DNA of 49,324 bases from Segetibacter sp. (GTDB lineage Bacteria > Bacteroidota > Bacteroidia > Chitinophagales > Chitinophagaceae): NCBI GenBank assembly GCA_028288485.1, contig JAQBNO010000082.1:1-49324 (forward strand). The letters run 5' to 3'. The notes beneath the pieces were generated by a model. It did not search any database and was not told the origin of the DNA. It was given only the letters and a program-made list of their open reading frames with translations. The first letter of the stretch is position 1, and every line of letters starts with the position of its first letter. Below, one piece after another: positions 1-49,324 of the stretch. Position numbers and translations under genes: made by a program.

Positions 1-643
1 TTTAATCTAAAAAGACTTCGCTGGAGCGACGCCTGCTCAAAGTTTAAAAGTATAGTGCCACAATATTAATATGATAGTTGCAGCGGCAAAAAACGATGAA
101 GATATTTCCACCGGCCGGTAAGCAGATGCCCATTACCTGTCCTGGATTTATGGCAGCAGGAATGTCTGTTTGGATGGTAGCAGATATTATTCGTCTTTAT
201 GACGAGTGGTGGTCCGATGCCCGCAGATTACCAAAATTGGCCCCTGGAAATATAGTTTTTCGATACCGGCATTTCCGCGCCTGCGGCCTTCTTTGCGACT
301 ACGTTTCCAGCCTCTTATCACCGTCAACAGGAACTTAGGTAAAATGAGCAATGGAATAAAGGTAAACATCTTGTACCGCTGTTAATGATAATGCCGGGCT
401 TTTTACATTTTCTTAAAAGCGGGATAGCTTTCAATCGCTATCCTCAATTTTCCATGATAAATTACTTTTGCTTCCACAGCCGAAAGTACAAGTGGATGAC
501 ATCGCCAAAGGGATCCATTCGGACAATGATGTTTAATCTAGCAATAATGACGGCCACCAAATAAAATTAAAATGAATGCCTTTTTGAACCTTAAAATTTT
601 TTACCTACACTCAATATCGAACTTCCTATGCAGCGGTTTACAT
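1..643. other. Gene-poor region, no supported gene
   Basis: Short open frames exist on both strands (for example 78-338 plus and 187-369 minus), but neither gives a recognisable protein and they overlap each other. A small perfect inverted repeat, GGATAGC (422-428) with GCTATCC (436-442), is followed by TCAATTTT and could be a weak terminator. Nothing else is visible; it may be the eroded end of a gene or plain spacer. Confidence 0.5.
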
Positions 644-687
644 CCAATTAAAAAAACCGCCAGTTCAGCAGTGGTTTTTTTAATTGG
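644..687 (-). terminator. Rho-independent (bidirectional) terminator of the T9SS protein gene
   Basis: A perfect 15-base inverted repeat, CCAATTAAAAAAACC (644-658) and GGTTTTTTTAATTGG (673-687), encloses a 14-base loop. It starts 35 bases after the stop codon of the minus-strand gene ending at 722. Runs of A and T on both arms would give a U-tract in either direction. Confidence 0.85.
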
Positions 688-721
688 TCTTCGAAAAACC
701 GAGAGCATTGTTTACCTGGAT

Positions 722-3703
722 TTATAGCTTCTCAAACTTAATAACTGATTGTTCATTAGTTGATTTTACGCTTACAAAATAAGTTCCAGCCGGCATCGAG
801 GTTACGTTTATATTTCGGGAATTAGAGCCGCTGAGCAGGATAGCTTTTGACGTAGCAATTGTTTTTCCATCCATGGTTACAATGTCAATCTGAACATTTG
901 TTTTCTTTTCGCTTTTTATTTGTAGGAACAAGATAGTCTTTGCAGGATTCGGAAAAACACTAATAGAGTAGGAGACTGAATTATCAACGATTCTAATAAC
1001 ACTATAACTTACACTTCCATCTTTATTTGTGATCTTTAACCTGTAAAAATTAACGGCTGTTGAAGGTTGGTCGTCGCTAATTTCATATTGATTACTCGTG
1101 CCGTTGTTACTTCCCGGTACTACTTTTCCTATTGCAAAAAATGTTCTTCCGTCTGAACTTTTTTCAATTTCAAAGGTCTTAATATTTATTTCATTCACAG
1201 TGCTCCATTGTATCTTATTTGTTTTACCACTTCTTTGCGCTTCGAACGACAGAAGCTTTAACGGTAATACACTTGCTTCAACAATCGTTCTTTCGAGGTT
1301 TGTTGCAACGGGTAAATTGAAATCAAAATAAATGCCTGCGATATTATTTATAGTATCTCCGGCAGCTAGTGTTCGGCTTGGTTTTATCCTGTAAGTTATA
1401 TACCCGTGACTTGCAGGTTCATTGCGGTTACTGTCGACAAGCCGAATGTTTTTAAAAGACCATGAACAGGTGTTGCCATCTTTTATGTTCAATTGGTAAC
1501 TATGACTTGTGCTGATCATCTCAAAACTGTTCCAATCGACTTTGTTGCTTAAAGTGTCTCTCACAACGACATTGAAAGCTGTGTCTGTGCCTGTATTTTG
1601 AAAACCAATCGTGTACAATAAATACTCGCCTTTACTTAGTTCCGACTTTTTTAAAACGCCTGCATGGTTTTCCCACTTACCGTTCGGATCAAAAGAGCCC
1701 GTCACAGTTTGAACCAGGTTAGCAGTATCGTCGGTAGGTGTGAGGTCTGTTGCAACAGGGGTTATGCTTGCCATAGATGTTACAAGGTCTCCGATGTTAA
1801 CCAAAGGAGGTGGAGCTACGGTAAAGTGAAGAACGATAACACCATTGTCCTGTGGCTTCAATCCTGTATAATTCCACTCTAAAGTGTTTCCACGCATTGA
1901 TGTATAAGCAGGGTCAGCAGATGTGAGCGTAAGTTTGTCGTCTTTTATAAATTGCACTGTGCCGTTAGCAATAGTATCGGTGCCCTGGTTCTTATACAAT
2001 AATTTATATTGAATGTCGAACCCGGGCCGTGGAGGGACTGTGGAAAACAGGCTAATGGAAAGGTCTCTTTTACCAGGAATAGTTAGTAAAGCAATATCAA
2101 AAGAATCGATATTGTTGTACGATGAGAAAGAAGTTGTATGCGTTGAGGGCACAACAGAATAATAGGGATTGAAAGGCGTAATGCTTGTTATATACGTGCC
2201 GGTATCAATAAAATTACTGAACTGCCCGTTTGATGGAATTGTGACACGCTCAATTGCTCCTTTCGCCGATTTAATTCGAACATTGCTTGCATTACCTTCA
2301 CCTGCGTCTTTAACTCCGTTACGGTTTTTATCTTCGAAAACATGCCCCTTAATAGTATTAGTAGCGGAAAGATTTACGAGCCACCAGTCTACGGTAGGAT
2401 TATAAGCCGTATCACCGTTGTTATGAATGCCGGTTACATCTCCGTCACTGGAATTGCTGAGGCCTAAAAAAATATATTCTTCCCCGGAGGTTGGGAGTAT
2501 GGTGACAGCAGCTTCTCCTTTAGAACCGCCCAATAGTTTTTGCCATTGTATTGTTCCGGCGGTATCTAACTTTATTATCCATGCATCTGATTTTGGGAAC
2601 ATGCAGCCGGAGCATGCATGGCTGCCTAAACCTGTTAAATCTCCGTCTGTTGATTCTGAATTGCCTCCGATGATGTATCCACCGTCCGGTGTTTGCCTGG
2701 CATCGTTAAACATGTCGGTTTTAGAACCATTCAGTGCTTTTTGCCATTGGGTATTAAACAAGCTATCGATCTTCACTACTGTGCCTGAAGAGTTTGCACC
2801 TTGCCCTGAAAGGATATAGCCGCCATCATTGGTTGCAGAGATGCCTCCGATAGCTTCGAGACCTGAAACGCAACCTTCACTAACGGGGTTACCAAGACTA
2901 TCTGTTTTTGTTATTGTAAACCCGGTACAATTAGCTCCCTGCCAAAAGTATACAAATCCGCCATTAGCAATTTTTTCAATTTTTACTGCGTTATCATAAT
3001 TTGCAGTGCCAATACACTTTTGCCATTCAATGTTCCCGGTTTTATTGATCTTAACCATCCATACGTCACTGAGGCCATGATTACTCTGAACCTGTCCTGA
3101 AGTGGAATAAGTAATGCCGAGGAATACATAGCCACCATCTGTGGTCTGCACAATGTTTCTTGCGTTATCAATTTCTGTCCCGCCGTACATTTTAGACCAT
3201 TCAAGATCTCCCGAGCTGCTGAATTTTCCGATGATAATATCGTCTTTGCCGTGGTTCCCGCTCGCTTGTCCGGTGGTGCTTTTTGTCTCACCCATTACAA
3301 TGCATCCCCTGTCTGTAGTTTGAATGATCGACCTGAACTGGTCATATTTTCCACTGACCGTATTATCCAAACCTCCGAGTGTTTTTTTCCAAACAATATT
3401 TCTATTCTCATCCAGTCTCAATACTGCAATAGTTCCCGGTTGGTTATAAACCGAATTTACCGGCAAGTCGCCATCGGATGAATTCGTTTGCCCGGCTATA
3501 AAATAGCCGCCTTCTTTTGCAGGAATTAAGCTCTTTGTTTGTGTCGGCCCCGGTAGGCTTGCATTTGCTTCTCCATTCAGATCGAACATAGCCTCGTTCC
3601 AACTACCACCTATACATTTCTGCCATTTAATACCGGGCACCTGCGAAAAGGATTGCTGGGTTAAAAAGATGGAGATGGTTAATAGCAGGTAGATTTTTTT
3701 CAT
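722..3703 (-). CDS. T9SS-secreted repeat protein with type A sorting domain
   Basis: The 993-residue protein starts with a signal peptide (about residues 1-20, ending QQSFS-Q). Residues of roughly 25-480 hold repeated units such as DGGYIIGGNSES and GGYFIAGQTNSSDGD, each followed by a WQK-type strand; this looks like a beta-propeller. Near residue 460 there is an SdrD_B-like segment (FEDKNRNGVKDAGEG), then DUF11-like beta-sandwich repeats (DTAFNVVVRDTLSNKVDW). The last 75-80 residues, with FPNPAKT and MPAGTYFVSV, form the type A sorting domain that sends proteins through T9SS for surface attachment or release. The start is an ATG with an A/T-rich leader. It stands alone, with a strong terminator downstream. 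Its substrate or binding partner cannot be read from sequence; adhesion or a structural surface role is a guess. Confidence 0.93.
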   Translation of the reverse strand: MKKIYLLLTISIFLTQQSFSQVPGIKWQKCIGGSWNEAMFDLNGEANASLPGPTQTKSLIPAKEGGYFIAGQTNSSDGDLPVNSVYNQPGTIAVLRLDENRNIVWKKTLGGLDNTVSGKYDQFRSIIQTTDRGCIVMGETKSTTGQASGNHGKDDIIIGKFSSSGDLEWSKMYGGTEIDNARNIVQTTDGGYVFLGITYSTSGQVQSNHGLSDVWMVKINKTGNIEWQKCIGTANYDNAVKIEKIANGGFVYFWQGANCTGFTITKTDSLGNPVSEGCVSGLEAIGGISATNDGGYILSGQGANSSGTVVKIDSLFNTQWQKALNGSKTDMFNDARQTPDGGYIIGGNSESTDGDLTGLGSHACSGCMFPKSDAWIIKLDTAGTIQWQKLLGGSKGEAAVTILPTSGEEYIFLGLSNSSDGDVTGIHNNGDTAYNPTVDWWLVNLSATNTIKGHVFEDKNRNGVKDAGEGNASNVRIKSAKGAIERVTIPSNGQFSNFIDTGTYITSITPFNPYYSVVPSTHTTSFSSYNNIDSFDIALLTIPGKRDLSISLFSTVPPRPGFDIQYKLLYKNQGTDTIANGTVQFIKDDKLTLTSADPAYTSMRGNTLEWNYTGLKPQDNGVIVLHFTVAPPPLVNIGDLVTSMASITPVATDLTPTDDTANLVQTVTGSFDPNGKWENHAGVLKKSELSKGEYLLYTIGFQNTGTDTAFNVVVRDTLSNKVDWNSFEMISTSHSYQLNIKDGNTCSWSFKNIRLVDSNRNEPASHGYITYRIKPSRTLAAGDTINNIAGIYFDFNLPVATNLERTIVEASVLPLKLLSFEAQRSGKTNKIQWSTVNEINIKTFEIEKSSDGRTFFAIGKVVPGSNNGTSNQYEISDDQPSTAVNFYRLKITNKDGSVSYSVIRIVDNSVSYSISVFPNPAKTILFLQIKSEKKTNVQIDIVTMDGKTIATSKAILLSGSNSRNINVTSMPAGTYFVSVKSTNEQSVIKFEKL

Positions 3704-4076
3704 AAGCTGTTTGGAGTTGAAGTTTTAGTTTGGCTGAAACTAATTTTACTTCAATAATAGCGTCATTATATGAAAGTGTTTGAAAAAGTTGCTATATTTT
3801 TCTGTCAACAAATTATTGCGGTATCCTTGCCGGTATAGGTATTTCCGTTTCAGTTATACGGTGGTACATTAGAACGGCGTGTTCATCGACAAGTGTAAGT
3901 ACACTTCTCACTAATATATATACTTTTCCTGCATCTTGGCTGGCAGGAAAGTTGATTTAAAAAGATCTGTAGTAGCAGATAAGTGCAACCGGCTCCCGAT
4001 TTTATTTATTCGAAAGCAACATTGTAGGTACTGTTTGCAACTGCGCTATCCTTTTTTTATTTATCAAAACCCGTAT
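3704..4076. other. Divergent intergenic region
   Basis: This 373-base A/T-rich gap separates the minus-strand T9SS protein gene from the plus-strand App1-type gene, so it should hold promoters for both. An open frame continues upstream of the App1 start (to 3936) but its translation is rich in Arg and Cys and does not look like coding sequence. I could not identify a clear -33/-7 pair. Confidence 0.5.
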
Positions 4077-5237
4077 ATGTCAAACTGGAAAAACTTCTTT
4101 ATTAAGTCTGCATCTGTAATAGAAGAAAAATGGGACGAACTTAGTGCTAACCTCAGTAAGAAGCTCGGCCATAACGATCCTGTTCAGATCGTACCTTACC
4201 GTACTTATGGCACTGCAAACCGATTGTACATTAAAGGGCGTGTACTGGAAGATAAAAAAATAACAAGTGCCGGTGATAAGGATACTATTTTGAATAACCT
4301 GGTGAATATGTACAAGCGCTTCGAAAGCGATGAAGTTCCGGGTGCGGAGTTGAAAGCTATACTTGCAGGTGAAGAGCATACTGTAACAACCGATGAAGAG
4401 GGATATTTTGTAATCAACCTCAATCCTGCAACACCTGTTATTAACGAGCATCTGTGGCATCCTATACCACTTCAACTGGTAAGTGCACCCATACCTTTTG
4501 AGCCCGCACCACAGGTACACGCCGAGGTAATGATTCCTCCGCCAGATGCAGAATATGGCATTATTAGCGACATTGACGACACAGTTATAAAAACCGCTGC
4601 TACCAACATGCTTGCAATGGGAAGAACCGTGCTCCTGGCTAATGCAAGAACAAGGCTGCCTTTTGCCGGCGTTGCAGAATTCTACAAAGCGCTGCAGCTG
4701 GGCAGAAACGGCAAACGCAACAATCCATTCTTTTATGTCAGCAGCAGTCCCTGGAACATGTATGATTTGTTAGTAGATTTCCTGGACCTGAACAAAATAC
4801 CTGCCGGCCCAATTATGCTTCGTGATATTGGATTTGGAGGTGACGCGGCTTTTCGTGGCGGGCATATGGGGCATAAGTTTAAGGAGATAAAGCAGATACT
4901 GGAGGCATACCCGAACCTGCAGTTTGTGCTCGTGGGCGACAGCGGGCAGGAAGATCCCAGGATTTATGGTGAAGTGGTGAAGCAGTTTCCCAATCGTATC
5001 CTTGCTATTTACATACGCGATGTACAGCTTCCCGAAAGGGAACAGATTGCGATGGATGTATCAAAATCGCTGTTGGAAGACAAGGTTGAAATGGTAATTG
5101 TCGACAATACCGTGGAGGCAGCCGAACACGCAGCAAAAATAGGTTTGATTTACTCAGAAGCGATACCGGGTATTGAGCAGGAAAAGAAAGAAGACAAAGG
5201 ACAAGAGCCCGGAAAGGAAGATGCCACTGTTTTGTAA
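4077..5237 (+). CDS. App1-family (DUF2183) phosphatidate phosphatase-like protein
   Basis: I chose the ATG at 4077 (386 residues, MSNWKNFF). The frame stays open upstream to 3936, but that part has odd composition. The N-terminal half is a beta-rich domain (about residues 1-150). The C-terminal half is the App1 catalytic domain, opening with SDIDDTVIKT: D165, D167, D168 and T169 form the DxDDT haloacid-dehalogenase-like signature. It continues with FYVSSSPWNMYD, GPIMLRDIG and LVGDSGQEDP, the typical order for this family. The yeast relative dephosphorylates phosphatidic acid at actin patches; bacterial members are poorly studied, so the substrate here is inferred. No signal peptide is seen, so it is probably cytoplasmic. 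The C-terminal tail is rich in E and K. It is flanked by unrelated genes and appears monocistronic. Confidence 0.9.
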   Translation: MSNWKNFFIKSASVIEEKWDELSANLSKKLGHNDPVQIVPYRTYGTANRLYIKGRVLEDKKITSAGDKDTILNNLVNMYKRFESDEVPGAELKAILAGEEHTVTTDEEGYFVINLNPATPVINEHLWHPIPLQLVSAPIPFEPAPQVHAEVMIPPPDAEYGIISDIDDTVIKTAATNMLAMGRTVLLANARTRLPFAGVAEFYKALQLGRNGKRNNPFFYVSSSPWNMYDLLVDFLDLNKIPAGPIMLRDIGFGGDAAFRGGHMGHKFKEIKQILEAYPNLQFVLVGDSGQEDPRIYGEVVKQFPNRILAIYIRDVQLPEREQIAMDVSKSLLEDKVEMVIVDNTVEAAEHAAKIGLIYSEAIPGIEQEKKEDKGQEPGKEDATVL

Positions 5238-5297
5238 TGATCTTCTTCTTATGCTCGAATTAATTTAGGGAATATATGCAATACCTTTCTTTTTCTA

Positions 5298-5840
5298 TCA
5301 GGTGCATAACTGCCTTATGATAGCCCTTGCTGCTACTTCGGGCACTGCAATTAACTGGCACCACGATCCCTGGTTACCTTGTACATCATCTTTATTCGAC
5401 AATCCCCCCCGCCACCGTATCTCTGTTATATTGTGCTGCGAAAAGCCGTGGTTAACACCTAAGCCGGTAAACCAGTTTGTTTGATTATAGCCAACCACTG
5501 TGTTAGCAGTGCTTGCTGTACACGAATGCCGCGGCTGCTGGTTTTGCACAAAAACGATCACTGATCCTGCTGTTAGCGCCAGGTTGCCAAAAACGGGTTT
5601 GGTGATCCTTCTCCCGTATGGTAGCATCTGGCCGATCACGTTGGTCGGATTATATAGAGGCCCCGTAAAATCAGCTAATACAGGATCTCTTTTAAGCTCA
5701 TCTTTAAACAGCCAATATAAACTGGCGACGTGACAAGAAATAGGAACCGGGTTTAATGCTCCGGGAGCTATAGCTGCTGCATAATTGGCTAACATTTGAA
5801 CAGTGTTTTGTGAAGTGGAATTAACGCCGATGTGGTACAA
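5298..5840 (-). CDS. Unrecognised protein, possibly 5'-truncated
   Basis: I do not recognise this 180-residue product. The frame is closed upstream by a TAA at 5850-5852 and contains no ATG before residue 16. Translation would have to start at ATT, at TTG (5838-5840), or at the ATG of MLANYAAAI (5793-5795). This suggests a lost 5' end or a rare start. The sequence has scattered Cys and His (PISCHVASLYW, PRHSCTAST, GVNHGFSQHN), which could form a cysteine-hydrolase-type active site, but that is only a pattern. There is no signal peptide or membrane segment. It lies tail to tail with the App1-type gene, 60 bases away. It could be an intact orphan gene, a remnant of a larger protein, or a toxin-like module. 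Confidence 0.55.
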   Translation of the reverse strand: MYHIGVNSTSQNTVQMLANYAAAIAPGALNPVPISCHVASLYWLFKDELKRDPVLADFTGPLYNPTNVIGQMLPYGRRITKPVFGNLALTAGSVIVFVQNQQPRHSCTASTANTVVGYNQTNWFTGLGVNHGFSQHNITEIRWRGGLSNKDDVQGNQGSWCQLIAVPEVAARAIIRQLCT

Positions 5841-6007
5841 AATACTACATTACTAAGCACAATCCAAACAAACGATTCCTCTGTTATTAAGATGTGAACG
5901 ACAATAAGTGGTTGAAACAGGCAATTCTATTATCTTCAATGCAAAATCTTAAAATAGCAATATAGCAACTACCACTAATGCAAGCTTTGTTTTGCTAACC
6001 GCATGTT

Positions 6008-6142
6008 ATGAGAATATTAAATAAACCGACTCTTTTACTTTCGTTAGTACTTTCCGGCTGCGATAGTTCAACGCGTGGCAACGATAGTCCTCTTCACCAG
6101 AAAGCAGTAGTGTTATTTAGCTTGTTTATTTTGTATTCCTGA
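6008..6142 (+). CDS. Tiny lipoprotein-like ORF or gene remnant
   Basis: ATG at 6008 opens a 44-residue frame beginning MRILNKPTLLLSLVLSGC, a good lipoprotein signal with lipobox LSGC and Cys at residue 18, followed by DSSTRGND. It ends at TGA 6140-6142 after a second hydrophobic stretch (VVLFSLFILYS). A lipoprotein signal with only a short tail suggests either a very small lipoprotein or the 5' stump of a deleted lipoprotein gene. No family is recognisable. Confidence 0.35.
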   Translation: MRILNKPTLLLSLVLSGCDSSTRGNDSPLHQKAVVLFSLFILYS

Positions 6143-6179
6143 AGTTGCAACAGATTGTAAACAGCAGTTACAAAAATTA

Positions 6180-6290
6180 TGTCTTCGTGCCCTTTCGTGG
6201 TTCTTCGTGGTTGCTGTCAACCTTTTTTGGAACACAAAGAACACGAAGGTTTACACAAAGAACACAACGAGCAAAGTTGCACAAAGAACA
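6180..6290. repeat. CTTTGTGGTTC / GAACACAAAG-type degenerate repeat patch
   Basis: The left half carries CTTCGTG, CTTTCGTGGTTC and TTCGTGGTT. The right half carries the reverse-complement forms GAACACAAAG, AACACGAAGG and CACAAAGAAC, so the patch can fold on itself. A related stretch (CTTTGTGCTTC, GTCTTTGTGGTTCAA) occurs after the sulfatase gene at about 7938-7985. Confidence 0.55.
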
Positions 6291-6294
6291 AAGT

Positions 6295-6350
6295 GATGAA
6301 CGAAATGCGACGCAACGATGATTAAATGGCGATATAATGCTTGTACCAAA
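6295..6350 (+). repeat. Dispersed GCGACGC intergenic repeat, copy A
   Basis: Contains TGCGACGCAACGATG (6306-6320), then ATTAAA, ATATA and CTTGTACCAAAAA (ending about 6352), just upstream of the sulfatase ATG at 6366. Copy B (15372-15430) matches it nearly throughout, including the flank GATRAACGRAA. Confidence 0.75.
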
Positions 6351-6365
6351 AAGAAGTAAACCAAT

Positions 6366-7880
6366 ATGAGACAAAACACAATTAAATACACAAGCCTCTT
6401 TACCGTTTTCTTAATCGTGGCTTGTTACCAGGTTGCTGGACAAAACGCAAAGCGCCAGCCCATGAACATCATCTTCATTCTTGCCGATGATCATCGCTAT
6501 GATGCCATGGGGTTTATGGGAAAGATTAAGGGACTTCAGACACCAGGCATGGACAGGATGGCGAATGAAGGTGTGCATATAAAAAATGCTTTCGTATCAA
6601 CGGCGCTTTGCTCGCCAAGCCGCGCTTCGATACTTACAGGACAATATGCGCATACACATACTGTAGTTGATAATGAAGCGCCAATGCCGGCCAATCTCAC
6701 CTTCTTTCCACAGTACCTGCAAAAGAAGGGTTACCAGACGTCTTTTTACGGTAAATGGCACATGGGCAATACCGACGATCAGCCGCAGCCCGGTTTTGAT
6801 CATTGGGTAAGTTTCAGGGGGCAGGGGGTTTATTATAAACCCACTTTGAATATTGATGGCAAAAGAGTACCGCAAGCGGAAGGAAGTTATACAAGCGATC
6901 TTTTAACCGATCAAGCCATTGACTGGCTCGATAAGCGCAACAAGCAAAAGCCATTCTTTGTATACCTGTCGCATAAAGGGGTGCATGCAGAGTTTCAGCC
7001 TGCCAGGCGGCATGAAGGGAAATATGCAAATATCCCCATTGTTACGCCGCCTTCGATGTACCTGACCGCCACTGACAGCAGTAAATTTTATGGTATACCA
7101 ACTTCACCTGCTACAACTGTTAATTACAGCGATATTCCCAAATGGGTGCGCAGCCAGCGATATAGCTGGCACGGAGTGGATTATATGTACAATGGCACCA
7201 TAAAGTTTGACCAGTTCTACCGGCGCTATCTTGAAACGCTGCAGGCAGTGGACGAAAGTATTGAGCGTGTGCTCAACTGGCTGAAGGAAAATAACCTGGA
7301 TAAGAATACGATGGTAGTGTATATGGGCGACAACGGTTTTTCATTTGGCGAGCATGGACTGATAGATAAACGACACGCTTATGAGGAGTCGATGCGTGTT
7401 CCGTTGCTGGCGTGGGCACCCGGATTTATTAAGCCGAAATCGGTAGTTGAAAATGTGGTGATGAATGTGGATATAGCACCAACATTTTTAGAGCTGGCAG
7501 GAGTTGATGTTCCAAAAAATATGCAGGGGCAATCGTTTGTGCCTTTGCTGGAAGGGAAAAATATTCCCTGGCGAAACAAGGTGTTTTACGAGTATTACTG
7601 GGAATCGGCGTTCCCGCAAACACCTACCATATTCTCGGTTAGAACAGACAGGTACAAATACATTTATAACCAGGGTGTGTGGGACATCAATGAATTATAC
7701 GACCTGAAGAATGATCCTTATGAAATGAACAATTTAATCCGCGATAAAAAGTTTGAAACTGTAGGCAAGCAACTCCGCACTGAACTTTTCGACTGGCTCG
7801 AACAATCCAACGGCCTGCAAATCCCGTTAAAGAAAGCGGGAGGCAACAGGAACGATCACCGGTATGCAGGTAGTTATTAA
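6366..7880 (+). CDS. Secreted S1-family sulfatase (formylglycine type)
   Basis: The 504-residue protein has an N-terminal export signal; VAC at residues 18-20 could be a lipobox, or cleavage may follow VAGQ near residue 26. The alkaline-phosphatase-fold sulfatase domain begins MNIIFILADDHRYD, with D41-D42 as likely calcium ligands. CSPSRASILTG follows, with C82 as the cysteine that is converted to formylglycine. Further blocks are FYGKWHMG, YMGDNGFSFGEHG and the C-terminal LYDLKNDPYEMNN typical of S1 sulfatases. Such enzymes hydrolyse sulfate esters of glycans; the sugar target is unknown. An anaerobic- or aerobic-type maturase is needed and none is in the window. It is separate from the mannan genes, and whether it takes part in their pathway is unclear. 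Confidence 0.95.
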   Translation: MRQNTIKYTSLFTVFLIVACYQVAGQNAKRQPMNIIFILADDHRYDAMGFMGKIKGLQTPGMDRMANEGVHIKNAFVSTALCSPSRASILTGQYAHTHTVVDNEAPMPANLTFFPQYLQKKGYQTSFYGKWHMGNTDDQPQPGFDHWVSFRGQGVYYKPTLNIDGKRVPQAEGSYTSDLLTDQAIDWLDKRNKQKPFFVYLSHKGVHAEFQPARRHEGKYANIPIVTPPSMYLTATDSSKFYGIPTSPATTVNYSDIPKWVRSQRYSWHGVDYMYNGTIKFDQFYRRYLETLQAVDESIERVLNWLKENNLDKNTMVVYMGDNGFSFGEHGLIDKRHAYEESMRVPLLAWAPGFIKPKSVVENVVMNVDIAPTFLELAGVDVPKNMQGQSFVPLLEGKNIPWRNKVFYEYYWESAFPQTPTIFSVRTDRYKYIYNQGVWDINELYDLKNDPYEMNNLIRDKKFETVGKQLRTELFDWLEQSNGLQIPLKKAGGNRNDHRYAGSY

Positions 7881-7934
7881 TTACAGTGGTTGAATGATTT
7901 GTAATGATAGAAGCTCGGTGCAACAGTAAATTGC

Positions 7935-7985
7935 TTCCTTTAAATCTTTGTGCTTCTCCGTGTTCTCCACGTCTTTGTGGTTCAA
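7935..7985. repeat. CTTTGTG-type degenerate repeat
   Basis: Holds CTTTGTGCTTCTCCGTG and CTTTGTGGTTCAA, related to the patch at 6180-6290. The rest of the 298-base spacer between the convergent sulfatase and esterase genes shows nothing more. Confidence 0.45.
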
Positions 7986-8178
7986 TCAAAGATCAATAAA
8001 GGAGCTACAGATAAACGGAGCGCCATCACCAACGGGATCTGTTTGCACAGCGAGAAGCGATAAAAAACAAATGCAGGTAACCTAAAATAAAATAGTAGAT
8101 CAAAAATGGCCGGTCCACCTATATCACGACAAGGCACCAGCAACTTTGTACCTGGAACGTGTAACCGGTAACTTTTCT

Positions 8179-9279
8179 CTACCATCCTTTCAACTTCCTG
8201 ATATACCCCGTTAATTCATCAGCTATCTCCCGGTGCTCATCTATATTCGGGTGGCCGCCGCACCCGCGATTATATCTTTTTGAGAAATAGAATTTGCTCA
8301 CCTTTTTGTCGCCTTTTTTATTCACAAAAGACACCACTCCATTAATATAATTTTTAAGAACTGCAGTAAGCGAAGCATCGGCCATTGGGCTGTTCAGGCA
8401 AACAATGTCTGCTCTCGGATATCGCTTTCTTATATCGGCAATAAAAGTTACATAAGCACTGCAAAATTTAGTCGAGTCAACAGCGCCGTCATTTTGCCCG
8501 AGACAAATGGTAACAACCTGCGGCTGGTAATTGTTAAAATTCCATTGTATAGAATTACTGCGCGGGTTCATTTTGTCGAACACCTGCGGCATAGTGATCG
8601 TCATATTACAGCAACTATGAATTAAGCCTATTCCAGAAACGGAAGTAAGGTGCCATTGTGCATTTAAATTACGGGCTGTAGTAGCGCCGTAACTCATATA
8701 GGCGTTGTGCTGGTCGTACCACTGGCCCTGGTCGCAGGCAATTACAGAAAGGTCGCTTCCGGCGCCGCTCGTAATTGAATTGCCGACAAATTCAATTTTT
8801 CGTAGAGGCTTATCTCCTGGCCGCACCAGGTCCTTACACCTTAAACCCACGAACTCAAGATAACCTATACCCGATTCGGTGTTTTTACAAATGGTAATAG
8901 TATGGTCACCATCTGTTAATCCGCCGGCAGCTTTTATCGTGTTTGTCTTCCCGGTTGTCTTGATCCTGAAAGGTTTTTTATCGTCAATTACTATTTCCAG
9001 GTAATTGTGATTGTCGCCATTTACTTCGTCGTTCATCACGATTTCGCACGAAGTACCCTTGAACTTTGCCCTTATATAAACACCGGAGTTCCAAAACCTC
9101 GGCAGTACACGGTTAGAAAAATCGATTCTGCCGGTAAATTGGATATAAGGGTGATCTGCTTTAAAAAAACGAAGTGCATTATTGCCATTGCTGGTTTTTG
9201 CAGGCGGTTGAGCATTTGCAGTAATGCACATACTTATTAAGATGACTGCAATAGAAAGACGTTTGTTATATAAGTTCAC
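8179..9279 (-). CDS. Secreted CE2-like SGNH carbohydrate esterase
   Basis: The 366-residue protein begins at a GTG codon (9277-9279), the only start that keeps the signal peptide (LSIAVILISMCITANA-Q). The N-terminal half (about residues 30-155) is a jelly-roll domain with SGVYIRAKFKGTSCE and a DDKKPFRI segment, as in family CE2. The catalytic SGNH domain follows, with FVGNSITSG (S168 nucleophile), CLGQND (block III) and GGHPNIDEH (H343); the usual Asp of the DxxH motif is replaced by GG, which fits CE2, where Ser-His dyads are known. CE2 enzymes remove acetyl groups from xylan or glucomannan. Close to a mannan locus, deacetylation of acetylated mannan is a reasonable inference. It is the last of three minus-strand genes, but 117 bases separate it from its upstream neighbour. 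Confidence 0.88.
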   Translation of the reverse strand: MNLYNKRLSIAVILISMCITANAQPPAKTSNGNNALRFFKADHPYIQFTGRIDFSNRVLPRFWNSGVYIRAKFKGTSCEIVMNDEVNGDNHNYLEIVIDDKKPFRIKTTGKTNTIKAAGGLTDGDHTITICKNTESGIGYLEFVGLRCKDLVRPGDKPLRKIEFVGNSITSGAGSDLSVIACDQGQWYDQHNAYMSYGATTARNLNAQWHLTSVSGIGLIHSCCNMTITMPQVFDKMNPRSNSIQWNFNNYQPQVVTICLGQNDGAVDSTKFCSAYVTFIADIRKRYPRADIVCLNSPMADASLTAVLKNYINGVVSFVNKKGDKKVSKFYFSKRYNRGCGGHPNIDEHREIADELTGYIRKLKGW

Positions 9280-9396
9280 AAAATATTTTTTATCGTTACA
9301 TTTAGATCCGCTGCTGTTAATGATTTTCTTTTAACCCTACAATTGTAATTGAATGTAGCATTATAGCCTCTAATTTCCTCTGCCGTCACCACAAAA

Positions 9397-11772
9397 CTAT
9401 CTTATTAATAAAACCGTTCCCTTAAGGTTGCTTACAACGCCCGATCGTTTGAATTGGCTGTACCAGACGTAGGTTCCGCCGGGCGCTGCAACGTTTTTGT
9501 GCACACCGGTCCATCCCTTACTATAGTCTTTTGTTTGAAACACCAGTTCCCCAAAACGGTTATATACCAATAATTTGAAGTCACTCAACTGCTGCGGATG
9601 TAATAGTGCAAACCTTTCGTTTTTTCCGTCGTTGTTGGGGGTGAAAGCCGTAGGAAAATACATTCCGCAAGTTGCTTCGGTAACGCGAATTTCATCTCGC
9701 CCAACTCCACATGCATTCACTACGTTTACCATGTATGATCCTGCGTTCTTTACCAGCTGGGTAGCGCTCGTTGACCCGTCGTTCCATTGATACGTTTGAA
9801 AGTTGCCTGCAATAAGAGTAATTGAATCTCCCGGGCATAGCTCCTTGTCTGCACCAAGGTCAGGCGCTGGTTTTTGTAGTACAGCAAGGTGAACAGTAAC
9901 AACGCTGTCGCAACCATTTGCGGTACGAAACGTATCGGTATAAGTGCCTTCTGTTGTATGACCTGCGTAAGTTTCGCCGCTGCAGATAGCAACGTTTGTT
10001 GAGGTAGTGGATTTTGTAACAGTGAGATCAAGATGTACAATACTGTCGCAACCATTAATGGCCTGAAGTGTATCGGTGTACTGACCTGAGGTAGATAATG
10101 ATTTCCTGCCGAAAGAATAACGATTGCATGTGGTCGCCTGCACATTGGTGTTAATGCTATTAATGATAAGGTTGAGATGAATTATGCTGTCGCAACCGGT
10201 ATTGGTAGTAATAACCTGTGTATATGTACCGCTGTTTTTATAGGTAGTATTGTTTAACGTATAGCTTTTGCATTCTTCAATTGTAAGGGTAACTGGTGGT
10301 ATGTTGTTACAACGCGACATTTTGTGAATAAAAATACCTCCGCCGGCCGGAGAAGTAAGAGGGTAAGTTCCGGGGCCGCCATCAAAGTCTGCAGTGCCCA
10401 AAAAAACACCCGTTGTATAAACGTTTTCATCATTATCTACAGTGATGCTGGTGGCATAATCCTCCGCCCGACCGCCAAAAGATTTCGCCCACACGAACAT
10501 GCCATTGTTATCGAGTTTACAAACAAAAACATCGGAAGCATAACCGCCTCCATTTGTTGTCAGGTTATATTCGGCAGGGCCAGGATCAAAATCACGTGTA
10601 TAATGAAACAGGCCCGTAAAATAGATATTGCCATTAGCATCCGTCGTAATGTCAGCATAGGCGAAGGTAGTGTTAGGTGTGCCGCCCATTGGCCTCATCC
10701 ATACCTCGTTACCGTTTGCATCATACTTGGTTAGCAGGTCGAAGTAGGTGTAAACATTTCCAAGACCATCTGTAGCAATGTCTAGCCCGGTTATGTCTTT
10801 TATAGCCCATGCAAAATTCCCCGAGGAGTCAAGTTTCGACAAAAAGTTACTTTCAGCAGTGATGCCGGTAGAAAGTAGGCGTATACCTGTGCCGGGGTCA
10901 AAATCTACATCACCATAAAAATAGCCCGATATAAAAAGGTTTCCCTTATTGTCTGTTCTGATAAACTTTCCTGTTGCAGTATGAGTTCCTTCAAACACCT
11001 GGGCGAATTTGAAATTGCCGCCAATATCGAGCTTGATGATAAACGTATTCGCCACGTTTTGTTTTCCTTTATCCGATCTGCCAAAGCCGGGATCAAGATC
11101 AACTACGCCTGAAAAATAGCCGGTAATATAAACGTTACCAAAAATATCGGCAGTAATAGAGTTGGCGATATCAATATTATTATCACCTATTTGTTTCGCC
11201 CATCTAAGGTTGCCGTCTGTATCTAAACACGAAATAAAAATGTCGGGACTTTCAGAATTTACGGAAGCATTTGCCGAAAGATTGTAAACACCGGCACCAG
11301 GATCGAAATCTGCTGTACCGGTAAAATAACCGGTAGTAAACACATTTCCTTTCGAATCAACCGACAAAGATTTGCACACGGTATACCGGTCGTTTTTACC
11401 TAAATGCCGGCCCCAGATAAAACTTCCCGATGAATTGAATTTGCAGACAAAGATATTATCGAAGTTACTGCTAACGTTGGTGACACCAGGCCCGGGGTCA
11501 AGGTCAACAGTGAAGTGAAAATTACCGGCTACATATACATTCTTTGCAGCATCGGTTCCTATAAAATAGCTTTCATCAAAGGGTAATCCCGTTTTTCTAT
11601 CCAGTTGTTGTACCCAGTTGAAGTTGCTGTTTTGTGTGTAAGCATTTGCAGCATAAACAATAGCGGCAATTATAAAAACAGGCGTTTTTTTCAATCGTAA
11701 GAATGTCAGGAGATGTATCACCTTATAGACTAGCAGAAGCACGCATTTGTTTTTACTTTTGAAGATAAACAT
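9397..11772 (-). CDS. T9SS type B (gliding C-terminal domain) secreted protein with DxDPG repeats
   Basis: The 791-residue protein has an unusually long N-region before its signal peptide (hydrophobic core VFIIAAIVYAANAYTQ, about residues 32-47). Six propeller-like repeats follow, marked by DLDPGPG, DFDPGAG, DLDPGFG, DFDPGTG, DFDPGPA and DFDGGPG; the acidic loops may bind calcium. Next come three repeats of about 45-50 residues ending in GCDSIIHL, GCDSIVHL and GCDSVVTV, then a PKD-like segment (CPGDSITLIAG, YQWNDGSTS). The C-terminus, with FPTAFTPNNDGKNE, VYNRFGELVF and GGTYVWY, is the gliding-motility-associated (type B) T9SS sorting domain. A surface adhesin or shed protein is likely, though its function is not readable. 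It shares strand with the FG-GAP gene upstream but 158 bases and a repeat lie between. Confidence 0.92.
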   Translation of the reverse strand: MFIFKSKNKCVLLLVYKVIHLLTFLRLKKTPVFIIAAIVYAANAYTQNSNFNWVQQLDRKTGLPFDESYFIGTDAAKNVYVAGNFHFTVDLDPGPGVTNVSSNFDNIFVCKFNSSGSFIWGRHLGKNDRYTVCKSLSVDSKGNVFTTGYFTGTADFDPGAGVYNLSANASVNSESPDIFISCLDTDGNLRWAKQIGDNNIDIANSITADIFGNVYITGYFSGVVDLDPGFGRSDKGKQNVANTFIIKLDIGGNFKFAQVFEGTHTATGKFIRTDNKGNLFISGYFYGDVDFDPGTGIRLLSTGITAESNFLSKLDSSGNFAWAIKDITGLDIATDGLGNVYTYFDLLTKYDANGNEVWMRPMGGTPNTTFAYADITTDANGNIYFTGLFHYTRDFDPGPAEYNLTTNGGGYASDVFVCKLDNNGMFVWAKSFGGRAEDYATSITVDNDENVYTTGVFLGTADFDGGPGTYPLTSPAGGGIFIHKMSRCNNIPPVTLTIEECKSYTLNNTTYKNSGTYTQVITTNTGCDSIIHLNLIINSINTNVQATTCNRYSFGRKSLSTSGQYTDTLQAINGCDSIVHLDLTVTKSTTSTNVAICSGETYAGHTTEGTYTDTFRTANGCDSVVTVHLAVLQKPAPDLGADKELCPGDSITLIAGNFQTYQWNDGSTSATQLVKNAGSYMVNVVNACGVGRDEIRVTEATCGMYFPTAFTPNNDGKNERFALLHPQQLSDFKLLVYNRFGELVFQTKDYSKGWTGVHKNVAAPGGTYVWYSQFKRSGVVSNLKGTVLLIR

Positions 11773-11867
11773 AATTTGGTTACAACTCTTCGTTCAACTT
11801 CTGCGTTCTTTTGTCGGTTTGAGGGTAAAAATGCCGAAAATTTTTTTGAGCCCGGCTTTTGTTCTTT

Positions 11868-11918
11868 GATTAAGCATCGTTGCGTCGCACACTTGTACCC
11901 TCTGTTTCATTTTCGGCA
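11868..11918 (-). repeat. Dispersed GCGACGC intergenic repeat, copy C
   Basis: On the minus strand the core GTACAAGTGTGCGACGCAAC occupies 11898-11879 and is followed by GATGCTTAATC. It lies between two minus-strand genes, about 105 bases before the downstream start. The plus-strand flank TCTGTTTCATTTTCGGCA is shared with copy D (24580-24620), so these two copies are related beyond the core. Confidence 0.75.
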
Positions 11919-11930
11919 GAACATTTTTCA

Positions 11931-14900
11931 TCATCGTACTTTATAAGCTTTAACCGGCATCTGGTTCATCCCGAATAAAAGGGTATTGTTTATTTGTAAA
12001 ATACTTCTAACATCACCTGCAAGATTAAAGCCCGACTGTTGCTGCGGAACGTATGTAAAGTTGCCTTTGCTATTGCCCTTTAACAACGTTCCGTGGTTCG
12101 CATCATACTTTCCAAACCGTAACCGTGACTTACTGATGTTTCCGCCCAAAACCAGGTCGGGGGCTCCGTCGCGGTCATAATCAATTGCGGACAAGGCAAA
12201 CACGGGCGAGAACTGGGCCTGCACTGGTAATGCCACTTCTTTAAATTTACCGTTTGCGGTTCCCTGGAAATAAGCAGTCTGCAGGTAATTGGAAGACAAA
12301 TGACCGGCACCTTGCAACTCCTCCTCGCTAAAGATTTCTTTTAAAGAAGCATCAGCGTAACTGGCATAATCAGCAAAGCGTACGCGGGTCATACTTACCT
12401 GGTCAAATAACTCGTCCCGGGTAACGTACGGGTAACTTTTGTGCTGGATGTAAAAACACAAAATAGGGTCGACTGCACCATTGTCGTCGAAGTCTTTAAA
12501 ATACATCTCGGCAGGTTCTTTATCCGAGGCCACGCATTGCGTATTTAATCCCTGGTTGCCTATAATTAAGTCAGGGTGGTTATCGTGGTTAAAATCACCG
12601 ATCAACAGTTTGTTCCACCAACCGGTGTATTTTTTTGCAAAGTAAGCGTTGGTATTGTTCGTTAGCTTACCGTTGTTATTCGCAAACACTGTAACCGGCA
12701 TCCATTCGCCTACTACCAACAGTTCTTGTTTATTATCTCCATTTAAATCGTACCATGCCGCATCGGTAACCATACCTATAAGTTCAATTGCAGGAGCAAC
12801 GGAAACCGTTTGATCAGTAAATTGTCCTTTACCATTATTGATGAGAATATAACTACGCGGTGTCTCCGGATATCGTCCTGGTATTACCCGGCCGCCTACA
12901 AACAGATCTTGTGCTCCATCTCCATTTATATCGTTAGCGCGAACACAACTGGTACTGGTAAGCATCGTTGGTAAAGCGTTACTGCTTTTGGTGAAGTTAC
13001 CTTCACCATCATTTAAATATACCTTATCCTGCAGTGCCTGGTCACCAGGCGTAAAGTTATGATAGCCGCCTGCTGCCACGTATAAGTCTAAAGTCTTATC
13101 GTTGTTTGCATCAAAGAAAAGTGCATCAGTCGTTTCGCTGTTTTTATCGGCTTCAAAGGCTGCAGTTGCTTTTAAAGTAAATGTTCCTCCTTGCCGTTGA
13201 AGGTATAGAGCTGCCGGCTGTCCTGCTGAACCGCCTGCAAATATATCTTCCAAACCATCGCCGTTCACATCGGCCTTTACCAGGCATGGCCCCGAAAACG
13301 ATAATGGGTTAACCAATAGGGGTTGCCGTTTAAAATCATTCAGCATGTTCTTTTGCTGAATAAAAGGCAGCGGCGAATGTGTTTCAGCATAAATAGTATT
13401 CATCTTTGTCTCTTGCGGGTAGCTGGTGCCTGCATTTTTTTCCTCGAGCATAAGTAGCTGGCCTGCTTTTATGTTTTGTATCACCTGCTGTTTTCCGCTT
13501 AACCAGATAATCCTTAAGGAGTCGACGGCCGGGTTATTGCCGCCCAAACCGAAATGCAAAACAGCAGACACACTTGACTGAAAGCCGCGACACGGCATTT
13601 GCTCCTGGTACTGCTGCTGGCCTTTGTTGTATACAAACACTTTAGCGCCAATACCCCCCGTATTTTTGCCATCTCCCACCAACTTCACTTGTAAATATTG
13701 ATGCTTCAGTTGCTGCCGTGCCTGGTTCTGGTAAACGAAAGCTGGCTGGTTTATGTTATTGGTTACAAGGTCAAGGTCTCCATCATTATCGAGGTCAGCA
13801 TAAGCTGCGCCATTGCTGTTAGACGCATCTTTAAAGCCCCAGTTGGCGCCCTGGTTTTTAAAATGCAGGTTCCCGGTATTTTGAAATATATAATTGTTTA
13901 CGTTACTTGAAGGGATTTTAGAGATCAGTTCCATCACGCTTTCAGGTGTTACCCTGCCGTTTAAATATTGGAAATAGGAGCTCTTGAATTTGATAAAATC
14001 CATGTTGGTAAAGTCTTTCAAAAAACCGTTTGTTACAAACAGGTCTTTCAGCCCGTCGTTGTCGTAGTCAGCCATCAGAGGTGCCCAACTCCAGTCGGTA
14101 TTGGAAACTCCACTTAGCTGGCCTATTTCGCTAAAGGTGCCGTCGCCATTATTCAACTGTAACATGTTTCGCATGTACTGGTGGTTAAAGCCGGCATGTA
14201 CCACCATATCAAAATATTCGTAATTGTCAGGCCCGAATAACAGCCGCTGCCGTTTGTTATCCTCGGGTAGCATGTCAAGACTGATAATATCGGGTAAGCC
14301 GTCATTATTCATATCGGCAATATCGTTACCCATTGAATAAAGGGACGTATGGCCCATACTGCTTTTTGATTTATCGCTGAAGGTGCCGTTCTTATTATTG
14401 ATCCACAGAAAATCGGGCGCTGAATAATCATTCGAGACATACATGTCGGGCCAGCCATCCTGGTTAATGTCAGCAATTCCAACACCTAAGCCGTATGAAA
14501 AGGCCGACTTAGCCAAACCTGCCTTGCCGGTTACATCTTTAAACTTGCCGCCGTTGTTCTGGTATAATTTAGCATGCATATTTGGCTCCGGCTTTTTCAG
14601 GATCTGTTCGATCGTTACTTCGTCGAGGTGACTGAAAGGAGAGGGGTTGTGATTAAGCAGGAACATGTCGAGGTCGTTGTCGCGATCGTAATCGAAAAAA
14701 GCCGCCTGTGTGCTGAATGCAGAATCTGCAAGGCCGTATTCTTTTGCCTGGTCGATAAAGGTGGGAACGCCGTTTGGGCCGGCTCCCTGGTTAATGAATA
14801 GCTGGTTCACTCGTGCCTTCCCCGGCAAATACCCTGAATAACATTGGTAGATATCTGCCAGTCCATCACCATTTACATCGGCTACGGTAACACCTGTTTT

Positions 14901-15287
14901 CCAGGTATTCTGTACACCTTGAACGCCGGCCGTGATCGAAACATCTTCAAATTTCATTTGGCCTTTATTGAGGTAAAGCCGGTTAGGCACCTGGTTGCCG
15001 GAAAAGTAGATGTCTTCTAAGCCATCTTTGTTAAAATCGCCTATAGCTACTCCACCTCCGTTATAAAAATACGGGTACGACATAATGTTGACATAAGGCG
15101 TTTCGGTAAGGGTATTGTTGAAACTGATATTGGATTTGTCGGCGGACAGTAAAGTAAATAATGGTGGGCCGGACGGCTGCTCTGTTCCGGTAGTTCCTTC
15201 TCCTGGTGTTCGGTTACGACAGGCAGAGACAAGTATTAGAATCTGCACTATATACAAGAGGGATTTAAATTTGAAGCAATACATCAT
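11931..15287 (-). CDS. FG-GAP/VCBS and ASPIC-UnbV repeat lipoprotein
   Basis: The 1118-residue protein begins with a lipoprotein signal (VQILILVSAC, lipidated Cys at about residue 23) and a GTTGTEQPSG linker. Two blocks of FG-GAP/VCBS repeats follow, with calcium-loop motifs such as DFNKDGLEDIYFSGN, DVNGDGLADIYQC, DYDRDNDLDMFLLN and DVNGDGLEDIFAGG; they would form beta-propellers. Between them (about residues 555-620) is an ASPIC/UnbV domain with GIGAKVFVY, RGFQSSVSAVLHFGLG and DSLRIIWLSGKQQ. Proteins of this CRTAC1-like type are very common next to SusC/SusD loci in Bacteroidota and are thought to be surface-exposed, but no biochemical role is established. A second ATG at 15284 is equally possible as start. 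It lies downstream of the AraC gene on the same strand, with a 150-base gap carrying repeat copy B. Confidence 0.93.
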   Translation of the reverse strand: MMYCFKFKSLLYIVQILILVSACRNRTPGEGTTGTEQPSGPPLFTLLSADKSNISFNNTLTETPYVNIMSYPYFYNGGGVAIGDFNKDGLEDIYFSGNQVPNRLYLNKGQMKFEDVSITAGVQGVQNTWKTGVTVADVNGDGLADIYQCYSGYLPGKARVNQLFINQGAGPNGVPTFIDQAKEYGLADSAFSTQAAFFDYDRDNDLDMFLLNHNPSPFSHLDEVTIEQILKKPEPNMHAKLYQNNGGKFKDVTGKAGLAKSAFSYGLGVGIADINQDGWPDMYVSNDYSAPDFLWINNKNGTFSDKSKSSMGHTSLYSMGNDIADMNNDGLPDIISLDMLPEDNKRQRLLFGPDNYEYFDMVVHAGFNHQYMRNMLQLNNGDGTFSEIGQLSGVSNTDWSWAPLMADYDNDGLKDLFVTNGFLKDFTNMDFIKFKSSYFQYLNGRVTPESVMELISKIPSSNVNNYIFQNTGNLHFKNQGANWGFKDASNSNGAAYADLDNDGDLDLVTNNINQPAFVYQNQARQQLKHQYLQVKLVGDGKNTGGIGAKVFVYNKGQQQYQEQMPCRGFQSSVSAVLHFGLGGNNPAVDSLRIIWLSGKQQVIQNIKAGQLLMLEEKNAGTSYPQETKMNTIYAETHSPLPFIQQKNMLNDFKRQPLLVNPLSFSGPCLVKADVNGDGLEDIFAGGSAGQPAALYLQRQGGTFTLKATAAFEADKNSETTDALFFDANNDKTLDLYVAAGGYHNFTPGDQALQDKVYLNDGEGNFTKSSNALPTMLTSTSCVRANDINGDGAQDLFVGGRVIPGRYPETPRSYILINNGKGQFTDQTVSVAPAIELIGMVTDAAWYDLNGDNKQELLVVGEWMPVTVFANNNGKLTNNTNAYFAKKYTGWWNKLLIGDFNHDNHPDLIIGNQGLNTQCVASDKEPAEMYFKDFDDNGAVDPILCFYIQHKSYPYVTRDELFDQVSMTRVRFADYASYADASLKEIFSEEELQGAGHLSSNYLQTAYFQGTANGKFKEVALPVQAQFSPVFALSAIDYDRDGAPDLVLGGNISKSRLRFGKYDANHGTLLKGNSKGNFTYVPQQQSGFNLAGDVRSILQINNTLLFGMNQMPVKAYKVR

Positions 15288-15371
15288 CAGTGATTAAGCG
15301 ATTAAATTATGTGTGTTTATATCCCTCGGTCTTAAAATCAGCTCTAAAAAAAGCTCCCCAAACAACAGGAC

Positions 15372-15430
15372 GATAAACGGAATGCGACGCAACGATGTTG
15401 ATTAAAGAGATATAGCCTGTACCAAAAAAA
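15372..15430 (+). repeat. Dispersed GCGACGC intergenic repeat, copy B
   Basis: Holds GATAAACGGAATGCGACGC, AACGATG, ATTAAA, ATATA and CTGTACCAAAAAA in the same order as copy A (6295-6350). It lies between the AraC gene end and the FG-GAP gene start, both on the minus strand. Confidence 0.75.
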
Positions 15431-15437
15431 TGGATCA

Positions 15438-16322
15438 TCAAATAAACGTTCTTACACCCGATGCTGTATATTCCTGCCTGAATTCTTTAGGAGTGCAGTC
15501 TTTCTTCTTTTTAAATAGCCTGTTGAAGTTCGACATGTTGTTAAACCCGCATTTATAAGCAACCTCGGTAATACTATAGGTTGTATCAATCAACATCCTG
15601 GTCGCAGTTCCCAGTCGTACCTCGTTAAGTGTATCGACGAAGTTTTTCCCCGTTCTTAGCTTGAAGAACCTGCTTAATGCGACTTCAGTCATCCCTGCAA
15701 TTTTTGCTGCGTCGCTCAAAGAAATATTTTGATCGAAATTATTTTTAAGATATTCCATGATCCTTTCGATCCTTCTGCTGTTATAAGAGAGCTTTTCCTG
15801 GTTGTTAAAGGTAACATCCGACAGCGTGCGGAAGTTACGTGAGATGGATAGATCGTGCAATATCGACATGAGTTCCATTACCGAGTCGAAGCCATGCTTT
15901 TGTGGCAACTCGATGAGCCTCGGACTGATTGCCTGGATGGTTTCCCTTGAAAATAACACGCCGTGTAACGAGCGCTCGAGCAGATTTCTTATGAAACTCA
16001 TCTGGTTCCGCTGTAAAAATTTTTCGTCAAAAAGATCGCGGTGAAATTGTATCGTTATTTCCTTGATTTCCTGGCCGGAACATCTGTGTGTAAACCATCC
16101 GTGCTGCAGGTTCGAACCTACTAATACAAGCTCCAGATCGTCTATTTCTTCTATATGATCGCCGATAACTCTTTTAGCGCCTTTGGCATTGCGAATGAAA
16201 TTCAATTCAAACTCCTCATGATAATGTAGTGGGAAATCAAATTTCGTTTTCGTTCTTGAGAAAACTGTAAAGCAATCACTGGGTGTGAGGGGAGTGATCT
16301 CTCTTAAAAGTTTTGTTAACAT
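15438..16322 (-). CDS. AraC-family regulator of the mannan locus
   Basis: I prefer the ATG at 16322 (294 residues, MLTKLLREITPL); the frame stays open to 16352, which would add ten residues. The N-terminal part is a cupin-type sensor domain with FPLHYHEEFELNFI and LVLVGSNLQHGWF, resembling AraC sugar-binding domains. The C-terminal 100 residues are the double helix-turn-helix: SLSDAAKIAGMTEVALSRFF and ITEVAYKCGFNNMSNFNRLF, followed by CTPKEFR. Such proteins activate sugar loci after binding a ligand. It is transcribed away from susC, and the 254-base gap contains four AAAGTAT repeats that are good operator candidates. Control of a Bacteroidota mannan locus by a soluble AraC protein rather than a hybrid two-component sensor implies a cytoplasmic inducer, perhaps mannobiose or mannosylglucose (inference). 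Confidence 0.93.
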   Translation of the reverse strand: MLTKLLREITPLTPSDCFTVFSRTKTKFDFPLHYHEEFELNFIRNAKGAKRVIGDHIEEIDDLELVLVGSNLQHGWFTHRCSGQEIKEITIQFHRDLFDEKFLQRNQMSFIRNLLERSLHGVLFSRETIQAISPRLIELPQKHGFDSVMELMSILHDLSISRNFRTLSDVTFNNQEKLSYNSRRIERIMEYLKNNFDQNISLSDAAKIAGMTEVALSRFFKLRTGKNFVDTLNEVRLGTATRMLIDTTYSITEVAYKCGFNNMSNFNRLFKKKKDCTPKEFRQEYTASGVRTFI

Positions 16323-16370
16323 GGCATCTTTTTTGAATAAATATGTAGGCAACCGAGGAATCGAACTATA

Positions 16371-16420
16371 AAAGTATGCATAAGTTGCAAGAAAGTATCA
16401 ATGCGCTGAAATAAAAGTAT
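16371..16420 (+). promoter_or_regulatory. Phased AAAGTAT operator repeats (three copies)
   Basis: AAAGTAT occurs at 16371-16377, 16392-16398 and 16414-16420, that is at steps of 21 and 22 bases, about two helical turns, so all lie on one DNA face. A fourth copy lies at 16514. They sit in the araC-susC gap and are probable AraC binding sites. Confidence 0.55.
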
Positions 16421-16513
16421 TAGGCGGTAATCCCGGTAAAAGGCTCTTACCTGTTGAACATGCACTTCCGATAAATGTTTGAACACTGATAATTATCATG
16501 ATTAAAAGATAAA

Positions 16514-16536
16514 AAAGTATCAGTGTGCTGGTATAA
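16514..16536 (+). promoter_or_regulatory. AraC operator half-site next to the susC promoter
   Basis: The 23 bases starting AAAGTATCAGTGTGCTG match 16392-16414 (AAAGTATCAATGCGCTG...) at 19 of 23 positions. It ends seven bases before the candidate -7 box, overlapping where the -33 element should be, which is the usual position for a class II activator. Confidence 0.55.
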
Positions 16537-16543
16537 TTTCATC

Positions 16544-16551
16544 TACTTTTG
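16544..16551 (+). promoter_or_regulatory. Candidate -7 box of susC promoter
   Basis: TACTTTTG fits the Bacteroidota -7 consensus TAnnTTTG and lies 25 bases before the susC ATG. No good TTTG is found at -33, which fits a promoter that needs an activator. Confidence 0.45.
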
Positions 16552-16576
16552 GTGCCAACAAATTAAAGTTTGCTAT

Positions 16577-19500
16577 ATGATTAAAGATGTACTCGAAAAG
16601 GGCCTCCTTTTCTTTGTGTGTATCCTCTTTTTTATCACTTCCTACTCTCAGGGAAGAACAGTTTCCGGAACTGTATTGGATGACAAAAATGCTCCCCTTT
16701 CGGGTGCAACAGTAACAGTTAAAGGCTCTACCGTAAGCACGAGCACGAATGCTGAAGGAGCATTCAGGCTTCAGGTTCCCACATCGGGCAGAACGCTGGT
16801 TATCTCGTACGTAGGTATGCAAACCAAAGAAGTGGCTGTCGGAGGCGGCAATAATATAAGTGTAACACTTGCCGGCGGTACAAATGCATTGAACGATGTA
16901 GTGGTAGTAGGTTATGGTCGCTCAAGAAGAGCGAATCTTACTACTGCGCAAACAACGGTTGGGGCAAAAGAAATCGAAAGAACGGTAAACACAACTGTTG
17001 AACAAGCTCTGCAGGGAAGGGCAGCAGGTGTTTATGTTACACAAAATTCAGGGCAGCCGGGTGGTGGAATTTCTGTAACAATACGTGGTGTAAGCTCGAT
17101 AAATAACGCTACAGAGCCACTGTATGTAATCGACGGGGTGCAAATTCAAGGCAGCGGAAGCGGAAACTCCTCCGGTAACCTTGCCGGTTTAAATCCTTCT
17201 GATATTGAAGATATGCAGATCTTACAAGGTCCTTCTGCTACAGCAATTTATGGTTCGCGGGCCACAAATGGAGTGGTTTTAATCACCACTAAACGCGGCA
17301 GATCGGGTGAAGCAAGAATGACCTATGGCTTTCAATATAATATACAAACTCCTCCAAAGCGTTTTGAAGTGATGAACCTGCAGCAATACGCACAAATGCA
17401 GATCGATTATAAAGCAATAGCAGGTGGAGTTGTAAGGGGTGAATTGCTTGATCCTTCAATCCTGGGACCTGGAACTGACTGGCAGAATGAATTATTCAAC
17501 AACGCTGCTATGCAGAAACACCAGTTAAGTTTAAGTGGAGGCAGTAATAATACTACTTATTATATGTCGGGTGAGTATTTAAATCAAGGTGGCGTTGCTG
17601 TAGGCTCCGGCTTCGACAGGTATAGCTTCAGGGTAAACCTCGATACTAAACCAAGAGACTGGATCACTATTGGTACCAATCTAAGTTTCAATCAAACAAA
17701 TGAAAGAACAACTGCCAGCCAGAACGGTCTTATATCCAGCGCCATACAATTAAGTCCTGAGGTGCCTGTAAGAAATATCAACGGTTCGTTTGGCGGGGGA
17801 GATCTTAACAACCCTGCTCACCAGTTCGCACCTGTAAATCCAATTGCAATTTCAACGTTAACGACAAATAGTAACAGCAGAAAGCAATTTTTAGGTGGAC
17901 TGAACCTTGGTTTGAATTTAGCCCCTGGCCTCGTGTTCAGGTCTTCATTTAATACCAACCTTGGTTATGGTGGTTCAACCTATTACCAACCTACTTATTC
18001 GATCGGCTGGGCAATTAATACAACTGCTACCTTAGAAAACGGTACCAGCCAAAATACTTACTGGAACTGGAACCAGTTACTTGAGTATACCAAGCAGTTC
18101 GGTAAACATAACGTAGGTGCTATGGTAACCCATGAAGCACAAGCTTCGACCTATAAAAACGTAGGTGGTAGAAGAACCGGTTTTCTTACAAACGACATAC
18201 TGGATTTAAACGCAGGAAATGCAACTTCAGCGAGCAATACCGGTGGTTCGGGGCAATGGGGTATGGAATCGTATTTAACCAGGCTGAACTACGGATATGA
18301 TAACCGCTATCTTTTAACTGCTACTTATCGCAGAGACGGTTCTGTAAATTTTGGACCGGAGAAAAGGTGGGGTGCTTTCCCTTCTGTCTCTGCCGCATGG
18401 AGAGTTACCCAGGAAAAGTTTTTCAATGTTCCTTTTATCAATGAATTGAAATTGAGATTAGAAACAGGTTTAACAGGAAACCAGGGTGGGGGTAATGCCG
18501 GCATTTATTCACCTTTAAGTGCAGGTGCAAGTCCGTGGGGTACCTCGTTTCTACCTTCAGTATATCCTAACAAGGCACTTCAGTGGGAGGAAACAAATAC
18601 AAATAACATTGGTTTAAATCTTGGTATGTTTAAAAACAGGATTTCAATGGACTTTGACTATTATGTAAAAAATACCGACAACATGCTGTTGTCTGCATCT
18701 ATACCATGGTATATGGGTTCAAATGGAACTGCAGCAGTGCAACCACCAACAGTTAACGCCGGTTCCCTGCAGACCAAAGGATGGAGTTTTAATTTGAATA
18801 CAACGAACGTAAGTACCCAGGACTTCAAATGGGAATCGAATTTAAACCTTTCACACTTTAAGACTATAATTAAAAGTTTAAATAACAAAAATGGCTTTTT
18901 AGAGCGTTCATCATGGTGGTTAAACCAGGCTGACCCATGGTCTCAGCGTTCTGCCGTAGGTCTTGAACCCTGGTTATTCAGGGGATATGTTGAGGAAGGA
19001 TTATTTACTTCAACCAAAGAAATTAACGAAAGCGCAGTTCCTGTTGACAATAGTGGAAACAGGCGTCCTACTGCAGCAACTAACGGAATTTGGATAGGCG
19101 ACATTAAATTAAAGGATATTAACGGTGACGGCAAAATCACCAGCGACGACAAAACTTACATAGGCAACCCATGGCCGAAGTTGTTTGGCGGTTTCACCAA
19201 CTCTTTCAGCTACAAAGGTTTTGATCTTAGTGTTTTGATTACCGGTACTTACGGAAATGATATTTATAATTTCATGGCCTGGGAAAACTCTAATCCCAAT
19301 AATATCAACCTTGGTCGCAATATGATGTTGCACGCTTACGATTATGCCAGGTTAACTACAGATAAAGATGGCAATCCTATTTTAGCAAATCCGGGTACAG
19401 ATGTAGCGAGAATAATTTCAGGAGTCGACGTAAATGGTAACTACGCCCGCCAGACAAGTAAGTGGGTTGAGGACGGATCGTTTATCAGGCTTAAAAACGT

Positions 19501-19735
19501 TACGCTTTCTTATAACATACCTACCTCTTTAATTTCGCGCCAGAAACTGGTGAGAGGTGTAAGAGCAACATTTGGTGCACAGAACCTTGCTACCATCACC
19601 GGTTATTCAGGTTTTGATCCGGAAGTTGGAGCATATACTGGTGTGAACGCAGGTAACAACGGGCCTATCGGTCTTGACTACGGACGTTATCCTTTAACTC
19701 CTATCTACACCTTTAGCATGAATGTTAACTTTTAA
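16577..19735 (+). CDS. susC: SusC-type TonB-dependent transporter of the mannan locus
   Basis: The start is taken at ATG 16577 (1052 residues), giving a normal signal peptide (LLFFVCILFFITSYSQ); the open frame extends upstream to 16523 but would add 18 residues and overlap the promoter. After the signal comes a CarboxypepD_reg-like domain (TVSGTVLDDKNAPLSGATVTV), then a TonB-box-like DVVVVGYG near residues 107-114. The plug domain has GRAAGVYVTQNSGQPGG and the SusC marker SATAIYGSRATNGVVLITTK. A 22-strand type barrel ends in an aromatic residue (FSMNVNF). It imports oligosaccharides across the outer membrane with the SusD lid encoded 13 bases downstream. The flanking GH26, GH130 and epimerase genes point to beta-manno-oligosaccharides. 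No STN domain or sigma/anti-sigma pair is present, so control is likely by the AraC protein. Confidence 0.95.
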   Translation: MIKDVLEKGLLFFVCILFFITSYSQGRTVSGTVLDDKNAPLSGATVTVKGSTVSTSTNAEGAFRLQVPTSGRTLVISYVGMQTKEVAVGGGNNISVTLAGGTNALNDVVVVGYGRSRRANLTTAQTTVGAKEIERTVNTTVEQALQGRAAGVYVTQNSGQPGGGISVTIRGVSSINNATEPLYVIDGVQIQGSGSGNSSGNLAGLNPSDIEDMQILQGPSATAIYGSRATNGVVLITTKRGRSGEARMTYGFQYNIQTPPKRFEVMNLQQYAQMQIDYKAIAGGVVRGELLDPSILGPGTDWQNELFNNAAMQKHQLSLSGGSNNTTYYMSGEYLNQGGVAVGSGFDRYSFRVNLDTKPRDWITIGTNLSFNQTNERTTASQNGLISSAIQLSPEVPVRNINGSFGGGDLNNPAHQFAPVNPIAISTLTTNSNSRKQFLGGLNLGLNLAPGLVFRSSFNTNLGYGGSTYYQPTYSIGWAINTTATLENGTSQNTYWNWNQLLEYTKQFGKHNVGAMVTHEAQASTYKNVGGRRTGFLTNDILDLNAGNATSASNTGGSGQWGMESYLTRLNYGYDNRYLLTATYRRDGSVNFGPEKRWGAFPSVSAAWRVTQEKFFNVPFINELKLRLETGLTGNQGGGNAGIYSPLSAGASPWGTSFLPSVYPNKALQWEETNTNNIGLNLGMFKNRISMDFDYYVKNTDNMLLSASIPWYMGSNGTAAVQPPTVNAGSLQTKGWSFNLNTTNVSTQDFKWESNLNLSHFKTIIKSLNNKNGFLERSSWWLNQADPWSQRSAVGLEPWLFRGYVEEGLFTSTKEINESAVPVDNSGNRRPTAATNGIWIGDIKLKDINGDGKITSDDKTYIGNPWPKLFGGFTNSFSYKGFDLSVLITGTYGNDIYNFMAWENSNPNNINLGRNMMLHAYDYARLTTDKDGNPILANPGTDVARIISGVDVNGNYARQTSKWVEDGSFIRLKNVTLSYNIPTSLISRQKLVRGVRATFGAQNLATITGYSGFDPEVGAYTGVNAGNNGPIGLDYGRYPLTPIYTFSMNVNF

Positions 19736-19748
19736 AAGAATTAGAAAA

Positions 19749-21467
19749 ATGAAGAAGATCAATTATAAAAATTACCTGGTTGGTTTAGCACTGCCAGTCA
19801 TATTTCTTTCAGGATGTAAAAAGGACTTTCTTGAAAAACCACCAACTGACGCAATAACCGACGCGAGTTTTTATAAAACAGACGAGCAGTTGCTCGCTGG
19901 TACTGCCGGATTATATAACAAGGTTTGGTTTGATTATAACGATAAGGCCTCTTATAACATCGGTGATTTCCGGTCGGGAACAACGTTTTCGGCTTACAAC
20001 GACAGGGGTAACGTATTGTTTAATACTACTGCCGAGAACGGGGAAAATAATGCTTCGTACCGTTCGTTTTACCAGGTTGTAGCTCAGTCCAACCTTACCA
20101 TAGTTAACATCAACAATAATGCAGGTGAAGGTGTTTCACCTGATAGGAAGAAGATGGCAATAGCTGAGGCGAGATTTATGAGAGCTGTAGCTTACCGTTA
20201 CCTCGTAATGAACTGGGGCGAAGTACCCATTATTACAAATAACCTGGAAGTAATTTCAGATACATCGCTTGTTAGAAATACGGTGCCGAGTATCTGGAGA
20301 TTCATTACCCGTGAAATGCGTGAAGTAGCAGAAGACCTTCCAACAACGGCGGTTCAGCCGGGTAGGCTTACCAAGTGGTCAGCCGAAGGCATGTTAGCAC
20401 GTTTTTACCTTACAAGGGCTGGAGTAGGTGCAACAAGTCCAACCGCGAGGAACCAGGTTTTCCTTGATAGTGCAAAATATTATGCTCAGAGAGTAATTAC
20501 GCAAAGCGGCGCGCAATTACTGCCTAATTACGCAGATCTGTTTAGATGGCCTTACGATAACAATAAGGAGTCACTATTCGAATTGCAATGGGTGTTTCAG
20601 CCAGGACAATATGGAGCCCAGAACAGTACACCGGCTTACCTGAATTTTAGTCCTGATATTGCCAACGGTGATGGATGGGGCGGTGATAAAGGTGCAACAT
20701 GGTGGATGCTTAGTCAATATGAGGGAATCGTAGCATCGGGCGACACTATGCTAAGAGGCCGTACACTCGACCAAAGGCTTAAAGCTACTTATATGTTACC
20801 AGGTGCAAGTTATCCTGAGATAACTCAAGCCGTTCCTGCAACAGTTAATCCTGCCTTAAAACAAAAGCTGGTATTTCCGTGGGTTACAGGAGATGTGAAT
20901 TTCGCAAGTATTAAAAAATATGTTGTAGGTAAAGCTGAAGATGTAGGCGGACAAGCACTGCAGCAGAACTATCCTCATGATACATATATGATGAGACTCG
21001 CCGAAATGTACTTAATATATGTAGAAGCCGTTTTAGGGAACAATAGTTCCACAACCGATGCAACCGCGATAGATTATTTTAATAAAGTCCACACCAGGGC
21101 GGGCCTTGCGCCATTCAGGGTTACCGATCCTGTATCCGGCGCACCTACACCACTTACTTTCGATGTCATCTTTAAAGAAAGAGTGCTTGAGTTTGCCATG
21201 GAAGCAATGGCATGGTACGACCTGGTTAGCCTTCATTATTACGATCCTCAGAAAGCTTATTCAATTTTAAACAGCCAGGATAGGGGATATTATAATATCA
21301 CCCCCGATGTTTTCCCTAATCCTACACAGTGGACCATTAAGAAAACAAGCTGGGCTACAACTGAAAGAAGGGTGAATGCTAACGCAGGTAATTTCCGTCT
21401 TCCTATACCATCTGCCGAAATTACGCAGGCTCCTAATTTAACCAAACCGGCTGTTGAATACCCGTAA
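19749..21467 (+). CDS. susD: SusD-type glycan-binding lipoprotein of the mannan locus
   Basis: The ATG at 19749 gives 572 residues with a standard lipoprotein signal (VGLALPVIFLSGC); an upstream ATG at 19722 in the same frame would overlap susC. The mature protein begins KKDFLEKPPTDAITDASFY, the typical SusD start. The TPR-rich N-terminal region includes EARFMRAVAYRYLVMNWGEVPII, and the C-terminal region includes RLAEMYLIYVEA, FKERVLEFAMEAMAWYDLV and the terminal RLPIPSAEITQAPNL seen in RagB/SusD proteins. It caps the SusC barrel and binds the polysaccharide or its fragments at the cell surface. The 13-base spacing from susC indicates one transcript. Confidence 0.95.
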   Translation: MKKINYKNYLVGLALPVIFLSGCKKDFLEKPPTDAITDASFYKTDEQLLAGTAGLYNKVWFDYNDKASYNIGDFRSGTTFSAYNDRGNVLFNTTAENGENNASYRSFYQVVAQSNLTIVNINNNAGEGVSPDRKKMAIAEARFMRAVAYRYLVMNWGEVPIITNNLEVISDTSLVRNTVPSIWRFITREMREVAEDLPTTAVQPGRLTKWSAEGMLARFYLTRAGVGATSPTARNQVFLDSAKYYAQRVITQSGAQLLPNYADLFRWPYDNNKESLFELQWVFQPGQYGAQNSTPAYLNFSPDIANGDGWGGDKGATWWMLSQYEGIVASGDTMLRGRTLDQRLKATYMLPGASYPEITQAVPATVNPALKQKLVFPWVTGDVNFASIKKYVVGKAEDVGGQALQQNYPHDTYMMRLAEMYLIYVEAVLGNNSSTTDATAIDYFNKVHTRAGLAPFRVTDPVSGAPTPLTFDVIFKERVLEFAMEAMAWYDLVSLHYYDPQKAYSILNSQDRGYYNITPDVFPNPTQWTIKKTSWATTERRVNANAGNFRLPIPSAEITQAPNLTKPAVEYP

Positions 21468-21502
21468 GCAATCAACGTTATAATAAAAATTTGCAAGTCA
21501 AA

Positions 21503-22654
21503 ATGAAATCAATCAATAAATCGATATTATTATTTATCATGGCTTTAGCCGTGGTAAGTAGTTTCACTTCGTGTAAGAAGGATGATCTTCCAAACAATGG
21601 TACGCCCAGGATTTTGTATGTAAGGGTAACAAACCCTGCTTCTTCTGACTCGTTGTTAATAGGAGCAGCGCAAGGTAACCTGATCGCGATAATTGGTGAA
21701 AACTTAGGAGAGGCGCGAAGCATGTGGTTCAACAACCAACCCGCAACTTTAAACCCGACCTATATTACCAATACATCTATTATCGTAAATGTACCAACTC
21801 CAATTCCCACAGTAATTACAAATAAACTAAAGATCTTTTTTTCGAACGGAGATTCATTGATGCACAATTTCCAGGTGCAGATCAGTAAGCCAACTGTCAC
21901 CAGTATGACTTCTGAATATGTGAACACCGGTGAAGTTGCCACCATTAATGGAAATTTCTTTTATGCACCGCTGACAGTTAAGTTTACGGGTGGGGCAACT
22001 GCAGAAGTGGTTTCTGTAACTGATAAAATTCTACAGGTAAGGGTTCCGACAGGAGCACAAACCGGTCCCGTTACTGTTACAACAAACTTTGGAGAAACAA
22101 AATCTGACTTCTGGTTTAGAGACAACAGGAATATTTTTATCAGCAGCGATCCCTACGAAGGCTGGTGGAATGAATCGTACGTAGTTAAACCTGCGGATGT
22201 TAAACCTGGAGATCCTCCTTCTATCAATGGTAACTATATACGTGTAAAGAAGACATTAGGCGCCTGGAGCTGGAACGAGATTGCAGGTGGTGCTGCTAAT
22301 GCTATGCCTAATCATAGTAAAAATATTCCTGATGCTGCTATACTTAAACCAGAGGATTATAACCTTAAGTTCGAGGTGAATACTTTAAAGCCTTACAATG
22401 CCAGTACGGTAAGAATAAATGTTGCATTGAAAGCAGAAGATAACGATGCATACCAATGGAAGCCGCCGGTTGATACAAAAGGCCAATGGAATACCATAGT
22501 TATTCCTTTTGAAGAGGTGGTAGCGAGCTATAAAGTAAAACCTACTCTAAGCTCAACCGGCTATTGGACAAGGATCTTAATGCAAGGACCTGGTGAGTTA
22601 GACGCTGATATCTCTTTTGATAATTTCAGGCTGGTTCCCAAGGTTAGCAAATAA
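21503..22654 (+). CDS. IPT/TIG surface glycan-binding lipoprotein (SGBP-B type)
   Basis: Starting at ATG 21503 the protein has 383 residues; the frame also has a TTG at 21491, but the ATG gives a clean lipoprotein signal (ALAVVSSFTSC). Two IPT/TIG immunoglobulin-like domains follow (about residues 30-120 and 120-205; PTVTSMTSEYVNTGEVATINGN is in the second). The C-terminal 180 residues (starting NIFISSDPYEGWWNESYVV and ending DADISFDNFRL) resemble the glycan-binding domain of SGBP-B proteins (PF18329 type), with exposed Trp residues suited to bind a polysaccharide. It follows susD by 35 bases in the same operon. Its role is to hold mannan at the surface for the mannanases. Exact ligand is inferred from the locus. 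Confidence 0.88.
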   Translation: MKSINKSILLFIMALAVVSSFTSCKKDDLPNNGTPRILYVRVTNPASSDSLLIGAAQGNLIAIIGENLGEARSMWFNNQPATLNPTYITNTSIIVNVPTPIPTVITNKLKIFFSNGDSLMHNFQVQISKPTVTSMTSEYVNTGEVATINGNFFYAPLTVKFTGGATAEVVSVTDKILQVRVPTGAQTGPVTVTTNFGETKSDFWFRDNRNIFISSDPYEGWWNESYVVKPADVKPGDPPSINGNYIRVKKTLGAWSWNEIAGGAANAMPNHSKNIPDAAILKPEDYNLKFEVNTLKPYNASTVRINVALKAEDNDAYQWKPPVDTKGQWNTIVIPFEEVVASYKVKPTLSSTGYWTRILMQGPGELDADISFDNFRLVPKVSK

Positions 22655-22681
22655 ACATTTATAAGTTTTTAAATAAAAACA

Positions 22682-24496
22682 ATGATAAAAATATTCAGTA
22701 CCAGGGTCCTCGCTTTGGTATGCTTTATAATGGCAATCGGGTTAATAAGCTCTTGCAAAAAAAATAACGATGCTGCTTCCGGCGAAGTTCAGTTATTAAG
22801 TTTTGGTCCTACAGGTGCCCAGATTGGCGATACCTTAAGTTTTATTGGTCGCAACCTGAATTTAGTTACCGAAATCACTTTTACAGGTAATGGTGTAGTT
22901 GTTCCCCAGTCTTCGTTTTTAGAACAAACACCAGAATTAATAAAGGTAATTGTGCCAAAGGCTACAGAACAGGGATTTGTAACGCTTAAAACGCCAACAG
23001 GAAATATCGTTACAAAAACTAAATTGAATTTAAACGTTGCTTCGATGGTATCTTCTATCACCAGGCAGGCTCGCCCCGGAGAAAATATTACTATCACAGG
23101 TAACTATTTAAACTGGGTAACAAGGGTAACGTTTGCAAAAGATAAAAATGTTGATTCGTTTGTAAGTAAATCAATCGACAAGCTGGTGGTTACAGTACCA
23201 AAAGATGCGCAAACAGGCCCTGTTTTAGTAACCTACAGTGGCACAAAACCAATGCAGGTTGAGTCGATAGATACGTTGAACGTAACATTGCCAATGATAA
23301 CTGCACTGTCTCCTAATCCAGTTAAACAGTTGCAGGATGTTACCATTACCGGTACAAACCTTGATCTTGTTAAGCAAATCGTTTTTGCTAACGTATCAAC
23401 ACCTGTAACAACTTTTGTTAGTCAAACAGCTACCCAAATAGTAGTCAATGTTCCGGCCGCTGCAAACAAAGGTAAAGTAACCCTTGTTGCATTTTCAGAT
23501 GTTACCACTACATCTGCCACCGACCTGGATATCATACTTCCTGTTATCACTTCTATGAATCCTAACCCGATTAAGCACCAGGAAAATTTAACGATCACCG
23601 GCACAAATCTTGACCTCGCGAAACAAATAACATTTCCCGGCGTTACAGCACCTGTTACAGCATTTGTTAGTCAAACACCTACTGCGATCGTAGTTAAAGT
23701 TCCTGCAGCTGCTACTAAAGGTAAATTGTCTATTGCTACTGCTTCCAAAGTTGCCACACAATCTCCGCAAGACTTAGACTTAATACTTCCTGCTGTAACT
23801 GGTATGTCTCCAAATCCGGCAGACCCCGGCGCAGATCTTACCATTACCGGTACGAACCTCGACCTGGTTGATTCAATTACTTTTCAAAATGCACCTGCTG
23901 TAAAATCATTTGTCAGCCAGACAGCGTCTCAAATTGTAGTGAAAGTTCCTATGGGCGTGTTAAGAGGTAAAGTAACCTTGTCGGTACACAATTCAACGGT
24001 TACAGTTCAGTCCGATATCCTCGACATAACTGGTGCCGTTCCGGCGCCTACCATTGCATTCCCTATTTATAATGACGCTGTTACTACTAACTGGACAAGC
24101 AAAGGCTGGGTAGGTGGCGGATGGGGAGGAACAAAAGATTTAAATAATACATCTCCAATAAGGGAAGGATCAAAATCTATTAAAATTGATTACGTAGGCG
24201 GTTACGGTTCTCCATTTCAATTAGGACATACTGCTCCTGCCACCTTAAGCACATCGCCTTATACTACTTTTAAGGTTTCAATTTATGGTGCTCCAGGTAG
24301 CGGTGGTAAAAAAGTGAATATAGCAATAAACGGAGCTGATAAGTACGAAATTACCATAGTTGAAGGTAAGTGGATGGATTATTCAATTCCTATTACCAGT
24401 CTTACAAGTACGTCTTCGATTAGCGAAATCTTAATTAAAGAATTTAGCGGTACTGGTGGATTTACTATTTATGTCGATGCTTTGGGATTGAATTAA
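22682..24496 (+). CDS. Multi-IPT surface glycan-binding lipoprotein
   Basis: This 604-residue protein starts with a lipoprotein signal (MAIGLISSC). Five IPT/TIG domains follow; the last three are near copies about 83 residues apart, each with (D)(V/L)TITGTNLDL and TxIVVKVP-type strands, showing recent tandem duplication. They form a long spacer that would hold the C-terminal domain away from the membrane. The C-terminal 150 residues (APTIAFPIYNDAVTTNWTSK to GGFTIYVDALGLN) are a beta-sandwich carbohydrate-binding domain of the kind found in mannan and glucan loci. It is 28 bases behind the previous gene and closes the susC-susD-SGBP block; a strong terminator lies 200 bases downstream. Binding of mannan is inferred from context. 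Confidence 0.87.
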   Translation: MIKIFSTRVLALVCFIMAIGLISSCKKNNDAASGEVQLLSFGPTGAQIGDTLSFIGRNLNLVTEITFTGNGVVVPQSSFLEQTPELIKVIVPKATEQGFVTLKTPTGNIVTKTKLNLNVASMVSSITRQARPGENITITGNYLNWVTRVTFAKDKNVDSFVSKSIDKLVVTVPKDAQTGPVLVTYSGTKPMQVESIDTLNVTLPMITALSPNPVKQLQDVTITGTNLDLVKQIVFANVSTPVTTFVSQTATQIVVNVPAAANKGKVTLVAFSDVTTTSATDLDIILPVITSMNPNPIKHQENLTITGTNLDLAKQITFPGVTAPVTAFVSQTPTAIVVKVPAAATKGKLSIATASKVATQSPQDLDLILPAVTGMSPNPADPGADLTITGTNLDLVDSITFQNAPAVKSFVSQTASQIVVKVPMGVLRGKVTLSVHNSTVTVQSDILDITGAVPAPTIAFPIYNDAVTTNWTSKGWVGGGWGGTKDLNNTSPIREGSKSIKIDYVGGYGSPFQLGHTAPATLSTSPYTTFKVSIYGAPGSGGKKVNIAINGADKYEITIVEGKWMDYSIPITSLTSTSSISEILIKEFSGTGGFTIYVDALGLN

Positions 24497-24579
24497 TTGA
24501 CATAGGAAACATCGTTCATTCAATAGCGTATAGTTATAAAATGTTTTGTTGACAAGCAGTTGTATTTCTAATGATCATC

Positions 24580-24620
24580 GTTGTGTCACTCACTTGTACA
24601 GATGGTGTTTCATTCGGCAA
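24580..24620 (-). repeat. Dispersed GCGACGC intergenic repeat, copy D (diverged)
   Basis: The core is changed to GTTGTGTCACTCACTTGTAC (24580-24599 on the plus strand) compared with GTTGCGTCGCACACTTGTAC in copy C. Shared flanks CATC before and GTTTCATTCGGCA after show common descent. Confidence 0.6.
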
Positions 24621-24694
24621 AAACTGCAACAACGGATAAGTCAACAACATTAGTCGTAAATTAATTAAGGTAAATTTCACCTAAAAATTTCATC

Positions 24695-24735
24695 AAAAAA
24701 ATGGTCCGTATCTCGTGATATCGGGCCATTTTTTT
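24695..24735 (+). terminator. Intrinsic terminator or leader attenuator before GH26
   Basis: Seven A residues, TGGTCCG (24702-24708), a short loop and CGGGCCA (24722-24728) followed by seven T residues make a strong stem with one G-T pair and a U-tract. The U-tract ends 28 bases before the GH26 ATG at 24764, too close for an ordinary promoter in between. Confidence 0.8.
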
Positions 24736-24763
24736 AAATCACACTTCAATTGCAGAAAGTGCC

Positions 24764-26032
24764 ATGAAAGCAAGACGACTTCCACTTGTATTTCTTGTAT
24801 TTATTTCCTTCTCTTCCATAGCGCAGAGCGACATGCTAAAGAAAGAAAGTCCCGCCATATCGGCAAAAATGGATGAACAAGGATCGCATAGTGTTCTTGA
24901 TAGCAGTGCCATTACATCAGCAATGGTCTCATCGTATACACCAGGTAAAGCAATTGCGAGTCCTGCTGCCGATAGGCCAATAGACAAACAGGCAACCAAA
25001 GAAACGGTGAACCTTTACCGCAACCTAAAGAAGCTTTTGAATAAAGGCATCATGTTTGGTCACCAGGATGACCTGGCGTACGGTGTTGGCTGGAAATACA
25101 TACGCGGTAAAAGCGATGTAAAAGAAGTTACCGGTGACTATCCTGCAGTGTTTGGATGGGAGCTGGGTCGCCTGGAAACAGATCAGGCCGTGAATATCGA
25201 CAGCGTACCATTCGATAAAATGAAAGGCTTTATAGCCGGCAGTTACAACAAGGGTGGAGTAATAACTGTAAGCTGGCATTTAAACAATCCGTTAACCGGT
25301 AAAACTTCCTGGGATCCGGCGCCGGGAACAGTTGCATCTATTTTACCAGGGGGAGAAAAACACGTATTGTATAAAAGCTGGTTAGACAAAGTAGCAACTT
25401 TCATCACAGATCTCAAAGGGAAAAACGGCGAAATGATCCCGGTTATATTCAGGCCGTTTCACGAGTTGAATGGAAACTGGTTTTGGTGGGGTGAAAAATA
25501 TTGTACACCCGACGAATACAAACAGTTGTACAGGTTTACGGTTTCGTATTTGCGTGATACAAAGAACCTTCACAATCTTTTATATGCTTACAATACCGAC
25601 CGTTTCGGTTCGAAAGAAGAATACCTGGAAAAATACCCGGGGGATGAATGGACAGATGTAATAGGCTTCGACATTTATCAAAGGCAAAAGGGCGAAGCCG
25701 GGAATGCACAATTTGTAAAAGATACCGGTAAGATGCTGGCGATGCTGGAAGAAATTGCAACCGAGAGAAACAAAATTCCTGCACTTACAGAATTTGGATT
25801 TGGACAAGTGCCGGATAGCACATGGTGGACAAATGTTTTATGGAAAGCCCTGGAGAAGCATAAAATTTCTTATGCTTTAGCCTGGCGAAATGCCGGGGCG
25901 AAGCCGTCAGGGGAGAATGAATACTATTTGCCTTATAAAGGCCAGGTTTCGGAAGAGGATTTCAGGAGATTCTATAAACTGCCACTTACATTGTTTCAAA
26001 AAGAGGTGACAAAGGAAAAAATATACAAATAA
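24764..26032 (+). CDS. GH26 endo-beta-1,4-mannanase (secreted)
   Basis: The 422-residue enzyme has a signal peptide (LPLVFLVFISFSSIA-Q), no lipobox, and a single GH26 catalytic domain from about residue 85 to the end. The family hallmarks are all present: FGHQDDLAYGVGW, DYPAVFGWELG, TVSWHLNNP, VIFRPFHELNGNWFWWG with acid/base E234, YPGDEWTDVIGFDIYQ and LTEFGF with nucleophile E343. GH26 enzymes of this type cut beta-1,4-mannan, often releasing mannobiose. The lack of a lipobox suggests a periplasmic or released enzyme. An intrinsic terminator just upstream separates it from the SGBP genes, so expression probably depends on read-through or attenuation. It shares clear similarity with the next gene and both probably arose by duplication. 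Confidence 0.95.
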   Translation: MKARRLPLVFLVFISFSSIAQSDMLKKESPAISAKMDEQGSHSVLDSSAITSAMVSSYTPGKAIASPAADRPIDKQATKETVNLYRNLKKLLNKGIMFGHQDDLAYGVGWKYIRGKSDVKEVTGDYPAVFGWELGRLETDQAVNIDSVPFDKMKGFIAGSYNKGGVITVSWHLNNPLTGKTSWDPAPGTVASILPGGEKHVLYKSWLDKVATFITDLKGKNGEMIPVIFRPFHELNGNWFWWGEKYCTPDEYKQLYRFTVSYLRDTKNLHNLLYAYNTDRFGSKEEYLEKYPGDEWTDVIGFDIYQRQKGEAGNAQFVKDTGKMLAMLEEIATERNKIPALTEFGFGQVPDSTWWTNVLWKALEKHKISYALAWRNAGAKPSGENEYYLPYKGQVSEEDFRRFYKLPLTLFQKEVTKEKIYK

Positions 26033-26060
26033 TAAAAGATCGTATTAGAGCGTAAGAATT

Positions 26061-27320
26061 ATGAAAGTAAATAAAATCATCGGTTCGTGGTTATTGTTCT
26101 TGTCTGTGTGCGGCGCAAATATTTCGTGCAAAAAAGCAGAGGTAACGCCAACTCCCGGACCCGTTACAACCCCTACAACGCCAACTACTCCGTCAGTCGA
26201 TACAGTTCCATCAATGGCTACTGTTCGTACCTGGCTGGTTGACAAGAATGCTACTAATGAAACAGCAGCGTTATTTTATAACCTAAAGAAAATTTCAAAG
26301 ACAAATATTCTTTTCGGCCACCAGGACGATACCAAACGCGGCGTTACTGATGCCAATACGCAATGGGCAAACGAAGAACACATTACACCGCACCCTTCTA
26401 ACGAAAAGTCGGATGTAAAAGAAGTAACAGGCGCCTATCCTGCCGTGTATGGTCACGACTTTCAACATATTGCTGATTTCCTGAGCGGCGGTTGGTTCGA
26501 TTATGAAAGAGACAAGGCGCGTCAATTAACAATTGAAGCGTACAACAGGGGCGGAATTAATACCTATTCATGGCATTACGATAACCCGGTTACACAAACG
26601 GACGGAAGTTTTTATTGGGAAAATTCAAAGGTTGAAGCCGTGAGCCATATTCTACCAGGGGGAAGTAAACACGATGTTTTCAAAAATTCATTAAAGGAAG
26701 TAGCCGACTATGCCAAAACATTAGTAGGCGCCAATGGTAAATTAGTACCTGTTATATTCAGGCCGTTTCACGAGATGGACGGCGGCTGGTTTTGGTGGGG
26801 CGCTACTCATTGTACCGCCGAACAGTATAAACAGTTGTATCAATTTACGGTTAAATATTTGCGCGATGATCTTGGCGTTCGCAATTTCATATATGCATGG
26901 TCACCTGACCGGAACTTTAATTCTCTATCGGAATATCTTCAACGCTACCCCGGCGATGAATACGTTGATTTGGTTGGCTGTGATAACTACGAGGATCTTA
27001 AAGTAGGTGTTAATTATACCATCCCTTCAAGCAAACTTAAAATTGTTTCAGATTACGCAATCTCTAAAAATAAGGTTGCTGCGTTAACAGAAACCGGTTT
27101 GCAAAATCTGGCAAAAACAGATTGGTATACACAAAGCTTATTAAAAGCGCTAACCAATCAAAAAGTTGAAATTGCTTATGTTTTAATTTGGGCCAATACT
27201 AAAAGTGCTTATTGGACACCCTATAAAGGTCACGCTGCCGAAGCTGATTTTATCAGTTTTAAAAATAATCCATATTTAATTTTTAGCGATAAGCTGAAGA
27301 GTGTATACGAGGTGAAATAG
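26061..27320 (+). CDS. GH26 endo-beta-1,4-mannanase lipoprotein
   Basis: This second GH26 enzyme (419 residues) carries a lipoprotein signal (LFLSVCGANISC) and a Pro/Thr-rich linker (TPTPGPVTTPTTPTTPS), as in surface-anchored enzymes. Catalytic signatures are FGHQDDTKRG, AYPAVYGHDFQ, TYSWHYDNP, VIFRPFHEMDGGWFWWG with acid/base E238, and LTETGLQN with nucleophile E344. In characterised mannan loci a surface GH26 makes the first cuts and a periplasmic GH26 makes mannobiose; this lipoprotein and the preceding enzyme fit that split. The 28-base gap to the previous gene points to one transcript. Substrate preference (plain, galacto- or glucomannan) is not evident from sequence. Confidence 0.95.
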   Translation: MKVNKIIGSWLLFLSVCGANISCKKAEVTPTPGPVTTPTTPTTPSVDTVPSMATVRTWLVDKNATNETAALFYNLKKISKTNILFGHQDDTKRGVTDANTQWANEEHITPHPSNEKSDVKEVTGAYPAVYGHDFQHIADFLSGGWFDYERDKARQLTIEAYNRGGINTYSWHYDNPVTQTDGSFYWENSKVEAVSHILPGGSKHDVFKNSLKEVADYAKTLVGANGKLVPVIFRPFHEMDGGWFWWGATHCTAEQYKQLYQFTVKYLRDDLGVRNFIYAWSPDRNFNSLSEYLQRYPGDEYVDLVGCDNYEDLKVGVNYTIPSSKLKIVSDYAISKNKVAALTETGLQNLAKTDWYTQSLLKALTNQKVEIAYVLIWANTKSAYWTPYKGHAAEADFISFKNNPYLIFSDKLKSVYEVK

Positions 27321-27358
27321 GAGATTGCATGTTACCGGTTGCCGATTGCCATTTCACA

Positions 27359-27411
27359 GTACAAGTGTGCGACGCAACAGAAGTTTAATAGTTAAACAAA
27401 GGCTTAGTACC
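27359..27411 (+). repeat. Dispersed GCGACGC intergenic repeat, copy E
   Basis: Starts with the full core GTACAAGTGTGCGACGCAAC (27359-27378) and ends with CTTAGTACCAAAAA, close to the CTTGTACCAAAAA end of copy A. It lies between the GH26 gene and the symporter, 20 bases before the symporter ATG. Confidence 0.8.
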
Positions 27412-27431
27412 AAAAAAAAACAAACTAATTA

Positions 27432-29261
27432 ATGCGTTTACAACTCATAGATTTCCTCATCATTGTCGCCTACCTGGTTTCTATGCTCATGATCGGTTGG
27501 TTCATGCGCAAGAAAGCCAGTAAGGACAAAGAAAGCTACCTTATGGGGGGTAAGAAATTGCCCTGGTACCTTTTGGGGATGAGCGACGCATCGGATATGT
27601 TTGATATCAGCGGTACGATGTGGATGGTGTCTTTGTGTTTTGTATACGGCTTTAAAAGCATTTGGATACCATGGTTGTGGCCGGTTTTTAACCAGGTGTT
27701 TAATATGGTCTTCCTGGCGAAATGGCTTAGAAGATCAAACGCGGATACCGGGGCAGAGTGGCTGGCTACACGCTTTGGCGTTCGGGGTCCGGGAGTGAAA
27801 GCGTCACATAATATCGTAGTTGTTTTTGCACTGATCGGATGTCTCGGATTCCTCGCCTACGGCTTTGTTGGTTTAGGAAAATTTCTCGAAATATTTCTTC
27901 CGTGGAACGTCGTTCAGCCTTATATGCCCTTTCATATAGCACCTGAATATGTGGCCCATTTTTATGGGATCATCTTTACATTGTTTGCCATGTTCTACTC
28001 CATCTTAGGTGGAATGCACAGTATCGTCATAGGTGATTTTATCAAGTACATGATTATGACTGTGGGCTGTATCGCCGTCGGCTATATAGCCATGACCCAT
28101 TTGAATGGTCAGAAATTAAACGTTCCGGCGGGTTGGGACAGCCCATTTTTCGGGTTGAACTTAGGTCTTGACTGGAATAACATTTTACCTGCAGCAACAA
28201 AGAAAATGGAGGATGACCAGTTTGGCTTGTTTGGCGTTTTCTTTATGATGATGTTGTTTAAAGGTGTATTCGCCAGTCTTGCCGGTCCTGCTCCAAATTA
28301 TGATATGCAGAAAGTGCTTAGTACACGTTCTCCTAAAGAAGCTTCAAAAATGACGGGATTTGTATCCATCATCCTGTTGCCGATAAGGTATACAATGGTA
28401 ATAGGTTTAACTGTTTTAGGTGTACTTTATTATAACCAATTAGACCTTTCTGTACCCGGTGGTGGTACCGACTTTGAACGAATATTGCCCGCGGCAATTA
28501 ACAGCTTTTTACCTGTAGGCATTTTAGGTATTGTACTCACCGGATTGCTTGGTGCATTCATGGGCACTTTTTCAGGAACATTAAATGCTGCGCAGGCCTA
28601 TATTGTAAACGACATCTACCTCAAATATATTAATCCGCACGCCCCCACCAGGAGGATCATATACATGAACTACCTGGTAGGGGTCTTAGTAGTAGCTGTA
28701 GGTGTCATCATTGGTTTTTTTGCAAAGGACGTTAATAGTATTCTTCAATGGATTGTTGGCGGATTATATGGTGGCTACCTTGCTGCCAATATGTTTAAGT
28801 GGTATTGGTGGAGGTTTAATGCGCAGGGTTTCTTTTGGGGCATGCTGGCAGGTATCATTGCTGCACTCGCATTCCCGTATATTTTCCCAAAAACATTGCC
28901 TTTATACGTGTGGCCTTTGCTGTTCGTAATATCATTGGCAGGTTGTTTCGTCGGCACTTATTCTGCGCCGCCGACTGATATGAGTATTTTAAAAAAGTTT
29001 TACAGCACCGTTAGGCCGTGGGGGTTCTGGAAGCCTGTTCGTGAAGCCGTAATGACCGAGAACCCCTCCTTCGTTCCTAACAATCGTTTTAAGCTCGACA
29101 TGTTTAATGTGGCGCTGGGAATAATAGCCCAGTCGTGCCTCACTATCTTACCAATGTATTTTATATTATCAATGAAGCTTCCATTATTAGTAACCATCCT
29201 GATCCTGGCAGTTATTTTCTTTATTATGAAGAAAACATGGTGGGATAAACTGGAAGATTAA
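27432..29261 (+). CDS. Sodium:solute symporter, probable mannobiose importer
   Basis: The 609-residue protein has about 13-14 hydrophobic helices, starts LIDFLIIVAYLVSMLMIGWFM and carries the SSS-family motif KESYLMGGKKLPWYLLGMSDASDMFD-type in helix 1-2. It belongs to the SGLT-like sodium:solute symporter family, with a long non-transport C-terminal loop (about residues 515-560). In Bacteroidota mannan loci a transporter of the inner membrane sits with the epimerase and phosphorylase genes and brings mannobiose into the cytoplasm, so that role is inferred here. It follows the GH26 gene after 111 bases containing repeat copy E, and precedes the GH130 gene by 89 bases. Confidence 0.92.
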   Translation: MRLQLIDFLIIVAYLVSMLMIGWFMRKKASKDKESYLMGGKKLPWYLLGMSDASDMFDISGTMWMVSLCFVYGFKSIWIPWLWPVFNQVFNMVFLAKWLRRSNADTGAEWLATRFGVRGPGVKASHNIVVVFALIGCLGFLAYGFVGLGKFLEIFLPWNVVQPYMPFHIAPEYVAHFYGIIFTLFAMFYSILGGMHSIVIGDFIKYMIMTVGCIAVGYIAMTHLNGQKLNVPAGWDSPFFGLNLGLDWNNILPAATKKMEDDQFGLFGVFFMMMLFKGVFASLAGPAPNYDMQKVLSTRSPKEASKMTGFVSIILLPIRYTMVIGLTVLGVLYYNQLDLSVPGGGTDFERILPAAINSFLPVGILGIVLTGLLGAFMGTFSGTLNAAQAYIVNDIYLKYINPHAPTRRIIYMNYLVGVLVVAVGVIIGFFAKDVNSILQWIVGGLYGGYLAANMFKWYWWRFNAQGFFWGMLAGIIAALAFPYIFPKTLPLYVWPLLFVISLAGCFVGTYSAPPTDMSILKKFYSTVRPWGFWKPVREAVMTENPSFVPNNRFKLDMFNVALGIIAQSCLTILPMYFILSMKLPLLVTILILAVIFFIMKKTWWDKLED

Positions 29262-29350
29262 CCCGGCCCTAAGGACGTGTTAAGACGTTAATATTTATTT
29301 TTATACCCCATTAGTGAAGGGGTTGAACGCTACAGCATCAAATAACGCAT

Positions 29351-30574
29351 ATGAATAATTTCAACCAGAGACTGTCCGCCTTGCACCAGGCATATGACAA
29401 GCTTTTGAACCGCACCAATAGAATAGAGGAATTGGGAAACGGGGTGTATGAGAGGTACGAATACCCGGTACTAACGGCACAGCATACCCCTTTAACCTGG
29501 AGATATGATTTTAACCCTCAAACCAATCCATTTTTAATGGAACGTTTTGGAATAAATGCGGTTCTGAATGCAGGAGCAATTAAGTTCAATGGAAAATACC
29601 TGGTTATAGCAAGGGTTGAAGGAATAGACCGTAAATCGTTTTTTGCGGTCGCCGAAAGTAACAACGGTATAGATAATTTTCGTTTTTGGGACCGGCCCAT
29701 TCAAATGCCGGAAACAGGAGATCCTTCCACTAATATTTACGACATGCGCGTAGTACAGCACGAGGATGGCTGGATCTACGGTCTTTTCTGTGCAGAGCGT
29801 AAAGATGTTAAAGCACCGGAAAGTGACCAGTCAGCAGCCGATGCACAATGTGGTATTGCAAGAACAAAGGACCTTGTAAACTGGGAGCGCCTACCCGATC
29901 TCAAAACACCCTCGGCGCAGCAAAGAAATGTAGTATTGCATCCGGAATTTGTAAATGGAAAATATGCACTCTACACCCGTCCGCAGGATAGTTTTATTGA
30001 TGCCGGTAAGGGCGGCGGTATCGGTTTTGGCCTCACAGATTCAATGGAAAATGCTGTGGTTGAAGAAGAAATTGTAATCGACAAAAAAAGATACCACACT
30101 GTTTATGAAGCCAAAAACGGTTTGGGTCCGGCTCCAATAAAAACGGAAAAAGGATGGTTACATCTTGCTCATGGTGTTCGTAATACTGCTGCCGGTTTAC
30201 GGTATGTTTTATACATGTTCATGACCGACCTGTGCGATATCACTAAAGTAACGCACAAACCTGCGGGATACTTTATGGCACCCGAAGGAGAGGAGAGAAT
30301 AGGAGACGTTTCAAATGTATTGTTCAGCAATGGCTGGATAGCAGACGAAGATGGCAGAGTGTTTATTTATTATGCATCTTCCGATACACGTTTACATGTA
30401 GCAACTTCAACCATAGAAAAATTGGTTGATTATGTGGTAAATACTCCTGAAGACCGTTTCCGTTCAGAAACTACCGTTAGTACTATTTACAAGATCATTG
30501 AAAATAATGAAGGTTTTAAATCGCAGCATAATAACAAACAGGCTTTTGAAAGCAAGTATGCGACGAGCGTGTAA
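29351..30574 (+). CDS. mgp: GH130 4-O-beta-D-mannosyl-D-glucose phosphorylase
   Basis: The 407-residue cytoplasmic protein has no signal peptide and matches the subfamily 1 GH130 pattern over its whole length: YPVLTAQHTPLTWRYD, NPFLMERFGINAVLNAGA, VARVEG-like RKSFFAVAES and NGIDNFRFWDRP, IYDMR with general acid D131 (the position known in the Bacteroides fragilis enzyme), QQRNVVLHPEFV, LYTRPQD, LHLAHGVRN, YFMAPEGEER and IYYASSDTRLHVATS. These enzymes split mannosyl-1,4-glucose with phosphate into mannose-1-phosphate and glucose. Paired with the adjacent 2-epimerase it finishes mannobiose breakdown while conserving bond energy. The unusual C-terminal tail (residues 380-407) is poorly conserved. 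Confidence 0.95.
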   Translation: MNNFNQRLSALHQAYDKLLNRTNRIEELGNGVYERYEYPVLTAQHTPLTWRYDFNPQTNPFLMERFGINAVLNAGAIKFNGKYLVIARVEGIDRKSFFAVAESNNGIDNFRFWDRPIQMPETGDPSTNIYDMRVVQHEDGWIYGLFCAERKDVKAPESDQSAADAQCGIARTKDLVNWERLPDLKTPSAQQRNVVLHPEFVNGKYALYTRPQDSFIDAGKGGGIGFGLTDSMENAVVEEEIVIDKKRYHTVYEAKNGLGPAPIKTEKGWLHLAHGVRNTAAGLRYVLYMFMTDLCDITKVTHKPAGYFMAPEGEERIGDVSNVLFSNGWIADEDGRVFIYYASSDTRLHVATSTIEKLVDYVVNTPEDRFRSETTVSTIYKIIENNEGFKSQHNNKQAFESKYATSV

Positions 30575-30748
30575 CTAGTATTATGGCAAACGGGAAACGT
30601 CAAAGGTCAAAATGGCAGGGGTCTTTTTTCCCGGTTGTCGGCATCACTTTTGACTTTGCACCCACCGACAATTTTATGTTGAGCCGGCACAGGTACAGTT
30701 AAACTTTTTTTGTCAAACTATAAGTGGAGGTATAAACGCAAAATTTTG

Positions 30749-31957
30749 ATGAACGAGCTATTAAGGAATTACAGGCAGGAGATGGAGCAGGAGTTGAAAA
30801 ATATTCTTGCCTTTTGGATGGAGCATACCCTTGATTTTACCAATGGCGGCTTCTATGGAAAAATTGATAATGACAATAAGATTTACCCCGATGCACCGAA
30901 GGGGTCGGTATTAAACAGCCGCATTTTATGGACGTTTTCTGCAGCCTATAATTATACCAATAAAACAGTTTACCTGCAAACAGCAGAAAGAGCATTTAAA
31001 TACATCAGCAATTATTTTGTCGATAAAAAATCCGGTGGCGTTTATTGGTCGGTTGATAAAAGAGGCGATCCCCTTGATACCAAAAAACAGATTTATGCAC
31101 TTGCATTTGCGGTGTATGGATTGAGCGAATACTACCTTGCGTCAGAAGATGAGAAAGCAAAACAACTGTCCATTGATCTTTATAAAGCGATCGTATCGCA
31201 CAGTTACGACAAAATAAATGGCGGTTATATTGAGGCGTTGACAAGAGACTGGAAAGAGATCGGCGATCTTAGGTTAAGTGCCAAAGACTCCAACGAGAAG
31301 AAGTCGATGAATACACATTTGCATGTGTTGGAGGGCTTTGCCAATCTTTATAGAATTTGGCCGGATCCAACGTTGAAACAAAAGATAGTAGAACTGATCC
31401 ATATTTTTCTCGATCATATTATTGACCCTGTATCGAATCATCTTATCCTGTTTTTCGATGAAAAATGGAATGGTAAATCCGCCATCATATCGTATGGGCA
31501 CGATATAGAAGCTGCATGGCTGATACAGGAAGCTGCAGAATTAATTCACGACGATGCTCTATTACAAAAAGTAAAGTTGCGTTCGGTAAAAGTGGCCGAA
31601 GCGGCAGAGCGCGGACTCGATAAAGACGGCGGATTGTGGTACGAGAAAGAAGCAGATCACCTGGTGAAAGAAAAACACTGGTGGCCGCAGGCCGAGGCGA
31701 TGGTGGGTTTTTACAATGCATACCAGCTTACTGCTGATAGTTCCTTTCTCGGGAAATCGCTGAATAGCTGGAGGTTCATTCAAAGGTACCTGCTCGATAA
31801 AAAGGACGGCGAATGGTATTGGGGCGTAAAAGAAGATTACTCGGTAATGGAAGGAGAGGATAAAGCCGGCCTGTGGAAGTGCCCTTATCATAACGGAAGG
31901 GCCTGCCTGGAAATATTGAAACGCGTGCCGCTGGCAATTGATGGAAACGTAATTTAG
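30749..31957 (+). CDS. Cellobiose/mannobiose 2-epimerase (AGE superfamily)
   Basis: The ATG at 30749 gives 402 residues; a TTG at 30710 in the same frame is less likely. The (alpha/alpha)6-barrel features are present: FTNGGFYGKID near the N-terminus, a His pair in NTHLHVLEG (H190, H192), YGHDIEAAWL with the catalytic His at 251, the same number as in characterised cellobiose 2-epimerases, KHWWPQAEAMVGF, and the C-terminal LWKCPYHNGRACLE (H381). There is no signal peptide, so it is cytoplasmic. Such enzymes isomerise the reducing-end sugar of a beta-1,4-disaccharide, converting mannobiose to mannosylglucose. Its gene follows that for the GH130 enzyme that uses this product, which makes the mannobiose role likely. 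Confidence 0.93.
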   Translation: MNELLRNYRQEMEQELKNILAFWMEHTLDFTNGGFYGKIDNDNKIYPDAPKGSVLNSRILWTFSAAYNYTNKTVYLQTAERAFKYISNYFVDKKSGGVYWSVDKRGDPLDTKKQIYALAFAVYGLSEYYLASEDEKAKQLSIDLYKAIVSHSYDKINGGYIEALTRDWKEIGDLRLSAKDSNEKKSMNTHLHVLEGFANLYRIWPDPTLKQKIVELIHIFLDHIIDPVSNHLILFFDEKWNGKSAIISYGHDIEAAWLIQEAAELIHDDALLQKVKLRSVKVAEAAERGLDKDGGLWYEKEADHLVKEKHWWPQAEAMVGFYNAYQLTADSSFLGKSLNSWRFIQRYLLDKKDGEWYWGVKEDYSVMEGEDKAGLWKCPYHNGRACLEILKRVPLAIDGNVI

Positions 31958-32074
31958 TTAACGGTCCCAATGAAAATTTGGTGTTTAAAATTGAACATTG
32001 ATAGTTGTACGGTGGTGATTTGTGGTTTTATAAAAGCTGTTATTGGCCATGCAGCAGTTAACGAATTAAGCATT

Positions 32075-32094
32075 GTTGCGTCGCACTCTTGTAC
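32075..32094 (-). repeat. Dispersed GCGACGC intergenic repeat, copy F
   Basis: The plus-strand sequence GTTGCGTCGCACTCTTGTAC is the reverse complement of the core GTACAAGAGTGCGACGCAAC found in copies G and H. It is preceded by TTAAGCAT, as in copy C. Confidence 0.8.
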
Positions 32095-32214
32095 TGCAAA
32101 TCATCGGTCCACCTAAATGAGAAGTGTTTTTATCATTTTGCAGAGCTATTTACATTAGAAATTCAATCCGGAACAATTCAAAAAATAGAGAATTTGGAAG
32201 GCCGACGCACAGGG

Positions 32215-32250
32215 GCAACCTTCTCCTCCGGCAGAAGGAGGATGAAGTAA
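32215..32250. repeat. CTTCTCCTC-type hairpin repeat
   Basis: CTCCT and AGGAG arms around CCGGCAGA form a small hairpin followed by GATGAAG. The same pattern (CTTCTCCTC, GGGAGAAGGATGAGG) recurs at 49205-49245 near the window end. Confidence 0.5.
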
Positions 32251-32362
32251 AACATTGCACATCGAGCTGAAACATAAACAGTAATCACGACGCAATGTGA
32301 AAGGCCGAAGGATGGATTCGTAGTATGTTCTTTCCCCTAAAACCTGGAACTGAGTTATTGTC

Positions 32363-32411
32363 GTACAAGAGTGCGACGCAACTAACTCCATTAAACTCCA
32401 ATGCTGGTACC
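32363..32411 (+). repeat. Dispersed GCGACGC intergenic repeat, copy G
   Basis: GTACAAGAGTGCGACGCAAC (32363-32382) followed by CATTAAA and ending at GCTGGTACC. It ends 43 bases before the alpha-galactosidase ATG, the same layout as copies A and E before their genes. Confidence 0.8.
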
Positions 32412-32454
32412 ATAAATAACACTGGCTTTTTAAACATTTAAAACAATAATTCGT

Positions 32455-33690
32455 ATGAAAAAGAATATTGGCGCGATCGTCTTGCTTTTGATTGTAACGG
32501 TCTCTGCTTATAGCCAGGGTAATAACTATAAACAGAACTATACAAAATACCAGGGGCTTGCCCTTACTCCGCCTATGGGCTGGAATAGCTGGAACAAGTT
32601 TGCCTGTAATGTTGATGAGAACTTAATTAAGCAAATGGCAGATGCTATGGTGTCAACGGGGATGAAAGATGCTGGTTATACTTATTTAAACATTGACGAC
32701 TGCTGGCATGGCGACCGTGATAGTCTCGGCTTTATTCACCCCGATCCAAAAAGATTTCCTTCGGGCATGAAAGCGCTTGCAGATTATGTACATTCTAAAG
32801 GATTGAAAATAGGGATCTATTCCGACGCCGGTTCTCAAACATGCGGTGGTAGACCCGGCAGCCGGGGATATGAATTCCAGGATGCACAGATGTATGCAAA
32901 ATGGGGGATCGATTACCTTAAATACGATTGGTGCAATACGGAAGGTTTAAAACAGGAAGGGGCGTATAAAACAATCGCTGCAGCCTTGCAAAAAGCAGGA
33001 AGGCCAATTGTACTGAGTTTGTGTGAATGGGGCCAAAGTAACCCCTGGAGATGGGCAGGCAACGTTGGGCATTTGTGGCGTTCAACTGGCGACATCACCA
33101 ATCAATGGGAAGGCGTAAAAAGTATGGGCACGTGGCGTGCGTTAAGTGTAATGAAAATACTGGAAAGCCAGGACACACTTAGAAAATATGCCGGCCCGGG
33201 CCGTTGGAACGATCCTGATATGCTGGAAGTAGGAAATGGCATGCCGGTAAATGAAGACCGGGCTCACTTCTCGATGTGGGCAATGATTGCAGCCCCTCTT
33301 ATTGCAGGAAATGATCTGCGCAATATGAGTAAAGCAACTGCAGAGATCCTGATGAATAAAGAGGTGATTGCGGTAAACCAGGATTCGTTAGGAGTACAGG
33401 CGTTAAAATACACCACGAAAGATAGTCTTGAAACATGGTTAAAGCCTTTAAAAGGTGGTGACTGGGCAGTAACATTCCTCAACAGGAACAGCCAACCGCA
33501 GCAAGTCGATTTCGATTGGCAAAGCCGGGTGATAAATGACGATTTATCAAAAGCTACGCTGGATGCCAAACTTGGAACATATAAAGTGCGTGATCTTTGG
33601 ACAAAAAAAGACCGGGGCGATACAAGGAAGGCCTTAAAAGCAACAGTTCCCGCTCATGATGTTTTGATGCTCAGGCTGACTAAATCCTAA
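32455..33690 (+). CDS. GH27 alpha-galactosidase (secreted)
   Basis: The 411-residue protein has a signal peptide (VLLLIVTVSAYSQ) and no lipobox, so it is likely periplasmic. The GH27 barrel begins LTPPMGWNSWNKFACNVDE, continues with YTYLNIDDCW and KIGIYSDAGSQTCGG, and holds the catalytic pair: YLKYDWCN (nucleophile D158) and WRSTGDI (acid/base D213). A beta-sandwich C-terminal domain closes the protein (DVLMLRLTKS). GH27 enzymes remove terminal alpha-1,6-galactose, here presumably from galactomannan before or during GH26 attack. It is the last gene of the mannan locus and lies 497 bases behind the epimerase, so it may have its own promoter. Confidence 0.95.
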   Translation: MKKNIGAIVLLLIVTVSAYSQGNNYKQNYTKYQGLALTPPMGWNSWNKFACNVDENLIKQMADAMVSTGMKDAGYTYLNIDDCWHGDRDSLGFIHPDPKRFPSGMKALADYVHSKGLKIGIYSDAGSQTCGGRPGSRGYEFQDAQMYAKWGIDYLKYDWCNTEGLKQEGAYKTIAAALQKAGRPIVLSLCEWGQSNPWRWAGNVGHLWRSTGDITNQWEGVKSMGTWRALSVMKILESQDTLRKYAGPGRWNDPDMLEVGNGMPVNEDRAHFSMWAMIAAPLIAGNDLRNMSKATAEILMNKEVIAVNQDSLGVQALKYTTKDSLETWLKPLKGGDWAVTFLNRNSQPQQVDFDWQSRVINDDLSKATLDAKLGTYKVRDLWTKKDRGDTRKALKATVPAHDVLMLRLTKS

Positions 33691-34058
33691 TAAGATGTAT
33701 CAATTGATAAGAAAGTTTTTATTAACGTAATAGCCTTAACCTATCGTTGCTGGTCAGGGCAGCAACTACGGCTTTTGGTGCCGTTGCTGGTCGCCCGACC
33801 ACCAACGTTTTGAAGGATACAAAATCGGTAAAACCAGTTTGAGACAGCTTCTAAAATGCTGCTATGAAATGCATAAGTACAGGGGTGTGCATGGTTGAAT
33901 TAGGATAAGATTATGAACACTTGCTGCCCATACAATAAACTGCTAAAATTTATAATGCCCACGATTGAGCCATTTGCGTTTTAAAAAAAAATTAAGTAAA
34001 CTGGGCATCTTCTTCGTAAATTCATTCTTCAAAGATGTGAATTCCCAGAAATCTGCCG
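33691..34058. other. Intergenic region between two clusters
   Basis: The 368-base gap holds TATCAATTGATA (33698-33709), a 12-base palindrome, and a GC-rich hairpin CGTTGCTGGTCG / CGACCACCAACG (33782-33807, one mismatch) followed by TTTT. No gene is seen. The second hairpin may terminate transcription of the mannan locus. Confidence 0.5.
33782..33807 (+). terminator. Candidate terminator hairpin after GH27
   Basis: Two 12-base arms with one mismatch enclose a 2-base centre, so the apex must open to make a loop; the T-run (four, from 33808) is short. It lies 92 bases after the alpha-galactosidase stop codon. Confidence 0.35.
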
Positions 34059-36821
34059 ATGCGCCTTGCCAAAATAAATAAAGCGTTTCTCGTAACCGGT
34101 ACCCTGCTTGTACTGGCTACAATTTTTGTTTTTAGTACAAGCCGCTCTACTATTGATTATAGCACACAGGTTAAGCCCATTCTTAATAAAAGTTGTATTA
34201 CCTGCCACGGCGGCGTAAAAAAGCAAGGCGGATTTAGTGTATTATTCCGGTCTGAAGCTTTGGCCAAACTAAAGTCAGGACGCTACGGTATAGTTCCCGG
34301 TGATCCCGGTAAGAGTGAAATGATTCGCAGGATCAACTTAAAGGACCCGGAAGAACGAATGCCGTACGAACATCCGCCTTTAACGGGGGACGAAATAGAG
34401 ATCCTGACCAAATGGGTGAAACAAGGCGCTCAATGGGGCGATCACTGGGCCTATGTACCGGTACAAAAAGTAGAAGTGCCAAAGCCGGCAGGTTCTTTTT
34501 TCGGCTTATTTTCTTCAGAGAACGATTGGGGTAAGAACGACATAGATTACTTCATTTATGATAAGCTGCAAGAGCAAAAACTAAAACCCTCAGGTGAAGC
34601 TGACAAAGCAACACTGTTAAGAAGGGTAAGTCTCGATCTGGTTGGTTTACCTGCTTCGCAAAGTTTAGCGCAGCAATTTTTGCACAATAACAATGAGAAG
34701 GCTTACGAACGGCTTGTAGATTCGTTATTGTCATCTCCACACTTTGGTGAAAGATGGACGTCGGTTTGGCTCGATCTCTCGCGGTACGCCGATACCAAAG
34801 GCTATGAAAGGGATGCGGGCAGAAGCATCTGGCATTACCGTGATTGGTTGATTAAGGCCTTCAACGAAGACAAGCCTTACGACGAGTTTTTAATCGAACA
34901 ATTAGCAGGCGACCTTTTGCCAAATGCAACAGATGAGCAGTTTATAGCTACGGCCTTCCATCGAAACACCATGACGAATGATGAAGGAGGAACAGAAAAT
35001 GAAGAATTCAGAACTGCCGCTGTTATTGACCGGGTAAATACTACCTGGCAAAGTTTGCTGGGAACAACATTCGCTTGTGTGCAATGTCATAGTCATCCTT
35101 ACGATCCTTTTACCCACGACGAGTATTATAAGTTCATGGCTTTTTTTAACGATACACGTGATGAAGACACCGAGGCCGATTATCCTGTACTGCGCCATTA
35201 CAACGAAGAGGATAGCTTAAAAGTTAGGAAGGTAATTGAGTGGCTGAACAAAAATAATTTTACCGACAGGGCCAGGCCCGTTTATCAATTTCTAAAAACA
35301 TGGCAACCTGCTGTCAACTCACTTCTATCGGACCAGTTTATTAATAGTGAATTGAATGATACCAAATGGCTTGCTTTCCGTAACAACGCGTCGGCTCGCT
35401 TACCGCATGTAAACCTCGATCAATCGAACGAGCTGATCTTCCGTTATCAAAGTTCTTTACCGGGAGGTGTATGGACTATACATGTAGATGCGCCTACAGG
35501 GCCGGTTTTAAAAAAGGTGACTGTACCGGCAACGAAGGGATGGAGCATCAGTAGTATAACTTTTCCTGCCCGGTCGGGCACCCATGATCTTTACTTTTCC
35601 TATACAAATTCCGGTTTAAAAAAGCCTACAGATAACGGCATGATGTTCGACTGGTTTTACTTTACCCAATCATTCCCGGGTAAGGATAGGCCCGGTTACG
35701 ATACGATCAAAAACACGTGGTGGCAATTGCTTACAAAAGAAGTTCCAACAACCCCGGTGATGATGGACAATCCTTCCTGGATGCGTCGCAACACAAATGT
35801 ATTTGTAGCAGGTAATTGGCTGGTCAAGGGAAAACAGGTGGAAGCTGATGTACCACATACTTTAAATCCACTTCAAAAGAACACGCCGCGCAATCGCTTA
35901 GGTTTAGCTAAATGGTTAACTGATAAAAAGAATCCATTAACCGCACGAACCATGGTTAACCGGTTGTGGGAACAGTTGTTTGGCACCGGCCTGGTAGAAA
36001 CCTTAGAAGATATGGGAACAAAAGGTGCAGAGCCGACACACCAGCAACTGTTGGATTTTCTTTCTTGGAAGTACATGAATGAGTTTAACTGGAGTACTAA
36101 AAAGTTGCTGAAGGAAATAGTGATGTCAGCCACCTACAGGCAAAGTTCTAAGGTAACCAAAGAACACCTCGAGTCTGACCAGTATAACCGGTTTTATGAA
36201 AGAGGTGTTCGTGTTCGTTTGTCGGCAGAGCAGATACGAGACCAGGCCTTGGTAGCAAGCGGGGTTTTAAGTGTAAAAATGTATGGACCAAGCATAAAGC
36301 CCTGGCAGCCTGAAGGAATTTGGATGTCGCCATGGAATGGCGAGTACTGGCAAACGAGCACTGGAGAGGATCAATACAGGCGGGCGGTCTATACTTACTG
36401 GAAGAGAACTGCCCCTTATCCTTCTATGATCACATTTGATGGAGTAGGCAGGGAAGTATGTACATCCCGGCGCATTCGTACCAATACCCCCTTGCAGGCA
36501 CTGGTTACCCTGAACGATTCGGCCTACCTCGACTTGTCGAGGCAGTTTGCCTACCGCATCGAAAATGAAATGAAGAATAACGATGCAAAGGCTTTGATAA
36601 GCAGGGGCTACGAGATTTTGATGTACCACCAAATTGCTCCTGGAAAGTTAAATGCATTGGAAAGGCTTTACAATAGTGCTTACAATAAGTTTAAGGATGA
36701 TCCCGGGAAGACCTGCGAGATGATTGGTGTAAATGATTCGCATAATAACCCGCGGACAGCAGCACTTGTTGTAGTAGCAAATGCGTTGTTGAATTTGGAT
36801 GAAGTGATCACAAAGAATTAA
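34059..36821 (+). CDS. PSD1 planctomycete-type cytochrome with CBM6-like insert
   Basis: The 920-residue protein has one N-terminal hydrophobic segment (AFLVTGTLLVLATIFVF) acting as signal or anchor. A planctomycete-type cytochrome C domain follows with a haem motif CITCH (C46, C49, H50), then PSCyt1 features (GDPGKSEMIRRI, EERMPYEHPPL). Next is a DUF1549 domain (LRRVSLDLVGLP, FGERWTSVWLDLSRYADTKGYERD), with a second CxxCH at C340/C343/H344 (CVQCHSHPYDPF). A CBM6-like beta-sandwich is inserted at about residues 415-540 (GGVWTIHVDAPTGPVL, TKGWSISSITFPARSGTHDL, GMMFDWFYF). The DUF1553 domain ends it (NRLWEQLFGTGLVETLEDMG, TNTPLQALVTLNDSAYLDLSRQ). The family is widespread in Planctomycetes and Bacteroidota but has no established biochemical role; extracytoplasmic redox work on sugars is a guess supported by the CBM. 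Confidence 0.93.
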   Translation: MRLAKINKAFLVTGTLLVLATIFVFSTSRSTIDYSTQVKPILNKSCITCHGGVKKQGGFSVLFRSEALAKLKSGRYGIVPGDPGKSEMIRRINLKDPEERMPYEHPPLTGDEIEILTKWVKQGAQWGDHWAYVPVQKVEVPKPAGSFFGLFSSENDWGKNDIDYFIYDKLQEQKLKPSGEADKATLLRRVSLDLVGLPASQSLAQQFLHNNNEKAYERLVDSLLSSPHFGERWTSVWLDLSRYADTKGYERDAGRSIWHYRDWLIKAFNEDKPYDEFLIEQLAGDLLPNATDEQFIATAFHRNTMTNDEGGTENEEFRTAAVIDRVNTTWQSLLGTTFACVQCHSHPYDPFTHDEYYKFMAFFNDTRDEDTEADYPVLRHYNEEDSLKVRKVIEWLNKNNFTDRARPVYQFLKTWQPAVNSLLSDQFINSELNDTKWLAFRNNASARLPHVNLDQSNELIFRYQSSLPGGVWTIHVDAPTGPVLKKVTVPATKGWSISSITFPARSGTHDLYFSYTNSGLKKPTDNGMMFDWFYFTQSFPGKDRPGYDTIKNTWWQLLTKEVPTTPVMMDNPSWMRRNTNVFVAGNWLVKGKQVEADVPHTLNPLQKNTPRNRLGLAKWLTDKKNPLTARTMVNRLWEQLFGTGLVETLEDMGTKGAEPTHQQLLDFLSWKYMNEFNWSTKKLLKEIVMSATYRQSSKVTKEHLESDQYNRFYERGVRVRLSAEQIRDQALVASGVLSVKMYGPSIKPWQPEGIWMSPWNGEYWQTSTGEDQYRRAVYTYWKRTAPYPSMITFDGVGREVCTSRRIRTNTPLQALVTLNDSAYLDLSRQFAYRIENEMKNNDAKALISRGYEILMYHQIAPGKLNALERLYNSAYNKFKDDPGKTCEMIGVNDSHNNPRTAALVVVANALLNLDEVITKN

Positions 36822-36968
36822 ATGGATTTATGGAACCAGCAGAAAAACTCTTCGACATCGTCTCCGCCCTGGCGGGGCTGACTGCAACTTGTACATTCTC
36901 TGTTCGGCTTTCCCAACATTTGTCAATAAACATAAAGTAGTCGAAAGGGAACCAATAAAGTTTATTAC

Positions 36969-38480
36969 ATGACGCAAAAAGAATTACATAATCAAAGGCT
37001 GGTGAGAGAAGCGGAAGAAACAGTCGCCAGGATGCATACAAGAAGGCACTTTTTAAAAGAGTGTGCAATGGGTTTTGGTGGCTTAGCCCTTGGTTCTCTG
37101 TTGGGGTGTGGTACCGGTTCCGGTAGCTCAGCTGCATCATCAATTGATTTTGATCCTGCGCATCCGCTTATTCCCAAGCTGCCCATGTTTCCTGGCAAAG
37201 CTAAAAGTGTTATTTACCTCCATATGGCAGGCGCGCCTTCTCAATTGGAGACATTTGATTATAAACCCGAGCTGATGAAATTAGACGGACAGGATTGTCC
37301 GCCATCGTTATTGGAAGGGAAACGTTTTGCCTTCATTCGCGGTGTTCCTAAAATGCTTGGTCCTCAGGCCAAATTTGCACAGTATGGACAAAGCGGTGCA
37401 TGGGTAAGTGAACATTTGCCACATTTTTCAAAAATAGTAGATGAGGTTAGTTTTTTAAAAGCGTGTACGTCGGATCAATTCAATCATGCGCCGGCACAAC
37501 TACTAATGCAAACGGGTGGTGCACGTTTAGGCAGACCGAGCATGGGTTCATGGGTAACTTATGGACTGGGGACAGAAAACCAGAACTTACCGGGTTTTGT
37601 AGTTTTAACCTCCGGTGGTAAATTTCCTGATGCCGGTAAAAGTGTTTGGGGCAGCGGCTTTTTGCCTTCCGTTTACCAGGGAGTGCAATGCAGAAGCGAA
37701 GGCGATCCGGTTTTATTCATTAAAGATCCTGCCGGTATAGATCGTGACTTGCGCAAAGCTTCAATCAATGCTATCAATACAGTGAACGAAGAAGAATATA
37801 AGGAGTACAACGATCCTGAAATCTTATCGCGTATCTCCCAGTACGAGATGGCCTACAAGATGCAAATAGCGGCACCTGAAGTAATGAATATTAATAACGA
37901 GCCGCAATATATTCATGAAATGTATGGAACACAACCTGGTAAATCAAGTCTTGCGAACAATGTATTACTTGCAAGAAAGCTGGTGGAAAAAGGAGTACGT
38001 TTTGTTCAAATTTTTGACTGGGGCTGGGATAGTCATGGTACAGACGCAAGCCTTGCCATCGACATCGGTTTTATTAATAAGTGCAGGCAAACAGACAGGG
38101 CGATGACCGCATTGGTTCTTGATCTTAAACAAAGAGGATTATTGGAAGAAACTCTTGTAGTCTGGGGTGGTGAATTTGGAAGAACACCTATGATGGAAAA
38201 CAGGGAAGGCAAACAAAATCCGTTTAAAGGGCGCGATCATCATACCGAAGCTTTTACCATGTGGATGGCCGGAGGTGGCATTAAAAAAGGATACACCTAT
38301 GGTGAGACAGATGAAATCGGTTATAGCTCGATCAGCGGAAAAGTTACTCCGCACGATATACAGGCTACCTTGCTAAACCAATTGGGATTCGATCATGAAA
38401 AGTTTACTTATCAGTACCAGGGCAGGCCATTTCGGCTAACAGATGTAGCCGGTAAAGTAATAGAAGAGATCATTACGTAA
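36969..38480 (+). CDS. Tat-exported DUF1501 protein
   Basis: The 503-residue protein has a twin-arginine signal (TRRHFLKECAMGFGGLALGSLLGC, R25-R26), showing that it is exported folded and perhaps with a cofactor; the Cys of LLGC might be lipidated. The rest is DUF1501, an alkaline-phosphatase-like fold, with KSVIYLHMAGAPSQLETFDYKP, DQFNHAPAQLLMQTGG, IFDWGWDSHGT, VVWGGEFGRTPM and KGRDHHTEAF as conserved blocks; the Asp/His residues look like metal ligands. It follows the PSD1 gene by 147 bases, and PSD1-DUF1501 pairs are a recurrent arrangement. The substrate is unknown. Confidence 0.93.
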   Translation: MTQKELHNQRLVREAEETVARMHTRRHFLKECAMGFGGLALGSLLGCGTGSGSSAASSIDFDPAHPLIPKLPMFPGKAKSVIYLHMAGAPSQLETFDYKPELMKLDGQDCPPSLLEGKRFAFIRGVPKMLGPQAKFAQYGQSGAWVSEHLPHFSKIVDEVSFLKACTSDQFNHAPAQLLMQTGGARLGRPSMGSWVTYGLGTENQNLPGFVVLTSGGKFPDAGKSVWGSGFLPSVYQGVQCRSEGDPVLFIKDPAGIDRDLRKASINAINTVNEEEYKEYNDPEILSRISQYEMAYKMQIAAPEVMNINNEPQYIHEMYGTQPGKSSLANNVLLARKLVEKGVRFVQIFDWGWDSHGTDASLAIDIGFINKCRQTDRAMTALVLDLKQRGLLEETLVVWGGEFGRTPMMENREGKQNPFKGRDHHTEAFTMWMAGGGIKKGYTYGETDEIGYSSISGKVTPHDIQATLLNQLGFDHEKFTYQYQGRPFRLTDVAGKVIEEIIT

Positions 38481-39143
38481 ATTCAAACAGTGTACCTCAC
38501 CTTCTTTTGCTGCGAACTGTCTGATAAAAATTCTTAAATTGACCTCATGGAAGTACAAGTAGACATAGGATTTAAACAGTTGCTTAAAATCGTAAAGGCG
38601 TTGCCTTTGGCTAGTTGAAGCAATTAAAGTCTGAAATTGAAAAGTCAAACTCTCAATGGATTGCATTAGTTAGACAAGGATATAAATTCAAAATTTCTGC
38701 CGTAACGAAATATGAAATTTATTCCGGCACTTCTATAAGTCAATTATCCTTCTTGAATAATATATTTCAAGCCGTAGAGGTTATTCCTTTTGACGAAACA
38801 TCAGCACAAACGGCGGCGATATTAATAATGCTTTAAAGACGAAATGCAAACAAATTGATATAGCCGGTTTATTTATTGCAGCTACAGCTGTTTCTGACGG
38901 CCGCTCCCGGCGACATTGAATAAAAAGCGCTTTGATCGCATTGATACTTTAATACGTGTAGAATAAGGTGAACGTGCAACAGCGGTCACTGTTGCAGAAC
39001 TCCTGACAATTGCAGTGTGTTTGCAAATGTTGGCGGATAGAACGTAGCGCAGGAGTCGTTTTTTAATTTAGCTTTATATCATTAATCAGGGTGGTAATTC
39101 TATTGCCGCCACATCCCCACACTCTAACGAAACCAACAACTGA
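38481..39143. other. Intergenic region with toxin-antitoxin scar
   Basis: The 663-base gap interrupts the PSD1-DUF1501-isomerase cluster. It contains the decayed toxin-antitoxin pair at 38547-38966. The remaining parts (38967-39143) show no gene or strong hairpin. Confidence 0.6.
38547..38966 (+). pseudogene. Decayed type II toxin-antitoxin pair (PIN-domain toxin)
   Basis: ATG at 38547 opens MEVQVDIGFKQLLKIVKALP, a typical small antitoxin N-terminus, but the frame ends in TGA after 23 residues. The reading continues in another frame from TTG 38615 as LKQLKSEIEKSNSQ, then runs directly into PIN-domain toxin sequence (KFKISAVTKYEIYSGTS, FLNNIFQAVEVIPFDETSAQTAA). After the stop at 38834-38836 two more frames keep toxin features: IDIAGLFIAATAV, then ATLNKKRFDRIDTLIRVE ending at TAA 38964-38966. 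So there are at least three frameshifts, and the antitoxin C-terminus and toxin N-terminus with its first catalytic Asp are deleted. The toxin would have been a VapC-like RNase. None of the pieces is likely to be functional. Confidence 0.8.
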
Positions 39144-40073
39144 ATGCTTAAAAGCAGGAGAAAATTTATTCAAACATCTGTTACTGCAAGTACCGCCTTG
39201 CTTTTATCTTCCTTACAATCCTTTGCCAACCAGGCCGGGTTTACCGAGAACAAAAGTTTTGACCTGAAAATATTGGCTACCAACTGGGGCTTTCAAGGAA
39301 CATTGGATGAATATTGTAGTAAAGTAAAAAAAGAAGGCTATGATGGAATCGAGATCTGGTGGCCAATGGAAAAGAATGGCCAGGACGAATTATTTACATG
39401 TCTTAAGAAGCACAGCTTAGATGTTGGCTTTTTAGTCGGTGGTTCTCAAAGTAATTTTCAACAGCACCTTGATTATTTTAAAGCGATGATTGATGCAGCT
39501 GCTGCCAATACTGTTCAAAAACCTTTATACATCAATTGCCATTCCGGTAGAGATTTTTTTAGTTATGAGGAAAACAAGGCTTTTATAGATTACACTACTC
39601 CATTATCTAAACGAACAGGTATTTTAATTTGCCATGAAACCCACCGTTCACGCATGTTGTTTGCCGCACCGGTAGCAAAGCAATTCATTCAAAAGAATCC
39701 TGAACTAAAAATAACATTCGATGTCTCGCACTGGTGCAACGTCAGTGAATCCTTACTACAGGATCAACCTGAAAATATTGCAATTGCTCTGGACAGGGTT
39801 GAACATATTCACGCCAGGATCGGTCATGCGGAAGGTCCACAGGTAAATGATCCCCGGGCACCTGAATGGGAAGCTGCAGTGAAAGCTCATTTTGAATGGT
39901 GGGATAAAATTGCGGCCCGCAAAAAAGAAGCCGGGGAACGGCTAACCATATTAACAGAGTTCGGTCCCCCTGACTATATGCCTACAACACCTTATACAAA
40001 ACAACCCCTCGCCGACCAATGGGCCATTAATGTTTACATGATGCACTTATTACGCAAACGCTATGCTTCCTGA
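39144..40073 (+). CDS. Tat-exported sugar phosphate isomerase/epimerase-like TIM barrel
   Basis: The 309-residue protein begins with a Tat-like signal (SRRKFIQTSVTASTALLLSSLQSFA-N, R5-R6). The remainder is an AP_endonuc_2 type TIM barrel: LKILATNWGFQGTLDEYC, EGYDGIEIWWPM, INCHSGRDFFSYEE, GILICHETHRSRML, ITFDVSHWCN, VEHIHARIGHAEGPQ and ILTEFGPPDYMP. The ordered E, H, D, H and E residues fit the metal-binding set of xylose-isomerase-like barrels. Export makes a phosphorylated substrate unlikely; a free sugar or its keto derivative is more plausible. It belongs with the PSD1 and DUF1501 genes upstream (usual partners), from which it is separated by the toxin-antitoxin scar. Confidence 0.9.
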   Translation: MLKSRRKFIQTSVTASTALLLSSLQSFANQAGFTENKSFDLKILATNWGFQGTLDEYCSKVKKEGYDGIEIWWPMEKNGQDELFTCLKKHSLDVGFLVGGSQSNFQQHLDYFKAMIDAAAANTVQKPLYINCHSGRDFFSYEENKAFIDYTTPLSKRTGILICHETHRSRMLFAAPVAKQFIQKNPELKITFDVSHWCNVSESLLQDQPENIAIALDRVEHIHARIGHAEGPQVNDPRAPEWEAAVKAHFEWWDKIAARKKEAGERLTILTEFGPPDYMPTTPYTKQPLADQWAINVYMMHLLRKRYAS

Positions 40074-40200
40074 TAAAAATGCTATACGATCAGGAATGTT
40101 CGGCACAGCAGCGAATGGATTTTAATCGGTGATTCTTAATTTCGAAAATTTCAATATCCTACATCCTAATTCAATGTCGTTGACTTAAGCTATAATATGA

Positions 40201-40273
40201 TGTCAGGCTGAGCCGGTCGAAGCCTTATCGCGATAGGAGTAATTAGATACCCTTCGACAAGCTCAGGGCGACA
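40201..40273. repeat. REP-like inverted repeat (GGTCGAAG / CCTTCGACAAGCTCAGG)
   Basis: TGTCAGGCTGAGCCGGTCGA-AGCC (40201-40224) pairs imperfectly with CCTTCGACAAGCTCAGGGCG-ACA (40251-40273). This is the widespread intergenic CTTCGACAAGCTCAG palindrome type. It lies between isomerase and cytochrome genes and is followed by tandem AATTCCT units (40297-40318). Related pieces (CGAAGGGTACCCC, CTGTCGAAGGGG) lie at 49042-49070. Confidence 0.75.
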
Positions 40274-40294
40274 AACGTTAAGTAAACAGCATTG

Positions 40295-40320
40295 AATTCT
40301 AATTCCTAATTCCTAATTCA
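40295..40320 (+). repeat. Short tandem AATTCCT repeat
   Basis: TTGAATTCTAATTCCTAATTCCTAATTC reads as three to four 7-base units (TAATTCC) directly before the cytochrome gene. Such units change number easily by slippage. Confidence 0.5.
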
Positions 40321-40330
40321 CTCTCTGTCA

Positions 40331-41743
40331 ATGTTCTTATCAGTTACAGAATTTGTTGGGCGCTTCCATCCTGTTTTAGTGCATTTGCCAATTGGTATTT
40401 TATTGATCGGCCTCCTGTTGCAATGGCTTTCTACTAAAGAAAAATACAAGGTTTCTTCAGAAGTAATAAAAATTGTTTTGCTCTGTGGCACCTTTACCGC
40501 TATTATCTCTTGCATAACCGGCTACCTGCTTTCTTTAAGTGGCGATTATGAAGGCAGCCTCGTCGACTGGCACATGTGGATGGGAGTTACAGTAGCTGCG
40601 GCCTCTATTTTCCTCTGCTTAAGAATACTGAAAAAGAAATATGGTATTGTTCATAAAGCCACCTCCTTTTCTTTATTAATGCTGGTTATCATTACCGGCC
40701 ACTTAGGTGGTTCACTAACCCACGGCTCCGATTACCTGACTTCGGCTTTGGTAAGTGATGTTGATACCATTGTAAAGCCGAAAAACATACCCAACATACA
40801 GGAAGCGAAGGTTTATGAAGATGTAATACAACCATTGCTACAAACGAAATGCTATAGCTGTCATAATGCAAAAAAACAAAAGGGTGGATTAAGAATGGAC
40901 GAACCGCAATTATTGATGAAGGGAGGGAAGAATGGAGAAGTAATCCTTGCAGGAAAACCAGTCGAAAGTGAAATGATCAAACGGTTGTTATTGCCAAGGG
41001 AGGACGAAGATCATATGCCACCGAAACAAAAACCACAATTAAACGAGCGTCAAATTGCTTTGATACATTGGTGGATTAACGAGGGAGCAGATTTCAGCAA
41101 AAAAATAAAAGAACTGCGCCAACCGGAAAAGATAAAGCCGGCATTATTGGCATTGCAAAGCGATCGTTTGGAACGAAAAGCACCTGCTACAGTTCCTTCG
41201 AATGAAGTTGAAAAAGGTGACGAAAAAGCAATCTTCGCATTAAAAAATCTGGGTGCCGTAGTAACGCCTGTAGCAAAGGGAAGCAATTACCTGATGGTTA
41301 ACTTTGTTACTGCCCCGAATGTGATTGATGAAGATGTAAAGCTTTTGTTACCTGTAAAAAAACAGTTGGTGTGGCTTAAGCTCGGCGATACAAAAATTAC
41401 AGACAATGCATTAGCTGTTGTTGCTCAATGTACTAATCTTACTCTACTCCACTTAAACAATACCAACATTACAGATAAGGGCATAACCTCTTTAAAGTCA
41501 TTGAATAATCTTCAACTGCTTAATGTTGTAAATACAAAGGTTACAGCTTCAGGTATTGAACAATTGGCAAATTTAAAAAAATTGGCATCGATGTATGTTT
41601 ATAAAACAAAAGTGAAAGCGGGTGATTTTGGAAAGATCAGGAAGATTTTCCCAAAGACTATGTTAGACACAGGGGGTTATACAATACCTTTCTTAAGTAG
41701 TGATACGATGCTGGTTAAACAGCCGATGATTAATAAGGAGTAA
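40331..41743 (+). CDS. DUF2231 membrane, cytochrome c and LRR fusion protein
   Basis: The 470-residue protein opens with a DUF2231-like membrane region (HPVLVHLPIGILLIGLLLQWL, then helices to about residue 140, including DYEGSLVDWHMWMG). A planctomycete-type cytochrome C domain follows with haem motif CYSCH (C174, C177, H178) and GGLRMDEPQLLMKGG, DEDHMPPKQKPQL. The C-terminal 150 residues are leucine-rich repeats (TKITDNALAVVAQCTNLTLLHLNNTNITDKGI, TKVTASGIEQLANLKKL). The layout would place a haem and LRR outside the membrane, possibly as an electron carrier and docking part for the PSD1/DUF1501 proteins; that is inference. It is 257 bases after the isomerase gene. Confidence 0.9.
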   Translation: MFLSVTEFVGRFHPVLVHLPIGILLIGLLLQWLSTKEKYKVSSEVIKIVLLCGTFTAIISCITGYLLSLSGDYEGSLVDWHMWMGVTVAAASIFLCLRILKKKYGIVHKATSFSLLMLVIITGHLGGSLTHGSDYLTSALVSDVDTIVKPKNIPNIQEAKVYEDVIQPLLQTKCYSCHNAKKQKGGLRMDEPQLLMKGGKNGEVILAGKPVESEMIKRLLLPREDEDHMPPKQKPQLNERQIALIHWWINEGADFSKKIKELRQPEKIKPALLALQSDRLERKAPATVPSNEVEKGDEKAIFALKNLGAVVTPVAKGSNYLMVNFVTAPNVIDEDVKLLLPVKKQLVWLKLGDTKITDNALAVVAQCTNLTLLHLNNTNITDKGITSLKSLNNLQLLNVVNTKVTASGIEQLANLKKLASMYVYKTKVKAGDFGKIRKIFPKTMLDTGGYTIPFLSSDTMLVKQPMINKE

Positions 41744-41855
41744 AGGGATGTTGTAATGAAGTGGTAAACAAATTCTTTTCCTGTTGTCGTTGTTTTTTAA
41801 CCAAAGATGCTCAACTGACATACTTTATATTTGGTGAATAATTCTAAAACGCTGT

Positions 41856-42533
41856 ATGAAAAATATATCCAGGTCGGCCATTCTATTAATGTTATTCTTA
41901 ACAGGGGTGTCAATGATAAAGCAAGAAAAGACGAAAATTATATTTTTTGGTGACTCCATTACGCAGGCAGGTGTTGATCCAAAAGGATATATAACAAAGA
42001 TGCAGGAGATGCTTCAGGCAAATGGAAAAGCAACTCAATATGAACTGGTAGGAGCCGGAATTGGAGGCAATAAGATCTACGACCTCTACCTGAGAATGGA
42101 AGACGATGTACTTGCCAGAAATCCGGATGTAGTGGTAATTTGGGTGGGTGTAAACGATGTGTGGCACAAAGCTTCTTCCGGCACGGGAACCGATGCCGAT
42201 AAGTTTGAAAAATTTTATGCTGCGGTAATAAAAAAACTGCAGGCAAAAAATATAAAAGTGGTTCTTACCACGCCGGCAGCAATAGGCGAAAGAACCGATA
42301 ATAGCAACCAGCAGGATGGAGACCTGAACCAGTATTCAAACATTATCCGTAAGCTGGCTTCAACAAACAATTTGCGTTTGGTTGATCTTAGAAAATCGTT
42401 TCTCGAATACAATCTTAAGAACAATCCCGAAAACAAGGAAAAAGGCATTCTTACTACCGACCGGGTTCATTTAACAGAGCAGGGAAATGTATTTGTGGCT
42501 GAAAAAATGATGGAAGTTTTAATAGCGAAATAA
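41856..42533 (+). CDS. Secreted SGNH/GDSL hydrolase
   Basis: The 225-residue protein has a signal peptide or anchor (SAILLMLFLTGVSM) and a compact SGNH fold: IIFFGDSITQAG (block I, catalytic Ser in GDSIT), GAGIGGNKI (block II Gly), WVGVNDVW (block III Asn) and TTDRVHLTEQGN (block V Asp and His). Enzymes like this remove acetyl or other acyl groups from glycans or lipids. It is the last plus-strand gene of the cytochrome/DUF1501 group, 112 bases behind the cytochrome-LRR gene, so an acylated sugar may be the shared substrate (inference). It is not closely similar to the CE2-like esterase at 8179-9279: it lacks the jelly-roll domain. Confidence 0.92.
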   Translation: MKNISRSAILLMLFLTGVSMIKQEKTKIIFFGDSITQAGVDPKGYITKMQEMLQANGKATQYELVGAGIGGNKIYDLYLRMEDDVLARNPDVVVIWVGVNDVWHKASSGTGTDADKFEKFYAAVIKKLQAKNIKVVLTTPAAIGERTDNSNQQDGDLNQYSNIIRKLASTNNLRLVDLRKSFLEYNLKNNPENKEKGILTTDRVHLTEQGNVFVAEKMMEVLIAK

Positions 42534-43024
42534 GCATGCGTGAATAGCGAATAGTGAATGGTGAATGCTGGGCGGTGACTGAGGCGGCGATTATTTTTTT
42601 ACCGGTCAACGGTCATCCGTCAACTGTTAACTTGTTTTTCGAAAAACGTGAACTTGTTTTCATTCCCTCTCACCTGCATGTGTAATTTTTTGTTACCGGC
42701 TTAAGCAATTCTGTTAGACATCGTTCCCTCGAACGGGTCAGGTAGTGTTACTCACACAAAACCTGCAATGTGCGCGGGAATAGCAATAATATTTTTGACA
42801 CCTTATTTTACAATTTTACGGGTGGAAAGCAGGCTAATAATAAGTGTGTCTTTTGACCTATTCTTTATACATCAAAGCAAGCAGCGATAACCGTTACTCC
42901 ACCAGCGATAGGACTGTTTTTTAAGGTGAAATTGCCGATTACTGCATTGACGACGACGGTATAACGGTTTCATTTTCTAAAAGTTCCCGCCGCACGGTCG
43001 CTAACATAACAGGAAACATTGCCC

Positions 43025-43170
43025 TGGTGAAAAGCAATACCAACAACAGGACACTTCCCTTGCGGATCTTCTTATCCCACTGGACGATACCAGCCAAAGA
43101 AACACGAAAGTTTGCTGCCGAATAATTACCGAACCTGTATAGCGCCATTGCGATGATCTCAAAACCCGGG
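43025..43170 (-). pseudogene. Possible fragment of a 3-ketoacyl synthase-like gene
   Basis: In the minus-strand frame spanning 42939-43382, the piece SPGFEIIAMALYRFGNYSAA, then LAGIVQWDKKIRKG, resembles the conserved C-terminal segment of FAE1/KCS-type 3-ketoacyl synthases (LYRFGNTSSSSIWYELAY...KGRVKKGD). Sequence around it does not match the family, and the adjacent frame (VVGIAFHQGNVSCYV) may continue it after a frameshift. This points to a decayed remnant. The rest of the open frame is not gene-like. A chance match cannot be excluded. Confidence 0.35.
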
Positions 43171-43717
43171 CTTGCCAGTGTATCATGAGTATATTGTTTG
43201 TGGTAAAACCTGCCGCTATTGCAACAAAAAGCATTACCGATGTGAATGAGCCAGGAACTGGCTGAAGCAATACTTGTAATGGCCGCCGGATATCGGTTCC
43301 CGCTAAAGATACTATGCAATGAAAGCCTGAGGGCAAAAGGAGGTGTAGAACTTGCAAATACATTAGTATTATTTATATACATATATATTTATTTTCATTT
43401 TTCATTTTTTCGATTAAGTATAACAATTCAAATACATCTCTATAATACTGATATGTATGTGTGTTTTTTAACTGTTTTAAAATCAGTGTTTTAACACCTA
43501 TCTCTACTTTAAAGCTACTTTTCTTTTAATTTTTTTTTGGCATTCTATTATTTTTAATATAGTTTGCAGTAGATAACGAGGAATGAAATTCTCGATTAGT
43601 AACAACAACAGGTAAGGCGGCATACGCCAAATAAGCGTACGAAGGGTAGAAGAGTGATGATTTTAGGGCGTAAAAAAGAAGTTGAATCGCATCATTTCGC
43701 CGCCCAGGAATACCTGG

Positions 43718-43737
43718 GTACAAGAGTGCGACGCAAC
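43718..43737 (+). repeat. Dispersed GCGACGC intergenic repeat, copy H
   Basis: Full core GTACAAGAGTGCGACGCAAC, followed by AGAAG as in copy E and by GTTGGTAACC near 43760-43769. Confidence 0.8.
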
Positions 43738-44123
43738 AGAAGATGACCGTAGCTACCGAAGTTGGTAACCAATATCCATAAAAATAACATCCTGCGATTC
43801 TTGCCTGCAAACATAAATATAGTGTCAAAGTATTACTATCATCGACACTGAGTTACTACCAGCCTCCTAAGGCTTTTCTATCGATTGTAAGAAAACGGAA
43901 CTTTATTAAGCTTCTTTTTACCTGCCTGTTGAATGTCATTTTTCAACAAAAGATCCTTGTTTTACTTGCTAAAATAAATGGTAATTGATGCCTCTTTATA
44001 CACCTGGTTGAAGAAACATATAAATAATGTCAATAAAATAAATAACCCCCACGAAAAAAAATAAAAATGAAAAGAAAACTACATCTGCAGCTTTAAAAAA
44101 GTAAGGTGGTTAACCAAAAAAAA

Positions 44124-44150
44124 CGCAAAAGTGTTGCGAGCACTTTTGCG
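44124..44150. promoter_or_regulatory. Perfect hairpin in the leader of the second susC
   Basis: CGCAAAAGTG (44124-44133) and CACTTTTGCG (44141-44150) form a perfect 10-base stem with a 7-base loop, preceded by eight A residues from position 44116. Read on the minus strand it is an intrinsic terminator with a U-tract, yet no minus-strand gene needs one here. It is 67 bases before the susC ATG, so it may be an operator, a leader hairpin or a barrier to antisense transcription. Confidence 0.6.
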
Positions 44151-44217
44151 CAAATATTCGGGCTAACCCATTCAGAAACAATCAGCACCCTCAGGTATTA
44201 ACCCAAATCTCAAATGT

Positions 44218-47200
44218 ATGAATTTTATTTCTCCTATCAAGGCGATGTGTGAAACATCGCCGGTCACTTTACGAATTTTTATCAGATTACAACTTGCGGT
44301 CGTTTTAATGTTGGCAACGCTTGTCTACGCAAACGCCGCTTACCCTCCAACAACTGTTACAGGCACCGTTTTAGACGAAAAAGGCGAAGCTCTCCAGGGA
44401 GTATCGATTTCACTGAAGGGAACTGATAAGGCAACCGTTACTGATTCACATGGAAAATTCCAGATAGCTGCAGAAGATGAAAAAAGCATCCTGGTGTTTT
44501 CGTTTGTCGGCTTCAAAACGTTTGAAACTGCTGTAAAAAACGCTAAAGATTTACATATTTCATTATCACCCGAATCGAAATCACTAAGTGAAGTTTTAGT
44601 GGTAGGCTACGGTACACAAACCAAGGCGGAATTTACGGGTTCATCAGCACGAATTAATGGTAATTCGTTGAAAGATATGCCGGTTCAGAGTTTCGACCAG
44701 GGCCTGGCGGGTAAAGCAACGGGTGTAAGCATAGGGCAACCAAACGGTGTATTAAATAATGCGCCTGTTATCAGGATTCGTGGCATCAACTCAATTTCTC
44801 TTAGTTCATATCCTTTAATAGTAGTAGACGGTATTCCTGTTAATACCGGTAACGCTGCAAACTCAAGTATCGTAGCCAATAATCCTTTGGGTGATATAAA
44901 CCCCGCCGATATTGAAAGTGTGAATGTATTAAAAGATGCGGCTTCAACTGCTATCTACGGTTCAAGGGCTGCTGCGGGGGTTATTTTAATCACAACTAAA
45001 AGTGGTAAAAACGGGAAAGCCAGGGTCAGCTATGAAGGTTGGACAGGTATAACCGAAGCCGTTCGCTTACCTGATTTGTTAGACGCAGAGCAATTTATGA
45101 TGATTAAAAATGAGGCCGTTCTTAACTCAAAAATTCTGTCAAATAATCAAAATAACGCTGCTGTGCCTTCAGCATCATTTTTCCCAATGTACAACGCCGA
45201 TGGTTCCCTTGTAAATACCAACTGGTTCGACGAGGTTTACCAGAAAGGTGTTTCTCAAAATCATAGCTTAAGCGTTTCCGGCGGTTCGGAATCAACTAAA
45301 TATTATTTTTCGACCAATTACAGCAATCAAAAGGGTATACTTAAAACGAATGAGTTTACACGAAAAGCGGTTCGTTTTAATCTCGATCATAAAGTGACGT
45401 CGTGGTTTAAATTAGCTGCGAACGTTAATTATAACAACAGCTTAAATGCTTCTCCCCAAACAGGATCATTGGAAGGCAATGCTTTCCAGCTTACTGCACC
45501 TGCAAGGCTTGCAACATTGTCTGCACCTAATGTACCAGTAAAAAATCCGAATGGTTTTTATAATTTAAGCTCTGCCAATACTTTAGGGATGGGTGCTAAT
45601 ACGGTATCCAGCAATTTTTATAATCCTTCCGCTATACTTGAATACAACAGGTATACATCGCAAAACGACCGTATCATTGCCAGTTTTGCAGGCGATGTAA
45701 CCATTGTTAAAGACCTGGTCTACAGGCTGAGTTATGGTATTGATCGTCTTAAAATAGAAAATAAAAACTTCGAAAGTGCAATACATGGCGGCGGCTTTTC
45801 CAACGTAGGGGCAGCAACCAACACCAGCATCCTGATCGATAACTGGAACCTGACAAATACGCTATCCTATAAGAAGTCATTTGCCGAACTGCATAATGTT
45901 TCTTTATTAGCTGGATATGATGTTCAAAAGTTCAATAACTCTTCCTGGGGTGCGCAACGTACTGGTTTAGCAGATGCATTTTTTAATATGTACCAGGGTG
46001 CTTTCCAAAATATTGTACCTGGTAACAATAATTCTTTCAGTCAAAAAGCTTTTGCTTCATCCTTCGGACGTATCAGTTACGATTTTGATAAAAAGTATTT
46101 CATTACTGTAAACTATCGTCGTGACGGTAACTCTGCTTTAGGTGCTGACAAAAAATACGGAACTTTTGGCGGCGTATCAGGTGGGTGGGCTTTATCGGAT
46201 GAAAAATTTTATAAATCTTTACCTTTTTCCGATGCGGTTACCAGTGTTAAGCTGCGTGCAAGCTGGGGCAAAGTAGGTAATGGAAACCTGGCCAATAACT
46301 ATGGCTCTTTATCCCTGTATAATTCTGCATTATACGGTTCTGTTCCAACCTTTGCCTTTAGCCAGGGTGGCAATCCTGACTTAGGCTGGGAAACCAGTAA
46401 ACAAACGAACATCGGAGCCGACATTGGTTTATTGAAAGACAGGATCACTTTAGATCTTACCTACTATAACAATAATGTAGACGGATTGATCTTGAATGTT
46501 CCTCAATCACCATCAAAGGGAATTCCGGGTAATGCAATTCTTCAAAACATTGGTGCGATGTATAATCGTGGTTTTGAAGCCGGAATTACTGCGACCCTTA
46601 TCCGCAATTCGAAATTCAGCTGGACTTCAAATGTAAACTACACCTACAACCAGAACAAGGTTACCGAGCTTTTCGGAGCAGGATCTGAAATTGTAGGAAC
46701 AACTGCCGCTACAGCAGAAACTTCGAATATAACCCGTGTTGGTTATTCGGTGGGTAGCTTGTACGGTGCCAAAACAGACGGTGTTAATCCTGCAACAGGG
46801 CAAAGGGTCTTCATCAACAAGGCGGGAGAAAGGATTCAATACAATCACTCTGTACCCTCAGGTCAAAGCCGCTGGACTTATTTAGACGGAAGAACAGCCC
46901 AGGCTATTAGTGTTAACGACTATTACATTTTAGGTAATGCACTTCCAACGTTCTATGGTGGCTTTAATAATAATTTGAAATACGGCAATTTCGACCTCGG
47001 TATTAATTTCACTTATTCGGGCGGTAATTATATCCAAAACGGAACCAAAGGTACCTGGCGCGATCAACGTTTCTGGAACAATACAACAGAAGTATTAACG
47101 AGGTGGACAACCCCGGGTCAGATCACAAATATGCCAAGGGTTGTTATAGGAGACCTGCTTTCAAACGGTTCGTCTTTCCCGATTTCTGAAAATGTTGAAA

Positions 47201-47448
47201 AAGCCGATTTTATCAGGTTGCAAACTGCTTCTGTAGGTTATAGATTTCCATCAACCTTGTTCGGTAAAACAGGAATTAACTCTGCCAGAGTGTACGCACA
47301 GGTATTTAATGCTTTCCTCATTACAAATTATAGCGGCCAGGATCCTGATATTTCAGTTAATGGTAACACCAATACAACTCCCGGTGTCGACAAGAATTCT
47401 GTACCGCAAGGCAGAACCTTCACTTTTGGTGTAAACGTTGGATTTTAA
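44218..47448 (+). CDS. susC: Second SusC-type TonB-dependent transporter
   Basis: The 1076-residue protein has a long N-region followed by a signal peptide (LAVVLMLATLVYANA-A, about residues 27-41). The CarboxypepD_reg-like domain starts TVTGTVLDEKGEALQGVSISL, then the TonB-box-like EVLVVGYG, plug sequence FDQGLAGKATGVSIGQPNG, SusC marker ASTAIYGSRAAAGVILITTK and a barrel ending in FTFGVNVGF. It forms a pair with the SusD gene 17 bases downstream. No sigma/anti-sigma genes, AraC or hybrid sensor lies beside it in the window, so its regulator and its glycan are unknown. It could serve the DUF1501/PSD1 group upstream, but the 1.7 kb gap weakens this. Confidence 0.95.
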   Translation: MNFISPIKAMCETSPVTLRIFIRLQLAVVLMLATLVYANAAYPPTTVTGTVLDEKGEALQGVSISLKGTDKATVTDSHGKFQIAAEDEKSILVFSFVGFKTFETAVKNAKDLHISLSPESKSLSEVLVVGYGTQTKAEFTGSSARINGNSLKDMPVQSFDQGLAGKATGVSIGQPNGVLNNAPVIRIRGINSISLSSYPLIVVDGIPVNTGNAANSSIVANNPLGDINPADIESVNVLKDAASTAIYGSRAAAGVILITTKSGKNGKARVSYEGWTGITEAVRLPDLLDAEQFMMIKNEAVLNSKILSNNQNNAAVPSASFFPMYNADGSLVNTNWFDEVYQKGVSQNHSLSVSGGSESTKYYFSTNYSNQKGILKTNEFTRKAVRFNLDHKVTSWFKLAANVNYNNSLNASPQTGSLEGNAFQLTAPARLATLSAPNVPVKNPNGFYNLSSANTLGMGANTVSSNFYNPSAILEYNRYTSQNDRIIASFAGDVTIVKDLVYRLSYGIDRLKIENKNFESAIHGGGFSNVGAATNTSILIDNWNLTNTLSYKKSFAELHNVSLLAGYDVQKFNNSSWGAQRTGLADAFFNMYQGAFQNIVPGNNNSFSQKAFASSFGRISYDFDKKYFITVNYRRDGNSALGADKKYGTFGGVSGGWALSDEKFYKSLPFSDAVTSVKLRASWGKVGNGNLANNYGSLSLYNSALYGSVPTFAFSQGGNPDLGWETSKQTNIGADIGLLKDRITLDLTYYNNNVDGLILNVPQSPSKGIPGNAILQNIGAMYNRGFEAGITATLIRNSKFSWTSNVNYTYNQNKVTELFGAGSEIVGTTAATAETSNITRVGYSVGSLYGAKTDGVNPATGQRVFINKAGERIQYNHSVPSGQSRWTYLDGRTAQAISVNDYYILGNALPTFYGGFNNNLKYGNFDLGINFTYSGGNYIQNGTKGTWRDQRFWNNTTEVLTRWTTPGQITNMPRVVIGDLLSNGSSFPISENVEKADFIRLQTASVGYRFPSTLFGKTGINSARVYAQVFNAFLITNYSGQDPDISVNGNTNTTPGVDKNSVPQGRTFTFGVNVGF

Positions 47449-47465
47449 TTAATAAAAACACTACA

Positions 47466-48914
47466 ATGAAAATTATAAATAAAAGCATAATAAAGCCTTA
47501 CATGTTCCGCCTTGGTTGTTTTGCATTAACACTAGGCCTTACTGTTACCTCGTGCAGCGAAAAAGAATTACTAAGTCCTCAGCCCGAAACGACTCTAGGG
47601 ATAGATGTAGTATTTGACTCTCCTTCAAGGGTGCTTGGACAGGTGAATGGGATGTATTCTGCACTTAAAAGCGGTGACTTTTTAGGCGGACGGTACGTGA
47701 TGTTGAATGACATCCGTGGAGAAGAATTTATGAACAGGTTAAACAATATTTTTACCGGTTATGATGCCTGGAACCATACCATCAATTCGGGGTCAAATGA
47801 TGCATTAACCAGTTGGAGCTCTGCTTATTCCGCCATTAATTCGGCTAATTTAGTGATAGACGGACTGGCAGCGCATCCTACTGTTGTTCCCGCAGCCACT
47901 GCTGCACAATACGTAGCGGAAGCTAAGTTCGTAAGAGCGCTTTCTTATTTCTCACTGATTACTTTTTACGGACAACCATACGTGAAAGATGGAGGTGCTT
48001 CTCCCGGTATTCCTCTTCGCTTAAAAGGTGAGACGTCAACCGCTAACAACGATTTAAAAAGAAGTACGGTTGCAGAGGTTTACACCCAAATTTTAAAGGA
48101 TCTTGATGAAGCGGAAGCAGGTTTACCCTCCACCTATAGTACCTCGTTGTTAAATACTACAAGGGCGCATAAAAACACCGCCATTGCAATTAAAACAAGG
48201 GTATATTTGACTATGGGCATGAATGGTAAAGTAATTGCGGAAGCAAAGAAAATCGTTCCAAATGCGCCACCTTATAAAGCTCCAACCGGAGTTCCCAATG
48301 AAATGCAGGCGAATGTATTAACGATTTTCGGCTCAAATTATACTACCAACGAGTCTATATTTTCGATGCCAATGACCGCTCTGAATTTTGTAAGTGGCCA
48401 GAGCTCTCTCGGTTATGAATTCAACACCAACCAGGAATACAGTTTAAATCCTGCCGGTATTTTAGGCAATCCTAACTGGATGCCAACAGATGCACGTAAA
48501 ACCATGCTGCGAACAAATTCAACGGGAACCTATATCACCAAATACAACCATGCTCAATTTTTAGATTATGTTCCGGTAATCAGGTATGCTGAGGTTCTTT
48601 TAAATTATGCTGAAGCTGCTGCTAAAACCGGCGATGTTATAAAAGGTACTGAATTACTGGCGGCCGTGCGGAAACGTTCTGATCCAACTTACGTGTTTCC
48701 TACCTCAGCAACGGTTAAATCAGAAGAATTGGTAAATACCATCCTAACTGAAAGAAGGATTGAGTTTTTAGGTGAAGGCTTCAGGTCGAACGACCTGCTC
48801 AGGAATTTGCTTACAATTCCGTCAAAAGGAACTGCACCGTCAATTTCTCCGTCGCAACCTGAATATATTTTCCCTATTCCAAACGCCGAAATTTCTTCAA
48901 ATAAAGCTTTATAA
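47466..48914 (+). CDS. susD: Second SusD-type glycan-binding lipoprotein
   Basis: The 482-residue protein has a lipoprotein signal (LGLTVTSC) and a mature start SEKELLSPQPETT. SusD features include AEAKFVRALSYFSLITFYGQPYV, VAEVYTQILKDLDEAEAGLP, IKTRVYLTMG, RYAEVLLNYAEAAAKTGD, LTERRIEFLGEGFRSNDLLR and the ending EYIFPIPNAEISSN. It is about 90 residues shorter than the mannan SusD (572). It starts 17 bases after susC, so both come from one transcript. Nothing downstream in the last 410 bases is a gene, so the rest of the locus, if any, is outside the window. Confidence 0.94.
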   Translation: MKIINKSIIKPYMFRLGCFALTLGLTVTSCSEKELLSPQPETTLGIDVVFDSPSRVLGQVNGMYSALKSGDFLGGRYVMLNDIRGEEFMNRLNNIFTGYDAWNHTINSGSNDALTSWSSAYSAINSANLVIDGLAAHPTVVPAATAAQYVAEAKFVRALSYFSLITFYGQPYVKDGGASPGIPLRLKGETSTANNDLKRSTVAEVYTQILKDLDEAEAGLPSTYSTSLLNTTRAHKNTAIAIKTRVYLTMGMNGKVIAEAKKIVPNAPPYKAPTGVPNEMQANVLTIFGSNYTTNESIFSMPMTALNFVSGQSSLGYEFNTNQEYSLNPAGILGNPNWMPTDARKTMLRTNSTGTYITKYNHAQFLDYVPVIRYAEVLLNYAEAAAKTGDVIKGTELLAAVRKRSDPTYVFPTSATVKSEELVNTILTERRIEFLGEGFRSNDLLRNLLTIPSKGTAPSISPSQPEYIFPIPNAEISSNKAL

Positions 48915-49324
48915 ACAACCGCTTTTTAAGAATTTTTTTTTGGATACCGGCACCGGTTTTCATAGCGTCATCGTTGCTACGCTCAGTTCAACTTTTAATT
49001 CTTTGATAGAACTTAGCCTGGCAGTTTTTACCCGTAGCTCGCCGAAGGGTACCCCGGGCCTGTCGAAGGGGCGCAATCACTTCGTCGGCAAACCAACGAG
49101 GAGCTGTCGTTTTCATTGCAAGCAACTTTGAAAATATCGAATTCATTATTTGTTTTTAAAAATAACCGGTTTATGAAATATTCGAAGCATGCTGCACACA
49201 GGCCTTCTTCTCCTCAGGGAGAAGGATGAGGAGGATGAGGAGGTGAAACCTGGTAAGTCAAAAATTGTAGGGCACAGAAGTTTTTTAACAGAGCTACACA
49301 AATAATAATGAGTTACAGGCCTTC
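48915..49324. other. Intergenic end of window with repeats
   Basis: Contains REP-like pieces (CGAAGGGTACCCC, CTGTCGAAGGGG, 49042-49070) and a CTTCTCCTC/GAGAAGGATGAGGAGGATGAGG stretch (49205-49245). No gene is supported. Confidence 0.5.
49205..49245. repeat. CTTCTCCTC / GGAGAAGGATGAGG repeat
   Basis: CTTCTCCTC and GAGAAGG arms form a hairpin, followed by GATGAGGA units in tandem. It resembles the repeat at 32215-32250. Confidence 0.5.

What the first reader, a model, noticed from the sequence alone, without database searches (positions are those of the whole stretch)
6295..43737. Dispersed intergenic repeat with core GTACAAGWGTGCGACGCAAC, eight copies in 49 kb
Copies lie at 6295-6350 (+), 11879-11898 (-), 15372-15430 (+), 24580-24599 (- and diverged), 27359-27411 (+), 32075-32094 (-), 32363-32411 (+) and 43718-43737 (+). 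All are between genes. The core carries the palindrome TGCGACGCA. Longer copies begin GTACAAG and end CTTGTACC or (T)GGTACC, so the element is about 50 bases with short inverted ends, like a miniature mobile element. Three copies (A, E, G) end 15-45 bases before a plus-strand start codon, and copy C lies upstream of a gene in the same orientation, so a role in transcription or translation start is also possible.
Basis: seen in the sequence. Interest (0 to 1): 0.75.

Follow-up and report, generated by a model that had tools for sequence, protein, structure and literature searches.

The report
Oriented intergenic repeats that exclude each other
This bacterial genome carries many hundreds of copies of a short repeat between its genes, and copies on the same DNA strand almost never lie close together while copies pointing opposite ways do, as if an enzyme cuts out the DNA between two copies that point the same way.

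Summary
The repeat is real and belongs to a larger family. Core GTACAAGNG-TGCGACGCAAC (A) has 470 places in the 6.4 Mb genome; sister core GTACAAGNG-AGTGACACAAC (B) has 451. In 1.63 Mb I found 363 copies of five subfamilies. Copies lie between genes, often 50-150 bp after a stop codon. A numbers run from 0 to 848 in the family; none in 47 genomes of other families of the order. The proposed inverted ends occur in 2 of 363 copies; a start-site role is not supported. Some sites are shared by congeners, core kept, flanks diverged. The new observation is orientation-dependent exclusion: same-strand pairs 0.4-2.5 kb apart are 7, against 59 opposite (3 against 33 in another genus). Tail-to-tail pairs are rare below 1 kb, head-to-head pairs are near expectation, and beyond 6 kb orientation is random. 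Other intergenic repeats show no such bias. I read it as a REP/REPIN-like family whose copies act as oriented sites for an unidentified enzyme that removes DNA between same-strand copies. No transposase or integrase family tested tracks copy number. The mechanism is inferred.

The parts
6295..6350 (+). Subfamily E copy (GATGAACGAAATGCGACGCAAC, then GATG...GCTTGTACCAAAAA)
11841..11898 (-). Subfamily A copy, core 11879-11898, tail GATGCTTAATC...GCCGGGCTCAAAAAAA
15372..15430 (+). Subfamily E copy (GATAAACGGAATGCGACGCAAC)
24544..24599 (-).
27359..27419 (+). Subfamily A copy, core 27359-27378
32040..32094 (-). Subfamily A copy, core 32075-32094; left member of a head-to-head pair, 288 bp core to core
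32363..32415 (+). Subfamily A copy, core 32363-32382; right member of the head-to-head pair
43718..43775 (+). Subfamily A copy; overlaps only a 100-aa naive ORF (43526-43828, minus)
48938..49090 (-).

Best explanation
The repeat is one subfamily of a REP/REPIN-like, non-autonomous intergenic family of Chitinophagaceae. Each copy is an oriented site of about 75-80 bp: TTGCYG - GTACAAGNG-TGCGAC|GCAAC - GATG..AATAG..GCCGGNACCAAAAA. Shown: high and variable copy number, placement between genes often just after stop codons, positional inheritance between species with the core kept, and orientation-dependent exclusion. Inferred: an enzyme acting in trans spreads the copies, and it also excises or recombines the DNA between two copies on the same strand when they are within about 2.5-3 kb. 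Lineages that acquire such a pair would lose genes, so mainly opposite-facing neighbours survive. Two composite subfamilies (C in an A site, D in an E site) have an insert at the same base of the core (GAC|GCAAC), which fits strand exchange at that point. The enzyme is not identified.
For: Copy number of A 0-848 in 72 genomes of the family, own included, and 0 in 47 of other families; B in 34 of 298 genomes of the order, all of this family. All pairs 0.4-2.5 kb apart: 59 opposite/7 same (own genome, p 2e-11) and 33/3 (G067, another genus, p 2e-7); at 6-12 kb 196/209 and 87/87. Against an intergenic null, same-strand pairs are at 0.00-0.16 of expectation from 0.4 to 2.5 kb, tail-to-tail at 0.08 at 0.4-1 kb, head-to-head at 0.67-1.20 from 0.4 to 4 kb. 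Predicted and found: opposite-facing doublets under 400 bp, which already use both orientations, have a third copy at 0.4-2.5 kb in 3 of 30 against 120 of 305 copies in no doublet; 3 of 13 against 54 of 82 in G067. Control: other intergenic 10-, 11- and 12-mers at 0.4-2.5 kb are direct/inverted 39/36, 22/22, 14/13. It holds between subfamilies A and B (27/3, three genomes pooled) and when both copies lie between co-directional genes (18/2). Orthologous sites. Composite against simple site at one orthologous place; junctions.
Against: No enzyme found. Y1 transposase genes (PF01797) do not track copies: G033 has 265 A copies and no Y1, G001 has 625 with one broken and one weak match. Tyrosine recombinases (PF00589, 16 genomes) do not track either: G034 has 503 copies and 2 matches, G015 0 copies and 7. 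Five copies of the window fold no better than shuffles as single-stranded DNA (z -0.45 to +1.31), which speaks against a hairpin-reading transposase acting on single copies. No excised product, clean empty site or target duplication was seen. In G067 the bias is gone by 2.5-4 kb when all pairs are counted (24 opposite/19 same). B-E pairs show no clear exclusion (7/4). Tail-to-tail depletion below 1 kb is not explained by simple excision between direct copies.
Confidence: 0.45

Rival explanations
1. Ordinary instability of close direct repeats: slippage or homologous recombination deletes DNA between direct copies, so selection removes them; no dedicated enzyme is involved.
For: Direct copies are the most depleted class and depletion fades with distance, as slippage would.
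Against: Other intergenic 10-13-mers show no direct/inverted bias at the same distances; these are shorter than the 20-nt core, so the control is not complete. A-B pairs, which share short exact runs only, are excluded about as strongly (27/3) as A-A (20/2) or B-B (14/0). Tail-to-tail pairs are also depleted below 1 kb.
Confidence: 0.2
2. The insertion step itself is orientation-aware: a new copy is not placed on the same strand within about 3 kb of an old one (strand-specific target immunity), and nothing is excised.
For: Same-strand spacing has a soft minimum near 2.5 kb while head-to-head spacing looks independent.
Against: I know of no transposition immunity that depends on orientation (recalled, not searched). 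It does not explain composite subfamilies C and D.
Confidence: 0.15
3. Functional arrangement: opposite-facing copies form a useful structure (large RNA or DNA hairpins at gene ends, or domain borders), so alternation is selected.
For: Position 50-150 bp after stop codons (123 of 210 tandem cases, 54 expected); in 13 of 16 head-to-head pairs under 220 bp the two cores pair with each other over at least 10 bases in the RNA fold (no shuffled control); core kept at orthologous sites, with a B form that keeps the dyad where others have A at gapA in G005 and G006.
Against: It gives no reason to forbid same-strand copies, and A copy number falls to 3 in one congener and 0 in other genera.
Confidence: 0.15
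4. REPs of a RAYT (Y1 transposase) that has since been lost or sits elsewhere in most genomes; the exclusion reflects single-strand excision by it.
For: 4 of 45 Y1 loci have a '-' copy on the left and a '+' copy on the right within the flank held: L010 (own, broken), L364 (G155, open frame), L365 and L370 (G001, broken and weak). In random placements the same arrangement is met in 2.6% (own genome) to 4.1% (G067) of points, so about 1 would be expected among the carrier loci; a weak excess.
Against: 41 of 45 Y1 loci lack it, among them the intact own gene L009 with no copy at all; counts do not track copies.
Confidence: 0.1
5. Plain MITE of an IS with terminal inverted repeats.
For: Short, intergenic, non-coding, lineage-variable.
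Against: No terminal inverted repeat; fold unremarkable. I did not search systematically for a parent element.
Confidence: 0.05

Closest known systems
REP / BIME elements, GTAG- and CGTC-tagged (PMC3733652; passages and one section read)
   Same: Hundreds of short partly palindromic intergenic copies; several subfamilies in one genome; in its CGTC families head-to-head dimers predominate, tail-to-tail are rare and head-to-tail negligible, the same ranking as here; CGTC families also lack a dedicated transposase.
   Different: No GTAG or CGTC tag beside a 5-13 bp stem; single copies do not fold stably; the orientation rule here reaches 2.5-4 kb, far beyond dimers (most spacers 20-100 bp in that paper).
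REPINs with RAYTs (PMC3116915, passages read; PMC2817692, abstract read)
   Same: Inverted doublets with a conserved core occur.
   Different: Doublets are a minority here (30 doublets, 305 copies in none), against 61% of REPs in doublets in SBW25; Y1 genes flanked by inverted copies are 4 of 45 and do not track copy number.
pdif sites / dif modules of Acinetobacter plasmids (PMC13141974; passages read)
   Same: Neighbouring sites alternate in orientation, and excision needs directly oriented sites.
   Different: There alternation follows from C and D modules having to alternate; different sequence; here chromosomal, about 1 copy per 4.5 kb, no link to XerC/XerD shown.
MITEs
   Same: Short non-autonomous dispersed intergenic elements.
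   Different: No terminal inverted repeats or target duplications demonstrated.

Membership tests
REP (GTAG/CGTC superfamilies) | More than about 100 short intergenic copies | tested here: met
   470 A, 451 B; 25 of 363 inside naive ORFs of 100 aa or more
REP (GTAG/CGTC superfamilies) | Unpaired GTAG or CGTC tag beside a stem-loop of 5-13 bp | tested here: not met
   Subfamily consensuses show no GTAG tag; CGTC lies inside the dyad of A and E and is absent from B; five copies fold no better than shuffles
REP/REPIN with RAYT | A Y1 transposase gene flanked by inverted copies, with copy number following it | tested here: not met
   4 of 45 Y1 loci flanked by opposite copies (2.6-4.1% of random points); own intact Y1 (L009) has no copy in the 2,040 bases held; counts do not track
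REPIN | Inverted doublets are the main form | tested here: not met
   30 doublets (25 head-to-head, 5 tail-to-tail) and 305 copies in none in the own genome; 13 and 82 in G067
MITE | Terminal inverted repeats | tested here: not met
   CTTGTAC 3' of the core in 2 of 363, GGTACC in 14 of 363
MITE | Target-site duplication | tested here: inconclusive
   Intergenic flanks of the relatives used are too diverged to place ends
dif modules | Alternating orientation of neighbouring sites | tested here: met
dif modules | XerC/XerD recombination at the site | not testable with these tools
   G034 (503 A copies) has two tyrosine recombinase matches; no biochemical test possible

The most novel reading that the evidence does not exclude
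Chitinophagaceae chromosomes carry about a thousand oriented recombination sites (crossover at GAC|GCAAC) that are live: any two same-strand copies within about 2.5 kb lose the DNA between them, so the family has arranged itself genome-wide into opposite-facing neighbours. The enzyme would be a host or relict recombinase not yet linked to any REP-like family.
Probability: 0.25. Interest if true: 0.8.

Novelty: new variant of a known kind. Interest (0 to 1): 0.6.

Why it matters
If copies exclude one another by strand, then genome sequence alone records the reach and polarity of the process that handles them. That gives a way to study how REP-like repeats without a known transposase (an open point stated for CGTC REPs in PMC3733652) move or are removed. 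It also sets a practical test: place two copies in the same orientation and look for loss of the DNA between them.

Tried and rejected
RAYT as resident mobiliser: Y1 genes searched in the own genome, 71 genomes and 8 high-copy genomes; no tracking. A first flank scan of 31 Y1 loci used the A/E core only and missed B; I repeated it with all five subfamilies on 45 loci and found 4 flanked on both sides, a weak excess over chance, now listed as a rival. A tree of 16 Y1 proteins had 9 of 13 inner forks open, and two long rows (L067, L053) may be wrong ORFs, so I drew nothing from it. Tyrosine recombinase as mobiliser: no tracking in 16 genomes. Rfam: nothing at gathering score in the window. Phage carriage: exact A in 11, B in 16 and D in 0 stretches of the viral contigs; not followed up. 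Literature: no paper of the held library contains any of six 20-mers of the core; none holds both 'repetitive extragenic palindromic' and 'Chitinophaga'; none holds four of five terms on kb-scale REP orientation; of the lists I opened only the papers named in Closest known systems and PMC6006769 (passages and one section). The library holds open-licence PMC papers only.

First ortholog test with 30 G009 loci failed for lack of overlap (29 of 30 without synteny; the one found held an opposite-facing C copy); the same test with 30 G013 loci found one, without a copy. I then used contiguous stretches. Clean empty sites and target duplications could not be defined (its output was cut). A longer subfamily A2 (80-nt tail, 14 places in 1.63 Mb) was noted; ORFs next to three of its places look like ordinary genes by eye. 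G006 and G004 stretches hold too few copies (7 and 2) for the orientation test; G004 has one same-strand pair at 2.5-4 kb.

The 7 same-strand pairs under 400 bp are all A-D pairs at 361-388 bp, that is, copies of one composite; they were kept in the counts.
Full report
OBSERVATION. The core GTACAAGWGTGCGACGCAAC has 6 matches at up to 3 mismatches in the window, 0.00 expected. In the genome that holds the window (6,375,045 bases, 220 contigs) GTACAAGNGTGCGACGCAAC has 470 places at up to 2 mismatches, 251 plus and 219 minus; the reversed pattern has 1.

THE FAMILY. I read 1,631,543 bases of the genome (and the window; sum). The stretches were taken mostly from contigs known to hold copies, so density could be slightly high: 126 A scale to about 490 for the genome, against 470 found by the whole-genome search. 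At up to 2 mismatches they hold 363 copies: A GTACAAGNG-TGCGACGCAAC (126), B GTACAAGNG-AGTGACACAAC (129), C GTACAAGCG-AGCGTGGCAAC (31), D GTTGAACTG-AGCGTAGCAAC (30), E GATGAACGNAW-TGCGACGCAAC (47). They share a tail consensus GATG..AATAG..GCCGGNACCAAAAA. A and B have a dyad around a central A (GCGACGC, GTGACAC). C and D are composites: in many copies the left half of an A or E site up to TGCGAC is followed by CCTTCG...CTCAGGGTA units and an arm that pairs with the right core, then GCAAC. At one orthologous place G006 has a simple A site and the own genome a C composite. C and D may each have spread after a single event, so this is not many independent insertions.

DISTRIBUTION. A: 45 of 119 genomes searched, own included, have at least one match. 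Nine congeners have 3 to 625, the family 0 to 848, and 0 of 47 genomes of other families in the order have any. B: 34 of 298 genomes of the order, all in the same family. I did not identify the window's own species.

PLACE. Of 363 copies, 25 lie inside ORFs of at least 100 aa called by a simple longest-ORF rule. For 330 copies with genes on both sides: 210 between tandem genes (127 opposite to the genes, 83 along them), 78 convergent, 42 divergent; per kb of gap 1.19, 1.37 and 0.66. In tandem gaps 123 of 210 cores lie 50-150 bp after the stop (54 expected) and 2 within 50 bp of the next start (27 expected). The three window copies close to starts are therefore not typical.

INHERITANCE. Beside gapA the copy on one side is present in 8 of 10 genomes of the genus, own included (in G002 with a changed left half), and on the other side in 6 of 10. 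Mean pairwise identity: core 0.78 and 0.87; upstream 40 nt 0.52 and 0.64; downstream 42 nt 0.61 and 0.63; shuffled 0.48 and 0.49. Copies were picked by a 9-10-nt part of the core, which raises the core value. At one of these sites G005 and G006 have the B form where others have A, so the dyad is kept through a double change. Across 37 shared gene junctions with G006, G009 and G004: 6 have a copy in both genomes, 11 only in the own genome, 1 only in the relative, 19 in neither. So copies are both old and lineage-specific.

THE EXCLUSION RULE. Consecutive copies alternate in strand: opposite/same 13/0 at 0.8-1.5 kb, 37/5 at 1.5-2.5 kb, 58/15 at 2.5-4 kb, 49/32 at 4-6 kb, 33/31 at 6-10 kb. All pairs at 0.4-2.5 kb: 59/7 in the own genome, 33/3 in 400 kb of G067 (another genus, 108 copies), 3/0 in G009; at 2.5-4 kb 66/29, 24/19 and 3/0; at 6-12 kb 196/209, 87/87 and 10/11. 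In the single-contig genome G013, 71 A places listed up to 2.39 Mb give 3 opposite and 0 same at 0.4-2.5 kb, 6 and 3 at 2.5-4 kb, and 6 head-to-head pairs below 400 bp. Against 200 random placements in intergenic space, same-strand pairs are at 0.08, 0.00, 0.16 and 0.11 of expectation in the four bins from 0.4 to 2.5 kb, 0.5 at 2.5-4 kb, 0.70 at 4-6 kb and 1.07 at 6-10 kb. Tail-to-tail pairs are at 0.17 below 0.4 kb, 0.08 at 0.4-1 kb, 0.45 and 0.43 at 1-2 kb, and 0.89-1.51 at 2-4 kb. Head-to-head pairs are at 0.67-1.20 from 15 bp to 4 kb and 0.69 at 4-6 kb. The rule predicts that an opposite-facing doublet, which already holds both orientations, keeps third copies away. It does: 3 of 30 doublets (25 head-to-head, 5 tail-to-tail) against 120 of 305 copies in no doublet have a further copy at 0.4-2.5 kb (p 0.001); in G067 3 of 13 against 54 of 82 (p 0.005). 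In the window itself 7 of 8 neighbouring pairs alternate; the exception is 11 kb apart.

CONTROLS. Gene strand does not explain it: when both copies lie between genes of one direction the count is 18 opposite to 2 same. General avoidance of direct repeats does not explain it: other intergenic 10-, 11-, 12- and 13-mers at 0.4-2.5 kb are direct/inverted 39/36, 22/22, 14/13 and 11/7, with copies and 260 bp around them masked; these are shorter than the core. Sequence identity explains it poorly: A-B 27/3, A-A 20/2, B-B 14/0, A-E 6/0, but B-E 7/4 (three genomes pooled). B-E, which share least, is the weakest, which hints at a recognition step, on 11 pairs only.

MECHANISM. An oriented site whose direct pairs are removed is what site-specific excision would produce; for the dif modules of Acinetobacter plasmids excision needs directly oriented sites (PMC13141974, passages). 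REP dimers show the same ranking at short range: in CGTC families head-to-head predominant, tail-to-tail rare, head-to-tail negligible (PMC3733652). I therefore infer an enzyme that acts on same-strand copies within about 2.5-3 kb. I cannot say whether it reads single or double strands: five copies fold poorly as single DNA strands, while in 13 of 16 close head-to-head pairs the cores pair with each other over at least 10 bases in an RNA fold. Neither Y1 transposases nor tyrosine recombinases track copy number. Four of 45 Y1 loci do lie between a left '-' and a right '+' copy, where about 1 would be expected among carriers; this is a lead I could not follow.

VERDICT. Real, REP-like in organisation, not a member of GTAG/CGTC REPs, REPINs or MITEs by the features tested. 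The kb-scale, orientation-dependent exclusion is the part I did not find in print in the searches named (listings, with the papers opened as stated).

Noticed in passing
window 16523-33690: A polysaccharide-utilisation locus: SusC/SusD pair, xyloglucan-binding SGBP-B domain, two GH26, sodium symporter, GH130, GlcNAc 2-epimerase family and melibiase.
   Followed up: no
window 25022-26867: The two neighbouring GH26 genes are 70-85% alike in several stretches, a diverged tandem duplication.
   Followed up: no
window 34059-41743: PSD1/PSCyt and DUF1501 genes (PSCyt1 is named Planctomycete cytochrome C) next to a TIM-barrel gene.
   Followed up: no
own genome, for example C133:53739-53818, 14 places in the stretches read: Subfamily A2: GTACAAGCGTGCGACGCAAG with a well conserved tail to about 80 nt ending TGCAATCATTTATAGC; the uniform tail suggests recent spread.
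   Followed up: partly
own genome, D composites: Runs of CCTTCGGCTTCGCTCAGGGTA units, one to several per copy, sit inside D sites.
   Followed up: partly
L010 1501-1677: A broken Y1 transposase gene with three stops in the matched stretch, between a '-' A copy and a '+' B copy.
   Followed up: partly
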